Virus record (IMG/VR): IMGVR_UViG_3300025057_000003 | Span: 1-64,000 of that record | Length of the DNA: 64,000 nt | From: a virus | Reading direction: 5' to 3' (one strand) | Part shown: positions 1-64,000 of the stretch, piece after piece | How positions within the stretch are numbered: position 1 is the first letter of the stretch | How the letters are laid out: the number at the start of each line of letters is the position of its first letter | The notes under the pieces: generated by a model | The model's input: only the letters and a program-made list of their open reading frames with translations | Databases searched by the model: none | What the model was told of the DNA's origin: nothing | Translations under genes and position numbers: made by a program

Positions 1-437
1 CTGATTGCAAGTATACCAATAAACACACCTATACAAATTAGAATGTAGTTATCAGTAAATGCTACAGCTGAAAATATATTATCTATACTAAATACAATAT
101 CTACAAACTCAATAAGAACTACTGTTGACCAGAATTTATTTAAGAATAGTATCTTAAATGTTTTTGCTTCCGGATTATCAGAGTTTCTAAATGAACTTAT
201 ACAAAGATATACGAGATATAATCCACCTATAACTTTGAGGTATGTAAGTTGTATAAGATATACAGCAAACAACAATGCCAAGCCACGAAATACATATGCA
301 CCTACGATACCATATGTTAAGGCTTTCTTTTGTTGATTCTTTGGTAAGTCATTTACCATGGTAGATAATACAGCAGCATTATCTATGCTTAGTACTACTT
401 CAAGTAATACTAAGTTGAGAATAATAATTAAAATCAT
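1..437 (-). CDS. TerC-family integral membrane protein (partial, C-terminus outside window)
   Basis: The reverse strand from 437 is open to the window edge, giving 145 residues of an evidently longer protein. It is strongly hydrophobic and carries the duplicated TerC signature: EVVLSIDNAAV at about residues 13-23 and EFVDIVFSIDNI at about 110-121. Between them lies AYVFRGLALLFAVYLI (residues 47-62), typical of TerC membrane segments. TerC/Alx proteins are inner-membrane proteins linked to Mn2+ export, metal supply to secreted enzymes, and tellurite or phage-inhibition phenotypes. The ATG follows CAAAACCAAACATT, the A-rich leader used elsewhere here. It lies downstream of a tRNA-like element and a terminator, so it may have its own promoter. 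The family call is firm; the role in a phage is unknown and may be an acquired host gene. Confidence 0.9.
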   Translation of the reverse strand, partial: MILIIILNLVLLEVVLSIDNAAVLSTMVNDLPKNQQKKALTYGIVGAYVFRGLALLFAVYLIQLTYLKVIGGLYLVYLCISSFRNSDNPEAKTFKILFLNKFWSTVVLIEFVDIVFSIDNIFSAVAFTDNYILICIGVFIGILAI

Positions 438-462
438 AATGTTTGGTTTTGAGTGAATATAG

Positions 463-534
463 TGGCAGTAATAGGATTCGAACCTATAAATTCCAGATCC
501 ATCATAAAGGCTATCATCTTTATGTGGTACTGCC
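463..534 (-). tRNA. tRNA-like element, apparently without a normal D arm
   Basis: The reverse strand has a perfect 7-bp acceptor stem (GGCAGTA with TACTGCC, 528-534 and 464-470) and a perfect T arm (ATAGG-TTCGAAT-CCTAT, 471-487) directly inside it. The total of 72 nt is normal for a tRNA. The interior does not fold as a normal D arm plus anticodon arm. The best fold is one 7-bp hairpin CATAAAG/CTTTATG with an 8-nt loop containing GAT, followed by about 15 unpaired bases. No CCA is encoded after the discriminator A. It could be a degenerate or D-armless tRNA (possibly Ile) or a tRNA mimic. A standard cloverleaf could not be drawn. Confidence 0.4.
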
Positions 535-539
535 TGATT

Positions 540-570
540 AAAAAAAAAGAACCTAGCACTACTCGGTTCT
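540..570 (-). terminator. intrinsic terminator, minus strand
   Basis: On the minus strand the hairpin AGAACC/GGTTCT with an 11-nt loop is followed by a run of at least eight T residues (plus-strand A run 541-548). It would end leftward transcripts just before the tRNA-like element and the TerC-family gene, which then need a separate promoter. Confidence 0.7.
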
Positions 571-1286
571 AAATGTTAATGACCTATCCTTTGGAGATAG
601 TTAGCACACGGGAGAGAAAATCCCCTTCATTAACTTTGCCATACTATGATTGACTGCACAGTAACAGAATAAGATATAGTTGTTCTACTCTTTCTCCATC
701 TTATTGGCCAATAAGACTTTGATTAAGTGTTATATCATCAATGCTGGCACAAAGAATCAATAACCCCTTTCGGGATGACATCATGTATTGCTACATAATG
801 ATTAGGCACTTCCAACTATACCATAAGCTTTAGGTGTTACACCATTGTCCAGTTCTCTTTTTTAATTGAGACTTAGCATTTTACGTCTTACCAGGATAGT
901 AGCTCAAATCCCTGATTTTATAGATAACCACATATTGCTTGCAGGCAATACTCTTTGTCCATAACACTGATAGTTTTAGAACCCTGCAAGGCCTTTGTCC
1001 TATCCACCCTTGTGTATGACTGCTCCCCCTACAAGAAAGGTACTGATCATACGGTGTTTTGACTATCATAGTAACTATGCCACAGTTCAACATCTGTGGT
1101 TTTATATCCCGCCAACATGGGATAATATCTTGGATTCTCTTATACAGAGAAGTAAAGTAAAAAGAAAGAGTTTTGGTTTGGTTAGGAAAACTCTTAAAAA
1201 CCTAGAGAGAGGAAATAGTACTAAGACTATTCCAAGAGTAGTAAAGAATCAATTCAAATGTATGTTCTTTCAACTACTTAGTTTCT
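571..1286. other. hairpin-rich stretch without a convincing gene
   Basis: No ORF here looks like a protein by composition. The stretch is rich in exact inverted repeats. GTTAATG (575-581) pairs with CATTAAC (628-634), enclosing a 5-bp arm with a 7-nt loop (CTATC-CTTTGGA-GATAG, 584-600) and a GGG/CCC arm (610-624). There is a perfect 18-bp palindrome TCTTATTGGCCAATAAGA (699-716). Further hairpins are TATTGC-TTGCAG-GCAATA (933-950), CATAG-TAA-CTATG (1067-1079) and CCACAG/CTGTGG (1080-1099). It may contain non-coding RNA or decayed tRNA-like elements. The strand of expression cannot be decided. Confidence 0.45.
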
Positions 1287-1544
1287 TCATCTATCAGTAT
1301 AACACTGCTGACAGATGTGTACTTCATCACAAGTACAAGTAAGTTCAGGATTAATTGCATATAGTTCTGCCATATCAGCAAACTCACTAGCAATCTCACC
1401 ATGTACCTTAAACTTAGATACAGGTGCAGTTCTCTTTGCTCTGATAAGCATCTTGAGAGTGTTGCGGAGATGATTAATGTCCATGTGATCAACATTGATC
1501 TTTTGACCATTTCTCATAGTCCAGTAAACAGTTTCTTTGCTCAT
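1287..1544 (-). CDS. small phage protein, unknown function
   Basis: This 85-residue protein begins with a region recurring in small phage proteins: a W-x-M-x-N-G-x-x-I stretch (about residues 8-16) followed by DHMDINHLRNTLKMLIR (about 20-36). The C-terminus has a CTCDEVHICQQC cluster (about residues 70-81) with four Cys and one His that could bind zinc. The ATG lies 10 bases after an AACC in an A-rich leader. It overlaps a competing frame on the same strand, but this frame has the more protein-like composition. It lies 34 bases downstream of the 98-residue gene and is probably co-transcribed with it. No biochemical role can be assigned. Confidence 0.7.
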   Translation of the reverse strand: MSKETVYWTMRNGQKINVDHMDINHLRNTLKMLIRAKRTAPVSKFKVHGEIASEFADMAELYAINPELTCTCDEVHICQQCYTDR

Positions 1545-1578
1545 AGCATTAGATTTAGGTTAAACAATATTCCCTTGG

Positions 1579-1875
1579 CTAGATACAATCTGACCAAGGG
1601 CTGTGGTATGTTACCTGTCCTGTACCAGGACGGTGTCTTTCAATAGAACAATCACTATTGAAATTGTAGGTGTTCAGGTTAAACCTTTTGTAGAGAAAGT
1701 TAGATACCTTACGAGAAGGATAGAACATATCTCTCAAAGCAGAGAAACCTCTACGATGTAGCTGGATTCTTAAGAAGAACTTACAAAAAGCCTTCTGAGT
1801 AGTAATCCACTCATAAGAAGTATAAGTAGAAACAATGTACTCTCTTTTGAATCTGTTGAATATATCTTTTATCAT
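1579..1875 (-). CDS. hypothetical basic protein
   Basis: A 98-residue protein rich in Phe, Tyr, Arg and Lys, with an N-terminus beginning MIKDIFNRFKREYIV. A start 33 bases upstream is possible (109 residues). The ATG at 1875 is preferred because it follows AAAACCACAAACC, matching the leader seen before many starts in this window. There are no membrane segments and no recognisable catalytic motif. The aromatic and basic composition would suit a small nucleic-acid-binding protein, but that is only inference. It precedes the 85-residue gene on the minus strand. Confidence 0.6.
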   Translation of the reverse strand: MIKDIFNRFKREYIVSTYTSYEWITTQKAFCKFFLRIQLHRRGFSALRDMFYPSRKVSNFLYKRFNLNTYNFNSDCSIERHRPGTGQVTYHSPWSDCI

Positions 1876-2259
1876 GGTTTGTGGTTTTAGTGGTGTAACA
1901 ATAGCCATATATATACAATGGACTAACTAATTTCTTGAAGCCAAATAACCCTATGTTATTGGCAAATGAGGAGTCACTTATTAAATGACACACACAAATA
2001 AAAAAAAATAAACCATTTCTGTTGCCAAGCTGGTTAAACTCCGCTATTATTAGCAGATATTAATACATATTACTATGCATTAGGGTTTACTAACCACTCA
2101 GGAAGAGTGATTACCCCATTATGTTCTGTGTACATAATTAATTGGTTTTGATGAGAAAAAAAAGAAATGCTTCTGTTCCCAGGCACATGCATTAAGCCCG
2201 GCTACTGTATAGTAGCAATAGTGTCCAAGCACTGTCACAACCAGGTTGCCCTGGTGACA
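1876..2259. other. intergenic stretch with several exact hairpins
   Basis: No credible gene was found. Immediately after the stop of the 99-residue minus-strand gene lies a strong bulged hairpin (2234-2258; GTCA/TGAC and CCAGG-TTGC-CCTGG) without a T run. Other exact hairpins are GCTACT-GTAT-AGTAGC (2201-2216) and CACTC-AGGAA-GAGTG (2095-2109). A GCCAAGCTGGTTAAAC stretch near 2020-2040 recalls a tRNA D region, but no matching acceptor partner was found. It may be a long structured leader or tail of the leftward transcript. Confidence 0.4.
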
Positions 2260-2559
2260 TTACTCTTTCGAGTAAGAGGTCACTAGGGTGGCTGGTCCAC
2301 CTGTTGGTTTGTTGTGAATCAACAAAGCAGGTTCAGCATCTGGTCTCATCCAGAGGCTGATGACGTGCTTATCAGCATCCAAGTCCTCTTGGATTTTCTT
2401 GCTGATCAGGCCAGATTCCTCTGTGCCTGGCACCTTGAAGAACCTGACAGTGTTACCTTCAGCGTTCTTCATTTCAAACACATCTATTGTGTTTGCATTG
2501 ACTTTGATTAAAAAGTCAACAAGACTACTTGTCTTGATTAGTTTACCCTTATCTGACAT
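2260..2559 (-). CDS. conserved-looking hypothetical protein
   Basis: A 99-residue soluble protein, balanced in composition, with an N-terminal helix-like part (SSLVDFLIKVNANTIDVFEM, about residues 11-30) and a C-terminal strand-rich part ending in Ser/Lys/Glu. No signal peptide, Cys pairs or catalytic motif is visible. The ATG follows an A/T-rich leader without a Shine-Dalgarno sequence. It is the first gene of the leftward transcript, divergent from the gene at 2747. A strong hairpin starts just beyond its stop codon. Function unknown; reality as a gene is well supported by composition and position. Confidence 0.75.
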   Translation of the reverse strand: MSDKGKLIKTSSLVDFLIKVNANTIDVFEMKNAEGNTVRFFKVPGTEESGLISKKIQEDLDADKHVISLWMRPDAEPALLIHNKPTGGPATLVTSYSKE

Positions 2560-2720
2560 AATTGAAAAATTTTAGTTAATAAATTGTGGGGTTACCACCA
2601 TGTCAAACGATAGCCGGGGAGCAGATTTATAGGACCCTCACAGAATGCAAAACACACAATTTACCAACAGGGGTGGGGTAAACTTTTGGGGGAAAGGTTA
2701 GGGGGACTGCTGGGAAATGC

Positions 2721-2738
2721 GTATATTATTGTATAAAG
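2721..2738 (+). promoter_or_regulatory. candidate promoter element (GTATATTATTGTATAAAG)
   Basis: This element closely resembles those before the genes at 21233 and 41364 (TTGTATATTATWATTGTA). It ends nine bases before the preferred ATG at 2747 and lies inside the reading frame if an upstream ATG (2717) is used, which argues for the downstream start. Confidence 0.45.
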
Positions 2739-2746
2739 ATGTAACC

Positions 2747-3055
2747 ATGGAAGAACCACAAGAATGGGATGATGACCAGGAGTTAACTGACCTAGAAAAA
2801 ATCCAACTGGAAGAAATAATGTTAGCTGCCGCATATGAAAACTCATATAGGGTGCTAACTAATAAAATAGACTTTGCTGATCTAGTGGAGGAGAAGAACA
2901 ATATTGGTATTAGTGCTATTATGGCATATGATCCTACGTCAGGTATCCGCAAAGAGGAATTGGATAATATGATTAGGTTCTACATTGATCAGGATGAGCC
3001 TGAGTATTACTTACGTTGCGCGGAACTAAAAAAGATATATGATGAGATTGCTTAG
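2747..3055 (+). CDS. small acidic hypothetical protein
   Basis: A 102-residue, very acidic, largely helical protein (DDDQELTDLEKIQLEEIML near the N-terminus). The final 20 residues are also helical. The ATG at 2747 is chosen over 2717 because a promoter-like element fills the intervening bases. There is no signal peptide, membrane segment or metal motif. It is the first rightward gene, and its 3' end overlaps the start of the secreted-protein gene by 17 bases, implying translational coupling. Function unknown. Confidence 0.65.
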   Translation: MEEPQEWDDDQELTDLEKIQLEEIMLAAAYENSYRVLTNKIDFADLVEEKNNIGISAIMAYDPTSGIRKEELDNMIRFYIDQDEPEYYLRCAELKKIYDEIA

Positions 3056-3929
3056 TATTTTCTTATTGTTATGTACTACTGTTTACAGTCAAACCCCAAA
3101 TCCGTATGTTGAGGAGTTTGATAGCTTTGGTGGACCGGATGAGTGGGAGCTTGTCACGGGACAACCCAACACAGGATCTCATGGAGGGGAGTTATGCTAC
3201 AACGTATCTGGAACGTACATAGATGATACATACTATAGCTTTGAATCAGATACATTAGACTTTAGTTCTTGGGGAAGCGTTGAGGTGATCATGGTGATAT
3301 CTTCTAATCTTAGAAACGGAGATGTATTTTCTTTTTGGTATTATGAGGAAGTTGGTGGATGGACAGGATATAACATCTCTGGTATATCAGGAACGCGGTT
3401 TTTTACCATTCCTAACACAGCAACATTGTTAAGCTTTGATTTAAATACTAATTCAAACGGAAATGTCAATGGCAAATATGCACATGTAGAGTATTTAGAG
3501 ATATATACGGGGTTTGTACTACCAATTGAGTTATTAGACTTTACAGTAACACTAGATCGGGGTATCGTTGATATAAATTGGAGTACGGCATCTGAAGCAA
3601 ATAATGATTATTTTACAATTCAGCGTAGTCAAGACGCATATACGTGGGAAAATCTAAAAGAAATCAAAGGAGCTGGGAATAGTACCTCAACATTAAACTA
3701 CAATATAAAAGATCCTAAACCGTATTTAGGTACTTCGTACTACCGGCTAGCACAAACAGACTATGACGGGACAACTGAAATCTTTCAACCAGTGTCCGTA
3801 ACCATAGATGAAGCTTATATAATAAGAAGATACAACCAATTAGGACAAGATGTAGATGATAACTACAAAGGGTTTGTGATAGTATTAATGTCAGACGGTA
3901 GTATAAAAAAAATATTAAACTTTAATTAG
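3039..3929 (+). CDS. secreted T9SS-cargo-like protein of bacterial origin
   Basis: A 296-residue protein with a classic signal peptide (residues 1-18, LLSIFLLLCTTVYS then QTP). A beta-rich domain covers about residues 25-155. Next comes a segment typical of Bacteroidota secreted proteins: LPIELLDFTVTLDRGIVDI, then INWSTASEANNDYFTIQRS, then GTSYYRLAQTDYDGTTE. The C-terminus (about 262-296; YNQLGQDVDDNYKGFVIV, then SDGSIKKILNF) matches the closing motif of T9SS sorting domains, although the usual domain is longer. Such proteins are normally exported by the Sec and Type IX systems to the cell surface. The start could be either of two adjacent ATGs. Probably host-derived; its use to the phage (surface change, superinfection exclusion, virion decoration) is unknown. 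Confidence 0.85.
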   Translation: MMRLLSIFLLLCTTVYSQTPNPYVEEFDSFGGPDEWELVTGQPNTGSHGGELCYNVSGTYIDDTYYSFESDTLDFSSWGSVEVIMVISSNLRNGDVFSFWYYEEVGGWTGYNISGISGTRFFTIPNTATLLSFDLNTNSNGNVNGKYAHVEYLEIYTGFVLPIELLDFTVTLDRGIVDINWSTASEANNDYFTIQRSQDAYTWENLKEIKGAGNSTSTLNYNIKDPKPYLGTSYYRLAQTDYDGTTEIFQPVSVTIDEAYIIRRYNQLGQDVDDNYKGFVIVLMSDGSIKKILNFN

Positions 3930-3943
3930 TTAAACTTTTTTTA

Positions 3944-3951
3944 TATATTTG
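3944..3951 (+). promoter_or_regulatory. Bacteroidota-type promoter -7 element (TATATTTG)
   Basis: TATATTTG fits the known Bacteroidota consensus TAnnTTTG exactly and lies 22 bases before the ATG of the membrane-anchored protein. A T-rich stretch precedes it; no clear -33 TTTG was found at the expected distance. Confidence 0.5.
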
Positions 3952-3973
3952 GTTTTAATTTAAAAAAATCATT

Positions 3974-4501
3974 ATGAAAAAAATTTTAACTAAGGTTAAA
4001 AACCTTCTGCAAAAGAAAAGTGTACTAGTTGGTTTAGCACTAGCATTTTTACTTGTTTATTTAATTGCACCTAACAATAGTGTGGGTGACTGGAGAAAAG
4101 GTAGCTCAGCTTCATTACAAGCTACAGTAAGTATTGATCAATCTGCTTTTAGAAACAGCAACCTAGATGATTCAATCCTTGTACAAAAAAGTTCTGATTA
4201 TGAACAGTGTATTAAAGATGTAGTTATCAACCCTACTTGGTGTACACCTAGTCACGATGTAATAGCAACATGTAGTACAACATCAAGTGGAGTTTGTTGG
4301 GCAGGAGAAAACTCAAACTTTGAACTTAAGTTTCATAACAGTGATGGTACCTATGTAGGTTATATCAAGTTTCATGAACCTTACGCAACCCATTTTGAAG
4401 TTAAGGATATTCAATCTTACAACGGATATCTTGTATCTTGTAAAACTATTAGTACTGCTGATAGACATTCTAACTTTGAAGTAACTATATCAGTATATTA
4501 A
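3974..4501 (+). CDS. membrane-anchored protein, unknown
   Basis: A 175-residue protein with a basic N-terminus, one membrane segment (about residues 18-33, VLVGLALAFLLVYLIA) and a long outer domain. The outer domain has five cysteines that could form disulfides (CIKD, WCTP, ATCS, GVCW, VSCK). The topology suggests an N-in, C-out inner-membrane or periplasm-facing protein. It lies between the secreted-protein gene and the lysis amidase, so it could be a lysis partner or an envelope-modifying protein; no holin or spanin family was recognised. A Bacteroidota-type promoter element precedes it and an exact hairpin follows it. Confidence 0.7.
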   Translation: MKKILTKVKNLLQKKSVLVGLALAFLLVYLIAPNNSVGDWRKGSSASLQATVSIDQSAFRNSNLDDSILVQKSSDYEQCIKDVVINPTWCTPSHDVIATCSTTSSGVCWAGENSNFELKFHNSDGTYVGYIKFHEPYATHFEVKDIQSYNGYLVSCKTISTADRHSNFEVTISVY

Positions 4502-4503
4502 AA

Positions 4504-4520
4504 TAACGCAAAATGCGTTA
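4504..4520 (+). other. exact hairpin after the membrane-protein gene
   Basis: TAACGCA-AAA-TGCGTTA forms a perfect 7-bp stem three bases after the stop codon. It lacks a T run directly behind it, so it is either a weak terminator or an mRNA-stabilising structure. Confidence 0.45.
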
Positions 4521-4551
4521 CACAAAAAGTTTAATTTAAAAATCAAATATT

Positions 4552-4872
4552 ATGAGTGAAGAAACCAACAAACAATTGACTCCAGAGGAGGCAAAAGCAA
4601 GACGTGCTGAAATTACTAAGTTTTATAAGGAACAGATTCCCCATTTAAAAGTGCAAGCAGAATATGAACGCTTAATGACGGAGATTGAAGAGAATCGCGC
4701 TAAGAGAGTGCAAGCTCAAGCTTTTATGGCTGATGCATACATGCAAATGGAAGGGGCAAAAGAAGATACTTCATCTACTACAACTAATGAAGCTAGAGAA
4801 GAGTTTAATCAAGCTATGAATAAGCAGGAGCCGCCTAAGAAAAAACTAAAAAGAGTCGTTGAAAATGAATAA
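4552..4872 (+). CDS. small coiled-coil phage protein
   Basis: A 106-residue, charged, helical protein. Its central part (about residues 15-70) has heptad-like spacing typical of a coiled coil (HLKVQAEYERLMTEIEENRA), and the C-terminus is lysine-rich (PPKKKLKRVV). Similar short proteins accompany the late genes of crAss-like phages; no function is known to me. Its last bases overlap the amidase start by eight bases, so the two are probably translated together. The start follows an AAAAATCAAATATT leader. Confidence 0.75.
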   Translation: MSEETNKQLTPEEAKARRAEITKFYKEQIPHLKVQAEYERLMTEIEENRAKRVQAQAFMADAYMQMEGAKEDTSSTTTNEAREEFNQAMNKQEPPKKKLKRVVENE

Positions 4873-5794
4873 GCTACTAAAGAAAGGTGATAAAGGACCA
4901 GAAGTAGTACGTTTACAAAAGATTCTTAACGTTATACCAGATGGTAAATTTGGGCCACAGACTGAAAAAGCTGTTATGCGCTTTCAGTTAGAGAAACAAT
5001 TAGTTGTTGATGGTATTGTTGGGAATAATACCTGGCATATGTTGTCATTATCTAAGTCTGATGGTGAAGCCATTGATGAAGATAGTGATATCATGTCTCA
5101 GCATTTTGAAACACAGTATGATCAACTTATTCACAGATATTATCTAGATAAGAATGAATATCTTCAAAGAAAAGGCAAGAATGAGTACTGTTTCTTGCAT
5201 CATACAGCAGGTAGAGAAAACCCATATAGGGTAATTGATCACTGGAACAAAGATACACGGGGTAGAGTTGCCACAGAATTTGTTATAGGGGGTCAATCTC
5301 ATACGGGCGGTCCAAGTGAGTATGATGGTGTTGTAGTACAAGCTTTTCCTGAGAGTGGATATGGTTGGCATTTAGGTAAAACTGGATCGGGCCACATGAA
5401 TAGACATTCTGTTGGTATAGAAATCTGTTCTGTCGGCTATGTTGAAGAAGATATGGGTAATTACTACACTTATTTCAAGTCACCTGTACATGAAGACCAA
5501 GTAATTAAGTTAGACTCTCCATTTAGAAGACGTCAATACTGGCATAAGTATTCAGATAGGCAAATAGCTGAAACAGAAAAGCTACTAAGGTACATTGCTG
5601 AAAGAGATGAGATTGATATGCGCTTAGGATTGCAGCAATTGATCAAAAAGTTTGGACCCAAAAAAGCATTTGAATTTCAAGAAGATGCTTACTATGGAAA
5701 AATTAAAGGATTGCTTACACATACAAATGTCAGAAAAACCAAGATGGACTGTTATCCAGATGAACGTCTTGTTGAAGTAATTTTAAAACTATAA
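4865..5794 (+). CDS. N-acetylmuramoyl-L-alanine amidase with peptidoglycan-binding domain (endolysin)
   Basis: A 309-residue enzyme. Residues 1-60 form a PG_binding_1 domain (KGDKGPEVVRLQKIL, DGKFGPQTEKAVMRFQ, DGIVGNNTW). Residues about 108-305 form an Amidase_2-type catalytic domain: FLHHTAG (H112/H113) gives the first zinc ligand, RHSVGIEICSVG is the conserved core strand, and LTHTNVR followed by KMDCYPDE supplies the C-terminal ligand region. It cleaves the bond between N-acetylmuramic acid and the stem peptide, releasing progeny at lysis. No signal peptide is seen, so a holin or similar partner is expected; the preceding membrane protein is a candidate. ATG 4865 is used in preference to an upstream TTG. 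Confidence 0.93.
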   Translation: MNKLLKKGDKGPEVVRLQKILNVIPDGKFGPQTEKAVMRFQLEKQLVVDGIVGNNTWHMLSLSKSDGEAIDEDSDIMSQHFETQYDQLIHRYYLDKNEYLQRKGKNEYCFLHHTAGRENPYRVIDHWNKDTRGRVATEFVIGGQSHTGGPSEYDGVVVQAFPESGYGWHLGKTGSGHMNRHSVGIEICSVGYVEEDMGNYYTYFKSPVHEDQVIKLDSPFRRRQYWHKYSDRQIAETEKLLRYIAERDEIDMRLGLQQLIKKFGPKKAFEFQEDAYYGKIKGLLTHTNVRKTKMDCYPDERLVEVILKL

Positions 5795-5796
5795 GT

Positions 5797-6150
5797 ATGG
5801 CAGAAGTAACTAAAATATCAAAGAAGGTCAGAACTAGTTTAGATCGGACTTTAAAATATCAAATACTCACTTACTGTTTTTTTAATGACATCCAAATCAG
5901 CACAGCAGATCTAGATTGTTTAGGTCTGCTTGCTGTTATGGGTGAACATGAGCTTACAGAGTTTTGTAAAATAGCTGTAACAAATGAAATATTTAAAAGC
6001 CCACAGTCGGCACGTAATGCTATAAATAAAGCCGCTAAAAAAGGTTTGATTATAAAAAATGGTAAGAGTAAAAAGACAATTGAAATTTCAAAAGAAGTGG
6101 AAGTTTCAAATGGTATAATATTATTAGATTTTAAGATTCTTGGTGAATGA
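5797..6150 (+). CDS. hypothetical protein, possible helix-turn-helix
   Basis: A 117-residue protein, basic at the N-terminus (KISKKVRTSLDRTLKYQIL). A helical region in the second half (about residues 70-90, KSPQSARNAINKAAKKGLII) looks like a winged-helix recognition segment followed by a beta wing (KTIEISKEVEV). This could make it a DNA-binding protein, but the match is by eye only. It starts two bases after the amidase stop and overlaps the HU/IHF-like gene by four bases, so it sits in a tight operon of small DNA-associated proteins. Confidence 0.75.
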   Translation: MAEVTKISKKVRTSLDRTLKYQILTYCFFNDIQISTADLDCLGLLAVMGEHELTEFCKIAVTNEIFKSPQSARNAINKAAKKGLIIKNGKSKKTIEISKEVEVSNGIILLDFKILGE

Positions 6151-6506
6151 AACCTAAAAGCCACAAAATATTTAAGGAGGATATAGCTGATGAAGTTGGT
6201 GTACATCCTTCTGTGGTGGAGGATCTTATATCATTTTATTATTCTAAAGTAAGGCAATCATTATCTAATATAGATGATATAAGAATTTATATTGAGGCTA
6301 TAGGTACGTTTGCAATAAGAAAAGCTAGACTAGAAAAGGCTATAATTAAAAATAAAAGCTATCTGGGTAACTTAGAAAAACACACTTATAATGGTTATGA
6401 GAAAACTTTAGAAACAAAAAAGAAAATAGAAAAGCTTGAATTCACCTTACAAAGAATTGAAGATTCTATAAACAGTAGACAGCAGTTTAAAAAAGATAAA
6501 TCATGA
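6147..6506 (+). CDS. HU/IHF-like DNA-binding protein
   Basis: A 119-residue protein. Residues 8-58 follow the HU/IHF pattern: helices FKEDIADEVGVHPSVVEDLI and FYYSKVRQSLSN, then DIRIYIEAIGTFAIRKAR, which matches the HU strand containing the G-x-F-x-x-R motif. The normal DNA-binding beta arm is replaced by a lysine-rich helical tail (residues 65-119). IHF-like subunits are regular members of crAss-like genomes, where they may bend or compact DNA. It overlaps both neighbours by four bases. Confidence 0.7.
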   Translation: MKPKSHKIFKEDIADEVGVHPSVVEDLISFYYSKVRQSLSNIDDIRIYIEAIGTFAIRKARLEKAIIKNKSYLGNLEKHTYNGYEKTLETKKKIEKLEFTLQRIEDSINSRQQFKKDKS

Positions 6507-6820
6507 GTTTATTAGACATATTTAAAAACAGAAAACAAATCCTTGAAGGATTAAAAAATAAAATATTTAAGCAAGAACATGTTGAAGCTGTTGCTAAAGA
6601 AAGGTGGGAACAACATTGTGTGAGATGTGAATCATTGGACAGAGATGGTAAAAAATGTACAGTTCCTGGAACACAACCTTGTTGTGGAGAATGCGGATGC
6701 AGTTTAGGTTTGAAAATAAGATCTTTATCTAGCTCATGTCCATTAAATAAATGGCATGCTTTAATGACTGATGAAGAGGAAGATGAATTAACTCAAAATT
6801 TAAATGATGGACAAGAATGA
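6503..6820 (+). CDS. Cys-rich putative zinc-binding protein
   Basis: A 105-residue protein with a helical, basic N-terminus (residues 1-37). The Cys cluster comprises HCVRC, then KKC, then PCCGECGC and SSSC, within about residues 39-80. The pairs CxxC and CCGECGC suggest one or two bound zinc ions or an iron-sulfur site. The C-terminus is acidic (DEEEDELTQNL). Similar small Cys-rich proteins occur in many phages without known function. It overlaps the HU/IHF-like gene and the following 70-residue gene, so it is part of one operon. Confidence 0.75.
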   Translation: MSLLDIFKNRKQILEGLKNKIFKQEHVEAVAKERWEQHCVRCESLDRDGKKCTVPGTQPCCGECGCSLGLKIRSLSSSCPLNKWHALMTDEEEDELTQNLNDGQE

Positions 6821-7016
6821 TCTAAATAAGCATAGGCAAACTAAAGAATATTTTACTCCAAAAGTAGAATACAAATATGTTGAAAAGAATGTTGACTTTA
6901 GAACACAAGTAAAAAAATTAAGAACTGAATATCCCAATGATGCTGATTTTGGTCAAGCTGTTGCTAGACTTTTAAATAAAGAAGTTACTACTTTTCCAGG
7001 GATACAAAACTTATAA
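6804..7016 (+). CDS. small hypothetical protein
   Basis: A 70-residue hydrophilic protein with no membrane segment or Cys. A short helix covers residues 33-58 (FRTQVKKLRTEYPNDADFGQ and onward). It overlaps the Cys-rich gene by 17 bases (start ATG at 6804 or 6807) and ends two bases before the nuclease gene, which supports it as a real operon member. Function unknown. Confidence 0.6.
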   Translation: MMDKNDLNKHRQTKEYFTPKVEYKYVEKNVDFRTQVKKLRTEYPNDADFGQAVARLLNKEVTTFPGIQNL

Positions 7017-7018
7017 AT

Positions 7019-7831
7019 ATGGCATTACAATTTAAAGAAGAAGGTCACTTGTATGAAAGTACAGATAGTGATAATATTGAATGGAGAAGTGTTACCTCAC
7101 TGATAGGAATGCTTAAACCAAAATTTGATGCAGAAGAACAAGCTAAAAAATCATCTAAAAATAAAAGATCTAAGTGGTATGGTATGACACCAAAAGAAAT
7201 ACTGCAAGCTTGGGATAATGAATCCAATAGAGCAATTAAATTAGGAAACTTTTATCATAATCAAAGAGAAGCTGACCTATTAGACTTTGAGACTATTGAA
7301 AGAGATGGGATAGAAGTGCCAATAATAAAACCTTTGTACAATGAGAATACAGGAGCTAAAATTGCACCAGAACAAAAGCTTGAGGATGGTGTATATCCTG
7401 AACATATGGTGTATTTAAAGTCTTCAAAACTTTGTGGTCAAGCTGATTTAGTTGAAATCATAGATGGTACGATAAACATAACAGATTATAAGACAAATAA
7501 AGAAATAAAAGAAAAAGGGTTTACTAATTGGGAAGGCATTACGTCTAAGATGTATAACCCAGTTTCACATTTGGATGATTGTAATTTAAACCATTATAAT
7601 TTACAATTGAGTATTTATGCGTATATTATTAAGAAGCATAATCCCAAATTAAAAATTGGAAAACTTCAAATACAACATGTAAAGTTTAAACAAATAGGAG
7701 AAGATAAAAATGGGTATCCAATTAATGAACATATAAATGGAGAGCCTGTACTAGATGAAATTGTAATGTATGATCTTCCTTATTTAAAGAATGAAGTGAT
7801 AAGTATTATTAATTGGTTAAAAACAAAATAA
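7019..7831 (+). CDS. PD-(D/E)XK family nuclease (RecB/Cas4-like)
   Basis: A 270-residue protein with the core of a RecB-like nuclease: a metal-binding GQAD (D143), then NITDYKT giving D156 and K158 of the D-x-K signature, then QLSIY (Q196, Y200), the QxxxY motif characteristic of the RecB/AddB/Cas4 branch. No four-Cys iron-sulfur cluster is seen. These nucleases are magnesium-dependent and cut or trim DNA ends. A nuclease of this type is common in crAss-like genomes. Its place just before the packaging genes suggests work on replicated concatemers before packaging or in recombination (inference). Confidence 0.88.
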   Translation: MALQFKEEGHLYESTDSDNIEWRSVTSLIGMLKPKFDAEEQAKKSSKNKRSKWYGMTPKEILQAWDNESNRAIKLGNFYHNQREADLLDFETIERDGIEVPIIKPLYNENTGAKIAPEQKLEDGVYPEHMVYLKSSKLCGQADLVEIIDGTINITDYKTNKEIKEKGFTNWEGITSKMYNPVSHLDDCNLNHYNLQLSIYAYIIKKHNPKLKIGKLQIQHVKFKQIGEDKNGYPINEHINGEPVLDEIVMYDLPYLKNEVISIINWLKTK

Positions 7832-7832
7832 A

Positions 7833-8195
7833 ATGCCAGCAATTGATCCAAATGATTTAATCCAATATACTATTATAAAAAAAGGCCAGGATGAGACTAC
7901 TAATACTACAACTGAGCCACCTATAAATTTCCAGACACCGGATCCAAATGATCCAACAGGTGGAGCACTTATAACCCAGACAATACCTGGTTATAGTTAT
8001 AATACAACGGAAATAAATGAAATAGACGTACCTGTAACAGGATACATAAATAGAAATTTTGTAGTTAGCTTTACTCCAGCATTAATAAATGGTACAATTC
8101 CAAGTCCCATTAGAACAGATATTACTATGACTGATGGTTCAATAGTGACAGTTGCAGCTTCAGTATCTACAGTTGAAAATGATTTAACAACATGA
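7833..8195 (+). CDS. hypothetical protein, beta-rich
   Basis: A 120-residue protein rich in Thr, Pro, Ile and Asn with no charged clusters. The N-terminal third (TTEPPINFQTPDPNDPTGGA) is probably disordered. The rest has alternating hydrophobic residues and resembles a single small beta-sandwich (VSFTPALINGTIPSPIRTDI, MTDGSIVTVAASVST). The composition fits a minor virion or decoration protein. It starts two bases after the nuclease gene and overlaps the next start by four bases. Confidence 0.65.
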   Translation: MPAIDPNDLIQYTIIKKGQDETTNTTTEPPINFQTPDPNDPTGGALITQTIPGYSYNTTEINEIDVPVTGYINRNFVVSFTPALINGTIPSPIRTDITMTDGSIVTVAASVSTVENDLTT

Positions 8196-8707
8196 TTACA
8201 AAGTTATTTGATATACAAAATGATAAGGTTGTTGTAACAGAACACTGTTATACTTTAAACTTTTTAAAATCTATAATGGATGATTATCCTGAAACATATA
8301 TGAGTATTTATCAATACTTATTTTATATGACTGCTCCTGATCCAGAGTCTAATCCATTTTTTAATTTACCGGAGCATGAAAAAGAGGATATTGTTATAGA
8401 TGAAGTAGGATTGGAAGAATCACCTGAAGATCCTAAAATAAGATATGCTTTGGATATGTGTATGAAGATGTATGAAACCCCTACATACAGAGCTTATATG
8501 GGTATCAAAAAAGCATTAGATAATATGGCTACATATATGGCTAATACTCAAATTACAGATGGTAGAGATGGTAATATTAGTCAAATACGGGCTGTAGCAA
8601 AAGACTTTGATGCAATTAGACAATCATTTAAAGGCGCATATAAAGATCTTAAAGATGAACAAACAACATCAGTTAGGGGAGGACAGGGATTAGCTTATGA
8701 CCAATAA
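8192..8707 (+). CDS. conserved phage protein upstream of terminase
   Basis: A 171-residue, mostly helical acidic protein (SPEDPKIRYALDMCMKMYET, then a helical C-terminal half). Its position two genes before the terminase large subunit raises the possibility of a small-terminase or packaging role, but no DNA-binding helix-turn-helix could be seen and the idea is only positional. It overlaps the 120-residue gene by four bases, and a short out-of-frame ORF begins at its 3' end. Confidence 0.7.
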   Translation: MITKLFDIQNDKVVVTEHCYTLNFLKSIMDDYPETYMSIYQYLFYMTAPDPESNPFFNLPEHEKEDIVIDEVGLEESPEDPKIRYALDMCMKMYETPTYRAYMGIKKALDNMATYMANTQITDGRDGNISQIRAVAKDFDAIRQSFKGAYKDLKDEQTTSVRGGQGLAYDQ

Positions 8708-8873
8708 AAAAGATAGGCTTACATTCCTTTACTGGGATGAGCCAATATGGAAAGAGAAACCAACAAAACAAAATAAAAATGAAGATAATACCATTAGGAA
8801 AGAAAGTTCTGATAAAAGATGTCCAACCGTCTCAATACTATCCAGGGACAACAATAATAAAGACGGAGATTGA
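8697..8873 (+). CDS. small ORF (58 residues) overlapping the GroES-like gene
   Basis: A 58-residue ORF starts inside the end of the upstream gene (ATG overlapping its stop) and ends inside the GroES-like gene in another frame. Its first 20 residues (MTNKKDRLTFLYWDEPIWKE) look like genuine protein, with a WDEPIW motif, whereas the part overlapping the GroES-like gene is low-complexity (DNNNKDGD). Start-stop overlap is the rule in this operon, which favours translation. Without it there would be an unusual 71-base gap before the next start. Function unknown. Confidence 0.5.
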   Translation: MTNKKDRLTFLYWDEPIWKEKPTKQNKNEDNTIRKESSDKRCPTVSILSRDNNNKDGD

Positions 8874-9045
8874 AAAAGAATATCTAGCGGAAGTAATTGC
8901 TGTAGGTGAAGATGTTAGTACCTTAAGTGTTGGGGATAGAGTGAAATACCATGAACACGCAACAGGTATTGACATGAAACATGATGGTGAGGACTGTATG
9001 CTAGTTAATGTGGATATGATATTTGCTAAAGTTGTAGATGAGTAA
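8779..9045 (+). CDS. GroES-like (Cpn10-fold) protein
   Basis: An 88-residue protein with the GroES layout. It begins MKIIPLGKKVLIKDVQP, like the first strand of Cpn10. Then come YLAEVIAVGED and LSVGDRVKYHEHATG, equivalent to the GroES core G-x-V-x-A-x-G and GD-x-V strands. It ends with a strand reading VNVDMIFAKV, like the terminal strand of GroES. The central segment (TTIIKTEIEKE) is where the mobile loop would lie. Phage GroES-like proteins can pair with host GroEL to fold the capsid protein, as T4 gp31 does. An upstream in-frame start (102 residues) is less likely because it lacks conserved sequence. It overlaps the terminase start. Confidence 0.8.
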   Translation: MKIIPLGKKVLIKDVQPSQYYPGTTIIKTEIEKEYLAEVIAVGEDVSTLSVGDRVKYHEHATGIDMKHDGEDCMLVNVDMIFAKVVDE

Positions 9046-11218
9046 GGTTATTCCAACATATGATAATGGTGAATGGACTACAACCACTTTTGAGAATGAT
9101 CAGGAGTGGTTGGACTTTTTATTGCCGTTATTTAAAGAACCCGGTCAATATAACTTTGATGAAACCTCCTATTTGTTTAATGAACAAGCTAGAATATTTA
9201 ATGATCAAGGATTCTATTGCAATAAACCTTTTAGATCTAAAGATTTTATTAAATATTGGGATGAGGAGAAAGATAAGTGTAGAAAAGGTGTAATATTTAA
9301 GAATAATGGTAATACTTGGTATCTTTGCAGAGACTACTACATGTGGTTAAACTTTCTTCCTATCTATGACAAAGAAGAAAAAGCGTATGGTTTTGCTAAA
9401 GTACGTGATGCTCAATATCACATGGCTCTTTATGAACTATTGGCAGAACTAAACCACAAACATTCAGCTATATTTAAGAAACGGCAGATAGCATCTTCTT
9501 ATTTCCATATGGGTAAGATTATAAACACATATTGGTTTGAAGAAGGATCTGTGTGTAAGATTGGGGCAAGTCTTAAAGACTATATCAATGATAAAGGTTC
9601 TTGGAAGTTCTTAGAAGAATATAGAGATTTTCTAAATGAGCATACGGCATGGTATAGACCTAGTAATCCAGAAAAGGTTTTGTTATGGCAGCAGCAAATA
9701 GAAGTTAAAATTGGTAATAGAAAAACTAGTAAAGGTTTAAAGTCTAAAATACAAGGTGCATCATTTGAAAAGAATGCAACAACCGGGGTAGGGGGACCGA
9801 CAACTTACTTCTTTCATGAGGAAGCTGGTATTGCACCTAAGATGATGGACACTTATGAATACCTTAGACCTGCAATGTCTTCAGGTATGATGACTACCGG
9901 TATGTTTATAGCGGCTGGATCTGTGGGTGATTTAGATCAATGTATTCCATTAAAGGATATGATATTAAATCCATTGAACAATGATATATATGCTGTAGAA
10001 ACTGATTTAATGGATGCTGATGGTACTAAAGGGTTGTCTGGTTTATTTATTCCAGAACAATGGTCAATGCCTCCACACATAGATGATTATGGCAACTCTA
10101 AAGTAGAGGAAGCTTTAGATGCCATTATGAAAGAGCGTGCTGAATGGAAGATTAAACTAAACCCTGAACAATATCAGTTAAGAATATCTCAGAAACCAAC
10201 TAATATAGCAGAAGGGTTTGCCTATAGGAAGGAATCAATATTTCCACAAGGGCTTATCCAGAAGCAACTTAAAAAGATTGAAGATAAAGAATATCATTAT
10301 GAGCATATAGAGCTTGAAAGAACTCATGATGGGATAAAAGCAAAAAGAACATCTAAGCTTCCAATATCTACTTTTCCTGTAGATAAAAAGATGCAAGATA
10401 AATCAGGATCTCTTGTTGTTTGGGAAAGACCTGTTAAGAATCCAGAGTGGGGTGCATACTATGCTTCTATTGACCCCGTATCTGAAGGTAAAACTACAAC
10501 GTCAGACTCATTGTGTAGTATTTATGTTTACAAAAATGCAGTAGAGATAACAAGAGAAACTCCAGAAGGTGTAGAGCAAATAATTGAACAGGACAAAATA
10601 GTTGCTGCATGGTGCGGTAGATATGATGACGTAAACAAAACACATGAGCAACTTCAATTAATTATTGAGTGGTATAATGCCTGGACGGTAGTTGAGAACA
10701 ACATATCATTGTTTATCCAGTACATGATATCTAAAAAGAAACAAAAATATCTTGTACCTAAACAACAAATACTCTTCTTAAAAGATCTTGGGTCTAACAA
10801 AACGGTCTATCAAGAATATGGTTGGAAGAATACAGGAACATTATTTAAATCTCATCTTATATCTTATGCTATTGAATTTTTACGTGAAGAAATAGATGAA
10901 GATCTTGATGAAGAAGGTAACACTATAAGCTCTACATTGGGTATAGAAAGAATACCAGATCCCATGTTACTAAAGGAGATGCTAGCATATCAACCGGGAG
11001 TAAACGTGGATAGATTAGTTTCATTTGCAGCATTGATTGCTTTTGCTAAAGTTCAGCAATCAAATAGAGGTTATTTGAAAGTTAAAGAAACAGATTCTTC
11101 CTTGGAAAAGTCACAAAATTTGTATAAATTAAAGTATAGTCCGTTTAAAAATATAGGACGTAGTAAGTCAACTTTAGCAAGAACAGTAAAAAGGAGCGGA
11201 TTTAAAAATTTTAGATAA
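9038..11218 (+). CDS. terL: terminase large subunit (ATPase and nuclease)
   Basis: A 726-residue packaging motor of crAss-like type. The ATPase part has an adenine/Walker A region KKRQIASSYFHMGK (about residues 147-160; a deviant P-loop) and Walker B with catalytic Glu TYFFHEEAG (E261/E262). The nuclease domain has an RuvC-like acidic triad: YASIDPV (D479), VVENN (E553) and PDPMLLKEM (D641). It pumps DNA into the capsid through the portal and cuts the concatemer. The length is as expected for the group. It starts eight bases inside the GroES-like gene, and its stop overlaps the portal start by one base. Confidence 0.95.
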   Translation: MSKVIPTYDNGEWTTTTFENDQEWLDFLLPLFKEPGQYNFDETSYLFNEQARIFNDQGFYCNKPFRSKDFIKYWDEEKDKCRKGVIFKNNGNTWYLCRDYYMWLNFLPIYDKEEKAYGFAKVRDAQYHMALYELLAELNHKHSAIFKKRQIASSYFHMGKIINTYWFEEGSVCKIGASLKDYINDKGSWKFLEEYRDFLNEHTAWYRPSNPEKVLLWQQQIEVKIGNRKTSKGLKSKIQGASFEKNATTGVGGPTTYFFHEEAGIAPKMMDTYEYLRPAMSSGMMTTGMFIAAGSVGDLDQCIPLKDMILNPLNNDIYAVETDLMDADGTKGLSGLFIPEQWSMPPHIDDYGNSKVEEALDAIMKERAEWKIKLNPEQYQLRISQKPTNIAEGFAYRKESIFPQGLIQKQLKKIEDKEYHYEHIELERTHDGIKAKRTSKLPISTFPVDKKMQDKSGSLVVWERPVKNPEWGAYYASIDPVSEGKTTTSDSLCSIYVYKNAVEITRETPEGVEQIIEQDKIVAAWCGRYDDVNKTHEQLQLIIEWYNAWTVVENNISLFIQYMISKKKQKYLVPKQQILFLKDLGSNKTVYQEYGWKNTGTLFKSHLISYAIEFLREEIDEDLDEEGNTISSTLGIERIPDPMLLKEMLAYQPGVNVDRLVSFAALIAFAKVQQSNRGYLKVKETDSSLEKSQNLYKLKYSPFKNIGRSKSTLARTVKRSGFKNFR

Positions 11219-13983
11219 TGAAAGTATTTAATGCATTACAGCTTAAAAATGGTGCAAAAGGTGAAGGTTATCCAACCTCATCAAGCTTAACTCAACCTAT
11301 ACAGTTTTTACCATCAAAGAAAAAGAATGATGACTGGTATGCTTGGAATATAGATTGGTTAGAGTTACAAGGTATTGAGTTTTTAAGGCATAATGCAAGA
11401 AAGCTTTTAAAAAACTATAAGCTTGCCAAAGGTATTATTGACAAGACAGATTATATTGTAGAGGAAGATAATGACTACAAAGATTTAATGGATGTCCTTA
11501 CAAAAGAGGACTCATCTGCATTAGAGCTAAAGTTCTATCCTATTATTCCTAATGTAGTTAATGTACTTACTGGCGAGTTTTCTAACCGTTATTCTAAAGT
11601 TCAATTTAGAGCTGTTGATGATACATCTTATAATGAAATGTTGGAGCAGAAAAGAGCTATGATAGAAGAGAATCTACTAGCAGATGCATCAGCTAAGTTA
11701 ACAGCTAGAATGATTGAGATGGGAGCGGATTTGGAATCAGAGGAATCTCAGCAACAGTTAAGCCCTGAAAATTTAAAAACACTTCCAGAAATAGAAGACT
11801 TCTTTTCTAAAGACTATAGATCTATGATAGAAGAGTGGGCTTCTCATCAGCTTGCAGTAGATGAAGAGAGATTCAAAATGCAAGAGCTTGAGGAAAGAGC
11901 TTTCCGTGATATGCTTATTTGTGACAGAGAATTTTGGCATTTTAAAATGTTAGAGGATGATTATGATATAGAGCTTTGGAATCCCGTTCTAACATTCTAT
12001 CAGAAGTCTCCAGATGTTAGATATATATCTAATGCAAATTATGCCGGTAAAATTGATTTAATGACTGTTTCAGATGTCATTGATAAGTATGGCTATCTAA
12101 TGACAGAACCTCAACTACATTCTCTTCAAGAGATATATCCTGCAAGATCTGCATTGTATCAAGTAAATGGCATGCAGAATGATGGTTCATATTATGATCC
12201 TTCTCGTTCACATGAATGGAATACCCAAATGCCTGGACTAGCATATAGACAATATGTAAGTAACTGGAATGATGATCCAAAAAGAGGAGGTGATATTGTA
12301 AGTATGATTCTTAATGAGGGTGAAGATGTAGGTATATGGGGTGAATCAGAGCTTATGCGTGTTACAACAACATACTGGAAAACACAACGCAAACTTGGAC
12401 ATCTAACTAGAATAAAAAAAGATGGTGAGATAATTCAAGAAATCATTGATGAAAATTATAAAGTCACTGAAACACCTGTATATGATACAACAATCTATAA
12501 GCAGAAAACAAAAGAAAATTTACTTGAAGGTGAGCATATAGACTGGATTTGGGTAAATGAAGTATGCGGTGGTGTTAAGATTGGACCTAACTTACCTGCA
12601 TTCTGGAGATCTAATATGGGTGATAATATTAATCCAATATATCTTGGAATAAATAGAACTAAGCCAGGAAGAATACCGTTTCAATTTAAAGGAGATAAAA
12701 CATTATATGGATGCAAGCTTCCAGTTGAAGGTAGAGTATTCTCAGATAGAAATACAAGATCAACATCTTTGGTAGATCTAATGAAAGCATATCAGATTGG
12801 ATATAATATGGTAAACAATCAGATTGCAGATATCTTAGTGGATGAGCTTGGTACTGTAATTATGTTTGATCAAAATGCTTTACCAAGACATTCAATGGGT
12901 GAAGATTGGGGTAAACACAATTATGCTAAAGCATATGTAGCAATGAAAGATTTTCAGATGCTACCTCTTGATACTTCAATTACAAATACAGAAAACGCTA
13001 CAAACTTTAATCACTATCAGACTTTAAATATGGAACAGTCTGGAAGATTAATGTCTAGAATACAATTAGCCAATTACTTTAAACAACAAGCATTTGAATC
13101 TATTGGTGTAAATGCTCAACGTTTGGGAGCTCCAATTGGACAAGAAACTGCAACAGGTGTAGTTCAAGCATTAAATCAGTCATATGCACAAACTGAATTA
13201 TATTTCACACAGCATGCTGATCAACTAATGCCAAGAGTTCATCAAATGCGTACAGACTTAGCTCAGTTCTATCACAGCACTAATCCTAGCGTTAGACTTA
13301 GTTATATTACAACAGAGGCTGAAAAGGTGAACTTTGTTATTGATGGCACAGATTTATTATTACGCGACTTTAACATATTTACTACAACTAAAACAAATCA
13401 TAGAGCTATTCTTGATCAGTTAAAACAAATGGCTATTCAAAACAATACTACAGGTGCAAGCATCTATGATCTAGGAAATGTAATTAAAGCAGAATCTATT
13501 GCTGAAGTTTCTGATATACTTAAAGATGCTGAAATAAGAACTCAAAAACAAAGAGAGCAAGAAATGCAGCAACAACAGCAAATGCAGCAACAACAACTTG
13601 AAGCTCAACAACAGCAAGAACAAATGAAATTGCAGTTTGAGCAACAAGAAAATGAAAAAGATAGACAAAATGATCTAATGATTGCTGAAATTAGAGCTGC
13701 TGGTTATGGAGCTCAAAGTGATATTGATCAAAACCAAGTATCTGATTTTAGAGATGCAATGGCTGATATGAAAGAAAGCTCTAGATATAGAGAGCAAATG
13801 AATATGCAGCGGGATCAAAATATCATGAAGCAACAAGAGTCTAAAGCTAAAATGGATGTTGAAAGAGAGAGGCTTAGAACACAGCAATCAGTTGCCAATA
13901 CTAATTTAGAAATAGCTAGAGAGAACAAAAATAAGTATGATGTTCAAGCTAAAAAAGAAGAAAACAAAAAGAAGAAAAAATAA
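11218..13983 (+). CDS. portal protein
   Basis: A 921-residue protein directly after the terminase, overlapping it by one base; this position and size fit the crAss-like portal. The body (residues 1-760) is mixed alpha/beta with a long helical stretch. The last 150 residues are an unusual low-complexity coiled coil extremely rich in Gln and Lys (QKQREQEMQQQQQMQQQQLE at about residues 775-794), ending in poly-Lys. The portal ring forms the DNA entrance and exit at one capsid vertex. The Q-rich tail may form the barrel or contact DNA or cargo (inference). A 146-base gap with a promoter motif follows. Confidence 0.88.
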   Translation: MKVFNALQLKNGAKGEGYPTSSSLTQPIQFLPSKKKNDDWYAWNIDWLELQGIEFLRHNARKLLKNYKLAKGIIDKTDYIVEEDNDYKDLMDVLTKEDSSALELKFYPIIPNVVNVLTGEFSNRYSKVQFRAVDDTSYNEMLEQKRAMIEENLLADASAKLTARMIEMGADLESEESQQQLSPENLKTLPEIEDFFSKDYRSMIEEWASHQLAVDEERFKMQELEERAFRDMLICDREFWHFKMLEDDYDIELWNPVLTFYQKSPDVRYISNANYAGKIDLMTVSDVIDKYGYLMTEPQLHSLQEIYPARSALYQVNGMQNDGSYYDPSRSHEWNTQMPGLAYRQYVSNWNDDPKRGGDIVSMILNEGEDVGIWGESELMRVTTTYWKTQRKLGHLTRIKKDGEIIQEIIDENYKVTETPVYDTTIYKQKTKENLLEGEHIDWIWVNEVCGGVKIGPNLPAFWRSNMGDNINPIYLGINRTKPGRIPFQFKGDKTLYGCKLPVEGRVFSDRNTRSTSLVDLMKAYQIGYNMVNNQIADILVDELGTVIMFDQNALPRHSMGEDWGKHNYAKAYVAMKDFQMLPLDTSITNTENATNFNHYQTLNMEQSGRLMSRIQLANYFKQQAFESIGVNAQRLGAPIGQETATGVVQALNQSYAQTELYFTQHADQLMPRVHQMRTDLAQFYHSTNPSVRLSYITTEAEKVNFVIDGTDLLLRDFNIFTTTKTNHRAILDQLKQMAIQNNTTGASIYDLGNVIKAESIAEVSDILKDAEIRTQKQREQEMQQQQQMQQQQLEAQQQQEQMKLQFEQQENEKDRQNDLMIAEIRAAGYGAQSDIDQNQVSDFRDAMADMKESSRYREQMNMQRDQNIMKQQESKAKMDVERERLRTQQSVANTNLEIARENKNKYDVQAKKEENKKKKK

Positions 13984-14075
13984 AATAAATTTATTTTTCA
14001 AAAGTGTTTTTTAACGTTAGCTATAATACTAGTAAAAACTTTAAACAAAAATCAAATAATATAAGTTTATTTGGA

Positions 14076-14101
14076 AAGTTTGTTTTATATTATATATGAT
14101 A
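14076..14101 (+). promoter_or_regulatory. candidate late promoter before the scaffold and capsid genes
   Basis: AAGTTTGTTTTATATTATAT and the following ATG-rich bases match the motif before 19608 (AAGTTTTATTATATTATATA) almost base for base. It ends about 30 bases before the scaffold ATG. This would drive scaffold and capsid together. Confidence 0.5.
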
Positions 14102-14129
14102 GTTCATTTGAATTTTAAAACCAACAATT

Positions 14130-15398
14130 ATGAGTGATATGAATATGGAAGAAACTACTGTAGAAAAAGTAGACATTGACATTGATGAAGTATTTGGTGC
14201 AAGTGCTGATAACATTACGTTAGCTGAAGAAGAGCCAAAGAAACCTAATATGTTTCAAAGACCCAATCCTGAAGCTGATTTTTCATTTACAGAAAAAGTA
14301 GAAAAAGAAGATTGGATGGATGAGGAAGATGTTGTAACTCCAGAAGTTGTAACTAAAAAAACTAAAGCTGGAATAAAAGCTGAAGGAGATGAAATATTAG
14401 ATGATATATCTAATGAAGAAGAAGAAGACCTAGAAGAACTAAAAGCAGAAACTAGAGGTAGAAAACCAATTAACGGATTTACAGATGTAATTAATAAGAT
14501 GGTTAAATCTGAGAGATTATTTGCATTTGATGATGACAAACCTCTTGAGGAATACACAGCTAAAGATATTGAAGACCTTCTTGAAGCTAACTTAGAAGAA
14601 AGAGCTAATCAGGTTAGACGTGAAACACCTAAACAATTTTTTGATGCTCTTCCTAATGAATTAAAAGTAGCGGCACAATATGTTGCAAATGGTGGTACAG
14701 ATCTTAAAAGTTTATTTAAAACTTTAGCACAAGCCGAAGAGACTTTTGAGATTGATCCATCAAGCGAGGCTGGACAAGAAAGAATTATTACTGAGTACTT
14801 AACAAATACAGAGTATGGTACTCCAGAAGAAATTGCAGAAGAAATAGAAATATGGAAAGACTTAGGTAAACTAGAACAGCAAGCTATGAAGTTTAAACCT
14901 AAGTTAGATAAGATGCAAGAAAAAGTTGTAGCACAAAGACTACAAGAACAAGAGCTTAAACAAAAGCAGCAAGCTGAAGCTTCTAAACAATATATGAATA
15001 ATGTTTATCATACTCTAAAAGATGGGACTCTTGGGAATATGAGACTTGACAGAAAGACTCAAGCATTATTATATAATGGTTTAGTTCAGCCAGCGTATCC
15101 TTCAGTTAGTGGTAAAAACACTAATTTACTAGGACACTTATTAGAAAAGTATCAGTTCCAGGAGCCTAACTATACTTTGATTTCTGAAGCTCTATGGTTA
15201 CTAGCTGATCCAAATGGATATAAGTCTAGAATTATGGAGTTAGGAGCTAAGATGAATACTGAAAAGACAGTTAGAAAACTTAAGATGGAACAAGCTAATA
15301 AGGGAACTGCTTCTCTAGGTGTGGCGGAAAGAGAAAAAGAAGAAAAGCCAAAAAAGAGAACAATACCTAAACCAACAAACATTTTTAAAAGGATTTAA
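14130..15398 (+). CDS. putative capsid scaffolding protein
   Basis: A 422-residue, very acidic and highly helical protein immediately before the capsid gene, the usual place of a scaffold. The N-terminal 130 residues are acidic and probably disordered (clusters such as SNEEEEDLEELKAE). A central helical part follows, with a coiled coil at about 245-290 (LEQQAMKFKPKLDKMQEKVV). The C-terminus is strongly basic (KEEKPKKRTIPKP), as in scaffolds that bind the capsid inner face. The call rests on position and composition, not on a motif. The leader reads TTTTAAAACCAACAATT before the ATG. Confidence 0.7.
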   Translation: MSDMNMEETTVEKVDIDIDEVFGASADNITLAEEEPKKPNMFQRPNPEADFSFTEKVEKEDWMDEEDVVTPEVVTKKTKAGIKAEGDEILDDISNEEEEDLEELKAETRGRKPINGFTDVINKMVKSERLFAFDDDKPLEEYTAKDIEDLLEANLEERANQVRRETPKQFFDALPNELKVAAQYVANGGTDLKSLFKTLAQAEETFEIDPSSEAGQERIITEYLTNTEYGTPEEIAEEIEIWKDLGKLEQQAMKFKPKLDKMQEKVVAQRLQEQELKQKQQAEASKQYMNNVYHTLKDGTLGNMRLDRKTQALLYNGLVQPAYPSVSGKNTNLLGHLLEKYQFQEPNYTLISEALWLLADPNGYKSRIMELGAKMNTEKTVRKLKMEQANKGTASLGVAEREKEEKPKKRTIPKPTNIFKRI

Positions 15399-15435
15399 CA
15401 ATCAAACAATAAATAACAACTAAAAACAATCAATT

Positions 15436-17055
15436 ATGGCAACTCCAGTTTTAAACAATGGGATATTCCTGAGAGATACAGCTTACAAAGCTTCCTCTCA
15501 TGTTGATTCCTATCACTTGTCTCAAATGCTGGGTTCTTCTGAACCTATGGATATGGGGCCGGTTGATCTATGGGCAATGACTCAAAAAGTTGAAATGCCC
15601 CTCTATCAAATGGCATCATTTGGTGGTAAAAACACAATCATGGTAGATAATGCTCGTGGTGAGTATAAGTGGCAAACTCCAATTGCACAAGATCTTCCTT
15701 TCATTGTTTCTAACATTGAAGCAGCGAATGATCTTGGTGCAGACGGTACTACTTTTAGAATTAAACTTTCTAAAAGAGCTTTTGGTCATGGTGACATTAT
15801 TACCTATGATAAGTATAATGGACTTGAGATGTACATCACTGCTGAGGATATTATTCCTGCTGGTGATGGATTCATTTACACAGTTCAGTTAGTGAATAAC
15901 AACAATGCAGCTAGCTTAGATGCTTCTTTGTATTTGGTTCCTGGAACTAAGTATTTTAGAAAAGGTTCTGCTAGAGGTGAGTATGGTGAAAGATTTTCAG
16001 ACCTTGAGACTGGATCTGGATTCCGTGAGTTCTACAACTTTGTAGGAGGAGCTGAAGCACACGTACACTATTCAATTTCTTCAAGAGCTGATTTGATGCT
16101 TAAAGGAGGAATGAATGCAGATGGTACTGTTCCAGTAACTGAGATCTGGAGAAACTTTAATCAAGATCCTAACAATCCATCTGTTTCTTCTATTGAAGAG
16201 TTAGTTGCAAGTATGGGTAAAGCAGGAGCAAGAGAAGCATTTGAAAGCGGTTCTTTATCAAGAACTTTCGTTACAAATATGGAAGCTGCTCACTTATCTA
16301 AAATTGCAAATGACATTGAAACTTACCTAATGTGGGGTAAAGGTGGTAGAATCAGACAAGATGGTCCAGATGATATTAGATTATCTGTTGGTCTTTGGTC
16401 ACAGTTGGATAACTCATTTAAAAGAGTATACAACAAGTCTAGCTTTACACTTGATATGTTTAAATCTGAATTGTATAACTTCTACCAAGGTAAAGTTGAG
16501 TTTAAAGGACCAGATCCACAACGTCAGCTTATTGTACAAACAGGTATCGGTGGTATGCAACTAATTAACAAAGCTATTGCTGATGAAGTATATGGTTCTG
16601 GATTAGTTCAAAATGCAACTGATATTGGTGCAGTAACTGGTAAAGGAATGGATCTAGACTTTGGATTTGCTTATACAAGCTTTACAATTCCTTTCCTTGC
16701 TAACGTTAAGTTTGTACTTAACCCAGCATTTGATAACTTACACACTAATGATATTGAGAATCCATTGATTGATGGACGTCCTCTTAGCTCATTCAGCTTT
16801 ATCATTTTTGATGTAACTGATAATGGAAATGATAACATTCACTTGTTGAAGTTATCTTGGGATAATCAACTTAAGTGGTTCTACCAAAATGGTACAATGG
16901 ACTACATGGGACGAACTCAAGGGTTTGCTTCTACTGGACAGTTCAATGGATACAGAGTTTATATGACTCAGTGTATGCCAGCTATTTGGGTAAAAGATCC
17001 AACTAAAGTGTTGAAGATTGTAATGAGAAACCCAGTAACGGGAGGATCATTCTAA
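15436..17055 (+). CDS. major capsid protein
   Basis: A 539-residue protein following the scaffold and ending at a strong terminator, as expected for the most abundant virion protein. It reads as a typical HK97-fold capsid of the crAss group: an extended N-terminal arm (about residues 1-70), a beta-rich E-loop-like part, a spine-helix region (IEELVASMGKAGAREAFESG, about 254-273) and a C-terminal domain ending KVLKIVMRNPVTGGSF. No chymotrypsin-like prohead protease gene is evident nearby. Composition is balanced with no membrane segment. Assigned from order and overall appearance. Confidence 0.85.
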   Translation: MATPVLNNGIFLRDTAYKASSHVDSYHLSQMLGSSEPMDMGPVDLWAMTQKVEMPLYQMASFGGKNTIMVDNARGEYKWQTPIAQDLPFIVSNIEAANDLGADGTTFRIKLSKRAFGHGDIITYDKYNGLEMYITAEDIIPAGDGFIYTVQLVNNNNAASLDASLYLVPGTKYFRKGSARGEYGERFSDLETGSGFREFYNFVGGAEAHVHYSISSRADLMLKGGMNADGTVPVTEIWRNFNQDPNNPSVSSIEELVASMGKAGAREAFESGSLSRTFVTNMEAAHLSKIANDIETYLMWGKGGRIRQDGPDDIRLSVGLWSQLDNSFKRVYNKSSFTLDMFKSELYNFYQGKVEFKGPDPQRQLIVQTGIGGMQLINKAIADEVYGSGLVQNATDIGAVTGKGMDLDFGFAYTSFTIPFLANVKFVLNPAFDNLHTNDIENPLIDGRPLSSFSFIIFDVTDNGNDNIHLLKLSWDNQLKWFYQNGTMDYMGRTQGFASTGQFNGYRVYMTQCMPAIWVKDPTKVLKIVMRNPVTGGSF

Positions 17056-17067
17056 GAATAGTTAAAT

Positions 17068-17094
17068 GGGGAGGTCAATCCTCCCCTTTTTTTT
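17068..17094 (+). terminator. intrinsic terminator after the capsid gene
   Basis: GGGGAGG-TCAAT-CCTCCCC followed by eight T residues: a textbook strong terminator 12 bases after the capsid stop codon. It would partly insulate the following small gene. Confidence 0.93.
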
Positions 17095-17115
17095 AACCCT
17101 TTAAAGCAATAAAAG

Positions 17116-17310
17116 ATGTGGTGGAGAAATAGAAAAAAAACTGAAAAAGTTACTGAGTTTACAAATCAAGATGCTTCTAAACTTGTTGCTTCACAAAAAA
17201 GTGGTAAAGATTTGAAAGAATTTGCTAGTAATGCGGCAGCTCTTGCTGGAGGATTAGTTGAAGGTGATCTATATACTACAAGTGGTGCGGTAAAAATTGT
17301 AACAGCATAA
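17116..17310 (+). CDS. small hypothetical protein after the capsid gene
   Basis: A 64-residue protein: a basic N-terminus (MWWRNRKKTEKV), a helical middle, and an Ala/Gly-rich segment (NAAALAGGLVEGDLYTTSG) that could be one short hydrophobic helix. It lies between the capsid terminator and a nested RNA-like structure, so it may be expressed by read-through of the capsid message. It could be a minor head protein; no family was recognised. Confidence 0.6.
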   Translation: MWWRNRKKTEKVTEFTNQDASKLVASQKSGKDLKEFASNAAALAGGLVEGDLYTTSGAVKIVTA

Positions 17311-17388
17311 TACTCAAAAAACTTTGCCGGTGTAAACCGGCATTAGAAATATTAATTGATAATGTACATAATTATGTACTTTTGAGTA
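17311..17388 (+). promoter_or_regulatory. nested inverted-repeat structure (possible RNA element)
   Basis: Three exact stems are nested directly after the stop codon. The outer TACTCAAAA (17311-17319) pairs with TTTTGAGTA (17380-17388). Inside it are a GC-rich hairpin TGCCGG-TGTAAA-CCGGCA (17325-17342) and a perfect 16-base palindrome GTACATAATTATGTAC (17364-17379). Together they form a three-way-junction shape. There is no T run typical of a simple terminator. Confidence 0.6.
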
Positions 17389-17416
17389 ATAATTAATTTT
17401 TAAAACCAATAAACAA

Positions 17417-18433
17417 ATGGAAGATTACACTATTGTAGAAAAGTATCAGCAAGGTAAAGATACTACTGTAGCAATTAGGCCTTACTTTAATCCTGATAAA
17501 GAAAATATGGGGTTAGAGCAATATGGTATGTCACTTCATGAAGGAGTGTGGCACCAAGAATCATTAGCATGTCTTGAATTAAACGGAATTAAAAGATATG
17601 TTACTGGACTAAATGAGTTTGCCCCAGAAGTTAAAAAATTAGCGCCTGGAGAAAGAGAACTTAAAATTAAAGAAATCAGAAAAGCAGTTGCTCAATTAGA
17701 AGCTGAACTTGCCGCAAATATTATTGATCCAGAAGACAAAGACTTTTGGAATAAGGTGCAATTGTTAAAACCTGATAATGATAAGTTTTGGTCTAGAATA
17801 GAATTGAGATGCGGAAACGAACCTGTATTTTTAGATCCAGCTAGGGATCCTTATGATTTAATTAAAATATATGCAATTAATGCAGGTGGATTTTCAATGA
17901 TATCTAAATCTTTGAAAGATGCTAAAAAGTCTCCAAATCCAAAGAAATTTTATTTAGATCAACATCAAGAAACTGTATCTACAAGAACTGAATTTACTAA
18001 ACTTAGAAATAGAGCAATTGGAAAGTTAGAAGAACTTTATGATAAAAACTCTAGTAAGCTTATGTATGTTGCAAAAGTTGTTGATGCAGATAGTGTACAA
18101 TATAGTAAATCAACACAGCTTGATGTTATATATGAAAATATGGATGCTTTCATTAATGGACAAGGCACGGAATCTAGTAAGAAACGTGCAGCTGAATCAT
18201 TTATTGAAGCATCTAAAGACACTATGAAAAATCTAAAACTAAGATCTTTAGTTAAAGATGCTATGTTCTATAGATTTATTATGGTAAAATCTAACGGATG
18301 GATAGAACCTTTAGATAACAGCATACGTCTTGGTAAAGTACCTAGTGAAGTTGTTGAATATCTTCAGAATCCAGAAAATGATGAAGTATTAAAATCCTTG
18401 ATGGATAAGATAGAACCTTATTGGAATGCATAA
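17417..18433 (+). CDS. conserved virion-region protein, unknown
   Basis: A 338-residue soluble protein without Cys clusters or membrane segments. The C-terminal half is helical (residues about 165-320, including TRTEFTKLRNRAIGKLEELY). Its place between the capsid and the ring/adaptor proteins suggests a head or head-tail connector component, but nothing in the sequence proves it. The start follows TTTTTAAAACCAATAAACAA, the standard leader. Its stop overlaps the next start by one base. Confidence 0.75.
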   Translation: MEDYTIVEKYQQGKDTTVAIRPYFNPDKENMGLEQYGMSLHEGVWHQESLACLELNGIKRYVTGLNEFAPEVKKLAPGERELKIKEIRKAVAQLEAELAANIIDPEDKDFWNKVQLLKPDNDKFWSRIELRCGNEPVFLDPARDPYDLIKIYAINAGGFSMISKSLKDAKKSPNPKKFYLDQHQETVSTRTEFTKLRNRAIGKLEELYDKNSSKLMYVAKVVDADSVQYSKSTQLDVIYENMDAFINGQGTESSKKRAAESFIEASKDTMKNLKLRSLVKDAMFYRFIMVKSNGWIEPLDNSIRLGKVPSEVVEYLQNPENDEVLKSLMDKIEPYWNA

Positions 18434-19140
18434 TGGATAATGAAACTCTACAAATAAAACTTAAGCAAAGGCTCAACAAGCTGGACAGCAATGATTATGA
18501 TAACATTGAGAAATGGCAAATGGTTGAAGCTTTTAATAAGGCGCAAGTAGAATGGCCTAGAAGGCAGCTACATGGCGGTAACCCTTATAAAGAAGGTGAT
18601 GAATTCTCTAAAAGAAGAATTGATGACCTTCAGGTTTTATTGACAGAGTTGCCATTAACCGGTACTCAAACAGATACATACTTTGAAACAGACAACTTTC
18701 CTATAACAGATTACTTAGAATTTAAAAGGGTAAGTGCTGAGGCAAAGAGTGAATGTTGCCCAGATAATCTTCCAATGTCTGTTTATTTATCTGAAGAGGC
18801 TAACGTTAATCTAAATCTAAGAGATCCTTTAAAAAGACCTGATTTTGATTGGGCGGAAACATTCTGTACTTTATTAGGAAATAAGATCAGAATATACAGG
18901 AATACGGATTTTGATATTGTTAATCCAGTTCTAACATACTATAGAAGACCTACGTATATTGAGTTTGCTGGTGTTTTAAATCCATATACAGGTGTAGTAT
19001 CTGCTGTAGATGTTGAATCTGAATTTAAGGATGATATTGTTGAACTAATATTAGATGAAACTGCTGCTATTATTGCAGGTGATATTGATAACTACAATCA
19101 AATGCAGCGTGAGCAAGCAGCTGCTGAAAGATCTAACTAA
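18433..19140 (+). CDS. putative head-tail connector or ring protein
   Basis: A 235-residue protein. The N-terminal half is helical (LKQRLNKLDSNDYDNIEKWQ, about residues 7-26). The middle contains the strand region NKIRIYRNTDFDIVNPVLTYYR, and a C-terminal helix ends the protein. This helix-sheet-helix layout and the length suit the ring/adaptor proteins that sit under the portal in crAss-like and other short-tailed phages. The ATG at 18433 overlaps the previous stop (TAATG); a TTG 12 bases upstream is less likely. It overlaps the next gene in the same way. Confidence 0.65.
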   Translation: MDNETLQIKLKQRLNKLDSNDYDNIEKWQMVEAFNKAQVEWPRRQLHGGNPYKEGDEFSKRRIDDLQVLLTELPLTGTQTDTYFETDNFPITDYLEFKRVSAEAKSECCPDNLPMSVYLSEEANVNLNLRDPLKRPDFDWAETFCTLLGNKIRIYRNTDFDIVNPVLTYYRRPTYIEFAGVLNPYTGVVSAVDVESEFKDDIVELILDETAAIIAGDIDNYNQMQREQAAAERSN

Positions 19141-19526
19141 TGAAGACAATAAAAAGACAAACTCCAAAAATGGGAGCTCTTATAGCAGAGCTATTACATG
19201 GTGCTACTAAAACTCATATGACTCATTTAAAAACTACAAGTTTTTCTGCTCATATGGCACTTAATGAATTCTATGATGCTTTACCAGATTTAGTTGATGC
19301 AGTGGCTGAACAATATCAAGGAGCAACAGAACAACTTTTACATTATCCTACAGTAGAAGTAGTTCCCATAAGTACTCCTGAAAATGCTGTTGAGTATTTA
19401 AGAAAGTTACATGATGGAATTACCAGAGTGCAAGATACTTGCGAGTATTCAGAAATAATTAATGAGTTGGATGTAATCAAATCTTTAATTGATAGCACAA
19501 AGTATAAATTAATTTTTCTTAAGTAA
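19140..19526 (+). CDS. Dps/ferritin-like protein
   Basis: A 128-residue helical protein with a pattern close to the Dps ferroxidase helix region. THLKTTSFSAHMALNEFYDA (about residues 28-47) followed by LPDLVDAVAEQYQG matches the Dps order His, then Ser and His, then E-x-x-D, then D-x-x-A-E. The expected second helix pair is present. Dps proteins bind iron and DNA; phages also carry short relatives of unknown role. The Trp usual after the first His is missing and the protein is shorter than normal Dps (about 160). It is last in the three-gene overlapping set after the capsid region. Confidence 0.65.
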   Translation: MKTIKRQTPKMGALIAELLHGATKTHMTHLKTTSFSAHMALNEFYDALPDLVDAVAEQYQGATEQLLHYPTVEVVPISTPENAVEYLRKLHDGITRVQDTCEYSEIINELDVIKSLIDSTKYKLIFLK

Positions 19527-19540
19527 TTGTCTAAGTAAAA

Positions 19541-19574
19541 AAGTTTTATTATATTATATATGTCCAGAGAGGAC
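19541..19574 (+). promoter_or_regulatory. candidate late promoter and leader hairpin
   Basis: AAGTTTTATTATATTATATA (19541-19560) matches the element before the scaffold gene. It is followed by the short leader hairpin GTCC-AGAGA-GGAC (19562-19574), which lies 33 bases before the next ATG and could protect an abundant mRNA. Confidence 0.5.
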
Positions 19575-19607
19575 GAATTTTGTTTCTAATTATTAAAATT
19601 TAAAATT

Positions 19608-21125
19608 ATGGCTTATTTTAATCATGCTTTTACAAAGGCTTGGCTAGCTAAAGGGGCTGCTCCAACCAATGTACCTAACAATACAGCTAATTTGACTGCA
19701 GGTCAATTTGCTCTTGTAGATGGTAGAACATGGCTAGTGGATAGTGCGGCTAATATTGCTGCTGCAAAACATTTAGCTTATCTAGTGGGTGGTAACTATC
19801 ATGCTACTGACAACATTGGTAACAATCCAGGACATGGAGGATACCAAGAATCAATCAAATCAAAAGGTATTAACTTTAACTACATTAGTAGACTTGGTGT
19901 AGCTGAAGTAGTTCCAGCTGCTCAAGCAACTGCTACTCTTGAAGTAGGATCTACATGTGCTCCTTGCGGACAGAACTTATTTGTTCGTGCAGATGTTAAA
20001 GGATCTCCTGCACTACGTTTCTTGAACCACAATGCTTATGCTATTGGAGATAGTTCAGGTGATGCTGCTGCTAACGGAGGACCACTTCCAGGTGTTTGTT
20101 GTGTAGATGGACAAGAATATCTTGATCCAGCTGTAGCTTTAGCTGCTTCTATTCAAATGATCTTGGCTGATCCAATTACTGCTCCATTTATTGCTGAAGG
20201 TGCTGGTACAGCAGGTTCACCTGCTACATTTACTACAGCAGGTACAATGACTGGTGGTGCTGCTACATATACAACTGTAGCCCAAGCTTCTACTTCAGGT
20301 TCAGGTACAGGTGCTACATTTACTGTAGTAATTGATGCTAGTAATGCAGTAACAAGTGTTGTTGTTGATTCTGCAGTAGGTGTAGCTCAAGGATATGAAG
20401 TTGGTGATACTATTGTATTAGCTGGTACTGACTTAGGTGGTGCAAGCCCAGCGAATGACTTGACTTTAACCGTTGTAAGTTTAGAAGCTTATGGAATTGA
20501 AGTAAATACTGCTGGTACTATTACTAATTACTCAATTTCTCAAATCCTTAATGGTACTTATACTCCATCTACTGATCCAGTAACTGATCAAGTTTCTGCT
20601 AAAGTTACTGTAGTTGGTGCATTTGTGGGTACTTCATTTAACGACTGTTCTTTTGATACTAGAGATTTCTATAACAAAGAACCAGTTTCTATTATTCTTT
20701 CTGCGATGGATGAGACAGGAAACCCTTGTAATAACTGTGGTGTTGCTACAGCTACTCCAGGACAAATGGCTCAAACTCAGGGTGAGACTGTATTGAGAGA
20801 CTTATTATTAACTGAGAGATATGCTCAAAATCCATTTAATCAAGGAAACAGAGATTCTTCTAGAATCCGTGAAATTGAAGGATTTGATCCTATCTTAGCT
20901 GCAGTTGATAGAACTAAGCTCTACAGAGTTTATTACTTACAACACAGTGTTCCACGTTTGAACAATCCATCTGGAGTGTTTGACAATGATCAGTACTTAT
21001 ACAGCGTTTACGTTGATGAGGATGATGCTGCTGCAGTTTCAAACTTAGATACACTATGGGCAGCGATTGAAGCAGAGTGTGCAGCTGTAGGTAATTATAC
21101 AGTTGAGGTTGATACTGGACTTTAA
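19608..21125 (+). CDS. major virion structural protein, unknown subtype
   Basis: A 505-residue protein rich in Ala, Gly, Thr and Asn with its own promoter motif and a strong terminator, suggesting high expression. Residues 1-200 form one domain with a CAPCG pair and a CCVDG pair. Residues about 210-300 are a Gly/Thr/Ala-rich insertion of a kind often seen in phage structural proteins (SGTGATFTVVIDASNAV, then GYEVGDTIVLAG). The C-terminal 130 residues are helical and strand-mixed. Candidate roles are auxiliary capsid, head fibre or tail protein. Confidence 0.75.
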   Translation: MAYFNHAFTKAWLAKGAAPTNVPNNTANLTAGQFALVDGRTWLVDSAANIAAAKHLAYLVGGNYHATDNIGNNPGHGGYQESIKSKGINFNYISRLGVAEVVPAAQATATLEVGSTCAPCGQNLFVRADVKGSPALRFLNHNAYAIGDSSGDAAANGGPLPGVCCVDGQEYLDPAVALAASIQMILADPITAPFIAEGAGTAGSPATFTTAGTMTGGAATYTTVAQASTSGSGTGATFTVVIDASNAVTSVVVDSAVGVAQGYEVGDTIVLAGTDLGGASPANDLTLTVVSLEAYGIEVNTAGTITNYSISQILNGTYTPSTDPVTDQVSAKVTVVGAFVGTSFNDCSFDTRDFYNKEPVSIILSAMDETGNPCNNCGVATATPGQMAQTQGETVLRDLLLTERYAQNPFNQGNRDSSRIREIEGFDPILAAVDRTKLYRVYYLQHSVPRLNNPSGVFDNDQYLYSVYVDEDDAAAVSNLDTLWAAIEAECAAVGNYTVEVDTGL

Positions 21126-21147
21126 TCCTTAATCATAACTAAATTGG

Positions 21148-21182
21148 AAGGTGAGATTTTATGTCTCACCTTTCTTTTTTTT
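21148..21182 (+). terminator. intrinsic terminator
   Basis: A perfect 9-bp stem AAGGTGAGA/TCTCACCTT with a 7-base loop, followed by a T-rich run to 21182. It closes the single-gene cassette 19608-21125. Confidence 0.92.
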
Positions 21183-21187
21183 CTGTA

Positions 21188-21214
21188 AGTTTTTTTGTAT
21201 ATTATTATTGTACG
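21188..21214 (+). promoter_or_regulatory. candidate promoter (TTTGTATATTATTATTGTA)
   Basis: This lies directly after the terminator and 19 bases before the ATG at 21233. It matches the element before 41364 at nearly every position (TTTGTATATTATAATTGTA). A longer in-frame start at 21161 would run through the terminator and this element and is rejected. Confidence 0.6.
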
Positions 21215-21232
21215 TATAATAAAATTTGTTCC

Positions 21233-21787
21233 ATGGCTGAAAAGCATATCCTAAGTTTGGAAGTTCCCACTGTTGCAAACTGTGAAATTCTATCTATAAG
21301 AGATACAAGTCAGTATTCTGATATTGTAGCAAAAGATTGTCCAGAACTTCTTATTACAACGCCTGGGTTTAATAAGCCTGCACTAATTGAGGTTACACCC
21401 GGCTTTGATCTAAATCTAGCAGGATGTGATTTGCAAATACAAACTGCAAACTGCGGAGAAGAAAATATAGCACTGCCAGATGGAGTTTATGTTATTAGAT
21501 ATAGCCTATCACCAAATGATAAGGCTTTTGTTGAATATAACCATTTACGTACCACTGCAATTTTAAATCTATACTACGAAGTATTATGTGGATTAAACTT
21601 AGCTGATTGTGAACCATCATCAGATAAGCAAGATCTAATTAAAGAAGTTAATTACTTACGTATTTTAATTGACTCAGCTAAAGCTCAAGTTGAATATTGC
21701 ATTAACCCAAAGAAAGGAATGGAAATGTATGACTATGCTTTAAAGCGTTTGAGAAAGATACTTTGTACTACAACAGCTAACTGTTAA
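21233..21787 (+). CDS. conserved crAss-like-type protein, unknown
   Basis: A 184-residue protein beginning MAEKHILSLEVPTVANCEIL. The first 95 residues are strand-rich with Cys (NLAGCDLQIQTANCGEENI). The rest forms two or three helices (KAFVEYNHLRTTAILNLYYE, then KQDLIKEVNYLRILIDSAKA), and the protein ends CTTTANC. It heads a run of Cys-rich genes (21233-26387) that appear to build the outer appendage. It may be an adaptor joining the appendage to the particle (inference). No membrane segment. Confidence 0.7.
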   Translation: MAEKHILSLEVPTVANCEILSIRDTSQYSDIVAKDCPELLITTPGFNKPALIEVTPGFDLNLAGCDLQIQTANCGEENIALPDGVYVIRYSLSPNDKAFVEYNHLRTTAILNLYYEVLCGLNLADCEPSSDKQDLIKEVNYLRILIDSAKAQVEYCINPKKGMEMYDYALKRLRKILCTTTANC

Positions 21788-21798
21788 AACCAATATAT

Positions 21799-21972
21799 AT
21801 GAATTGTGCAAGTTGTAATAAAGGGTTTTCCTGCGGATGTCAAAAGACTAAAGCAAAAGATGGAAAGACCGTACATAAATCATGTCTTAGCAAGTATAAC
21901 GGAACGCTTAATATATCAAGCAATAGTTTAACTAATACGTTAAATACAGCTAAGTCTAATTTAATAAAATAA
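21799..21972 (+). CDS. tiny zinc-ribbon-like protein
   Basis: A 57-residue ORF starting MNCASCNKGFSCGCQKTKAK, with CASC and CGC clusters plus a later HKSC, enough ligands for one zinc ion. The C-terminal half is Asn/Ser/Thr-rich. The start follows AAAACCAATATAT, the standard leader, and its stop overlaps the ATG of the next gene (TAATG), so it is very likely translated. Function unknown; it may be a structural accessory of the neighbouring Cys-rich appendage proteins. Confidence 0.75.
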   Translation: MNCASCNKGFSCGCQKTKAKDGKTVHKSCLSKYNGTLNISSNSLTNTLNTAKSNLIK

Positions 21973-22190
21973 TGTCTGAAGAAAAGATAAAGATAGAAAG
22001 TGAATTTGCAAATGCAGCGTATAAAGACTTTACGGCTGTAAGGTTTGGTTTAACACCATGCTGCTATTATGACTTTCAATCTATTACTATTAAACGTGAA
22101 GCATGCAATTGGGAGGAGTTGAAAAATGAGACTCTTACTAGGACGGAAGGTTTAGTTAGCCAGGCAATTAATTGTGATGATCTAGGATAA
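21972..22190 (+). CDS. small hypothetical protein in the appendage cluster
   Basis: A 72-residue protein with four Cys (PCCYYD, REACNW, AINCDD). It overlaps the zinc-ribbon-like ORF by one base. The N-terminus is charged; the middle has strand-like alternation (FQSITIKREACNW). No known family. Its position and Cys content tie it to the 21-26 kb structural cluster. Confidence 0.65.
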   Translation: MSEEKIKIESEFANAAYKDFTAVRFGLTPCCYYDFQSITIKREACNWEELKNETLTRTEGLVSQAINCDDLG

Positions 22191-22200
22191 AAAAATAAAA

Positions 22201-22220
22201 ATTATTATATTATATATATA
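22201..22220 (+). promoter_or_regulatory. candidate promoter before the large appendage gene
   Basis: ATTATTATATTATATATATA directly precedes the ATG at 22223 and matches the core of the motif at 14076 and 19541. It is so close to the start that the transcript would be nearly leaderless if it were a promoter. Confidence 0.35.
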
Positions 22221-22222
22221 CT

Positions 22223-25200
22223 ATGTTACCGTCAAAAACAAATAATACTTCTCCTTGTACACCAGTTTCATCAAACTGTGTAATATGGCAAGGTCCAGAC
22301 ATAGCATGCATTGATCTATGTAATGGTGATACGGTTAGTGATGTTGTTGCAAAACTAGCCACAAAGCTATGTGAAATTATTGATGCTTCTTGCTCATGTG
22401 ATCCAGATCTTACAGGTTTAGATTTTAAGTGTTTAACAGCACCTACTCCAGAAGATCTAGTTACAACTTTACAATTATTTGTAGATGAGATTTGTGATCT
22501 TAAAACTGGTGAAGCTCAGGTTAAAATATCAGATCTAGCTTTACCAGAATGTCTTTATTATAGAGATTCAAAAGAATCTAATTTAGTCACAGCACTTCCT
22601 TTAGCAGATTGGGCTATATATGTAGGTAATCAATTGTGTAATGTAATATCTTCATTAACAACCATAAATCAAAACTTTAAAAACTTATCTGATAGAGTTG
22701 CTACATTAGAAGCATGTGTTTTACCGTGTACTCCTAACTCAGAAGCTGATTTTACGGTTGTATCTAGCTGTTTATTCAAAGGTAGAGAAGTAAGTATATC
22801 AACTTTAATATTAGCAATTGAACAAGAGCTTTGTAAACAAATTACAGCTGTTGGAAGCAATACTGAAATAAATGGAGCTATATCAGCACAGGGTGTTGGT
22901 TCTTCAGCTAAGAGATTATCTGTAATGGGTACATTAGGTGATATTGATGGTTGGATTGCTAGTCCTAAAAACTTAGCAGAATCTAATACTAACCAATGGA
23001 AACTACTTAATGATTTGTATACAGCTGTTTCTGATATACAAGAAGCTCTTCCAAAAAATTGCGGTGCTGCTGATTTTGTATTTACATATAATACTTTGGA
23101 TACATCAGGCAATGGTGTTCCAGATGCAATAAATTTAAATTTTCAGTCAACTAAAATTCCAGAAGGATTTACAGATTGTAATGGATCAACTACGGTAACC
23201 ATAACAGATTCAAATGGGACAACAGTTACTTCAAATATTAATGTATCTGGATTGATATCATCAAGCAGTGGTGTAAATATTAATATTGAAAAGTTAAATA
23301 GACTTTCTTCATTAAATTTGAGTATTCCATTTTGTGTAACGGATGGTAATTCACAATGCGCAGATAGACAACAAGTAATTATTCCTTTATCTGCACCATG
23401 TCCTTCAGGCGTTGTTGTAAGTGCAGGTGCAAGTTATATACAAGTTACTTTTCCAAATACACTGGGTAATCAAGTATCTTATGAACTAACAGCAACAAGT
23501 CAATCTTCAGGAGGAATTTTAGGAACTACTACACTTAAGAATCCATCAGCAAGTATTGATTATACATTTACAGGAGCTACTCCAGGTGATACATATGATG
23601 TTCAAATTGTAGTAATTTCAGGAGGATCTAGAACTACATGTCCTAAACAAAGTGCAAGTATACCAGGTGTAATTTGTAATGATGTAGAAATAACAACACC
23701 ATCTACAGCTGTTGTAGAATCTGCGGATGTATTTTTAGGATTATATGATAGCGGTGTCACGGTTAATAGATATTGGTATGATGCAGCTGACGGTTTAATT
23801 AAAGAAGAAAACGTTGGTGCAACAGTTCCATGTGACTCTCCAATACTTTCTAGTCCAACTATGGATTATTTAGGTACACCTGGGGACGTTGCAGTTACTG
23901 TAAGTTATGGTACAGAACCTTCTCCTCTTAGTGCTGAAATATCATGGAGTATTAATGATATAACATATAATGGTTTAACTACTGGTGCCGATGGTTTAAG
24001 AACTATAGCAACTGGTCAGACTAATGGGTCCGTTTATATAAAGGTTCAAACAACATGTACAGGACCAATACAAAGTGTTCCTTCTAAACTAAGATATGAC
24101 TTTGCAACAGGAGTATGGACAACACTACAAAGTCCTCAGGAATGTCTTGAGTCATCATTAACTAACGCATGTCCTGCAGGTACAGAAGTTGCAAGACAGT
24201 ACTTAGAATGCGGAACTAAAACTTATACAGTATTTGGAGGATCAGCAGCAAGCTATTGGTTCTATGTAGGAAAACGAGAAGTTCCCAACATAGGAACAAG
24301 ATATCTTTATGCAGGTTGGGATAACGCTACTAACAGTGTTAGATCAGTTGTTGAATGTTGTGCTTGTCCAACATTTATACTATCAGATAAGATTCAAGTA
24401 TTATGTGGTTTGAATGGAGATAGTGTAGATGTTACATTACCATATGTTTTAGGAGCAGGAGAACCAAGTATGAGTGTAATAACTAATCCAGTATTGGGTA
24501 CAGTAAGACAAGGTGCTATTGCAAATCAATTTACATACACTACTGTAAATCCATCAAGAAATACAGATTATGCTGATACATTCCAAGTTCAGTTACAACC
24601 TACAGTTCCAGGAACAGGAAATTGTTCTTTAGATACATTTACAGTACAAGTTCAAACAGTAAACTGTGATGTAAAACTAGAGCATACAAATCAAGATCTA
24701 TATGTATTTGTTAATACTAACGGTATTTCATCGGCCAATGGAGGTTTAATTAAAAATGGATTTTCACAACTTAGAGGTTATTGGGCAGCAGAGTTTGGAT
24801 TTTCAGGTAATACCTATTTTATACCTACAGATTCTAAAAGATGGCTTGGTTATTTTAAAGCTATTGTAGATGATGGAGCAAGCTGGGTTCAGTCTGCTGA
24901 TTTAGCATGGCAAGCCTTAGAAACCTTACCAACATCTTGGTCAGGGGGAGTTGGTGTATTTAAAAATGCAGCAAATGTTATAATATTCTCTAATGACTCA
25001 AGTGGAGATTATCATGATTCTACATTAGCTTCTGGATATGGAAGTGGCTTATCAGCTCAACCAACAGCAAGCTACAAAGAAGATTATGATGCATTAATTG
25101 ATATGTTGAATGGAACACAAACGAGTTTATGGGCTCAAGGCTTAGGTCTTACTCAAAATCAGTTTCCTGATGGGTTATCAACAACATTATATCCACTTGT

Positions 25201-25819
25201 TGTAAATGGTTCCGGAGCTGCAGATGCAGCCAACATATTGCAAATGATTTCAGCTTATACAGCTGAGTTAATACCACCAAGTAAATATGGTATTAAAACT
25301 GCACCGGACGTAACAAGCTATATACTCCAAGGTGTTGCAGCATCTATGCCTTACAAAGGAGCTACAACTCCAACAAATACAATAACTCAGTTATTTAACA
25401 AAACTAACTTTGGAACATTAGCTTATCTTGATCAAGAAGACAGCGCAGCTCAATTTAATGAAATCAAAGATGGTACAGGAGATTTTAGAATAAGATTAAC
25501 AAGAGCATTAAAAGGATGCGCAGATGCTTATCCTTCTACAACTATACCAGCTTTGTCTGTATATGAAGTAGAAGACTGTTCAACAAGTGATGTATATTAT
25601 GTAAGCATAACAGATCAAAGTTGTGGTACAATAGCAAACGGAAGTGTAATTAAATTAAATAATCCAGGAGCTACATTTTCACCAGGTGGAGGTAGAGCAG
25701 ATTGGACAACACTAACTAATAAGTGTGTTACAGTAATTGACAACTGTTCTGCTGTAGCCGTAGAATTAGCAACAGATTTAGATAGCAGATATGATGTATG
25801 TGGATCATGTACACCTTAA
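22223..25819 (+). CDS. large Cys-rich tail appendage or fibre protein
   Basis: A 1198-residue protein. The N-terminal 100 residues contain a module seen in crAss-like surface proteins (CVIWQGPDIACIDLCNGDTV, about residues 19-38), probably for attachment to the particle. Residues about 395-480 form a fibronectin type III-like domain. Later comes a Cys-rich region, then a segment starting DLYVFVNTNGISSANGG (about residue 820) and a strand VIIFSNDSSGDYHDS (about 915) that together resemble a degenerate von Willebrand A fold (low confidence). The C-terminus is again Cys-containing. The most likely role is receptor contact or an appendage scaffold. No chaperone-like C-terminus was recognised. Confidence 0.75.
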   Translation: MLPSKTNNTSPCTPVSSNCVIWQGPDIACIDLCNGDTVSDVVAKLATKLCEIIDASCSCDPDLTGLDFKCLTAPTPEDLVTTLQLFVDEICDLKTGEAQVKISDLALPECLYYRDSKESNLVTALPLADWAIYVGNQLCNVISSLTTINQNFKNLSDRVATLEACVLPCTPNSEADFTVVSSCLFKGREVSISTLILAIEQELCKQITAVGSNTEINGAISAQGVGSSAKRLSVMGTLGDIDGWIASPKNLAESNTNQWKLLNDLYTAVSDIQEALPKNCGAADFVFTYNTLDTSGNGVPDAINLNFQSTKIPEGFTDCNGSTTVTITDSNGTTVTSNINVSGLISSSSGVNINIEKLNRLSSLNLSIPFCVTDGNSQCADRQQVIIPLSAPCPSGVVVSAGASYIQVTFPNTLGNQVSYELTATSQSSGGILGTTTLKNPSASIDYTFTGATPGDTYDVQIVVISGGSRTTCPKQSASIPGVICNDVEITTPSTAVVESADVFLGLYDSGVTVNRYWYDAADGLIKEENVGATVPCDSPILSSPTMDYLGTPGDVAVTVSYGTEPSPLSAEISWSINDITYNGLTTGADGLRTIATGQTNGSVYIKVQTTCTGPIQSVPSKLRYDFATGVWTTLQSPQECLESSLTNACPAGTEVARQYLECGTKTYTVFGGSAASYWFYVGKREVPNIGTRYLYAGWDNATNSVRSVVECCACPTFILSDKIQVLCGLNGDSVDVTLPYVLGAGEPSMSVITNPVLGTVRQGAIANQFTYTTVNPSRNTDYADTFQVQLQPTVPGTGNCSLDTFTVQVQTVNCDVKLEHTNQDLYVFVNTNGISSANGGLIKNGFSQLRGYWAAEFGFSGNTYFIPTDSKRWLGYFKAIVDDGASWVQSADLAWQALETLPTSWSGGVGVFKNAANVIIFSNDSSGDYHDSTLASGYGSGLSAQPTASYKEDYDALIDMLNGTQTSLWAQGLGLTQNQFPDGLSTTLYPLVVNGSGAADAANILQMISAYTAELIPPSKYGIKTAPDVTSYILQGVAASMPYKGATTPTNTITQLFNKTNFGTLAYLDQEDSAAQFNEIKDGTGDFRIRLTRALKGCADAYPSTTIPALSVYEVEDCSTSDVYYVSITDQSCGTIANGSVIKLNNPGATFSPGGGRADWTTLTNKCVTVIDNCSAVAVELATDLDSRYDVCGSCTP

Positions 25820-25838
25820 TAAATAAAAGAATTAAAAA

Positions 25839-26387
25839 ATGGCATGTAATTGTAATAAATGTAATCCCGCTAAGCCTTGCGGTTGTTCAGATCCAGCAAT
25901 CACTAATCCATGCACATATACAGATTGTAGTGTAGGAAGTGAAAGATGTGTAGATGTACAGTGTGCAGAGTGTGTTAGCTATTGCGGTACTTCGTTTCAA
26001 ATTGGAACTACAGGGCAAATAATTAAAATAGAAACTGGAGAACGGTTAGATTCAATAGTTCAAAAACTAGCTTTAATGATAAGTTCTGGCGTAGGCGCTT
26101 GTACAGCAGATGATGTGCATCATGCACCTTACAATGTATATGCTGCAAATATAACATCTAACTCTGCGGTAATATTATGGAATGGTGAATCAACACTAAC
26201 TACTCAAATAGAAGTATTTGTTGATTCAGGATCTGGATATGTTACTGCGGGTACAGTTAGTCCTACAGTTTTACAATTAGCATTAACAGGATTGGTTACG
26301 GCAACTGACTATAAAGTTAAACTAACATCAACAGATGCTTTAGCTGCTACTTGTGATAGTGTAGAAATATTGTTTACGACATTATAA
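25839..26387 (+). CDS. Cys-rich protein with fibronectin type III-like domain
   Basis: A 182-residue protein with two parts. Residues 1-60 hold 15 or more Cys (CNCNKCNPAKPCGCSD and similar). The middle is SFQIGTTGQIIKIETGERLD, a domain-start pattern also seen in the preceding large protein. Residues about 92-182 are FN3-like (APYNVYAANITSNSAVILWN, then LTGLVTATDYKVKLTS). It starts 20 bases after the large appendage gene and ends before a terminator, so the two are one unit. It may be the tip or a decorating partner. Confidence 0.75.
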   Translation: MACNCNKCNPAKPCGCSDPAITNPCTYTDCSVGSERCVDVQCAECVSYCGTSFQIGTTGQIIKIETGERLDSIVQKLALMISSGVGACTADDVHHAPYNVYAANITSNSAVILWNGESTLTTQIEVFVDSGSGYVTAGTVSPTVLQLALTGLVTATDYKVKLTSTDALAATCDSVEILFTTL

Positions 26388-26427
26388 CAGAGGTGATAAT
26401 TTGTTGGTTTTTTATTGCCAAAGTTGC

Positions 26428-26456
26428 AAAGCCCGGATAACTCTGGGCTTTTTTTT
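26428..26456 (+). terminator. intrinsic terminator closing the appendage cluster
   Basis: AAAGCCC/GGGCTTT stem with a 10-base loop and a T run. It separates the appendage genes from the metallophosphoesterase. Confidence 0.9.
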
Positions 26457-26493
26457 GATAATTAATTATATTTATACTTTAAACTAAAATCTA

Positions 26494-27687
26494 ATGACGG
26501 ATCTAGAAAAACAAGTACTAGAGTCATTCAAATGGAAAAAGGATAACTCTTACTGCGCTAAAAGAATTGGGATTACTGTTAGCAAGTATAGTAAAATTAA
26601 AAAACAATTAAAAACAGCAACTAATCCAAAGTATAATTCTAAAGTTGATTTAGATAATGGAAGCGCTACATACTCTATAGATTGTGCGGTAGAACCTAAA
26701 AATTCAGAAGAAATAATAAAACTTCTAAAGATTGATACTAAGAAGTGGAGATTATCTAATTACTGGAATAAACAAATGTATAATGGCTGGAGAATTTCAG
26801 CTTTAGTAACACAGATAAAAGAATCAAATCAACAAACATTAATTAAGAATCTTTTTGATAAGTGGAAACCCAAAAAATATAAACTGCCTGAATTATATAG
26901 ACCAAAAGGTTTTGAGATTGCTCCTGAGAGACAAGATGTGTGTGGTATAATGTCACTTCAAGATATACACTTTGGTAAAGAAGGTAATGAAACTATAGAT
27001 AAAGACTTTGAAGATGCAATTTGTTACTTACTTAATAAATCTATTGTAATGTACAACATTAAAGTTTTATACTTTGTGGTTGGTGGAGATCTAATAAATA
27101 TGGATACTTTTAGTGGAACCACTACAAGTGGAACTCCTTTAGATAATTGTATGACTGCAACAGACGCATATGTGCAAGCTTTTGATGCAATGCATTGGGC
27201 AATTAACTTATTAAAAATGTATTGTGAAGAAGTTGTTGTAGTGTATGTACCTGGTAATCATGACAGGTTATCATCTTTTCATTTAGTTCATGCTTTAGAA
27301 AAATCAATAGATGATGAAAACATCAAATGGGATACAAAGTATGAAGAGAGAAAGGTTCATGTATGGCATAATAACTTTAATGCTTTTGAGCATGGTGATG
27401 CAACCAGCAAAAATACACCTATAATTTATGCTACAGAATTTCCAATAGAATGGGGTACTGCTAAAAATAGAACTTTATTTACCGGACATTTTCATCAAAA
27501 TAGGACAGTAGAGTATATAACTACAACTGAAACAGCAGGCTTTATACATAAGACATTACCAAGTTTATCTAAGACGGATTATTATCACTATCATAAAAAG
27601 TATACAGGAAATAGAAGATCTGGTAAATTAGAACTTCAGCTACCTGATAAAGGAAATATTTGTGAGCTTACTTATTTAGCTGATTAA
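26494..27687 (+). CDS. calcineurin-like metallophosphoesterase
   Basis: A 397-residue enzyme with all the metal motifs of the family in order: DIH (D157, H159), GGD (D199), GNHD (G254-D257), EHGD (H300) and GHFH (H332, H334). The N-terminal 120 residues hold a predicted helix-turn-helix (NSYCAKRIGITVSKYSKIKK), suggesting nucleic-acid binding. The closest functional analogy is to SbcD/Mre11-type nucleases or DNA phosphatases, but the substrate cannot be read from the sequence. Such an enzyme amid tail genes is known in crAss-like genomes. It follows a terminator, so a promoter should lie in 26457-26493. Confidence 0.9.
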   Translation: MTDLEKQVLESFKWKKDNSYCAKRIGITVSKYSKIKKQLKTATNPKYNSKVDLDNGSATYSIDCAVEPKNSEEIIKLLKIDTKKWRLSNYWNKQMYNGWRISALVTQIKESNQQTLIKNLFDKWKPKKYKLPELYRPKGFEIAPERQDVCGIMSLQDIHFGKEGNETIDKDFEDAICYLLNKSIVMYNIKVLYFVVGGDLINMDTFSGTTTSGTPLDNCMTATDAYVQAFDAMHWAINLLKMYCEEVVVVYVPGNHDRLSSFHLVHALEKSIDDENIKWDTKYEERKVHVWHNNFNAFEHGDATSKNTPIIYATEFPIEWGTAKNRTLFTGHFHQNRTVEYITTTETAGFIHKTLPSLSKTDYYHYHKKYTGNRRSGKLELQLPDKGNICELTYLAD

Positions 27688-27710
27688 ACTTTAAGGTTTA
27701 ACTTTTATAA

Positions 27711-27740
27711 GTGCTCTTTTTTTTGTAAATTATAATATAA
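27711..27740 (+). promoter_or_regulatory. candidate promoter (TTTGTAAATTATAATATAAG)
   Basis: It lies five bases before the ATG at 27746 in the short gap after the metallophosphoesterase. It resembles the motif at 41321 with one change in the core. A weak hairpin TTAAAC/GTTTAA just upstream may end the previous message. Confidence 0.45.
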
Positions 27741-27745
27741 GAACT

Positions 27746-28312
27746 ATGACTAATTTTTTTAAAAAGCCTGATCTAAGCGCTCCTAGATATAGAGAGAAGA
27801 GATTAAGTCTTTTAAACAAAACATTATTAAATGAATTTAAGGAGAAATATCCTAAGTATCAGAGTATAGATAATGAAAGACTTAAAAAGATAATAAGGCT
27901 TTATAATAAGAATTTATGGCATGGTGTTATTGAGAATAGGGATGGTGTAGAATTGCCAGACTCATTAGGTTACTTGTTTATTGGGAGTTGTTCTCCCGCT
28001 AAATATAACAAGAAGAATATAAACTATGCTGAGTCAAATAAATATGGCAAGGTTCTGCAAAATAATAACTGGGATACTGATGGACACATTGGTAAGATAT
28101 TTTATACTAATGCGTCAACAAGGTATAAATTTAAAAATAGAGAGCTTTGGAAATTTGAAGCTTGCAGAGAGTTTAAAAGATCTGTTGCATCTGAATATCC
28201 AAAGGATTGGACAAAGTATACAGTTATACAAAATAAATATCAGATAGCACATCTGTATCAAGATAAGCTTGATCCAGAATTGCTTGAAGATTATAATGAA
28301 TTTGATATGTAA
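27746..28312 (+). CDS. conserved hypothetical protein of the tail region
   Basis: A 188-residue soluble protein, basic, with helical N-terminus (RYREKRLSLLNKTLLNEFKE, about residues 15-34) and a conserved-looking segment SLGYLFIGSCSPAKYNKKNI (about residues 74-93). No signal peptide or catalytic motif is visible. It begins the unit that leads through the ring protein and small basic proteins to the muzzle. It could be an assembly factor or minor tail protein; function unknown. Confidence 0.75.
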   Translation: MTNFFKKPDLSAPRYREKRLSLLNKTLLNEFKEKYPKYQSIDNERLKKIIRLYNKNLWHGVIENRDGVELPDSLGYLFIGSCSPAKYNKKNINYAESNKYGKVLQNNNWDTDGHIGKIFYTNASTRYKFKNRELWKFEACREFKRSVASEYPKDWTKYTVIQNKYQIAHLYQDKLDPELLEDYNEFDM

Positions 28313-28314
28313 TT

Positions 28315-28986
28315 ATGGCAACAACAATTGGAGAAGTTATATCAAGAATACGTGGTCAAGTAAAAGCAGAGGTGCAGGATGCCTTTGTAACAGACCGCTA
28401 TGTATATAGCTTAGTTACAAAGTATGCTCAAATGTTTATGCGTAGACAAGATTATGCAAATAAACTAATGAAGTTTAATGCTGTTTGGAAATCTTTGCCA
28501 TACGTAGAACTTATTGAAGTGGACAAGGTAGAAGCTCAATGTACAGGTATTGAAAGTGGTTGTACAATAAAAAGAACCAAAGAAAAGTTGCCTGATATGA
28601 TTGAAGGTTATTGGGGTCCACTAATCAGAACAGTAAGTTCAATTGATGGATCTATTGAAGCTCAAGGAACTCAACCTGGTACTTACACTTCAATTACAAA
28701 AACCACTTCTTTTAAATATAATAAGAAAAAATATTGGTGGTACTTAAATGGTTATTTGTATTTACCAAATGTTGATTGGGATGCAATTAAATTTGAAGGT
28801 GTATTTGATGATAACATTGGAGCATGGCTTTGTGAAGAAGAAGAATGTATTCCAAGGTATGAGCAAGAAATTAATATACCAGATGCATTATTTGCGGAAA
28901 TAGAACAAGCTGTTGTTCAAGCAATGATGCTAACAGTACAAGTACCGGTTGAAGATGGAGATAATAAAGTAAGTGTAAATAGATAA
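28315..28986 (+). CDS. putative tail ring or adaptor protein
   Basis: A 223-residue protein with an N-terminal helical region (MATTIGEVISRIRGQVKAEV, then DRYVYSLVTKYAQMFMRR), a middle beta domain (KYWWYLNGYLYLPNVDW) and a C-terminal helix (ALFAEIEQAVVQAMMLTVQV). This helix-sheet-helix plan matches tail adaptor proteins below the portal, and crAss-like phages carry several such rings. It lies two bases after its neighbour and upstream of a second adaptor candidate and the muzzle. Confidence 0.65.
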   Translation: MATTIGEVISRIRGQVKAEVQDAFVTDRYVYSLVTKYAQMFMRRQDYANKLMKFNAVWKSLPYVELIEVDKVEAQCTGIESGCTIKRTKEKLPDMIEGYWGPLIRTVSSIDGSIEAQGTQPGTYTSITKTTSFKYNKKKYWWYLNGYLYLPNVDWDAIKFEGVFDDNIGAWLCEEEECIPRYEQEINIPDALFAEIEQAVVQAMMLTVQVPVEDGDNKVSVNR

Positions 28987-28989
28987 GAT

Positions 28990-29241
28990 ATGGATGCAAT
29001 TTATAATAGCATGGGAGTAAGAGTCCCAGGAATGTTTAAGAAAGGAGGATCTGCACCTAAAGGATATCATTTTATGCCAGATGGTACATTAATGAAAGAT
29101 TCTGATCATAAAAAGAAAGGTGGTAGTACTACTAAAAAAGACTCTTGTTACTATAAAGCAAAAGCTGCTCATAAAGTATTTCCTTCTGCTTATGCGAGTG
29201 GTATGATTGCAAAGTGTAGAAAAAAGAAAGCTGGAAAATAA
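28990..29241 (+). CDS. tiny basic protein, DUF5872-like
   Basis: An 83-residue, strongly basic protein (about one third Lys/Arg). Residues 3-22 contain the motif NSMGVRVPGMFKKGG, shared with the next two genes. The C-terminal half reads SCYYKAKAAHKVFPSAYASG then MIAKCRKKK, a pattern I associate with DUF5872, of unknown function. It may be packaged with DNA or bind it (inference from charge). Overlaps the next gene by one base. Confidence 0.75.
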   Translation: MDAIYNSMGVRVPGMFKKGGSAPKGYHFMPDGTLMKDSDHKKKGGSTTKKDSCYYKAKAAHKVFPSAYASGMIAKCRKKKAGK

Positions 29242-29540
29242 TGGCAGTTAGAAAAACAGCAAAGGGTGCAGCTCTTAAACGATGGTTTGAGGAGAAATGG
29301 ACAGACCAGCATGGTAGAGAATGCGGTAGTCCTAAAACTAAGGGTATTAAGAAATGCAGACCTAGCAGAAAGGTTTCTAGCGAGACTCCTAAAACTTGGA
29401 GTCAAGTTGATAAAAATAAAGAAGTTGCTAAAAAGAGAAAAGTAGGAATGGGAAATAGAACTTCAAAAGCAAAGCATGGCGGAGAAGCCTGCTTTACAAA
29501 TACGGGAGTTAGAATTCCAGGAATGATTAAAAAGAAATAA
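29241..29540 (+). CDS. tiny basic protein, second of three
   Basis: A 99-residue, very basic protein. KRWFEEKWTDQHGRECGSPK and then KKCRPSRKVSSETPKTWSQ resemble a DUF5872-type sequence known from phages and large DNA viruses. The shared motif is here at the C-terminus, as TNTGVRIPGMIKKK, the reverse placement of its neighbours. It starts one base inside the first small gene and ends one base before the third. Confidence 0.72.
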   Translation: MAVRKTAKGAALKRWFEEKWTDQHGRECGSPKTKGIKKCRPSRKVSSETPKTWSQVDKNKEVAKKRKVGMGNRTSKAKHGGEACFTNTGVRIPGMIKKK

Positions 29541-29541
29541 T

Positions 29542-29847
29542 ATGGAGCCAGTATATAATTCAATGGGTGTTAGAGTTCCCGGCATGTACAAGAAAGGAGG
29601 TTCTACTCCTGCTTGGCAACGTAAGGAAGGTAAAAATCCCAAAGGAGGATTGAATGCAAAGGGTAGAGCTAGCTACAATAAAGAGACTGGTGGTAATCTT
29701 AAAGCCCCTAGCAAAGAAGTTGGCAATAAAAGACGTGCTTCGTTTTGTGCTAGAATGAAAGGTATGAAAAAGAAACTAACATCAAGTAAAACAGCTAATG
29801 ATCCTAATTCAAGAATTAATAAATCATTAAGAGCTTGGAACTGTTAA
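29542..29847 (+). CDS. tiny basic protein, DUF6321-like
   Basis: A 101-residue basic protein. The N-terminus repeats NSMGVRVPGMYKKGG, and the rest follows a pattern I recall as DUF6321: AWQRKEGKNPKGGLNAKGRA, then RRASFCARMKGMKKKL and TANDPNSRINKSLRAWNC. These are widespread in phages without known function. The highly conserved C-terminal Asn-Cys and the basic charge suggest DNA or RNA binding. Two bases separate it from the previous gene. Confidence 0.78.
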   Translation: MEPVYNSMGVRVPGMYKKGGSTPAWQRKEGKNPKGGLNAKGRASYNKETGGNLKAPSKEVGNKRRASFCARMKGMKKKLTSSKTANDPNSRINKSLRAWNC

Positions 29848-29858
29848 AATTTTAAGTA

Positions 29859-30764
29859 ATGAGTATATCACATAAATATAGAACCTTTGATTCATTGTAT
29901 GAAGATGTATCTGTTGACTTTGCAAACTATGCTCTGGAAAATATGATTGATCCAGCTCAGCTAATCAAAGTTGCTACAAGAGTAAACTATGATCTGGGCT
30001 TAAGAATACATAGAACTAAAGAAGTGGTTCTTGATATAGAACACGGTAAAGCCAAACTGCCATCTGATTTTGCATATTTAAATTATGCATTTAAATGTGG
30101 TGAATATACTATTGCAGATAGGCCACCATCAGGAACCCATATAGAAACATTTAATGATGTACCATATGTCCCAGCTCCAGGTGAGTCTGGACCATGTGAA
30201 GATCCTGAATGTAGAGATGTATGTGTAATTAAAACATGTGATGGTAAAAATGAACACCAACTTGTACAAAGAATAAATGCATCTCAATACAGAACCTTTA
30301 CAGCATTTATGCCGTTAAGGATTGATACTGTAAATGATGCAACATGTGACTGCCCTAATGTAGGAATACAAGCTCATGATATAGCTGAAATAAAAGATGG
30401 CTTTATGGTTACAAGTTTTACAACGGGTAAAGTATATATAAGCTATCAAGGTGCAATGGAAGATCATAATGGAAATCTTTTAGTATTAGATCATCCTTAT
30501 TGCAATGAATACTATGAGTATGCATTAAAGCAACGCATACTTGAAAATATGATATTTGCTGGTGAGAATGTATCTCAACAGTTAGGTCTAATTGAGCAAA
30601 GACTGAGAGCTGCTAGAAATAATGCTCTAGGATTTATTAATACTCCAGACTTTGCAGAACTTAAAAAGGTATGGTTGCTTAACAGAAAGGCTCAATACCA
30701 TAACTATTATAATATGTTTAAGAGTTACCCTCCTCATGGGAACCGTCTATATAATTTAAGTTAA
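29859..30764 (+). CDS. putative tail tubular/adaptor protein next to the muzzle
   Basis: A 301-residue protein. The N-terminal helices (LYEDVSVDFANYALENMIDP, residues 12-31) lead into a strand-rich middle with a Cys-rich insert (CEDPECRDVCVIKTCDG, about residues 108-124). Long C-terminal helices follow (YEYALKQRILENMIFAGENV and LIEQRLRAARNNALGFI). This layout, and its position one base before the muzzle gene, match the adaptor that connects rings to the nozzle in short-tailed phages. The Cys insert is unusual for a tail adaptor. Confidence 0.72.
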   Translation: MSISHKYRTFDSLYEDVSVDFANYALENMIDPAQLIKVATRVNYDLGLRIHRTKEVVLDIEHGKAKLPSDFAYLNYAFKCGEYTIADRPPSGTHIETFNDVPYVPAPGESGPCEDPECRDVCVIKTCDGKNEHQLVQRINASQYRTFTAFMPLRIDTVNDATCDCPNVGIQAHDIAEIKDGFMVTSFTTGKVYISYQGAMEDHNGNLLVLDHPYCNEYYEYALKQRILENMIFAGENVSQQLGLIEQRLRAARNNALGFINTPDFAELKKVWLLNRKAQYHNYYNMFKSYPPHGNRLYNLS

Positions 30765-30765
30765 A

Positions 30766-33700
30766 ATGGCAAAGCAGCAATCAACATCTTCTACTGAGGT
30801 AAATGCTACAAGTAAAGGGATGCAAAAGGATTTGTTTCCTACCTATTCTCCTAAAGATCAATGGAGTCATGCAAGAAATGCTGCAAATAATTCTGTTGAT
30901 GGTGATGTAGGTGTTATTGGAAATGAGCCTGCTAATTTACTTTGTGCTATAATACCTTATACAGTTATAGGTACTATTCACACTTATGGAGATCAATGGG
31001 TTATATATTCAACAGATGATATAGATTCAGAGATAGGTATTTTTGATGATAATAAATGTGAATATACCACGCTTGTAAATGATAGATGTTTAAGTTTTAA
31101 TAGAAAGTATTTAATAACCGGTGCAGCTAAAGAAAACTATGATTGTACTTGGCAGGTATATTGGGATGATGGAAATAATCCATCTAGAACTTTAAATATA
31201 GATGATATTCCTTATATACAGGAGGTTGTTTCTGCTCCTGGTGCAGAGTGCGTATTGTATGAGGATACAACAGCTTTAGATTGTGAGAAGATAAGATTAG
31301 CTCCTTTATTGGATACGCCATGTGTAAAACTTAGCAAAAACGTAGATGGTGGTCAACTTAGAAATGGAAGTTATCAAGCATATGTAGCATATGTTGTAAA
31401 TACACAACGTGTAACAGATTATATTGGTGTTTCAAATATTCAGCCATTATTTCAACATTTAACAAATGCAGGATCATTAGATATTCAAGTAACTAATTTA
31501 GATAAAGATTTTGAGGAATATGAGCTTGTAATTCTAGCTGATAATCAAGGTCAAAAAGTTGCAACAAGAATTGGCACATATAGTACAGAACAATCTGCAA
31601 TATCAATAGATCTTATTAGTAATTCAGAAGCAACAGATGTATCACTTAGAGATCTACTTCTAAGAAGACCTGCTTATGAGAAGTCTGATTCAATGTATGT
31701 AGTTAATGACTATTTGATTAGACAAGGACCAACAGAACAATTTGATTTTAACTATCAACCAATAGCAAATAATATTCAAACAAATTGGGTTGTAGCAGAG
31801 TATGATGCAGAATATTATTATAAAGGTGGAAATAAAGCTCAGTTTATGAGAGATGAGGTTTATTCCTTTTTTATACGTTGGGTTTATAATACAGGAGAAA
31901 GATCATTATCATATCATATACCAGGAAGAGCTCCTGGATTTAATTCATCAAATCAATTTGGTCAGCCGTTGGCTGATGAAGGTCCTGCTTCGGGTATTGA
32001 TGTAATTAGTAACTCAGGTCAGGAATTTAATTTTCAAGTATATAATACTGCTTCTGTTACATCTATTAATTTAACGGAACCTACGGATGATGGCGGAACT
32101 ATTATTGCTAGAGGGGGTATGGCTTATTGGCAATCAACCGAAAGATACCCTGCCACTGATCCCGTTAGATGGGCTGATTTGTGCGGAGAACCAATAAGAC
32201 ATCATAAATTTCCCACAGAAGAAATAAGTTCAAGTTTAGAGTTATCTGCTAATTCTGGCACACGTATTAGGATACTTGGTGTAGAGTTTAGCAATATAGA
32301 AAGACCTAAGTTTAATGATGGTACATACATACCAAATATAGTAGGATATGAAATATTAAGAGGATCTAGACAAGGTAATAAGTCAATACTTGCCAAAGGT
32401 ATATTTAGAAATATGCGGGAGTATCAGATTCCTGATAATGAAGGTGTATTTGGACCAAAAATTGGATTGTATCCAAACTTTCCATACAATGATTTAAGAG
32501 CCGATGTATACCACTATGATGGTTCTGCCGGTAATATAAATTGGCCTTGGGCAGGTAATAGCTCAAGTAATTTTCTTGGAACAGATCCTGTTCCTAGGAC
32601 AGATGGATGCGATACTTGGAGTGATTCATTAAGTAACTTTCCTCCATTAACAGATTACAGAAGAGATATATTTACATTTCATTCTCCAGAGTTAATGTTT
32701 AAGCGTCCATTTTTAAATCCTTATGAGATTAGAATGTATGGGGCTTATTCAGGAGAAAGTGTTGGTAGCTTTAAAGCTAGTGAAGAGCATCCTCAAAATA
32801 AACTGTTAAGAAATGGTGCTGCTATTATAGCAGGTATAATCGGGGTAGGCTATGCTATAGGTCAAATGCAAGGTACACAACAAGTTAAAAAAGTTGATGC
32901 TACAAATTCAAATACACCTTGGTTACCAATATGGTTTCTTGCAGGTTTAGCAAATGGAACAAATGTTCCAGGAGTTAATGCTGTAGCAGCCGGAACATCA
33001 ACAGGAACTGGCGCGGGTTCAGTAGCAGCAAATATAATATTAAATGCATTATTAGATGAAGGTACCAAACTTCTTGATATCTCGCTTAGTGGTGGTTCTG
33101 GAAGTGATATTGCATTTTATGTTCAGGCAGCTATTCAACAAGGTCTTGGTCTTGTTCCAGGTATGAATGGCGGTGGTTATGAAAGAACATATATTAAAGA
33201 TAAAGATACATCTTTACTACCCGTAATAGTAAAAATTATAACAGGTGTTGTAAATTCTAGAACAAATATTGCAATAGGTGCTCAAAAGATTATAGATCTA
33301 ATGTATAATCTTATTTCAGCTGAAGACTTTGCATTTAAATATAATTCTTATGGTTTATTTGATTCATATCATAGAACACAAAGTGGTATAAGATTTAGAT
33401 CCAGAAATGTTCAAGCAAATTACATTGGAAATACATTTACAGCATTTAATACACAGTTTAAAATAAATAACTTATTTAGACCAGATACTGTAGTTATTCA
33501 AACTAATGATAATTTTCAAATACCTCAAGATCTTGGGGCACCTCAAGATAGATCTAGATATTGTGTAGGTGGAGATGCTAGTGGTAGTTATGGTGATGAT
33601 TATATAACTAATCCAAATGCTACACAAACAAAGCAAATCTCAGCATTGTATGGCGCATTAAAATTTAATTATGATAATCAGTATGGTCAGATAGAAGGTA

Positions 33701-36700
33701 TAAAGCAAGTATCAATGAGTGGTTGTCTATATCAAATTGATACAACAAAGCCTGATAGATTTAGATATGAAACAGGACCGATCTTTAGTGGAGATACATA
33801 TGTAGGAAGATACACTGAAAAAACAATTATGCCAATATTCAGTGATTTCTTGTATGGACAACCCGATCAGTACCCATATAACTATCTACAAAGAATAAAT
33901 ATACCGTATCCAAGATTTTGGATGGATACTAGAAAGTATGATACTTCGGAGCTTGCAACAGAACTATCAACATTAACTTTATCAAATGGTCCAGGATTAG
34001 ATGGGGCATTACCAAATGATCTGTTTTATTTAGATAGAGGTGGTAAGTGCGGAACAAGTTTACTTGGTTTATTTGGGGCTGACAAAGGAGGTAATAGTGC
34101 ATTTGCAATGAGATATGGTTATATGTATACTCACGTAAATGGCATATTAGATTTCTTTGTTGAGTCAGAAGTTCTTTTACCCAACCGAGACTGGGAAGAC
34201 AGTAGAGGTAAAAGACATTATGATAATTTTAGATATACAGATGTAGATGAATTGTTTCATGCTCAAATTATAAAAGAAGATAACAATTATGTTTATGACT
34301 ATTCATTAAGTGCATCTAGATTTGTTACTAACTTAATTCCTAGTGGCGTAATACAACCTAGAGATTATGATCCAGATATTGCAGAGACATGTTTTTCTTA
34401 TTATCCAAAAAGATTAATATATTCTCTTCAAGCCCAAGAAGAAGCAAAGAAAGATTTTTGGAGAGTATTCTTACCTAATAATTATAGAGACTTTAAAGAT
34501 CAGGTTAATGTTATTAAGCCTATTAATAAGAATGGTGCTATTATATTTTTCCCTTATCAGTCTCCTCAAATGTTCCAAGGTATTGATCAGTTACAAACAG
34601 ATCTTAATACTAAAATTACTTTAGGAGATGGCGGATTGTTTAGTCAAGCATTTCAAAATTTAGTTAATTCTGAAATGTCAAATGAGTATGGCTCTTGCGA
34701 AAGTCAAAGAGGTATAATAAATACTCCATTTGGTTTCTTCTTTATATCACAAGCACAGGGTAAGATATTCCAACAGAATGGTCAAGGTTTAAATCCAATA
34801 TCTAATAAAGGAATGAAATGGTGGTTTAATAAATACTTACCATCAAATCTTATACGTCAGTTTCCTGAATTTGAATTTAGCGTACTTGCAGACAATCCAG
34901 TTATTGGAATTGGTTGTCAAGTTATATATGATATTACAGATGATATTGCATACTTCTGTAAAAAAGATTTCTCATTAAAAGAAGAGTATGAAGGTTTAGT
35001 TACATATGATAGTGAATTAGATTGTTTTGTAACTAATGGAAATCTTCCTTTAAAGAGAATAGAAATTTTACCGCCCCCAATATCAGTAGTTGTCCCAGGT
35101 CAAGGTGAATCTATAGATCAAAATCAACCAGTAACTCCAGGTAGTAAAAGATGTATTGAAATAGGAGATCCCGTTTATTTTGATGATTGTTCTTGGACGG
35201 TAAGTTATGATCCAAAAGCAGAAGCTTGGATATCATTCCATGATTGGCATCCTGAATTATGCATGTCTAGTATAAATCATTTCTTAACTATAAAGTCTGG
35301 TACAACAGATATACCTCAATGTCCTCCGGGATTTGTATATAATGCAGATTTAGAGAAATGTGTAAGACTTATAGATGTAACAGAAGATGCTGTAGTTTCT
35401 GTAGATGAATTAGCAATTGGAGTTCCAGATAGATGTCCTGAAGGGTTTACATTTAATGAACTTACGCAATTGTGCGAGAAGATAACAACTGCACCACTTA
35501 CATGTGAACCTACAGTATATGAGGTATGTGGTGGAACGCAAATAGTTGGAAACTATGGAAAGTTTGGAGCTAGATTTTATGAGCCAGTAGATCCAAATCC
35601 AGCTAATCTTCCAATACAAAGAGCTGGTTCAACGAATATTGAATACCAAAATGGAACTCCATTAACTTTAGTAGCTCAAGTGAATAGTACAAATAATCCA
35701 ACCGGATTTATAAATATATGGCGAGAAAGATTAAATACAGCAGGTGTATGGGGTAATGATGGCGCAGGTGGCCCATGTCCATCTAGAACGTCACTATCGG
35801 GAAGAGATCCAGTAAATGAGTGGATTGGATTTACAACATGTATTCAAATTCCAGAAACAAAAGTTTATAGTGTTTTTATAGCTGCAGATAATAGGACAAG
35901 ATTTAGTTTAAATGGTCAATTGATTGTAGATTTTGGATTATCGGGCCCTGTTGAAAATTTTCAATATGGTTGGGTATTTCCATTATTATTACCTGCAGGA
36001 ACAAGTATATTGCAACTAGAAGGGTATAATGATAGTTCTGTTGCTGCTTTTGCTGCAGAAGTTTATGATGCTACAGCATTAGAGTTAGCCGCATTTACAA
36101 CAATAGGAGAACTTGATGCTGTAAAAGTATTTAGTACAGAAGATTTAATTGGTAGTGGGGCTGTATTTGATATTGGTGAGGCAGGATTAAGTGGTTGTAA
36201 TTGCCCAGAAGGATTTATTTTATCTAATTGTGGAGGAGAACTACAGTGTGTTCAAATTGAAACAGCAGAACCCTCAGAAGGTTGTAATTGTCCAGAAGAT
36301 TACACTTTAGTTTACTTTAATAAAGATGAACAAAACTTTACATTACCTGATGGTGATTGTTTTAATGAAGAACTTCCTCCACCATTGTGTAGAAAAGTAG
36401 AATGTTTATGCCCTCCTGGGCCAGATCCAGATGCTATTGTTACTCAAAGCGGTCAATGTGATGATGTTTATCAATCAGGACCAAGCGGAAATAGATTATA
36501 TATAAATCCAAATCCAAGAAAGTGTATTTATAAATTACAAGAAGAAGCAGAACCTAATTTTAAAGTAGGTGGAATTTGGAGACACAATTATAGATGTGAC
36601 TTATTTGCAAATTACTATAATGTAGATTATCCATGGGAAGTGGAGCTAATTGAAAGTACGGGTCAAAATGTTATGACACTAAGAAGTATAGAGTACCAAT

Positions 36701-37182
36701 TAGAAAGTTTCGTATATAAAGGAAATCAATTCAATGCATGCGGTGATGATAAATGGCATGATTTAGATTTCAATTTTGATGAGTCAATTATTTATAATAG
36801 TGAGCAAGTATCAGGATTATTAAGATTAGAGCTAAGTCCAAAAGAAGATCCCATCAATGCATTAACATATCCAATTATAAATGCAAATGATATTCAAATA
36901 TTATATTCAAAAGAAGAACAAAAATATAGATTCAATCAGTTCTGGGATACAACCAATGACAGAGGTGAGTTTAGTAATGCTGAACAAAATATATTAATAA
37001 CACAATGTAATGGTTATATTAGAGAATTGAATGAGTTTAATTTAAATTATAACAAGGCTGAAGATCAAAGAAAGAAATTCAGACACTACTATAACAAAGT
37101 GTTATTAAGAAGAAATTTTTCAAATAATAAAAAGATGCTTCTTACATTAGTAAATTCAAAACTTAACCTATCATTTAGATAA
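30766..37182 (+). CDS. giant tail muzzle (nozzle) protein with PA14-like insertion
   Basis: A 2138-residue protein filling the muzzle position of crAss-like tails. The N-terminal third is beta-rich and contains nozzle-like features (TYSPKDQWSHARNAANNSVD near residue 26, then WQVYWDDGNNPSRTL). A hydrophobic Ala/Gly region covers about residues 685-800. Residues about 1515-1865 are a modular insertion. Short Cys modules are repeated (CPPGFVYNADLEKC, CPEGFTFNELTQLC, CNCPEGFILSN, CNCPEDYTLVY). A PA14-like beta domain lies between them (DNRTRFSLNGQLIVDFG near residue 1710), which may bind glycans. The C-terminus is helical. It is much longer than the roughly 1,400 residues I recall for known muzzles. 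Confidence 0.8.
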   Translation: MAKQQSTSSTEVNATSKGMQKDLFPTYSPKDQWSHARNAANNSVDGDVGVIGNEPANLLCAIIPYTVIGTIHTYGDQWVIYSTDDIDSEIGIFDDNKCEYTTLVNDRCLSFNRKYLITGAAKENYDCTWQVYWDDGNNPSRTLNIDDIPYIQEVVSAPGAECVLYEDTTALDCEKIRLAPLLDTPCVKLSKNVDGGQLRNGSYQAYVAYVVNTQRVTDYIGVSNIQPLFQHLTNAGSLDIQVTNLDKDFEEYELVILADNQGQKVATRIGTYSTEQSAISIDLISNSEATDVSLRDLLLRRPAYEKSDSMYVVNDYLIRQGPTEQFDFNYQPIANNIQTNWVVAEYDAEYYYKGGNKAQFMRDEVYSFFIRWVYNTGERSLSYHIPGRAPGFNSSNQFGQPLADEGPASGIDVISNSGQEFNFQVYNTASVTSINLTEPTDDGGTIIARGGMAYWQSTERYPATDPVRWADLCGEPIRHHKFPTEEISSSLELSANSGTRIRILGVEFSNIERPKFNDGTYIPNIVGYEILRGSRQGNKSILAKGIFRNMREYQIPDNEGVFGPKIGLYPNFPYNDLRADVYHYDGSAGNINWPWAGNSSSNFLGTDPVPRTDGCDTWSDSLSNFPPLTDYRRDIFTFHSPELMFKRPFLNPYEIRMYGAYSGESVGSFKASEEHPQNKLLRNGAAIIAGIIGVGYAIGQMQGTQQVKKVDATNSNTPWLPIWFLAGLANGTNVPGVNAVAAGTSTGTGAGSVAANIILNALLDEGTKLLDISLSGGSGSDIAFYVQAAIQQGLGLVPGMNGGGYERTYIKDKDTSLLPVIVKIITGVVNSRTNIAIGAQKIIDLMYNLISAEDFAFKYNSYGLFDSYHRTQSGIRFRSRNVQANYIGNTFTAFNTQFKINNLFRPDTVVIQTNDNFQIPQDLGAPQDRSRYCVGGDASGSYGDDYITNPNATQTKQISALYGALKFNYDNQYGQIEGIKQVSMSGCLYQIDTTKPDRFRYETGPIFSGDTYVGRYTEKTIMPIFSDFLYGQPDQYPYNYLQRINIPYPRFWMDTRKYDTSELATELSTLTLSNGPGLDGALPNDLFYLDRGGKCGTSLLGLFGADKGGNSAFAMRYGYMYTHVNGILDFFVESEVLLPNRDWEDSRGKRHYDNFRYTDVDELFHAQIIKEDNNYVYDYSLSASRFVTNLIPSGVIQPRDYDPDIAETCFSYYPKRLIYSLQAQEEAKKDFWRVFLPNNYRDFKDQVNVIKPINKNGAIIFFPYQSPQMFQGIDQLQTDLNTKITLGDGGLFSQAFQNLVNSEMSNEYGSCESQRGIINTPFGFFFISQAQGKIFQQNGQGLNPISNKGMKWWFNKYLPSNLIRQFPEFEFSVLADNPVIGIGCQVIYDITDDIAYFCKKDFSLKEEYEGLVTYDSELDCFVTNGNLPLKRIEILPPPISVVVPGQGESIDQNQPVTPGSKRCIEIGDPVYFDDCSWTVSYDPKAEAWISFHDWHPELCMSSINHFLTIKSGTTDIPQCPPGFVYNADLEKCVRLIDVTEDAVVSVDELAIGVPDRCPEGFTFNELTQLCEKITTAPLTCEPTVYEVCGGTQIVGNYGKFGARFYEPVDPNPANLPIQRAGSTNIEYQNGTPLTLVAQVNSTNNPTGFINIWRERLNTAGVWGNDGAGGPCPSRTSLSGRDPVNEWIGFTTCIQIPETKVYSVFIAADNRTRFSLNGQLIVDFGLSGPVENFQYGWVFPLLLPAGTSILQLEGYNDSSVAAFAAEVYDATALELAAFTTIGELDAVKVFSTEDLIGSGAVFDIGEAGLSGCNCPEGFILSNCGGELQCVQIETAEPSEGCNCPEDYTLVYFNKDEQNFTLPDGDCFNEELPPPLCRKVECLCPPGPDPDAIVTQSGQCDDVYQSGPSGNRLYINPNPRKCIYKLQEEAEPNFKVGGIWRHNYRCDLFANYYNVDYPWEVELIESTGQNVMTLRSIEYQLESFVYKGNQFNACGDDKWHDLDFNFDESIIYNSEQVSGLLRLELSPKEDPINALTYPIINANDIQILYSKEEQKYRFNQFWDTTNDRGEFSNAEQNILITQCNGYIRELNEFNLNYNKAEDQRKKFRHYYNKVLLRRNFSNNKKMLLTLVNSKLNLSFR

Positions 37183-40100
37183 TGAAAAAGTCATATTCAA
37201 ACATAGAGCGTAGAGGTTTACCGGGTGGACCCAATGAAGAAATAAATTTTAGCAACTTAAGTTATTCAACTCAAGGCTATAAAAGATTTAGTCCAGATGT
37301 AAACAATCCATTTAATCTTATTAATTCAGGAAGAATTACAATGAAAGATGTGGACTTTCCTGTTACGGGTATTGATAATCTTGGATATAGAATGACAATG
37401 ATGCCAGATGAAGAATATGAATTTCCAGGTAATGAAGTATTAGAAATACCTCACAGAACTCTAGAGAGCTTGCAACCGCATCATAAAGATCATCATAATA
37501 ATATACATGCTTTTGCTGGTATAACAGGAGATGCTGTTAACCATATGGGAGTATATGGAGGATTTGATACAAAGCATTTTGGTTTACATGGCTCTTATTT
37601 AAAACCTTTACAACAAATAGCACATAACTCAGGTGATATGCATTTAAGTGCAGAGTATAGAGGTGGTAATAATAGATTAAACTTTAATGTAGGCCCTACA
37701 TTTAATATGCATGGTGGCCATCCTAGCTTTGGAGTACAAGGTGGTTTAAGATTTAACTTTCAACCAGGTGGTGAGATAGAAGAAGATATGATGTATTCTC
37801 AACCTATTGAAGATATTATTAGTGATAGGAAGAATGATAGCTATGAGTACAAAAGATCTCAAGATCCTAGAACAGGGGCAATGAGTTATTATCAAAGAAA
37901 GAAAGGTTCTAACACTTGGAGAGATGCGGGCAAAGAGGGAAGTACAGGATACAGAGCTGTAACTAATGTATTTGGGGATGACAAGACCGGCTATGCAAAC
38001 TCACCAGAGAGAGCTCAGTTTCTAGATAAAATGAAGATGAACTATAGAATGAAGGACCAAAATTATATTAGAGGTCTTTTAGATAAAGCAAATCATCCTT
38101 TAGATTTAGTTTATGGTAATCCACAATTAGGCATACCTGCTTTTGGAGAACAGATTAAAAATATGTCTGAGTATAGAGAAGATTTTTTTGATCCATATGG
38201 AGATCAAGAAGATAAATATTTTGCAGAGTATGCGGCAACTCCACAAGAAAGAAAAGCTGCTGCACAACGGGCAAGACAAAATTATTTAAGTAATGTAGGT
38301 AGAACTGAAGAGGAAGATCAAATATATGAAGCAAAAAGACAAAAAGAAATTGATGAAGAGCATGCTAAATGGAGAGCAGAAAGAGAAAAAGATAGATTAG
38401 AAATGGGTCATGATGGCTTTGGTGGAAATGTAGTTGGTGGATGGGAATACACAGGTCAAACTCCAGATGAATATTATGCAGATATGCAAGACTCTGGACT
38501 TGGGGAGATAATGGATTATACAGGTATGACCACAGCAATGAATGTACTTGGTGTAACTGATATTATGAAATTAGGTATGGATGTTGAAGAAAAAGGTATA
38601 GGTGCTTTAACTGATGGAGGTAATTTGTTGACTGTAGCAGGTTTAATTCCTGGTATTGGTATGCTTGGTAAAGGTGCAAATCTTGTGGGAAAAGGTAGTA
38701 AACTTATTAAAACAGGAAAGAACGTAACAAAAGCTATAGATACAGGAAGAGATGTATATAATAAAGCATTAAAGCCAATTAATAAAACTTTAAATAAAAT
38801 TGGAGATGCTAAAAGCAGCAGTAAAATTTTAAATAAATACGGTGTTGGAAGCTTGAGTGATTTTAATAAAAATGTTCTAAAGAAAAATATAATATCATCA
38901 TCTAATCCAGCAATGCAAAAAAATATAGATAATGTTTTTAATACTACTAAAAAGCTTGGATTATCAAATGACTTATGGGGTGCAGCTACTGGATATGGAA
39001 TGTATAATTCATTAGATGCTGTAGATAGAATAGTGCATGGTGAAGGTAGTACAGATGATTTTGTCAAAGCAGGATTAAATTTTATACCAGGTGCAAATAT
39101 TGCTAAATCAACAGGTTTAGCTACGTATGGAACAAAGGCTGGTTTAAAGGCTATAGATAAATCAGGAGTATTTGATGATGAAAAAAATGAACGTCAAATA
39201 TCTCAACAAAACAACCAATTAAGAACAACAATGTTTCAAGGCGGTGGTGAAAGCGGAAGACGTAACTTAAATGATCTTTATGTTTCACCTTCAGATTTAG
39301 CTTATTTAAATAGACCATCTACAAAGAATGATCCTAATGAATATTATTGTAACCCGGGTGATGTAGGTTGTTTAGCAAGCTCTTATGATGCATATGATAA
39401 ACTTGTTGGACAAAGATATAGAAGTGATGAATTTTTATCGGAGCAAGGTTTAAAAAAATCTCTAGGCTTGCAAAGTTTACCAAGCCGATGGGATTCTCGT
39501 TCCGGAACAGGATATGACTGGGACCCAGAAACAAATGATTTTGTTTATTATAAAAATGACCAGGAAACAAAAAGATATAAGCCTGGATCTACCACACATG
39601 ATTGGATCATGAAGTATAAAGATTATTTCCAAAAAGGATATGAGGGAGAAGAGCAAGGTGGAGGATATGACTTTACAGCTGATAGCTGGGATATACATGG
39701 GATTCTTGTAGATCAAGGTGGAAAGAATGTATTTACTGGCGGTACTGAGTGGGATAACTATAACAAAACGGGTAACATAATGACTCCTGAGAAATTAAAA
39801 AACCTTTATTCAGAAATGACTCCCGGAACAATAATAGGTTTTAATAATTATAATAAAGGACTCAATCCTAAAAAAGGATTAACAGGTTCTGGTCATAGTA
39901 CCCAAGTTGTTGGTTATGATGAAAGAGGTGTTCCTGTAATATATGATTATGGTGATTATCTTCCAATTGATAAACTTGGTTTAGAACAGGGAGGTTTATA
40001 TAGTATAGATCAAATAAGTAATATCACTATACCAAAAGAACATATAGGAAAAAATTTAGAATGGGCAAAAGAAAAAGGTTATTGGACAGGCGAAGATCCT

Positions 40101-41300
40101 AAAGATTTAAATCTTAATTTAGAACCTATACTATCAAGATGGGGTCAAGATGATGATGAGCTTCCTGATTTTTATGCAGGTTTAAAAGATGAAAAGTTTA
40201 ATTTGATGGATGATCTTAACCTTAAAGAAAGTCAATATGATCAAATGGCCGCTGCACTTATAGGCATTGCAATGGAAGAAACAGAAGGTGGAGGTGGTTT
40301 CCAACATAATATAGAACAACTTTTACCTGGTACGGCAGGTCAAGATACTTCTGGTTTAACTCAATTAATGTGGTCTAATATTGCAGACGATGAAAAATTA
40401 AAGAAGATTGCTGAAAAGTATGGAATTACTAAACAATCAGATTTAAAAGATTCTAAAAAGTCTGCTATTGCTTCTATGATATATGGATCAAGAAACTATT
40501 TAGCCGCACAAAAGAATTTAAAGGCGGGAAAAAAAGAAGGTATTAGAACATATTATCCTCCAGGTTGGAAAGGCACACTTAAAAGATTAAAAGGAGATAA
40601 CCAAGTATATGATGGAAAAACATTTATAACAGAAGGTGGAAAACAAATAGATTTATTTACTGGAAATAATTGGTCGGGTATTGGCTGGACAAAAGACTTA
40701 GAGGATATTCAAGAACAACTTGATGCTGCATCTGAAGCTGAAGGAATACCCGGTAGATACACAGCACGTAAAACTACAGATGATGATGGAGATGAAGTAA
40801 TTGTTATAGATAAAAAGACTTTAGGTAATGCAGATATGGATCCTATAGATGCATTTATTTATAATTGGAATTCACCTTATGCCTTAACATCTGGGGATGC
40901 TCAGGGTGGATCTGGTTATGTTAAAAATGTTAAGAGTTGGATGGATCAGATAAAAATGCAAGCTGGTGGTGAAATTACTCCAGAGCATGTTCAACAAAAA
41001 CAAAAAACGTTGGAAGAAGAGTTAGCTAAAATGGAACAATATAATTTGAATCCTGCTCAGAAGATGCAACTTACAGAATCACTTATTGATGCATATAATG
41101 ATACGGTTCCTTATAAATTTAAAATGGGTGGCCCAACTCTTCAACCAGAATTCCAAATGTATAAAGATTATATAGTGGGTAAAGATGAGAGTGAGGATGC
41201 TAGAAGAAACTATGATAAACTTAATAGAGTTTACTATAGAGAAGCCAAAATCAAAAACATGAAACCGGCTAACTATATAATGAGTGAGCTGATATCTTAA
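37182..41300 (+). CDS. giant virion protein with cysteine-peptidase-like and lytic-transglycosylase-like domains
   Basis: A 1372-residue protein, judged to be ejected cargo. Visible parts: a region of alternating strands at residues about 122-197 ending GLRFNF, like outer-membrane beta hairpins; a module at about 199-285 shared with the next protein; a hydrophobic helix region (about 480-520); a papain/NlpC-like domain with GDVGCLASSYDAY (C730) and SGHSTQVVGYD (H905); and a transglycosylase-like region GIAMEETEGG (E1032/E1033) with a GLTQLM motif. These could cut the peptide and glycan parts of peptidoglycan during entry. Double-Gly motifs (FQPGGE, FQGGGES, MQAGGE, KMGGP) flank domains. Start and stop of neighbours overlap by one base. 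Confidence 0.75.
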   Translation: MKKSYSNIERRGLPGGPNEEINFSNLSYSTQGYKRFSPDVNNPFNLINSGRITMKDVDFPVTGIDNLGYRMTMMPDEEYEFPGNEVLEIPHRTLESLQPHHKDHHNNIHAFAGITGDAVNHMGVYGGFDTKHFGLHGSYLKPLQQIAHNSGDMHLSAEYRGGNNRLNFNVGPTFNMHGGHPSFGVQGGLRFNFQPGGEIEEDMMYSQPIEDIISDRKNDSYEYKRSQDPRTGAMSYYQRKKGSNTWRDAGKEGSTGYRAVTNVFGDDKTGYANSPERAQFLDKMKMNYRMKDQNYIRGLLDKANHPLDLVYGNPQLGIPAFGEQIKNMSEYREDFFDPYGDQEDKYFAEYAATPQERKAAAQRARQNYLSNVGRTEEEDQIYEAKRQKEIDEEHAKWRAEREKDRLEMGHDGFGGNVVGGWEYTGQTPDEYYADMQDSGLGEIMDYTGMTTAMNVLGVTDIMKLGMDVEEKGIGALTDGGNLLTVAGLIPGIGMLGKGANLVGKGSKLIKTGKNVTKAIDTGRDVYNKALKPINKTLNKIGDAKSSSKILNKYGVGSLSDFNKNVLKKNIISSSNPAMQKNIDNVFNTTKKLGLSNDLWGAATGYGMYNSLDAVDRIVHGEGSTDDFVKAGLNFIPGANIAKSTGLATYGTKAGLKAIDKSGVFDDEKNERQISQQNNQLRTTMFQGGGESGRRNLNDLYVSPSDLAYLNRPSTKNDPNEYYCNPGDVGCLASSYDAYDKLVGQRYRSDEFLSEQGLKKSLGLQSLPSRWDSRSGTGYDWDPETNDFVYYKNDQETKRYKPGSTTHDWIMKYKDYFQKGYEGEEQGGGYDFTADSWDIHGILVDQGGKNVFTGGTEWDNYNKTGNIMTPEKLKNLYSEMTPGTIIGFNNYNKGLNPKKGLTGSGHSTQVVGYDERGVPVIYDYGDYLPIDKLGLEQGGLYSIDQISNITIPKEHIGKNLEWAKEKGYWTGEDPKDLNLNLEPILSRWGQDDDELPDFYAGLKDEKFNLMDDLNLKESQYDQMAAALIGIAMEETEGGGGFQHNIEQLLPGTAGQDTSGLTQLMWSNIADDEKLKKIAEKYGITKQSDLKDSKKSAIASMIYGSRNYLAAQKNLKAGKKEGIRTYYPPGWKGTLKRLKGDNQVYDGKTFITEGGKQIDLFTGNNWSGIGWTKDLEDIQEQLDAASEAEGIPGRYTARKTTDDDGDEVIVIDKKTLGNADMDPIDAFIYNWNSPYALTSGDAQGGSGYVKNVKSWMDQIKMQAGGEITPEHVQQKQKTLEEELAKMEQYNLNPAQKMQLTESLIDAYNDTVPYKFKMGGPTLQPEFQMYKDYIVGKDESEDARRNYDKLNRVYYREAKIKNMKPANYIMSELIS

Positions 41301-41320
41301 ATTATAAATTAGTAAATGTT

Positions 41321-41350
41321 AGTAATTATTTGTATATTATAATTGTATGT
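41321..41350 (+). promoter_or_regulatory. candidate promoter (TTTGTATATTATAATTGTATG)
   Basis: In the 63-base gap before the gene at 41364, near-identical to the element at 21188. It would give the second wall hydrolase and following cargo genes their own late start. Confidence 0.55.
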
Positions 41351-41363
41351 AATAATATAAAAA

Positions 41364-44300
41364 ATGGGTTATAGAGATTTAAACAATAGAGGTTTGCATG
41401 CAATGAGGATGCAGCAATTTATGCAAGGAGGTGGTCAACCACAAATGGCGCCACCACAAATGGAAGCAAAGCAATCCCCTATAGATGAACTAATACCTGC
41501 TATAAAGTCAGCTCTAGAACAAGGTGCTGCTTTACCAGACGTTATTGTTAGTTTAGCGCAAAATCAAGTTCCAATTGAAGCTATCCAACAAGCTTTAATG
41601 GCAGCAGGTATAGCTCAAGAAGAAATTCAGCAAGCTTTTCAAATGCTGCAACAACAGCAGGCTGAACTTGAAAGTCAATCTCAACAAACAGAAGGACCTG
41701 TTGAACCTTCTGCTCAACCACAAGGAGGGGCACCTGCTCCAGAAATGGCGCCTGAGCAAGCTCAAATGCCAATGGCACAAGGAGGTGCTGAAATTGGATT
41801 TGCTCAACAAGGTCAAAATAATGTAGGACCTTCTATTAACTCAGATATCCCAGAATACCAAGAACCTATTGAAGAAGTCATCAGTGAAAGACTTGATGAA
41901 GAAGGTAAGGTAATAAAGGATAATTGGGAATACAAAAAAACTACAGATCCTAACACAGGTCAGATTTTTTATGAACGAAGAAAAAAGGGAAGTAAAAACT
42001 GGATTGATGCAGGAGAAGAAGGTAGTAATTCATATAGAGCTATTACAGATATTTTTGGTGATGACAAGACAAATTGGAAAAGTTCTCCAGAAAGAGCGGA
42101 TCATGTAGCAGGTCTAAAGCAAGGCTATAGGGATATGATGGCAGCACAAAAAGCTAAAGAGTTAGAGGCTGCAGCTCAAGAGCAAGGTATAGACTTTTCA
42201 AAATATGGTGTTAAGGTAATAAATTATCCATATGAATATAAAGGTATGCCTCCTGGACACATTGAAGCCGTATTCTATGATAAAGAAACAGGTGAACCAA
42301 TGAATGAAGTTGGTGGGATATCAACTAGAATTAATAGATGGGGTTCAGGTTATGGTGGCGATGGTCCAAGAATAACAGGAGATGAAGGTTATACTCAAGC
42401 ACTGGTAGATTTTGATGCTTTAAACATGCCAGGTGTTAGAAGTGCAGACTTAGATTTGACTCCAGAACAAATGATGCAATTTATCGCTGAGGCTAATAAG
42501 TTCAAAGGTACATCTTATAAGAATTTAAATGAAAAACAAAAGAATTTCTTAAAGATGATTAACCCTGATATTAGCCAAATACCTATGGCTTTTGGTACGG
42601 GTAGTGATGATAATTATGATTTCTTAACTTCCAATTGTGCAGATGGTGTTTGTAGAGGATTAGGTTTAGATAGAGATCAGTTTACATCTGCAGGAATAAC
42701 TAATCCAGAAAAAGTTATGGATTACATTTTACAAGGTAATAATATAAGCAATGTACAAGGAAAAAAAGGACCAAGTAAAGAAGAGTTTTTAAAAAATGTA
42801 ATTGATCAATCTGGAATTAATAAGTATACAATTGGCGGCTTATCTGATAAAAATATAAACATGTTGTCTGATTTTGTAGATAATATATCTAGAGAAGAGG
42901 CACAAAATCTAGCAACATATGCACCAATAGCTGCTCACTATGGTAACAAAACAAAAGAGGTTCTTAATAGAGGTATTGACTTAGATCAGTCCTTCGGAGA
43001 TATGCTTACAAATACTGGTAACTATTGGCGTGATTTAATTAAGAATAGTGCTGCAACTGGAATTGCAGGATATATGGCTCTTCCAGATGGTACTATACCA
43101 ACTGCGTTAGATGCTGGAGCAAGGGAATATATTTATGAGCCCATAAAAGATGCAACTGGTGGTTTAATTGATTTAGATCAATCTGCGGGTGACATGTTTG
43201 ACAACACAGTAAAATATTGGAAAAGAGAAGGAATTGGCGGTCTTTGGCCTTTTGAACAGGGGGGACAACCAAATAAATATTCAAGTATAATAAATGGTAA
43301 TAAAATGAAATATTCAAATCTATTTAAAAATGGAGGTGGTTATAATAACCCAGGCTTTAGATCATTACCTCAATATGTTCAAAACAAAATAAAAAGGAAT
43401 GCTCAGGAGGGAACTGAAATAGCAGAAGCTATACCTTTAGATATATCTGCAGAACAACAAGCATATATGGATGCTAAAGCTGCATATGATGCTGAGATGG
43501 CTAGAGTGCAGGGTGTTAGAAATAAGACTGCAGAGTTAGCTAGAAAATATGGTGATGCTAATGCATCTTACTCAGATGTAGGTATATCAGATAGATTAGC
43601 AAATTGGATTAATGATACAGGTTTTGCTTGTAATACATATTCTTGTCAGATTATGAGAGAAGCTGGAGCAACAATTCCACAAGGAACCGAACCATTTGAA
43701 ATGAATGGTAGAACATATCGTCCTGGAGATAAGCTTCCTATTATACCAGGTAATGCTCAATTTAACTCTTACGCTGATAAGTTAGGATTTGAACTTATGC
43801 CCAAAGGTACATTGCCAACAGAAGCTGGAGATCTTGTTAGAGGGCATATGTATAATGCAGGTCCGGGTGCAAGTAGCGGTTCATTTCATAGTGTGCTTTC
43901 TGCAGGGTATGGTGATGATGAAATTTTAGATCTATATAATAACCCAGGAGGTGTGTATTCAGGATATCAAAAATCTGGATTTGAAGGTAGTGATCCTGAC
44001 TTTTATACAAATGATTCTGGTGTAATGAGATATGTTGGAGACTCAATAAGATTAAAAGAAGCAATGGATAAAGCTAAGCAAGCATATGATGCAACCATGC
44101 CTCTTGATCAATCAGTAGTTGATTCAAATCCAAACTCTATAGCAAACCTTACTAGGCAATATGGAGGTGAAGGTATGGCAGAAATTCAGCAAGGTCCTCA
44201 ACGTACACCTAGCACGGAAGAATTAATGGCTATAATACAAAAACAACAGATGCAAATGCAACAAATGCAAATGCAGATGCAACAAATGATGCAGGCGCAA

Positions 44301-44453
44301 CAAGCGGAAAAAGAAGTTGGGCAAGCAGAAATGGCAATGCAACCTACTTATAGAACGCAGAGTGCTCAAAAGCAATCTGGAGGAACAGTAGAACTTGATA
44401 CTGAAACAATAGCAAAGATAATGGCTGCCGGTGGTAGCGTTAAATTTAAATAA
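41364..44453 (+). CDS. giant virion protein with two NlpC/P60-like cysteine domains
   Basis: A 1029-residue protein. Residues 1-150 are Gln/Ala/Pro-rich and probably disordered or helical. Residues about 163-250 repeat the module of the preceding protein (QEPIEEVISERL, then KGSKNWIDAGEEGSNSYRAI, then IFGDDKTNWKSSPERA). A first Cys domain has SNCADGVCRGLGL (C425, C430). A second has FACNTYSCQIMREAG (C756) and SFHSVLSAGYGD (H842), the NlpC/P60 order. The C-terminus is again Gln/Met-rich. Double-Gly motifs occur at FMQGGGQ, MAQGGAE, FEQGGQP, FKNGGGY, RQYGGEG and QKSGGTV. It probably acts on cell-wall peptides during DNA entry. Confidence 0.72.
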   Translation: MGYRDLNNRGLHAMRMQQFMQGGGQPQMAPPQMEAKQSPIDELIPAIKSALEQGAALPDVIVSLAQNQVPIEAIQQALMAAGIAQEEIQQAFQMLQQQQAELESQSQQTEGPVEPSAQPQGGAPAPEMAPEQAQMPMAQGGAEIGFAQQGQNNVGPSINSDIPEYQEPIEEVISERLDEEGKVIKDNWEYKKTTDPNTGQIFYERRKKGSKNWIDAGEEGSNSYRAITDIFGDDKTNWKSSPERADHVAGLKQGYRDMMAAQKAKELEAAAQEQGIDFSKYGVKVINYPYEYKGMPPGHIEAVFYDKETGEPMNEVGGISTRINRWGSGYGGDGPRITGDEGYTQALVDFDALNMPGVRSADLDLTPEQMMQFIAEANKFKGTSYKNLNEKQKNFLKMINPDISQIPMAFGTGSDDNYDFLTSNCADGVCRGLGLDRDQFTSAGITNPEKVMDYILQGNNISNVQGKKGPSKEEFLKNVIDQSGINKYTIGGLSDKNINMLSDFVDNISREEAQNLATYAPIAAHYGNKTKEVLNRGIDLDQSFGDMLTNTGNYWRDLIKNSAATGIAGYMALPDGTIPTALDAGAREYIYEPIKDATGGLIDLDQSAGDMFDNTVKYWKREGIGGLWPFEQGGQPNKYSSIINGNKMKYSNLFKNGGGYNNPGFRSLPQYVQNKIKRNAQEGTEIAEAIPLDISAEQQAYMDAKAAYDAEMARVQGVRNKTAELARKYGDANASYSDVGISDRLANWINDTGFACNTYSCQIMREAGATIPQGTEPFEMNGRTYRPGDKLPIIPGNAQFNSYADKLGFELMPKGTLPTEAGDLVRGHMYNAGPGASSGSFHSVLSAGYGDDEILDLYNNPGGVYSGYQKSGFEGSDPDFYTNDSGVMRYVGDSIRLKEAMDKAKQAYDATMPLDQSVVDSNPNSIANLTRQYGGEGMAEIQQGPQRTPSTEELMAIIQKQQMQMQQMQMQMQQMMQAQQAEKEVGQAEMAMQPTYRTQSAQKQSGGTVELDTETIAKIMAAGGSVKFK

Positions 44454-44454
44454 T

Positions 44455-47400
44455 ATGCCTAAAGTTAAAAACAGTAAACATAGGGTTGAGGTAACTTTAC
44501 CTGATGGATTTCAATTAGTAGATGGCAAACTAGTTAAAAAAGGACATGGTGGTCATGTTACCGGTGATCAATATGAGTATGGGTTAACTACATTTAATCC
44601 ACATGCTGGTGAATCTATGGGCCCAAAAGATACAGATGTAAAGTATAGCTTATCATCTGTACCTAGAGATATAGCTAATATAGAAGCTGAAGGTGGTGAA
44701 ACTGTTTTAACTGATTTAAATAATGATGGTCAGTTTGGTCTTTATGATATAGTTGGCCCTAGACATTCTAGCGGTGGTGTACCAATGTTACTACCAGAAC
44801 AATCATTTATTTTTTCTGATACCCAGGCAATGAAAATGGGTAAAGGTATGTTAGCAGAACATGGAATTCAGTCTAGAAAGAAGATGACTCCTGCTAAAGT
44901 ATCTAAACAATATAACTTAAATAAATATTACGGTATTCTAAATGATGAGTATGCAGATAAGATACAAGCTAATACAGCAGATCTTATGTTGCAGAAAAAC
45001 AAAGAAGGTTTATCTAAGTTAGCTTTTCAATCAGAGATGATGAAAGGATTTGAGGAAGGCGTACCTTTAGCCGCATATCCTTATATACAATCTATAGGTA
45101 TGGACCCATTTGAGTTTGCTCAAAAAATGGAAGGCATGCAGCAAGGTTCTGGTGATCAGCAAGCTCAACCAATGAATGAAGCAGATGCTCAAGCAATGAG
45201 TGCAATGGCTGCCTATGGTAGAGAATTAAATCAAGCTCAGTTTGGCTATGGTAACATTGGCGGAATGGGTTTTGATAATTATAGAAATTTCAATCAAGTA
45301 TTTGGTGAAGATATGGTACGTCCTAATATAAGGAGTGCTTATATGCCAATGAATCTTAATATGAAAGGGAATGCTATTGGTGCATTTAACAATCTTGTAG
45401 AAGGCGCTGGTAGATTATTTAGTAAGCAAGATGAAGATGGAGATGGTTTAGCTGATGGTGCTTTTAGAGATTTAAAAGCTAAAACTAATAGATATAGAGA
45501 TACTCATAAATTCTTAAAAGGTAAGACTACAGAGGGAATGGAGAATATGGGTGATAAAACTATGCTAAAGTATAATCCTGAAACAATGGGATATGATGTC
45601 CAGTATAATGATCCTAGATATCAATCTAATGTAAAAACGGGAGATATCTTTACAGAGAAAAGCAAGCGTAAACTAATGCATGCACCTGATCTAGAAGGCT
45701 ACAAGTCATTTAATGAAATGCAAAAAGAAATGTCAGGTTTATCTGATGATCAAAAAGACCAAATGAGATATATGGGTGAAAGCCTAACTGATTTTCAAAA
45801 CGAAAAGGTAAATATGCCAAAAGGGATGCAGTTTGGAATGGATGCTAGCGGAGGTATTGGATACTATGATGCGGGAGCAACTTTACCTGAAGGAAGTCAA
45901 GAGCGTATTAACGAAATGATGATGACAGGTAGTTATAATAAAAGACTTGGTGGAGGATTAAGAAAAGCTCAATTTGGAAACTTTGATTTTACACAATTAC
46001 CACCAGAGCTTGCAAAATATTTTCCTAATCAATCACAACAAGATTTTGGCCCTATGGGTCCTACACCGTATCAGCAAAAAATGATGAATCAAGCTGAGCA
46101 AATTAAGAATGATCCTGCAAGTTTTTTCCAAAACTTTAACCCGCAAACATTTGGTCAAACTGATGACTATGCTAATGTACAAAGTTTAGGTCCAGATCTT
46201 AAACTACAACAAGATGTTAAAAATAGAAATGAAGTAACTCCAGAAGATCCAGATCCACGAAATGCAGGAGAAAAATTAGCAGGAGGTATAAATAGAATGA
46301 TGAATAGCCCTCTTATGAATGCATTTGGTGAAGGTTCTGTTTTTGCAACTAAAGGTGCTGACTTTATAAATGAGATGGCAAAAAATAGAAAAAGAAAAAG
46401 AGCTGAGAATGATCTGCAGAGGATGACTATGGCAGATAATCAGTTTGGTATATCAGAGCCGGGTATATTATCTCAAGGTACTTATGATGAGAATACTGGT
46501 GATGTATTTTCAATTATGCAAGGTGTTTCTCCATTTGGAGGAAATGCTTCTTACTATGGTAAGCATGGTTTTGAAATACCTATGTTGCAAGATGGAGGAG
46601 AACCATCTTGGAAAGTAGGTGATGAGCTAACTGGAGGTACTGATGCTTGGACTGATTGGTATATGTCAGATGAGAATAAAGACGGAAGAAAGAAAAGATA
46701 TGAAACTTACGTATTCTTAAAAGAAGCTCAGGCAAAAAAGCAAGGAAAGACGTTTGATAAAAGCAAGCTTCCTACAGAAGAAGAATTTCATGATACTTAT
46801 GTAAGAGCTCAGAAACAAATCAATGCTATACAAAACTTTGATTTTGGTGATCCAGATTATTTAAAAAGAACAGATTGGGATTCTTCATGGGAGTTTGATC
46901 CTAAGTATAAGAATGCTAAACAAGCTTTAAAAGCTGGAGCAGCAACAAAAAGAGGTCAAAACTTTAGATATAAAGATGCAATTAAACAAATCAATGATAA
47001 GATTAAACAAGATGCTAAGGTAAACAATCCCGATATCACTGATGAAGAATTAAATAAACTTTTATTTAAAGAGTTAGATGACGCAGGAATTAGAATATTC
47101 CAAACAGGATATCAAGCTGGTCAAATAATGAATGTAGCAGATAATGATGAGTTTCTAAAGTTTATTCAGTCTGGTATTGATGATGACACATTTACATGGA
47201 ATGGTGTAACTTATACTATATCTCCTGAAGATGCAGCATTTGGTAATACAACTGTAGGTCAAAGAGAACAAACTACTGTACCTATATATCCTTGTAAACC
47301 TTGTCCTGATGGACCAGATAAAGGAAAAGTTCCTGAAAGAGATGAGGATGGTAATTGCCCTTGTGGTGATTGTCCTACATGTCCAGAAGGTAAAGTTCCC

Positions 47401-48342
47401 GGACTGCCAACTGAATCTGAACCATGTCCTTGTCAAGACGCACGAAAAATTGAAGAGCCTGATGATCCAGAAATGGCGGCTCCTCCTGAAATGACACCAT
47501 GGATTCAAGATCTAATTAAGACAGAAGCTATTGCAAATAGAGAAAGAGATATGTTCTTTCCATGGGAACCTGCAGTTAGAAGATCTAACTTAGAAGTAAT
47601 GTTAGAAGATCCTAACAGAGCAATTAATGCAGCTAATGCTCAATATGCAGCTTCTGCCCAAGCTCTTGGTGCTTTTGGAGGTAAGAATCAATTAGCAGCA
47701 AATTTATCTGGAATGGCTGGACAAGCTGCAGATAATGTTGCAAATATAATTGCTGGTGTAAATGCAAGAAATGTTGCAAGTGTTAACCGAGCTAATGAGG
47801 TTAATCAAAACATAGAAATGCAACTTAATCAATTAGAGGATGCAAGTAAAGTTAGACAGTATGATAATACTCAAAAAGTTCTACAAACATATATGGATGA
47901 AAAGAACTTTGATAGAGAACAATACGCAGATGCTATAGCTAATACAATTACAAATATGGCTAACACATATAATGTAAATCAAATGTATGACTACTTTAAT
48001 ATTGATCCACTAAGAGGAGGTGTTGTAGGTCAAGTAGGTGCTAAAGCATTCCAACCTACTCCAGAACAAGATGAGTGGGCATTTATGGATGATTGGATGG
48101 AAGCAACTAAAAGAGCTAAAACAATGGGTCTTGTAAATAAAGAGGGGAATGTTGATCCTGCAGTTATACAAGGAATACTTCAATCAAAAAGTGGTCAGCG
48201 TAACTATGCAGATCCAAGAGAAGAAGCATGGAGACAGCAGTATAGAAACTATATGGCCGGAGCTCAGACAAGAAAAACAGGTGGTCAACCTGAGATGAAG
48301 AAATGGGCTAGTCCATTTTATACAGGGAAGATGGGAGTATAA
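44455..48342 (+). CDS. giant conserved cargo protein, crAss-like
   Basis: A 1295-residue protein. Its first 220 residues follow a block I recall as common to crAss-like virion proteins: NIEAEGGETVLTDLNNDGQF, then GPRHSSGGVPMLLPEQSFIF, then KVSKQYNLNKYYGILNDEYA. The middle is Met/Gln-rich. A Cys-Pro region at about 950-1000 (CKPCPDGPDKGK, CPCGDCPTCPEG) may bind metal. The C-terminal 300 residues are helical, including a stretch with repeated Ala/Asn (about 1050-1120). It carries double-Gly motifs (KHGGEV-like KGHGGHV, LQDGGEP, RKTGGQP). ATG 44455 is chosen over an upstream GTG, since the previous stop lies between. No enzyme motif was seen. Confidence 0.78.
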   Translation: MPKVKNSKHRVEVTLPDGFQLVDGKLVKKGHGGHVTGDQYEYGLTTFNPHAGESMGPKDTDVKYSLSSVPRDIANIEAEGGETVLTDLNNDGQFGLYDIVGPRHSSGGVPMLLPEQSFIFSDTQAMKMGKGMLAEHGIQSRKKMTPAKVSKQYNLNKYYGILNDEYADKIQANTADLMLQKNKEGLSKLAFQSEMMKGFEEGVPLAAYPYIQSIGMDPFEFAQKMEGMQQGSGDQQAQPMNEADAQAMSAMAAYGRELNQAQFGYGNIGGMGFDNYRNFNQVFGEDMVRPNIRSAYMPMNLNMKGNAIGAFNNLVEGAGRLFSKQDEDGDGLADGAFRDLKAKTNRYRDTHKFLKGKTTEGMENMGDKTMLKYNPETMGYDVQYNDPRYQSNVKTGDIFTEKSKRKLMHAPDLEGYKSFNEMQKEMSGLSDDQKDQMRYMGESLTDFQNEKVNMPKGMQFGMDASGGIGYYDAGATLPEGSQERINEMMMTGSYNKRLGGGLRKAQFGNFDFTQLPPELAKYFPNQSQQDFGPMGPTPYQQKMMNQAEQIKNDPASFFQNFNPQTFGQTDDYANVQSLGPDLKLQQDVKNRNEVTPEDPDPRNAGEKLAGGINRMMNSPLMNAFGEGSVFATKGADFINEMAKNRKRKRAENDLQRMTMADNQFGISEPGILSQGTYDENTGDVFSIMQGVSPFGGNASYYGKHGFEIPMLQDGGEPSWKVGDELTGGTDAWTDWYMSDENKDGRKKRYETYVFLKEAQAKKQGKTFDKSKLPTEEEFHDTYVRAQKQINAIQNFDFGDPDYLKRTDWDSSWEFDPKYKNAKQALKAGAATKRGQNFRYKDAIKQINDKIKQDAKVNNPDITDEELNKLLFKELDDAGIRIFQTGYQAGQIMNVADNDEFLKFIQSGIDDDTFTWNGVTYTISPEDAAFGNTTVGQREQTTVPIYPCKPCPDGPDKGKVPERDEDGNCPCGDCPTCPEGKVPGLPTESEPCPCQDARKIEEPDDPEMAAPPEMTPWIQDLIKTEAIANRERDMFFPWEPAVRRSNLEVMLEDPNRAINAANAQYAASAQALGAFGGKNQLAANLSGMAGQAADNVANIIAGVNARNVASVNRANEVNQNIEMQLNQLEDASKVRQYDNTQKVLQTYMDEKNFDREQYADAIANTITNMANTYNVNQMYDYFNIDPLRGGVVGQVGAKAFQPTPEQDEWAFMDDWMEATKRAKTMGLVNKEGNVDPAVIQGILQSKSGQRNYADPREEAWRQQYRNYMAGAQTRKTGGQPEMKKWASPFYTGKMGV

Positions 48343-48401
48343 ACTTTAAAAGTGTTTTTAATTTGCTTTTTAAACTTATCAAATTTCATTAATTTAGTAC
48401 T

Positions 48402-51400
48402 ATGGCAACGTATATACCAGGAGTAGGAAGTTATTTACCAGAATTTAAACCGTTTACACCGGACTATAAATTCTTGTCTAATGTTTTAGATACAAAGACT
48501 ACAAAGTATGAAACTAACTTTAAAGCATTAAATGATGTTTACAGTAAAGTTGTATATGGTAATCTTTCTAGAAAAGATACTCAGGAGATGCGTGATCAGT
48601 ACGCTGAAAGCTTAGCACCTAAACTTCAACAAATTGCAGGATCTGATTTATCAATGGCTCAAAATGTTGAAGCAGCTAAAGGTTTATTCAGACCTTTCTT
48701 TGAAGAAGATCTTATTGTTAAAGATCTAGCTATGACTAAGAAGTATAGGAATGAAATGCAATATGCCGACATGCTTAAGAATTCTACAGTAAAAGAAGAA
48801 AGAGAAAAGTACTGGCAAACTGGTGTTCAAAAGATGCAATATGAAATGCAAGATTTTGTTGATGCACAAGAGGATAAAGCATTGCGAATGGGAATGATTC
48901 AATATACTCCTGATTCAGACTTGTATCAAATGGCCATGAATTATTTAAATGAATCTGAACTTGGTACAGATGTAATTACAGAAATATCTGAAAATGGTGA
49001 GTGGATGATCCATAGAAAGAATGGAGATTTAATAACTAATGAAGCTTTAACTATGGTGCAAAAGGCACTTAAGGATGATCCAATGGTTGTTAATGCTTAT
49101 CATGCTGCAGAATTTGTTAAGTCAAGACAATATGCGGACCAAGGTATCAAAGAAGGCAGATTTCAAACAATTGATCAAGGTCAACATGAATGGGCTACAA
49201 ATAAAATTGCGGAGATTGAAGCTGAAATAGAAAAAAGAAAAGCAGCATTAGAATCTCAAAAGAAGAAAGCAGAAGAAAAAAATACAGCTTGGCAAAATGC
49301 GCAAAAGCAAAACGGCATTATAAAAGGAAGTGAAGAAGAAAAATTAAAGAATAGCAATAAATCTGATTTAGAGGCATTACGAGAAAGGCTTAATGAATTA
49401 AATCTTTTAGAAGCAGATCAACCTGAATCAGAAAAAAAGTTTAAGACTACGGGTGAATATGATCCTGCAGATACACAATCTCTACTATACAGAGCATATG
49501 GTTTAAGCATGAACTATAACATGGAATCAGATTTACAGGCTGCGGCTTTAAACTATTCTAAGAAGGACGCAATGGTAAAACTAGAGGCCAATGAATATGC
49601 AGTGCTAGCAAAAAGGCATAAATATGATATGGATAAACTTGCAGCTCAGCATGAGTATAAGAAGAGAGAGATGCAAATCAAAGATGCATATGATAAACAA
49701 AATATTGCATTAAAAGCTCAACTTGAAGCTGAGGCTTCTGGTATAGATAAGTTGGATGGTTTAGGTTCTGATGTAATAACTGGAGAAGATGGAACTGTAA
49801 GAGGCGGTTACACAAATGAAGATGGAGAGTTTGAGATGGACGGAGATTATATAGATAATCAAAAAGGCGGAATTGCAGATAGACAACAAGAAGTTAATGC
49901 CTCAAAAGTCAACTTCTTAATTAAAAATTTAGAAAAACAAAAAGATCAAACTAATAGCGGATCAGGTTTACTTAAGTTTGGAAACTTAGAACCAATGACT
50001 TCTCAACAACTCCAAAAATTATTAATAACTGATGGGAAGTTAAATGATAAATATAAAGGTGAGTTTAATAAAGCATTTGAAAGTCTTTCTAAAAATATAA
50101 GAGATATTGATCCAACGGTTGAAGCATTTGCGGATGGTTCACCATTATATTTTACTCAAGGAAATGAAGCTGCTGAATATGCTGCATTACGTAGTGAGTT
50201 AGATAATATAGAAAGTACAGAACTTCAACTTAATCATGCTTTAGAACAGTTATATAAAACTTCTAAAAGCAATCTAGATATAGCTATTACAACTAACTTT
50301 GATACTGACTATGATGAGGAAACTCAAGAGTTACTTCAAAAAGCAGTTATGGAATATGGCGCTCCTTCATTGTTTTATACAAATGAGAATGGCGTTGTTG
50401 ATATGTATGATGAAGATGAATACTTAGATGTATTTGCTGAATGGTCTAAAAAGAATGGAAATAAAGTATCTATAAAAGATACAAAGTATGATGATACTGC
50501 TTGGTATACAGGACGTGGTTCTGAAAGAATGGCTGTTGGTGATACCTGGGCAGGTTTAGGTCATGGTAAAAGTGAGACTATTACGTATGAAACTAGAAGA
50601 GTAAGTGATGGTCTTGGTGGAGCTTATATGCAGGTTCCTGTTAAAAGGTTAGGCTCTACTTTAGAATGGCAAAGAGATATATCTGATACACAAGCCCGTG
50701 ATTTTTATTCATCAATGAAAGAACTAAGCAACTTAGCTATTAGAGGAAAGCTTGAGTCTGTTCAAACAGTTACAGATAAAAAAGGAGATCTTGCCTCAGT
50801 TGGTAATAAGTTTGATGTATATGATGTTGAGCAAGCATTACGCGGGGTTGATAAAGCTAATATGACTGCAGGTGAAATAATGAATGTTCCTGCATATAGA
50901 GTCCTACTAGATCCAAGGGCTGTTACAGATGATGCTGCAATGTTTATAAAAGAAATAGATAAACTTGTCAATCAAAAAATGACAGAGCAAATGACATTTG
51001 GTGAGTATGCTTTTAATGAAGCATCTAAAGAAAGTAGTTATTGGGATGATGCAGATATAATTTCAGATAAAAATAATGATGATATGTTTAATTACGACAA
51101 AGCAGAACCTTTACTTAAACAGTATATAAGAGACCTTACAAAAAGAAGAAGCACAGATAGTAAATCAGTATCAGATTATCCAATAGCTGAAATTACATAC
51201 TATCCGTCATGGACTTCAAATAATAAAGAAGAAATGAATTCTCCTTATGCTGGATATGAAATTGAATTTAGTGAGGAGTATTTAGATGGTTTAAGAAAAG
51301 AAGGAGGTCTTTTGCACAACGTTAAAGGAAACAAGCTTAGTATCATTATAGATAGAGAGCAAGATCAAAATCCTAGAAAACTAGGTAAAATGAATTATTC

Positions 51401-51761
51401 ATATGTTGCATCTTCAATAGCAACTAGTGATGATGCAAGCTTCACACGATCTATTCCAAATGGTGGTTCATTTTCTATTTTCCAAGGTGTAGATGGTCAG
51501 TATAATATTAAAACTCAATTGTTGCAGTGGGATAATGAACAAGGTAAATTTATGTCTAGCGTCTTTGTTAAAGCAATGGAAGATGATAGGGGTGTTCCAA
51601 TAACTCAAGCCAATAGAAATTACTTAGATTTTTATATGAATCAATTTTTATATGAATTTGAAAAAATTGGAACTAGCCAAACAGATTTAAAAAATGCTTG
51701 GAAGAAAGCTAATCCTACTGCTTTAGTTGAAGAACCAGAAATGTTATTTGCAAATAATTAA
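48402..51761 (+). CDS. giant conserved cargo protein, helical
   Basis: A 1119-residue, mainly alpha-helical, charged protein beginning MATYIPGVGSYLPEFKPFTP, an N-terminus I recall from ejected cargo proteins of crAss-like phages. Long coiled coils lie at about residues 270-345 and 395-450 (KIAEIEAEIEKRKAALESQK; HKYDMDKLAAQHEYKKREMQ). The second half has mixed strands and ends in a soluble tail. No Cys domain, peptidase motif or membrane segment was seen. It lies just before the virion polymerase gene, with a four-base gap between stop and ATG, so the two should be co-expressed and co-packaged. Confidence 0.78.
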   Translation: MATYIPGVGSYLPEFKPFTPDYKFLSNVLDTKTTKYETNFKALNDVYSKVVYGNLSRKDTQEMRDQYAESLAPKLQQIAGSDLSMAQNVEAAKGLFRPFFEEDLIVKDLAMTKKYRNEMQYADMLKNSTVKEEREKYWQTGVQKMQYEMQDFVDAQEDKALRMGMIQYTPDSDLYQMAMNYLNESELGTDVITEISENGEWMIHRKNGDLITNEALTMVQKALKDDPMVVNAYHAAEFVKSRQYADQGIKEGRFQTIDQGQHEWATNKIAEIEAEIEKRKAALESQKKKAEEKNTAWQNAQKQNGIIKGSEEEKLKNSNKSDLEALRERLNELNLLEADQPESEKKFKTTGEYDPADTQSLLYRAYGLSMNYNMESDLQAAALNYSKKDAMVKLEANEYAVLAKRHKYDMDKLAAQHEYKKREMQIKDAYDKQNIALKAQLEAEASGIDKLDGLGSDVITGEDGTVRGGYTNEDGEFEMDGDYIDNQKGGIADRQQEVNASKVNFLIKNLEKQKDQTNSGSGLLKFGNLEPMTSQQLQKLLITDGKLNDKYKGEFNKAFESLSKNIRDIDPTVEAFADGSPLYFTQGNEAAEYAALRSELDNIESTELQLNHALEQLYKTSKSNLDIAITTNFDTDYDEETQELLQKAVMEYGAPSLFYTNENGVVDMYDEDEYLDVFAEWSKKNGNKVSIKDTKYDDTAWYTGRGSERMAVGDTWAGLGHGKSETITYETRRVSDGLGGAYMQVPVKRLGSTLEWQRDISDTQARDFYSSMKELSNLAIRGKLESVQTVTDKKGDLASVGNKFDVYDVEQALRGVDKANMTAGEIMNVPAYRVLLDPRAVTDDAAMFIKEIDKLVNQKMTEQMTFGEYAFNEASKESSYWDDADIISDKNNDDMFNYDKAEPLLKQYIRDLTKRRSTDSKSVSDYPIAEITYYPSWTSNNKEEMNSPYAGYEIEFSEEYLDGLRKEGGLLHNVKGNKLSIIIDREQDQNPRKLGKMNYSYVASSIATSDDASFTRSIPNGGSFSIFQGVDGQYNIKTQLLQWDNEQGKFMSSVFVKAMEDDRGVPITQANRNYLDFYMNQFLYEFEKIGTSQTDLKNAWKKANPTALVEEPEMLFANN

Positions 51762-51765
51762 ACAT

Positions 51766-54700
51766 ATGTCAAATTTAGATAATACGGTATTTAATAATGA
51801 AATTGCAAATACTCCAGTTGGTGTTCCACCGGATCAGTTTACATTTGAAACAATTTCAGATTTAGAGATACCTGCAGATCTTGAAGCTTTTGATGAAGCT
51901 GTAGATCCGCAGTATCAAGCAATGTTAAACTCTGCTTCAGATGAGATTAACAAAACTATTGCATCTCCGATAGCTAATATGAATAATTTACCTGGTGCGG
52001 CTGGAGGAAGATATAATCCTGCTGCTCAGCAAGAAATACCCTCTCCAGATACAATGGAAGGTAAAATTAGATTATTTCAGAATATTAATAAAAGAACTCC
52101 TCAAATAAGTAAGACGGATAATATATTTGGAGATAATACTGTAAATATAAAAGATCCAACATATTCTGGTATAGCTGCAACGCAGTTTGATAGATATTAT
52201 GCTCATCCTGCTTTTTCTAGATTAGGGTTTCGTCCTTATAGAAATAATGAAGAGTTTTACAATACCCATAGTAGTGGTTGGGAAGATGCTCAACGTATGT
52301 TTGGCCAACTAAATAAACTTATGGGAACTGGTTATCTAAGTTCTTATAGAAGCTGGTTTGAGGATGATGTAATGGATCTTAAGTCTGCTATTGAATATGA
52401 AGACGCTGTAAGAATAGGTAGTTCTAGTAGAGGCGGTTTTGGTGCTGGTCTTAATAACTTTGTATTAAACTCAGGTTATACTTTAGGTATTATTGGTTCA
52501 ATTGCAGTTGAAGAACTTGCAATGTGGGGAGCTACTGTAGCTTTAGGTTTAGCAACTCCTGTTACAGGCGGGGCTTCTGGTGCTGCTGCTGTAGCAACAG
52601 GTACAGCTGCTGCTGCAAGAACTGCATATAATGCTGGCAGATTGGCAAAAGCATTTAGATCTATAGGTCAAAGTTTTAAAATAGGTAAGGCATTTCAGGC
52701 TACAAGAACAATGGTTAACAGCTTTAAGAATATAGATAAAGTAAGAGACTTACATTCAGCTGTTAGAGGAACCGGAAATGTTTTAGGTAAGATACTTGCA
52801 CCTGAAACAGTAAGAGCATTTAAACAATTAAATAGTGCTAAAAAAGCTGGTGAAAATATAACAAACATGGCAAAAGTTTCTAAGACAATTGGAGGCTTTT
52901 ATAGGGATCTTAGATCAATGAACTTTGCTTTGTCTGAAGGTAGAATGGAAGGTGGTTCTGTATATAAAGAACAATGGGAAAAAGAATTTATAATTGCATT
53001 AGATAAAAATAGAGAAGCCGGTTTAGGGGATAACTTATCATATGAGCAACTGCAAGGTGTAAATGAAAGAGCTAAGGCTGCAGCATTAACAACAACATTG
53101 TTTAATGCTCCAGTTATATATTTGTCTAATCAGTTGCTTTTAGGAAATGCCTTTGGTGGATATAAAAGAAGTATAAATCAAATTGCTAGAGAAGGTATTG
53201 AGGGTGCCGCATCTAGAGTTATTAGAGGAAAGGCTGCAACTAAAGTTATAAAAGATACTGTTAAAAAACAAGCAGGAAAGGAAGCTGGAAAGCAAGGTAA
53301 AAGACAAGTACAAAAACAATTATATGAAAGTGTAGAAGATGGTTTTATGAACTGGAGATCTACACTTAAGAAAGTAAAATCAGCTGGTCTAAGAGGCGGT
53401 GCTACTATGGCTGGTGCAGCTGCTCTACGATTTACTGCAAATAATTTATCTGAAGGTATTCAGGAAGTTTATCAAGAAGCCGTAGCAGAAGGTATTAAAG
53501 ATTACTATACTAATTTAGCATTTGATCCTTTAGCTGGAGGATCAGATATGTTTAATGCATCATTAAGTCATGGTATAAAATCACAAATGAGTGCTCAAGG
53601 TTTACATACTTTTGCATCTGGATTTTTCATGAGTACTTTAGTTGGGGGACCTCAAAAATTAATATTCCAAACAATGCCTGAATTGTATCAGGCAACATTT
53701 AACAAGGAACAATATCAAAATTATAAAGCTCAAAAAGAAGCTGAAGTAACTAGAATAGTAGATTCCATGAATGAGTATGGTGATGCACTTGCTCAAGATC
53801 CAACTAATTTATTTGGTCTTGAAAAAATGCAATATGCTACTCAAAAACAAGCAGCAGAAGCAATGGAAGAAGCTCAAGCAAATGATGATTTGATGGGCTT
53901 TATTGACATGAAGGATCATGCTAAGTTCCATAATATGTTTACTTTATTTGAAACTGGGAAAACAGATTTCTTTAAAGAACAGCTTGAAGATTATTTATCA
54001 TTAACAGATCAAGAGTTAGCTGAAGCATTTCCAGATAGAAAAGCAGATGCAAAATCAGGAAAGCTTAGGAATAGTATACAAAATCAGATTACTAAGCTTG
54101 ATAAAATGGAGCAATGGTTTGCTCAAAATAAAGATAAAATTCAAGTTACAGCAAAGCCGGAAAACTTTGAAAAAGGTAGTAGAGAACATCAAGATGAGCA
54201 AATAAAATTTTTAGCGCAAAGACATGCTAAGTATTTATATCTATTTACTAAAGATGGATTTGAAAGAGCTGCAGAAAGAACAGATGCTATATATGAAAAA
54301 CTAGCAACAGATCCTATAATAAAAGATTTAGCTGCAAATGATCTTACAGTATTTTTAACCAAAGATGCTTTACTAACAGAGATTGGACAACTTAAAGGTG
54401 AGGTAGAAATTCTTGGCGATCCAGGTTCAAAACAAGCAAAAAAACAGAAAGAAAAAAAGCTAGCACATTTAGAAAAGATAGCGGATGTACTATACAATGA
54501 AGAATATCTAAATAAAGATGGGAGCTTTGATAAAAGGAGAATTGGAAAACTTATGCCATTAATAGGCGCTTATCTAGATGATGTAGCTAAAACTAGAAAT
54601 GGCTTTGTAGATAATGAAATGCTTTTGGATACTGTTAAGAGTATTATTGATCATAATCATTTAAGTGTTAGACAAGCAATGTATGATAGAGCTCTTAGAG

Positions 54701-57700
54701 TAATGACTGATCCAGCATATCTAGATGATTTGCTTACAGCTGGTAAGTTATATTTTAAATTTGCTTATGAAAATAGAAAGGCTTTATTTAGAGAGGCTAT
54801 TGAAAAATTTATTAATAAGCAAGAGATAAACCAACTCTTAAATGCACTTGCAGATTTAGGTGTATATCCAGATATGGATAGTACAATACTATTTTCACAA
54901 ACAGGAGATCCAAAAGATCTAGGGTCATTTTATAATGCTGAAGGTATAGTAAATAAAGTAGATGATCCAGAGCTATATGAAAAGATTGAAAATGCAATTG
55001 ATATATATAGACAAACTGCAACAGATGCATTAAAAAAAGCTGCAGAAAAAGCCAAGAAAGAAGCTGAAGAAGAAGCTAAAGCTAGAACTGCAGAAAAAGC
55101 ATCAAGTAGTGTTGATCAAATATTAGCAGAAGAAGGTGTAGATGCACCCGAGTCTAAGATTATAGGTAAAACAAAAGAAGAATCCCCTGTATTAGATCAA
55201 ACTCTGCAAAGATTGTTTTCTGAAATGAAGGCTTTAGGTCTTAAAAAAGGCTTTACTATAAATCCATCTTGGGAAAAATTTCTTGAAAGTGATTTAGCCA
55301 AAGAGCATATAACTGCTTATAATGGTCTTAAAAAACTTTGGTATCAAACTCTTACAGCCTTACCGGAAGAAGAGAGAATGAATAGATTTAATAAAGACAT
55401 AGGATTTATTGATTGGTTAAAGCTTCAAGGCACTAATGATCTTGTACAAAAAGTTTTAGCAGAAAGTGCTATTGGTGTTGGTGCTATAAGAATTCAAGCT
55501 TTTATACCAGAAGTAGAAGCTGAAATTAGGTCAGATGAAAAAAGAGAAGTAGATTCAAAAACTAGTGACTCTATCAATATTCAGACTAGATTAATTTTTG
55601 ATCATTCTACAGGAGAACAAACAACAATATTTATTCTTACGGATAAAAACAATAATATAATAGATGAAGAAATTTATACATCAGTAGGTATAGATCCAAT
55701 AAGAGCTAATGCTGGATTCCGTACAAGGAAAGAAGCCAATGATGCAATAAAGCTAATGGCTAATTTAGTTCCTGTAACTGCAAGCTTTACTTTTGATGGT
55801 CAGACTTTAACCTATGCTGATGTTGTAGAAGATATAAATACTAAAAAGAAATATGTTATTATATCAGATGCAAATACAGTTGACAGGTATGGTAATCTTC
55901 TATTAATGAAAATAGAAGATATAGGTAAACTTAATCCCAAACAAGCAATAGCCAAAGCAGTTAAAAGCAAGGAGTTAAATTTATCTGAAGGTGATTTTCA
56001 GAAAAGATTTGCAACGGAACAATTGAATGCTGGCATAGCTTCTTTACCTGCAAATGTTACTAAATTAAACGTAAGAGAAGCTACAAGATTAATTCCTCAT
56101 AGAACTAACTTTGATACAAACTTCCCTGAAAATGAAGAGCTTGCTAGAAGACGTTATGATTTTATAATTAAAAATCTTACACCAGAGCAGTTAAAACAAT
56201 TAAAAGTTAAAGTAAGAGTAAGACCTGATGGTGGGAAAGATATAGGTTATGTTAAGTTTGAAGATAAGGCAGCAAATCCATTTATTAAAAAAACTAGAGC
56301 TCCTTATGATATAGAGATAATAGTTCCTGATGAGATACTTTCACCTATACTTGAAAAATTACCAAAAGAAATTAAAAAACCTGAAGGTAATGCATTAGGT
56401 TATATACCTAACGGTAACGTTGTACTTTTGGATAGAACTAATGGTACTGTTATAAATCCTTTGAGTATTACAGCAGATCAAGTAAAGGATTTATTTGATA
56501 TTACCGGAAGCAGCAAAGAACAAGCTGCTGAAGATATTAAGCAAAATTTTGCAATTCAGTTTACAATTATGAACTCAATTGCAGAAAAGCTAGGAGATTC
56601 TGCAGAAATGGAAATGAGCCTTGAGGATATAGGAGGTGTTAATTTCTTTAGTACTCCAGGAGCAATGTTATTTGATGGGATAGACAAACCTGTAAATGAT
56701 TTAAATATTAGAACGGTTGACGGTCTAACTATTATATTAGAAAATACTAAGCTAAAGAATGGCAAGGTAGCTACTAGATTAATACATAATGGTGAACGCG
56801 GTGAGGGTCCAACACTTCAGAGAAAGATTAAAAATGAAATGGATGCTCAAAATCCTAATTTATATGAGGGAGCTACAGGAACGTCTAGATATACAATGGT
56901 TGTAAAAAGTGCTTCAGGAGTATATTCTTACTTTCCAGTTAAAACACCACCATTATCCGATGAGTCTTTGCAAACTATAGCTGACACTCTTATAAAAAGA
57001 TCTGTAGAAACAGCCAAAGAAAACTTTACTTTAGAAGGCAAGGGAAAAACACAAAAGACAAAACTTAAAAATCTACAATATAATAGTACGTTTAATGCAG
57101 ACTTAAATTCTAATGAGTCACAAGATATTCCTAAATTCTATATTGCAGGTAAACCCGGATATACTTTTGAATTAGCTGTAACAGCAAATGGATCTGTATC
57201 AATTAAAGTTTATGATAGAAAATTACAACAATCTCAATATGTAGGACTTTCTGCAGAAGACGTGGCTACATATGCCGAATCAGAAAACAAAGCAGATTTT
57301 ATAAAAGCATTAATAACTAATTATAATGATTATCTATCTAATCTTGATCCTGAAAAAGTAGATACAAAAAAGAAAGCATTCTTTACAAATCTTAAGAAAA
57401 ATGGTGCATTAAAAGAGAATGCGCTTAAAGAATCTTTTGAAGAGCTTGCTCCAGCTGAAGAAATTTCTGATGCTGTAACAACACAGGTTGGACCTAGTGT
57501 TAGAAAAAAGTCTGCCTTAGTTGCAAATATTAGTGGAGTAGATTCTCAGAATATAAAATCTACACCTATTATATCTAGAACAACTAGTGGTGTATTTACA
57601 CCAAGTGAAAGATTTACAGATGCCCAAGGTAAGCCAATACCTAAAGGGCCTGCTATGACTACATCAACTGAGTCATTAAATATAGCTGGAGAAATTGGAA

Positions 57701-60700
57701 GCTTAGAACAGCTTAGTGATGATGAGTTTACTGAATTACAATCAAAAGACTTTTTAACATTAACTAAAGATCAGCAAGAATATTTAGCAAAAAGAGTTGC
57801 AACTCTAAAACAAGAGGAGTTAACAGATAGAGAGCTAACCGTATTAAGTTCTCCTGCGTCTAGTTTAATTAATGTTAGAGCTCAGGCATATAAGATAAAT
57901 GAAGGTCAACCTAAATCTAATGCAACAAGTGCAAGTACAATTGAGAATCAAAAGAAAGAGGTATCACTTGAAAAGCAATTAGAAGATCTTAAGTCTCAGT
58001 TAGACGCTAGAATGAATCAAGTTAAAGAAAATAACTCTGATCTTTTTGGTTTAGCTTTAATAAAAGCAATACAACAGGATAGCACTGTTAAGAGTCTTGA
58101 AAAGAAAATTCAAGAGGTTAGATTAAAACAAGGTGGCGCTAATAAAATATCAGATGATTTATCATTAGATGATGTAAGGCACATTGATGAGTTTGCTGCA
58201 TGGGCTGCTTCCAATTTACCTGAATTTATTACACTAGATAATATTGCAACTTTAACAGACAATATGAAGTCTGGTGGAGAAAGAGTGGGTGCTTTTGTTA
58301 TGTCTCTTGAAAAAATAGCAGGTAAAGAGAGAATAGGCGGTAAGTTATATGTTGGAGCAACATCTAAGTATGCATACCATGAAGCTTTCCATTCTGTATT
58401 TAGATTGCTATTAACAAAAGAACAACAAGAACAATACTATAAACTAGCTAAGAAAGAAGTTCTAGCTAAATTACGTGGAGAAGGTAAAAGCTTAAAAGAA
58501 GAAATAGAAGGTTTAAGAAATACAGACATTGCTAAATATAAAGATTACTCAAATGATAGAATGGAGAAAGAGTATTTGGAAGAATACATGGCAGATGAAT
58601 TTGAAGTCTTCAAACAAAGTCCAAGAAAAACAAAGACAGATTCTTGGATCAAGTCTCTTTTTAATAAAATACTTGAGTGGATTAGAAATGTTCTTGGGAA
58701 TTTCAACGGGCCTCAGCTTAGCCTCTTGTATAAAGATATTAGTTCAGGTAAATATAGACAGGCTGAAGTGGTGTCAAACCCATTTACGGATGATTTATTT
58801 AGTGGCGCTACTATTGACGCTAGTAAGCTTATTAGGTATAAAAAAGAAGTTTTAGAAAATGGAAAGGAGTTATATAAAAACCTTCCAAATAAACAGAGTG
58901 TTGGTATTATATCATCTATTGCAGCTAGAGTTGTTGATCTAGAAATGAAAAATGAAAGTGCAGACTTTGATATTAAGGATGCAGTAAAAAAGTCAATAGA
59001 GTTATACAAGGATTTATATAATCCAGATAATGCTCAGTATAGAAATTTATCTATACAGCAGCTTTTAGATGTAGGTAATATCTATGAAGCCTTTACTAAT
59101 TATGATAAAGATATATTAGAAAGTGTTGTAGATACTCTGGCAATTTATGATATCAAGCTAGAAGTAATTGAAGAATTAGATGAGGAGAATGAAGTAGAAT
59201 ATGGTTTAAGAACTACAGAACAATACGGTAAAGATGCTTCTCAAATAGGAGGAGCTAGATCACTATCTTCATTTTTAAGAAAGTATATTGCATCAACTAC
59301 ATTATCAGAAAAAGATGAATTTGGGAATGAGTATTTGAGCAATGGAGAACGTTTAATTGTTCCTGTAGATTTTAGTGTAGCATATTCTGGCTTCTTAAAA
59401 GCTGCAGCTGGTACAACAGATCCTATAAGAATTTTACAAAAGTTATATATATTTTCACAAAATAACCCACAAACAAGAGCAATTGTAGAAAGGTTATATG
59501 GAGATTTAAATTTAGTTTGGGAAGATCAACTTGAAGATGGTATTATACCAGCAGAAACTAGCAATAATTTATTGTTCCAATCAATGCTAAAAGGTTTTGA
59601 AAACTTTAAGATTGATTACTTATTCTTACATACAAATACAAAAGATGGTTCCGTAGTAGGTTATTCTGCTGCAAATAGAGATGATGCTCATACTCAAATT
59701 GAGAGATGGGAAACTGAGTATAAACATAGAAGAAGATTATACTTAGCAGATCCTAAATTAAAAGAAGAAGCTTCTGATGAACTTGCTAGACTATTGGAGT
59801 TTATCAATACTGATCAGCCTATAAATAAAATGACTAATGTTAAATTAGCAGAGGTATCAAAGAATATATCAGAGGCGCTAGCTAAAACAATGGGTATCAA
59901 ACTCCATCCTGATTATATTGCATATACTATTGCAAACAATATTACTAAACCAACTAAATATCAATCAGCATTATTAGAATCTCAAAAAGATGTTATTCTA
60001 ATAGATCCAGAGGCTATAATGTATATGAAGCAACAGTTTGATGGAGATGCAGATTTAATGTCACAGGCTGAAGACGAAGGTGTTTATAATAGATTGAGGA
60101 GATTAGGTTTAGGTAATGCAATGTTTGATGAAACAGTTGGAGCATCAGTCTTCAAAAATGCTAATGGAGATTTAGTTTATTCTCATCAATTGCCTACAAT
60201 GCACTTGAAAAAAATGGCAGAGCTAAATGATATTGTTAGCGATCCTACTAAAGTTGCAGAGCTTATTGAAAATGAACCTTACGTTGCAACTAATTATTTA
60301 TTAAATGATCCGGCATTCCGTCAAATGGCTAAGGAAGGCTTGCTTAAAATAACTAGAATATCTGGTAGTAAATCAAGTAAAGGTATTGAAGTAGATAGTG
60401 ATGGAGGTGTAATTGAAGGATATGATAGAAATGAAAAAGGAACTGTTTATGGAGATTATGATCCTAAACAATTCTTGGCTTCTTTGCTAAGCGCTTATAT
60501 ATCAGGTGTTAATCCAAAGTCTGGTAGATTGCAAGCTGGTGTAATTCCAGAGGGTCAAGATGATATGGTTGCATTAGCTCCGGTATTACTGAGAGTTATT
60601 GAAGCATCTAACACTGGTGACTTGTCTGCCTTACCTATAATAAAAGCAGTTGAAGAAAATGCAAAGGGTGAAGCTCAAATTACAGATCAAGCTTTAGACG

Positions 60701-63700
60701 CATATGTAAAAAATATAACTGCAGAGTTTGATAGAATACAAAGAGAGTTAAATCCATATACAAAAACTAAAAATTTAAAACCTGGATATAATGCAGATAA
60801 GAAAGGTCAAAAACCAGATCTAAATGGAAGAGCTTACAGATTTGCTAATAATAAACTTATATTAACTCCATCCAATTCAATAACTCCTGATGTAGAATCT
60901 GGAAAACTTTTAGATAGTAGCTCTACAATAACTAGAATTAGAGAAGGAAGTCAAAAACTATTTATAAAGACAGATGCTGCAGCAGTAGCAATGGGATTCT
61001 TTGCGGAAGGAGAAAGTACTAATTTAGAAATAGGAATAGGTGAGGAAACTAAAGTTGGAAAAGGTAAAAGAAGAGTATTTAAACAAGCTGCTAAAGACAA
61101 ATCTACATTCCATAGAGTTAAGTTAATTGGTAAGAAATCTGTAAATAACTTAACATTATTCAATGTTGAGGATATGTTAGGAGAGGCTATATCAGATAAA
61201 AAGACAAACACCCATACTAAAGAAGTAGAGATTGGAAATCAAACAAGATGGGTTGAGTCTGATGCAATGAAGGCATTTTTATTGGGTGAAAAGGAGTTCT
61301 TTGTTTATGAAGTAATTGAAAATGACTTAACTAATCTAACAGACGAAGAGCTTGACATACTAGAGAAAGAAGCTGTAGATCAAGAAGATTATGCTAAAGC
61401 TAAAGAAATAGCAGATCTAAGATCATATGGTGAAATAAATTATGCATCTGAATTAGAAAGAATTTTAAAAGAACATGCTAAAGAACAAGAAGGAAAATCT
61501 GAAGAAGATTATGAAACACTAACTTTAGAAGAAGCTCTTTCTAAAATTCCTAGCGATAAAGACATTAATCTAGATTCTTTAAAAGCTTTTATTACTGAAA
61601 GAATAGATCAAGAGTTTAAGCAATTTAATAAAGACATAAATAATGAATTCTATAGAGTAGAGGAAGATGGTAGTGTATACTTAGATTTACCTAGATTCAT
61701 ATCAACGGGTCTTAAGAGAAATGAGAACTCAACAGGTAGTGAAGCTGCATTTGAAAATGCAAATCAAAAGTTAAACCTTACAAATAATAGAACTCATAAT
61801 TTAAAGCAAATCTTTATTAATGACTGGATTAATACTACAGCAATAAATGATCTTTTGCTTGGTGATCAAGCAGTGTCCCTTAAAGATGGGGTTGATGCAG
61901 TTAAAAGAGCCAAAATGCAAAATGCTGCATACTATAGTGCAGCAAGCAGAATATCTTCTAAAAAACATAATGTATTGAATCCTCTGCAAAAGATATCAAT
62001 GTTTGCTGTGACAGATCCAATTGCGTCTTCAATACATACTAAAGAAAATATAGAGCAAGCAGATGCACAAAACTGGATGACTGTAAAAGCATTTAGATAT
62101 ATGTGGTTTGGCTTTGGAAAACTTACAGAAACTCAATCTAAATTGCTAGATAAAATAGAAGCTGGAGCTGAGATTTCAGTAGAGGAAATATTTGGAGCAG
62201 CCGGTGCCGTTAAAAAGCAAGAGATGTTAAACTCTAAAAAACTTGTTTATGGTGATGGTAAAGTGTTTGACAAATTCTCGGTAATACCTCTTAGTAAGGC
62301 AATGACATCTATGAAGGACAAAAACGGAAACTGGATTGCAAAACCAGGACGTGAGATACTTCATAATATGAGGGTAAAGATGGAGCAGTATGAACAAGAT
62401 CAGCTTGATCAAGGTATTGATACTGTTGCAATGGTGGCCCCTTTATCTGCTTTAAAAATGATGAAGGAGAATGTTTCATTAATTGATGATTTAGTAAATC
62501 CTAATGAAACTATTATTCAATCTCAAGGTAAAGGTACTGATGCTCAGTATATGGGTAGAAGCCTTTCATATGAGGCAGTTAAGTCAGGTAAACCCAATAG
62601 ACTTACTACGGATAATGTAATGGATCTTGATGCTAATTATATGGGTCTGCAAGTATTAAACCCTTCTAATAAAGAAGAGATTATAGATCCTACTCAGATT
62701 AAAACATTATTAACTGGTGAGCAAGATGACAAGGCCACAGTAAGAATTGATGGCGAGGTAGTTTCAATAGGAGCTTTAAGAAAAAGATACAATGAATTAG
62801 TTAGTGCAAGGCTAACTCAAAAGTATATAGATAAAAGAAATCTTATATTTGATATTGATCCTGAATATGCAATGGATCAGTTACATAAAAGTATTGAAGC
62901 AAAAAAGATAACACCTGATTTATATTCTTTCTTGAATTATGCTCAGACATCATTGCTAGCAAGTCAGTCATCATCACAATTATTAGAGTTCTTTTCATTT
63001 GATGAGGACGGCAATCCTACTTTTGATTTTGTCCAAGATTCACCAATGGTTGAAGCTAAGTTTAAGCAGTTATTCTTAAGCTATTTTAGTAAAGGAGTAA
63101 TGGCTGAAAAAATACCAGGTACCGGTGCGGCATTGCTTTCTGATTATGGTTTTTCTCAATATAGAAAGGTTTATAGTGTAGATGAAAATAACTATATAGA
63201 TAGACAAGAAATAATAAGAACAAATGATTTTGCTCAGAACTATTCTATGAGTGATGTGCAAATGGAAGGTAATGATGTTCTTGATTTATCCAATGATGAT
63301 AAGTTTGATGTATTAGCTCAAAGAGTTAATAAACTTAAGAAGGGTGAGTTTATTATAGTAAAAGATAGACTTAGACCTAATATGAAAGAATATAACATTA
63401 AAGGTGAATATACTGGAGTTAAATATTCCGAGGCTTTAATGCCTGCACATTCAAAAGAAGTTTATGAAAATTTAGATCTTTTAAAACCTGATGCAGCAAT
63501 TCCAGATTCAGTTGGTAAGATGTTTGGTATACGTATTCCATCCCAAGATAATCACTCTACTATAAATGTTAAGGTTGTAGATTTTTTACCTGTGTTTAAT
63601 GGATCAACGATAGTTGCATCAAGAGAACTTGTTGAGGTATCAGGAGCTGACTTTGATATTGATAAGTTATATCTTCAAATGAAAGAATACTATCTTAAGG

Positions 63701-64000
63701 ATGGTGAGTTCTTTGAGTATAAAAACAACTTTGAAGACTATGTAAGATATATTAATAAAAAAGTTAAGAAGAAAGGAAGTACTTATGCTGAAGCTGCAAT
63801 GAAAGCTAAGAAAAGAAAAGGTAAACTTTTATCTGACGCAAAGTTTGAAGCAGCTAAAAAAAGAGGTTTTGATGTTCAGGCAATTCATGCTTTAAGAATA
63901 TTAAACCTTCCTTTAACTAAACCAGAATACAATAAATATGTAGAAACAACAGGAAGAGCTCCTTTTGCGGCAGGGTATAATAATGAAATATTAGATGTTA
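51766..64000 (+). CDS. giant virion RNA polymerase fused to HExxH metallopeptidase (partial, runs off window)
   Basis: One open frame from 51766 to the window end without a stop, more than 4,078 residues. Residues about 225-285 are hydrophobic (TVALGLATPVTGGASGAAAV), a candidate membrane-active segment. Residues about 450-1150 are long helices. A zinc peptidase signature YHEAFHSVFR (H2205, E2206, H2209) is followed by EEYMADEF (E2272/E2273 as likely third ligand). Near the end come IRIPSQDNHSTINVKVVDFL and SGADFDIDKLY (D3962, D3964, D3966), the metal-binding loop of the two-barrel RNA polymerase of crAss-like virions (as in Cellulophaga phage phi14:2). It would enter the cell with DNA and start early transcription. 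The peptidase may trim this or other cargo. Confidence 0.93.
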   Translation, partial: MSNLDNTVFNNEIANTPVGVPPDQFTFETISDLEIPADLEAFDEAVDPQYQAMLNSASDEINKTIASPIANMNNLPGAAGGRYNPAAQQEIPSPDTMEGKIRLFQNINKRTPQISKTDNIFGDNTVNIKDPTYSGIAATQFDRYYAHPAFSRLGFRPYRNNEEFYNTHSSGWEDAQRMFGQLNKLMGTGYLSSYRSWFEDDVMDLKSAIEYEDAVRIGSSSRGGFGAGLNNFVLNSGYTLGIIGSIAVEELAMWGATVALGLATPVTGGASGAAAVATGTAAAARTAYNAGRLAKAFRSIGQSFKIGKAFQATRTMVNSFKNIDKVRDLHSAVRGTGNVLGKILAPETVRAFKQLNSAKKAGENITNMAKVSKTIGGFYRDLRSMNFALSEGRMEGGSVYKEQWEKEFIIALDKNREAGLGDNLSYEQLQGVNERAKAAALTTTLFNAPVIYLSNQLLLGNAFGGYKRSINQIAREGIEGAASRVIRGKAATKVIKDTVKKQAGKEAGKQGKRQVQKQLYESVEDGFMNWRSTLKKVKSAGLRGGATMAGAAALRFTANNLSEGIQEVYQEAVAEGIKDYYTNLAFDPLAGGSDMFNASLSHGIKSQMSAQGLHTFASGFFMSTLVGGPQKLIFQTMPELYQATFNKEQYQNYKAQKEAEVTRIVDSMNEYGDALAQDPTNLFGLEKMQYATQKQAAEAMEEAQANDDLMGFIDMKDHAKFHNMFTLFETGKTDFFKEQLEDYLSLTDQELAEAFPDRKADAKSGKLRNSIQNQITKLDKMEQWFAQNKDKIQVTAKPENFEKGSREHQDEQIKFLAQRHAKYLYLFTKDGFERAAERTDAIYEKLATDPIIKDLAANDLTVFLTKDALLTEIGQLKGEVEILGDPGSKQAKKQKEKKLAHLEKIADVLYNEEYLNKDGSFDKRRIGKLMPLIGAYLDDVAKTRNGFVDNEMLLDTVKSIIDHNHLSVRQAMYDRALRVMTDPAYLDDLLTAGKLYFKFAYENRKALFREAIEKFINKQEINQLLNALADLGVYPDMDSTILFSQTGDPKDLGSFYNAEGIVNKVDDPELYEKIENAIDIYRQTATDALKKAAEKAKKEAEEEAKARTAEKASSSVDQILAEEGVDAPESKIIGKTKEESPVLDQTLQRLFSEMKALGLKKGFTINPSWEKFLESDLAKEHITAYNGLKKLWYQTLTALPEEERMNRFNKDIGFIDWLKLQGTNDLVQKVLAESAIGVGAIRIQAFIPEVEAEIRSDEKREVDSKTSDSINIQTRLIFDHSTGEQTTIFILTDKNNNIIDEEIYTSVGIDPIRANAGFRTRKEANDAIKLMANLVPVTASFTFDGQTLTYADVVEDINTKKKYVIISDANTVDRYGNLLLMKIEDIGKLNPKQAIAKAVKSKELNLSEGDFQKRFATEQLNAGIASLPANVTKLNVREATRLIPHRTNFDTNFPENEELARRRYDFIIKNLTPEQLKQLKVKVRVRPDGGKDIGYVKFEDKAANPFIKKTRAPYDIEIIVPDEILSPILEKLPKEIKKPEGNALGYIPNGNVVLLDRTNGTVINPLSITADQVKDLFDITGSSKEQAAEDIKQNFAIQFTIMNSIAEKLGDSAEMEMSLEDIGGVNFFSTPGAMLFDGIDKPVNDLNIRTVDGLTIILENTKLKNGKVATRLIHNGERGEGPTLQRKIKNEMDAQNPNLYEGATGTSRYTMVVKSASGVYSYFPVKTPPLSDESLQTIADTLIKRSVETAKENFTLEGKGKTQKTKLKNLQYNSTFNADLNSNESQDIPKFYIAGKPGYTFELAVTANGSVSIKVYDRKLQQSQYVGLSAEDVATYAESENKADFIKALITNYNDYLSNLDPEKVDTKKKAFFTNLKKNGALKENALKESFEELAPAEEISDAVTTQVGPSVRKKSALVANISGVDSQNIKSTPIISRTTSGVFTPSERFTDAQGKPIPKGPAMTTSTESLNIAGEIGSLEQLSDDEFTELQSKDFLTLTKDQQEYLAKRVATLKQEELTDRELTVLSSPASSLINVRAQAYKINEGQPKSNATSASTIENQKKEVSLEKQLEDLKSQLDARMNQVKENNSDLFGLALIKAIQQDSTVKSLEKKIQEVRLKQGGANKISDDLSLDDVRHIDEFAAWAASNLPEFITLDNIATLTDNMKSGGERVGAFVMSLEKIAGKERIGGKLYVGATSKYAYHEAFHSVFRLLLTKEQQEQYYKLAKKEVLAKLRGEGKSLKEEIEGLRNTDIAKYKDYSNDRMEKEYLEEYMADEFEVFKQSPRKTKTDSWIKSLFNKILEWIRNVLGNFNGPQLSLLYKDISSGKYRQAEVVSNPFTDDLFSGATIDASKLIRYKKEVLENGKELYKNLPNKQSVGIISSIAARVVDLEMKNESADFDIKDAVKKSIELYKDLYNPDNAQYRNLSIQQLLDVGNIYEAFTNYDKDILESVVDTLAIYDIKLEVIEELDEENEVEYGLRTTEQYGKDASQIGGARSLSSFLRKYIASTTLSEKDEFGNEYLSNGERLIVPVDFSVAYSGFLKAAAGTTDPIRILQKLYIFSQNNPQTRAIVERLYGDLNLVWEDQLEDGIIPAETSNNLLFQSMLKGFENFKIDYLFLHTNTKDGSVVGYSAANRDDAHTQIERWETEYKHRRRLYLADPKLKEEASDELARLLEFINTDQPINKMTNVKLAEVSKNISEALAKTMGIKLHPDYIAYTIANNITKPTKYQSALLESQKDVILIDPEAIMYMKQQFDGDADLMSQAEDEGVYNRLRRLGLGNAMFDETVGASVFKNANGDLVYSHQLPTMHLKKMAELNDIVSDPTKVAELIENEPYVATNYLLNDPAFRQMAKEGLLKITRISGSKSSKGIEVDSDGGVIEGYDRNEKGTVYGDYDPKQFLASLLSAYISGVNPKSGRLQAGVIPEGQDDMVALAPVLLRVIEASNTGDLSALPIIKAVEENAKGEAQITDQALDAYVKNITAEFDRIQRELNPYTKTKNLKPGYNADKKGQKPDLNGRAYRFANNKLILTPSNSITPDVESGKLLDSSSTITRIREGSQKLFIKTDAAAVAMGFFAEGESTNLEIGIGEETKVGKGKRRVFKQAAKDKSTFHRVKLIGKKSVNNLTLFNVEDMLGEAISDKKTNTHTKEVEIGNQTRWVESDAMKAFLLGEKEFFVYEVIENDLTNLTDEELDILEKEAVDQEDYAKAKEIADLRSYGEINYASELERILKEHAKEQEGKSEEDYETLTLEEALSKIPSDKDINLDSLKAFITERIDQEFKQFNKDINNEFYRVEEDGSVYLDLPRFISTGLKRNENSTGSEAAFENANQKLNLTNNRTHNLKQIFINDWINTTAINDLLLGDQAVSLKDGVDAVKRAKMQNAAYYSAASRISSKKHNVLNPLQKISMFAVTDPIASSIHTKENIEQADAQNWMTVKAFRYMWFGFGKLTETQSKLLDKIEAGAEISVEEIFGAAGAVKKQEMLNSKKLVYGDGKVFDKFSVIPLSKAMTSMKDKNGNWIAKPGREILHNMRVKMEQYEQDQLDQGIDTVAMVAPLSALKMMKENVSLIDDLVNPNETIIQSQGKGTDAQYMGRSLSYEAVKSGKPNRLTTDNVMDLDANYMGLQVLNPSNKEEIIDPTQIKTLLTGEQDDKATVRIDGEVVSIGALRKRYNELVSARLTQKYIDKRNLIFDIDPEYAMDQLHKSIEAKKITPDLYSFLNYAQTSLLASQSSSQLLEFFSFDEDGNPTFDFVQDSPMVEAKFKQLFLSYFSKGVMAEKIPGTGAALLSDYGFSQYRKVYSVDENNYIDRQEIIRTNDFAQNYSMSDVQMEGNDVLDLSNDDKFDVLAQRVNKLKKGEFIIVKDRLRPNMKEYNIKGEYTGVKYSEALMPAHSKEVYENLDLLKPDAAIPDSVGKMFGIRIPSQDNHSTINVKVVDFLPVFNGSTIVASRELVEVSGADFDIDKLYLQMKEYYLKDGEFFEYKNNFEDYVRYINKKVKKKGSTYAEAAMKAKKRKGKLLSDAKFEAAKKRGFDVQAIHALRILNLPLTKPEYNKYVETTGRAPFAAGYNNEILDV

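Follow-up and report, generated by a model that had tools for sequence, protein, structure and literature searches.

A crAss-like phage gene that probably encodes a type IX secretion cargo protein with a short C-terminal signal

Sequence, structural models and analogy with published systems together make it quite probable that a gene of a crAss-like phage encodes a cargo protein of the bacterial type IX secretion system (T9SS) with a minimal (short) C-terminal signal (short CTD). The architecture of this protein, its conservation, the T9SS association of its module, its location in a phage and the purifying selection acting on it are direct observations. The analysed stretch of DNA (the window) comprises bases 1-64000 of the 115,584-base (115.6-kb) virus record IMGVR_UViG_3300025057_000003, and its features are collected in Table 1. 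An earlier first-pass annotation had proposed a secreted protein here, and the gene it described is real, being an intact plus-strand frame in which all of the quoted motifs are present. The existence of relatives, the kept synteny and the low dN/dS values indicate that the 296-aa protein is more than a chance ORF. The first 17 bases of its frame overlap the end of the upstream ORF, and no second gene of this kind was found among the ORFs of the window phage. The whole protein has no family match in Pfam (E<=1), NCBIfam (E<=5) or PHROGs; a profile search of PDB sequences returned chance-level matches (for instance hemagglutinin and gp120; E 0.02-1), which were discarded.

Table 1. Features of the cargo gene and its neighbors (window coordinates)
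Feature	Coordinates	Strand	Basis
Cargo gene, 296 aa	3039..3929	+	open frame; same-place orthologues in related phages; dN/dS 0.09-0.43
Predicted signal peptide, residues 1-17, cut before Gln18	3039..3089	+	hydrophobic h-region; AlphaFold helix 3-17
N-terminal cargo domain, residues 18-158, beta jelly-roll-like (moderate confidence)	3090..3512	+	model and fold matches
Middle FnIII-like beta sandwich, residues 161-256 (LPIELL...YYRLAQTDYDG)	3519..3806	+	AlphaFold, Foldseek
Linker, residues 252-259, candidate CTD cleavage site	3792..3815	+	6-13 residues ahead of motif B
Putative short CTD tail, residues 257-296, strands 261-265, 278-284, 289-294	3807..3926	+	two AlphaFold models
Motif B YNQLGQDV, residues 265-272	3831..3854	+	column counts; stretch that hhalign aligns to canonical CTDs
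Motif D position GFVIVLM, residues 278-284 (GxV/GxI instead of GxY)	3870..3890	+	column counts
SDG turn and motif E strand SDGSIKKILN, residues 285-294	3891..3920	+	column counts
Terminase large subunit	9038..11218	+	phrog_6681, E 5e-65
Endolysin (PG_binding_1 + Amidase_2)	4859..5794	+	Pfam 5e-13, 1.4e-12; conserved downstream neighbor
Small upstream gene, 112 aa	2717..3055	+	conserved neighbor of cargo gene

The tail of the protein (IIRRYNQLGQDVDDNYKGFVIVLMSDGSIKKILNFN) recovered no match to TIGR04183, TIGR04131 or PF18962 (Pfam E<=1, NCBIfam E<=5). With about 40 residues, three strands and no PNP, it differs from the type A domain, which is a seven-stranded Ig-like domain of at least 70 residues with PNP as its motif A. 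Likewise, the type B/C models (TIGR04131, NF033708) do not match the window protein, and NF033708 matches one of 56 relatives. However, the AlphaFold model of the C-terminal 136 residues (mean pLDDT 94.8) predicts an FnIII-like sandwich followed by a single three-stranded sheet, and the full-length model agrees with it on the tail. This arrangement recalls Prevotella intermedia, for which 48 short CTDs of 43-55 residues have been predicted, each a single three-stranded sheet retaining motifs B, D and E (PMC11969387). Several of these have been shown to undergo cleavage and C-terminal glycosylation, AlphaFold placed them into PorV in the same way as long CTDs, and P. intermedia was stated to be the sole species reported with both kinds of CTD (PMC11969387). 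Further, the final 22 residues of HBP35, containing motifs D and E, suffice for the secretion of GFP (PMC10202324).

Measured against the P. intermedia standard (40-55 residues), the window tail is predicted to be one three-stranded sheet, and an alignment of 48 tails revealed the expected invariant glycines in motifs B (G269, 48/48) and D (G278, 48/48), along with a basic residue in motif E (K/R291, 47/48). Motif B additionally retains N266 (45/48), Q (43/48) and V/I272 (47/48), and the motif E region D/N286 (48/48) and G287 (47/48). The motif D signature GxY (or GxN) is absent, with V/I/L at the Tyr position and GxV/GxI in most relatives, and for this reason we file the tail as a variant of the P. 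intermedia short CTD rather than as a full member; one sub-group of the P. intermedia CTDs likewise departs from GxY (PMC11969387). In profile-profile comparison by hhalign against 42 canonical CTDs the tail scored 19.4 (probability 28%), with motif B alone aligned; 60 column-shuffled decoys averaged 8.5 and none exceeded 16.1, so the match is weak yet above background. Foldseek with the C-terminal half retrieved FnIII-like matches only and no CTD structure, the tail being too small for such a search. The tail thus appears to be a complete, much shorter form of the sorting domain. The original proposal that the C-terminus is the end of a sorting domain stands as regards its T9SS-type character, with motifs B, D and E and three strands, but not as regards its being the end of a standard domain. 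That proposal was to be abandoned if TIGR04183, TIGR04131 and Por_Secre_tail found nothing, and literally they found nothing. This test is misleading, since the models in question cover long CTDs alone, and the idea of a sorting domain still holds because the tail appears to be a short CTD.

The domain preceding the tail provides a second line of evidence. In Foldseek searches it matched FnIII domains at E values of about 0.002-0.007. Bacterial genomes and viral contigs were scanned with an alignment of C-terminal halves (A2), which retrieved relatives from 191 viral and more than 580 bacterial loci, and tail lengths were tallied for the best 80 of each. The best 80 bacterial relatives comprise 72 with a long CTD, five with a short tail (L011, L012, L013, L022, L035) and three with unreadable ends, namely L046 and L048 (contig end) and L077 (undetermined bases), with L046 visibly inside a long CTD. 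Accordingly, 72 of the 77 readable relatives among these best 80 run on to a canonical CTD of the 'PNP...GxY...K' type, and the bacterial long CTDs mostly extend 170-195 residues from the LP motif. In contrast, a short tail ending 130-143 residues beyond the LP motif is present in 70 of the best 80 viral relatives, and the other 10 have a long CTD. With L046 taken as long, the short:long ratio is 5:73 in bacteria versus 70:10 in viruses (Fisher p=2e-27), a contrast that covers proteins with this middle domain, leaving out viral long CTDs without it, and that comes from one phage-built query favoring short tails in both scans, from a far larger bacterial pool and from a viral tally including near-duplicate contigs (56 viral sequences are left below 85% identity). 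Seven long-tailed viral relatives match TIGR04183 and PF18962, and most of the annotated plasmid relatives among the matches listed are labeled 'T9SS type A sorting domain-containing protein'. Judging from these sequences, the FnIII-like middle domain is a T9SS-cargo module in bacteria. Together, the middle module and the predicted short-CTD tail argue for the earlier view of T9SS-type cargo on a phage and point to a T9SS-bearing Bacteroidota host. The accompanying remark that phages rarely carry such cargo does not survive, given the about 190 viral loci with relatives and the three T9SS-tagged genes of Cryophage published in 2020 (Bellas et al., PMC7468147). A tree of the middle domain (97 columns) is poorly resolved; going by its starred branches, the viral short-tail label must have changed at least three times.

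A tail-only profile (A5) recovered 28 genes in 19 of 395 genomes of one class, indicating that the short form exists in bacteria but is rare there. The five source genomes examined encode 3-7 short tails each versus 89-136 TIGR04183 domains, and SprA is present in them; across the short-tail bacteria, proteins with a type A CTD number 89-150 or more. SprA was found in 19/19 short-tail genomes, but also in 385/395 sampled overall, and such near-universality leaves a co-occurrence test without power. Two Flavobacteriales or Crocinitomicaceae MAGs contain a tandem pair of short-tail genes (L022 3386-5618, L012 3386-5605) in the order ubiE, porT/sprT, a third gene (an FAD protein in L022) and the two short-tail genes, with porT/sprT matching NF052311 at 167 and 157 bits (cut-off 125). 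These tandem genes are chromosomal and lie beside a T9SS component; hence, short CTDs probably extend beyond P. intermedia.

With regard to the virus, the two ends of the record (window 1-274 and record 115311-115584, i.e. L010 11311-11584) are identical at 271 of 274 bases, which makes it probable that the about 115-kb phage genome is essentially complete and either circular or circularly permuted; the IMG/VR entry lists no end repeat despite this match. The record junction falls within a gene for a TerC-family membrane protein (PF03741, 138 bits; window 3-437 and L010 11094-11582, both on the minus strand). A prophage reading, with the edge TerC as a host gene, was dropped in light of the 274-base overlap of the record ends, which assigns the gene to the phage. 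Any tie between this TerC and the loading of metals into secreted proteins is speculation. Besides the terminase, PHROGs searches of the window identified a major head protein (phrog_11589) and a 2138-aa virion protein (phrog_37948), and these matches place the phage among the crAss-like phages. The closest annotated terminases are those of crAss-like cr*_1 phages (about 25% identity), with Flavobacterium phages such as FpV4 also matching. By sequence, then, the source virus is a crAss-like phage (Crassvirales), agreeing with this group in terminase, capsid and gene layout. No tRNA genes were found in the 64-kb window, no match to a Bacteroidota-type promoter pattern occurs near the cargo gene, and the upstream 112-aa protein has no family match in Pfam or PHROGs. 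An ORF for a membrane-anchored protein of 175 aa (3974-4501, plus strand) lies between the cargo gene and the endolysin block; it was not found in syntenic relatives and looks like a recent insertion specific to the window phage.

The N-terminus of the cargo protein (MMRLLSIFLLLCTTVYS, with Q after the predicted cut) resembles a Sec signal, with the helix modeled by AlphaFold at its hydrophobic segment, and such a segment is also present in 68 of 70 full-length viral relatives. The signal peptide expected of T9SS cargo is thus predicted here, as the first-pass annotation had it. The N-terminal domain was modeled with moderate overall confidence (pLDDT 75-90 at residues 61-140, low at 16-58), and its fold matches include a MAM-Ig module (2c9a) and GH2 sandwich domains. 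It was detected in 16 viral loci, always joined to the same C-terminal module, and in 0 of 399 genomes of one bacterial order (positive control run). The N-terminal domains of 56 viral members include MAM (10), CUB (6), P-domain (3) and G8 (3) types; viral members, as seen in their sequences, carry exchangeable N-terminal domains of extracellular binding types. These types, taken with the jelly-roll-like model, make a role in binding or adhesion likelier than catalysis, and we infer a sticky, lectin-like cargo protein. Jelly-roll and FnIII domains are also common in tail fibers, and the protein could be conceived of as a structural or receptor-binding virion component whose tail is merely CTD-like: its gene lies in a late block near the terminase, portal and capsid genes, tail fibers are among the distant fold matches, and it is the fastest-evolving gene of the locus, as receptor-binding proteins often are. 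We consider this improbable, because virion proteins assembled in the cytoplasm do without a signal peptide, the FnIII domain is present in 16/16 loci with this N-terminal domain and a T9SS-type tail in all those with complete ends, none of the 16 is fused to tail or fiber domains, and cargo genes next to porT on bacterial chromosomes carry this module too.

The cargo gene stays ahead of the endolysin-terminase block in related phages (including L091, L092, L098, L100 and L211-L216), and a homologue of the upstream ORF precedes it in L092, L098, L100 and L211-L216. Among these phages it is the fastest-diverging gene of the locus, with 57% identity between the window and L091 as against 93% for the terminase and 88% for the endolysin. 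In L092 the match is confined to the C-terminal half of the protein, the N-terminal domain having been replaced there. The dN/dS values, 0.09-0.27 for closer pairs and 0.43 for the window versus L091, indicate that the protein is maintained by purifying selection though changing fast. Equally improbable in our estimation as a virion role is that the phage carries a defunct cargo gene of host origin, with a truncated C-terminal signal and a product reaching the periplasm at most. The canonical long CTD is indeed cut by about half and a relative in the huge phage LR745206 is frame-broken, but 47-48 of 48 relatives keep the tail motifs, dN/dS stays well under 1, the genome place is kept among related phages, and short CTDs work in P. 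intermedia (PMC11969387).

In other phages the module lies beside a gene for a B12-type ribonucleotide reductase (L106, L107, L111 and others). The short-tail cargo genes of L106, L107, L111, L112, L114-L117, L122 and L129 adjoin this gene, and the adjoining ribonucleotide reductase is 77-82% identical to the window phage's own (record 73358-75217, minus strand). L155, L160 and L166 have no genes in common with the window phage in the stretch examined; their phage hallmark genes encode an RNA ligase (L155) and the major head protein (L160, L166). A surface or periplasmic protein unconnected to T9SS, its tail a small structural FnIII extension and its role, for instance, to help the endolysin in lysis, would suit a gene found near the endolysin gene throughout the clade and whose T9SS dependence is itself deduced, but it is the least probable of the alternatives, as elsewhere the module adjoins the ribonucleotide reductase gene or unrelated genes, the N-terminal domains are of extracellular binding types, and in bacteria the middle domain is coupled to T9SS signals.

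If the protein is T9SS cargo with a short CTD, it would be produced during infection of a T9SS-bearing Bacteroidota cell and exported via Sec by means of its signal peptide. In the periplasm the jelly-roll and FnIII domains would fold, following which the T9SS would recognize the 40-residue three-stranded tail, potentially through the motif B loop and the final two strands in a PorV-type docking as modeled for the P. intermedia short CTDs. Passage through the outer membrane would occur via SprA, with cleavage in the linker (around residues 252-259) probably removing the tail, and the jelly-roll domain would be displayed on the host surface or released to the medium. There it would most likely bind a glycan or surface protein, and might thereby change which agents can attach to the cell or infect it anew. 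As to the purpose, our first guess, about which we are rather doubtful, is that the protein masks the host surface or excludes superinfecting phages. The first-pass suggestions of a superinfection block, altered adhesion or an effect on gliding likewise have the rank of guesses. A broader conception, which we would back a little less readily than its opposite, is that short T9SS signals are a virus-favored export tag, used by several unrelated lineages of Bacteroidota phages with exchangeable binding domains, such that the host T9SS coats or decorates the host surface during lytic infection. With its short signal, phage cargo may also differ from host cargo in how it competes for the translocon or departs from it.

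The presence of the same short tag in dozens of other phages suggests that phages often borrow the bacterial T9SS export machine. As standard sorting-domain models do not detect the tail at all, phage secreted proteins of a seemingly widespread class have been left as 'hypothetical', and the A5 alignment offers a ready HMM for finding short-tail cargo. Our literature search found no paper on crAss-like phages with T9SS cargo and no description of short CTDs in phages or of a phage preference for the short form; thus, short CTDs in phages appear to be new. If export is true, lytic crAss-like phages use a Bacteroidota-specific secretion system, which bears on the management of the host surface, and the short tail offers another, naturally occurring test case for the minimal T9SS signal, which has so far been reported from one species.

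Compared by published description, the P. intermedia short CTDs and the window protein share a tail of about 40-55 residues, a three-stranded sheet, closely spaced motifs B, D and E, a folded domain ahead of the tail and a linker where cleavage would fall. The window tail differs in being phage-borne, in having GxV/I rather than GxY/GxN at motif D and in its extra SDG turn. With the type A domain (TIGR04183/PF18962) there is in common the same FnIII module ahead of it in bacteria, an alignable motif B and a similar G...K spacing of the final two strands; however, the window tail is without the first strands with the PNP motif and without the strands between motifs B and D. The cargo proteins of three huge phages also combine a signal peptide, the FnIII module and a T9SS-type C-terminus, in that order. 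Unlike the window protein, those of LR756504 (L006 3539-4528, 636 kb) and LR756500 (L007 3449-4558, 462 kb) end in long, canonical-looking T9SS CTDs, whereas LR745206 (L005 2697-4375, a 634-kb phage) has a short-tail gene that is apparently frameshift-split near locus position 3971. Finally, Cryophage resembles the window phage in encoding proteins that bear a tag for the host T9SS and vary in their cargo domains (PMC7468147), but in that one cryoconite phage the tags are type A (long) domains and the cargo is endoglucanase, GH39 and PA14, whereas here the CTD is short, the cargo lectin-like and the carriers are crAss-like and other phages. Thus, phage T9SS cargo (Cryophage) and short CTDs (P. 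intermedia) each have a precedent, and it is their combination that appears to be new.

Follow-up and report, generated by a model that had tools for sequence, protein, structure and literature searches.

The window, a 64,000-nucleotide stretch of viral DNA (positions 1 to 64,000 of IMG/VR record IMGVR_UViG_3300025057_000003), contains a muzzle gene (ORF 30766), for which 263 relatives are present in viral contigs and whose product matches the csAssE-Sib muzzle protein. Cargo genes come next, and the place typical of C1-type cargo, directly after the muzzle gene, is taken by cargo in the window. Gene order and partial resemblance suggest that the products of these genes are located in the virion, and the position beside the muzzle gene suggests that the cargo enters the host along with the DNA. 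The first-pass annotation listed 12 double-glycine peptides here as a short signal shared by unrelated proteins, and such a signal does exist across otherwise unrelated virion-type proteins, in excess over composition-matched shuffles. All 12 peptides are present (ORFs 28990-29241, 29542-29847, 37182-41300, 41364-44453, 44431-48342, and a giant ORF from 51727; Table 1), but several (FEQGGQP, RKTGGQP) are not strict matches and LKQGGAN lies in the giant ORF, where matches are at the chance level. Several other GGs in the motif-bearing proteins look structural (e.g., GG88 and GG115 in the C1-type domain of ORF 44431).

Table 1 Motif sites and associated features in the window (all on the + strand; ORFs named by their start)
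Feature	Position	ORF and residues	Remark
FKKGG(S) motif	29035..29049	small basic ORF 28990, 16-20	behind tag MDAIYNSMGVRVPGM
Second junction, around KKGGS	29113..29127	ORF 28990, GG at 44-45	
C-terminal tag form GGEACFTNTGVRIPGMIKKK	29478..29540	ORF 29241-29540	relatives: GGEPLYNNVGTRVPGMYKKK, GGEPVYNNMGTRVPGMYK
YKKGG(S) motif	29587..29601	DUF6321 ORF 29542	behind tag MEPVYNSMGVRVPGM
FQPGG(E) motif	37758..37772	cargo ORF 37182, 193-197	left joint of cassette
487-residue cassette	37770..39242	ORF 37182, ~197-687	missing from L067 homologue
FQGGG(E) motif	39234..39248	ORF 37182, 685-689	right joint of cassette
Possible NlpC/P60- or papain-like cysteine peptidase region (GCLASSYDAYDKL ... GSGHSTQVVGY)	39354..40016	ORF 37182	by sequence resemblance only
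MQAGG(E) motif	40956..40970	ORF 37182, 1259-1263	
FKMGG(P) motif	41118..41132	ORF 37182, 1313-1317	just ahead of conserved C-terminal domain
MQGGG(Q) motif	41421..41435	cargo ORF 41364, 20-24	near N terminus
MAQGG(A), relaxed motif	41772..41786	ORF 41364, 137-141	adjoins domain common to ORF 37182
FEQGG(Q), relaxed motif	43251..43265	ORF 41364, 630-634	
FKNGG(G) motif	43323..43337	ORF 41364, 654-658	
CHAP-like domain, predicted cell-wall hydrolase	43503..44039	ORF 41364, 714-892	fold match
LQDGG(E) motif	46585..46599	C1-type cargo ORF 44431, 719-723	
RKTGG(Q), relaxed motif	48271..48285	ORF 44431, 1281-1285	near C terminus
LKQGG(A)	58123..58137	giant ORF 51727	matches motif; ORF at chance level
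Zincin site HEAFH	58378..58392	giant ORF 51727, 2218	

Based on a strict form of the motif ([FMLYI][QK]x?GG), each ORF class of the window's own genome was compared with shuffles. The three cargo ORFs (7 vs 2.1) and the small basic ORFs (2 vs 0.15) were in excess, as were small late ORFs beyond the window (75.6-83.2 kb; 5 vs 0.8), whereas upstream structural ORFs (1 vs 1.6) and large RNAP-type ORFs (2 vs 1.9) were at the chance level; the muzzle had 2 vs 0.6, and replication and other ORFs 2 vs 1.6. RNAP subunits are virion cargo in ΦcrAss001 (PMC10172136). Because RNA-polymerase-type cargo is not enriched, the motif is not the general packaging tag proposed in the first-pass annotation; motif density is also low in the gene after the C1-type protein.

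Relatives were gathered via the muzzle gene, and 68 of 72 carry at least one site (median 5); the two or three genes that come right after the muzzle gene encode proteins with 1-6 copies each. In a set of 124 non-redundant proteins whose genes follow the muzzle gene in these relatives, Φ-Q-x-G-G occurs 139 times vs 13.9±3.8 in shuffles, a tenfold excess over local shuffles, whereas no excess was found in their upstream virion proteins (6 vs 5.7), in their muzzle proteins (2 vs 2.9), or for Φ-x-x-G-G without Q/K (270 vs 250); GG by itself is only mildly and non-specifically enriched. The enriched form is [FMYLIHWA]-[QK]-x-G-G, with Q at −2 in 228/1048 cases (53 expected; 4.3-fold, z 24) and K in 159/1048. 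Side-chain preferences exist on either side of GG (Φ at −3, Q/K at −2, E/S at +2), the residue separating Q from GG is nearly free, and the refined consensus is Φ-[Q/K]-x-G-G-[E/S]-[L/T/V/I] (roughly Tyr/Phe/Met-Gln-x-Gly-Gly). Pro stands right behind GG at 7/252 sites, several of them at one conserved joint, and the GG of FKMGG(P) in ORF 37182 is invariant among 12 aligned sequences. A tblastn search of named phages with ORF 44431 and a pattern scan of viral contigs gave no match, the query sequence being too divergent or the chosen peptides too specific. The polyvalent cargo proteins of crAss-like phages share this short linear motif across the lineage.

The motif marks joints where modules (LysM, SLT, lysozyme, CHAP, YkuD, ART, and small basic domains) are exchanged, gained, or lost. 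The placement between domains noted in the first-pass annotation is borne out by the position of the sites in low-confidence AlphaFold linkers (pLDDT < 50, predicted disordered) and near homology breakpoints (131/179 vs 77 expected; other GGs: 327/636 vs 279 expected). For example, the L067 homologue of ORF 37182 is without exactly the 487-residue cassette, and its single FQDGGE aligns with both ends of the insertion; similarly, the relative L067_8137 lacks the segment that the two GGS sites of ORF 28990 enclose. LysM begins 2-3 residues past GG in three proteins, and the cargo of relatives also contains SLT, lysozyme, YkuD, glucosaminidase, and ART-PolyVal modules. Codon usage at the motif is close to background for Q (CAA: 0.83 vs 0.82) and K (AAA: 0.80 vs 0.79), indicating that selection acts on the protein, and the first G codon shows some GGT bias (0.74 vs 0.57). 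CrAss-like cargo, probably injected into bacteria, is a string of swappable modules with the motif at its joints.

A companion element, [L/I/V]-P-K-A-Q-x-G, often comes after the motif, and the combination GGxLPKAQxG is in frame in 115/120 viral-contig matches vs 20/62 bacterial-genome matches; 35 of 40 P[KR]ΦQxG elements are without a second G. In addition, a YNNxGV[KR]VPGM[FY]KK-type peptide stands at one end, N-terminal or C-terminal, of three small basic proteins both in the window and in the relatives L059 and L067, and of one such protein in L004. GG separates the tag from the protein body whether the tag is N-terminal or C-terminal.

In Steigviridae, including ΦcrAss001 gp45, the motif takes the form [F/Y]-[A/S]-x-G-G instead (10 vs 0.63 expected). 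Crassvirales cargo protein 1, gp45 of ΦcrAss001 (PMC10172136; PDB 7qog, 7qol), shares with the window's cargo the place after the muzzle gene and repeated ΦxxGG sites (NIFDTGG, FSAYGG, AFAEGG, KAFGG, NAFGG, FAYGG), with A/S/D at −2 vs Q/K in the window lineage. By eye only, its C1-type domain resembles part of ORF 44431 (portal-binding domain), and gp45 was not returned by phmmer with ORF 44431 against PDB sequences that include it. Two parts of gp45 are ordered in the published structure, the tail-barrel helix 214-245 and the portal-bound segment 425-552 (PMC10172136). The helix begins just past the GG site 209-210, and A425-F426-G427-G428 is the start of the ordered segment, which argues against cutting there; this one copy known within an ordered segment sits at its very edge and is apparently uncut. 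About 420 angstrom separate the two ordered parts (PMC10172136), and four GG sites fall within the intervening chain; further GG sites of gp45 besides 209-210 include 263-264, 332-333, and 562-563. No such motif was found described in that paper, nor did we find, in the literature consulted, any paper on LPKAQ or QxGG in crAss-like phages or on crAss cargo cleavage, in line with the absence of a prior description remarked on in the first-pass annotation.

The same annotation named cysteine peptidases and a zincin as candidate processing enzymes. The one cysteine peptidase that could be modelled (ORF 41364, residues 714-892) resembles CHAP endolysin domains in fold (Ly7917: Z 8.8; LysK CHAP: Z 6.1), and cysteine peptidases were therefore rejected as GG proteases; no C5/C48-type cysteine protease was detected by Pfam in the proteins scanned. 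Foldseek gave no significant match for either of the two whole models (first model: mean pLDDT 57). The HEAFH site of the giant ORF is also present in ΦcrAss001 gp47. Bacteroides phage DAC15 has motif-bearing cargo and no HEAFH-type site anywhere in its genome, and the zincin was therefore rejected as universal partner. Overall, the earlier interpretation is partly supported.

We consider it rather probable that Crassvirales share a dedicated joint signal (Φ-[Q/K/A]-x-G-G plus LPKAQxG) whose reader is a single virion receptor or maturation protease and which makes injected polyvalent proteins an exchangeable cassette system. As to its mode of action, we tentatively favour a multivalent docking and hinge motif over a cleavage site. 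Each copy would both dock and act as a hinge: Gln and the aromatic or Met side chain may bind to recurring sites on the interior face of the virion (portal, tail-barrel ring proteins, or muzzle), and GG may form a tight turn. In storage, the modules would then resemble beads on a string and could thread out one by one at ejection, and the common joint would permit module exchange with function kept. The frequent lack of a second G in the companion element and the side-chain preferences around GG suit binding better than a GG-protease, although many proteases likewise recognise a GG preceded by specific side chains and a free residue. The docking reading also draws on the restriction of the enrichment to these proteins, the low-pLDDT setting of the sites, their place at module joints with exact cassette gains and nearby LysM starts, protein-level selection, the gp45 sites beside ordered parts, and the in-frame GGxLPKAQxG of viral contigs.

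Proteolytic processing appears unlikely: an enzyme of phage or host would cleave behind GG, either in assembly or once injection has occurred, to free the modules, by analogy with the maturation of adenovirus core proteins or with the T4 capsid-targeting sequence, and the YNNxGVKVPGMYKK tags would be removable targeting peptides. Such processing accords with sites in disordered linkers at module joints, with the strongest preferences at would-be P5, P4, P2, and P1, with GG between tag and body in both orientations, and with the four GG sites between the distant ordered parts of gp45; processing has also been proposed for polyvalent proteins, and P1 DdrB undergoes it ahead of packaging (PMC5512222). 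Against cleavage stand the A-F-G-G within the ordered gp45 segment, the tolerance of Pro right after GG, the companion elements without a second G, Q/K at would-be P4 unlike adenain-type [MIL]xGG, and the absence of a matching protease among the proteins scanned, the modelled cysteine peptidase being CHAP-like and the zincin absent from DAC15. A passive flexible hinge, with GG and polar neighbours as a convenient linker without a partner, would explain the disordered linkers at joints, but is doubtful to a greater degree, given that Φ at −3, the strong Q/K preference at −2, and E/S at +2 are needless for a hinge and that ΦxxGG without Q/K is not enriched. It is very improbable that the peptide merely results from conservation of a nucleotide stretch that promotes module exchange: exchange does fall exactly at the motif and the first G codon is somewhat biased, but Q and K codons equal background and almost any residue is accepted between Q and GG. 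Chance or a composition artefact, through which GG-rich proteins do yield some matches (about 14 expected for ΦQxGG in relatives), is refuted by the tenfold excess and by internal controls at expectation.

Compared to the docking and hinge role that we prefer, known systems offer partial parallels. The capsid-targeting sequence of T4 is likewise a short terminal peptide on internal head proteins, and the YNNxGVKVPGMYKK tag is common to unrelated small basic proteins (putative head proteins). The prohead protease of T4 and jumbo phages cuts after Glu-type sites, whereas here the sites are GG and internally repeated, and no assemblin-type protease was found. The adenovirus protease consensus is of the [MIL]xGG-x type, with a hydrophobic residue two positions before GG where the crAss-like motif has Q/K, and at this would-be P4 it is Q and K, not M/I/L, that are enriched. 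The resemblance to adenovirus protease sites (maturation reviewed in PMC4246237) lies in GG after a short specific stretch and in substrates that include small basic core proteins and N-terminal peptides; no adenain homologue was found among the proteins scanned here. The motif offers an easy means of dividing cargo proteins that otherwise resist annotation into their modules, and it bears on the published puzzle of gp45 in head and tail together (a bridging intact chain vs cut fragments). Crassvirales rank among the most abundant viruses of the gut, and a link from the joint motif to storage and ejection of multi-megadalton cargo is directly testable in cultured ΦcrAss001 and DAC15. The closest likeness is to polyvalent proteins of phages and conjugative elements (PMC5512222), which are large, multidomain, and thought to be injected with DNA, with shuffled effector, cell-wall, and DNA-binding modules and with the ART-PolyVal domain and HEAFH zincins in the group. 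Several unrelated effector or binding domains per polypeptide were found here as well (the CHAP-like domain of ORF 41364, the domains of relatives, and module shuffling). The main text of that paper is without mention of glycine or linkers, and the joint motif is a feature of the crAss-like lineage additional to those described for polyvalent proteins.

The motif Φ-[Q/K]-x-G-G (Φ, aromatic or hydrophobic) is a feature of, and restricted to, the proteins encoded after the muzzle gene, which precedes the cargo genes. The source genome is a divergent crAss-like phage, as shown by its terminase, portal, head and muzzle-type genes; the window covers the opening 64 kb of a virus record of 115,584 bases. 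All 12 double-glycine peptides, read in the first-pass annotation as a common processing or packaging tag, were located in the window, and the motif proteins are presumably part of the virion. Starting from the muzzle ORF, 80 loci of relatives were reached. With proteins of >50% identity filtered out, these gave 124 proteins from genes that follow the muzzle gene, for which 165 upstream and 11 muzzle proteins served as controls. In the 124 proteins, position -2 before GG is occupied by Q 228 times (53 expected, z 24) and by K 159 times (85 expected), M, Y and F are preferred at -3, and E and S at +2 and L, T, I and V at +3 after GG; these preferences are absent from both controls. The anticipated enrichment is borne out: [FMYLIHWA]QxGG occurs 139 times (13.9±3.8 expected) and [FMYLIHWA]KxGG 99 times (21.6±5.1 expected), forms without Q/K are near expectation (270 vs. 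250), and [FMYLIHWA][QK]xGG is at expectation in upstream and muzzle controls. Proteins encoded after the muzzle gene carry 1.7 sites per 1000 residues vs. 0.12 for those ahead of it (peak of 3.0 in the second gene after the muzzle, low of 0.6 in the fourth), and 68 of 72 relatives carry at least one site (median 5).

Within the window's own genome, GG per se shows only a mild excess in cargo ORFs. When F/M/L/Y/I plus Q/K is required ahead of x-GG, the excess is clear in cargo ORFs 37182, 41364 and 44431 (named by window start; 7 vs. 2.1 expected) and is also found in small basic (2 vs. 0.15) and small late ORFs (5 vs. 0.8). It is marginal in the muzzle ORF (2 vs. 0.6), and counts are near expectation in upstream structural (1 vs. 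1.6), large RNAP-type (2 vs. 1.9), and replication and other ORFs (2 vs. 1.6). Because the excess is confined to some ORF classes, the motif is not a tag of all cargo.

The sites usually lie between domains, as first noted, and mark module joints. A homology breakpoint falls within 15 residues of 131 of 179 motif sites (77 expected); for the 636 other GGs the count is 327, against 279 expected. The test is in part circular, since alignments may stop at a motif simply on account of its conservation. Cleaner evidence comes from direct cassette or module cases. A single FQDGGE in the ORF 37182 homologue of L067, a relative's locus, aligns to both FQPGGE (193-198) and FQGGGE (685-690), therefore a 487-residue cassette was gained or lost exactly there. 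ORF 28990 and its counterpart L067_8137 differ by the stretch between two GGS sites, a LysM domain starts 2-3 residues past GG in loci L015, L026 and L050, and the GG ahead of the ORF 37182 C-terminal domain is invariant in 12 aligned sequences with unalignable upstream sequence. Motif sites fall in segments of pLDDT <50 in two AlphaFold models, whose low overall confidence makes this an absence of predicted order, not proven disorder. Codon use for Q/K at the motif equals background, thus selection acts on the protein. As a separate observation, residues 262-537 of ORF 44431 (C1-type) have a counterpart (~50% identity) inside a different cargo protein in loci L009 and L067; this module therefore moved between genes.

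Three neighbouring small basic ORFs share the tag YN[NS]xGV[KR][VI]PGM[FYI]KK, which two carry at the N terminus and one at the C terminus (the latter copy is degenerate in the window: CFTNTGVRIPGMIKKK), and GG separates tag from body in both orientations. Their bodies include DUF6321 and DUF5872. The PKGYH(F/V)MPDG module and DUF6321, separate ORFs here, are fused in one Prochlorococcus phage protein. Over 80 residues, the DUF6321 module shares 92.5% identity with proteins of the Pelagibacter phages HTVC033P and HTVC115P, and hundreds of cyanophage records also match it, despite the crAss-like surrounding genome.

The companion element P[KR]ΦQxG occurs 40 times vs. 0.7 expected, with the second G missing in 35. 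At least 120 viral stretches contain DNA that encodes GGxLPKAQxG (115 among the matches listed in frame, in ORFs of at least 150 codons); 257 Gb of bacterial and archaeal genomes gave 62 matches, only 20 in frame. One contig (WLWP01000004, 114,697 bases), placed in a Pseudomonadales genome by binning, has GGALPKAQFG in a 1139-codon ORF and appears to be a mis-binned crAss-like phage.

Four observations favour docking over cleavage. The segment of gp45 (cargo protein 1 of ΦcrAss001) resolved on the portal, residues 425-552 (PMC10172136), opens with an apparently uncut A-F-G-G; Pro is tolerated directly past GG (7 of 252 sites; conserved at one joint); the companion element mostly lacks the second G; and no suitable protease was found among the candidates checked, cysteine peptidase and zincin. 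Both had been suggested as processing enzymes, but the modelled cysteine peptidase (ORF 41364) resembles CHAP endolysin domains, and the zincin is absent from Bacteroides phage DAC15, although DAC15 cargo carries the motif. Cleavage is still a serious alternative: the motif reads like a protease site, its copies lie at joints, processing of polyvalent proteins has been proposed (PMC5512222), and a cut gp45 would need no chain stretched between its two ordered parts, ~420 Å apart (PMC10172136). A passive hinge would leave the Φ and Q preferences unaccounted for. A docking motif would have a binding partner and may act in ejection.

Coordinates of features in the window, its record and compared loci
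Feature	Position	Remark
HEAFH zincin	residue 2218 of giant ORF	counterpart gp47 of ΦcrAss001
Giant RNAP-type ORF	window 51727-64000, to base 67461 of record	~5230 residues; start more likely ATG at 51766, 39 bases past listed TTG
C1-type cargo ORF	window 44431-48342	
PKGYH(F/V)MPDG and DUF6321 ORFs	window 28990-29847	
DUF6321 module	window 29542-29847	
Fused PKGYHFMPDG + DUF6321 protein	L085:1922-2815	Prochlorococcus phage P-HM2, beside terminase genes
Small very basic proteins of relatives	L034:8102-9031; L057:8607-9028; L059:7999-9095; L067:8137-9082	variable set just ahead of muzzle gene region, tag in some only
Cargo protein directly after muzzle gene	L048:16398-20366	ADP-ribosyltransferase domain of polyvalent proteins, E 2.5e-12
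Small late ORFs	76.8-80.1 kb	beyond window

The motif or a variant of it extends to other crAss-like phages. By inspection, motif-like sites occur in Cellulophaga phi4:1, csAssE-Sib and Lbo-JY46. Few candidate sites were seen in Suoliviridae. Leptolyngbya phage Lbo-JY46 (PP438436.1) has FQxGG sites and a muzzle homologue of crAss-like type although its stated host is cyanobacterial, an assignment worth checking. In Steigviridae, represented by ΦcrAss001 gp45 and four further homologues, the Q/K form shows no excess (2 vs. 2.2 expected) and [F/Y][A/S]xGG occurs 10 times vs. 0.63 expected.
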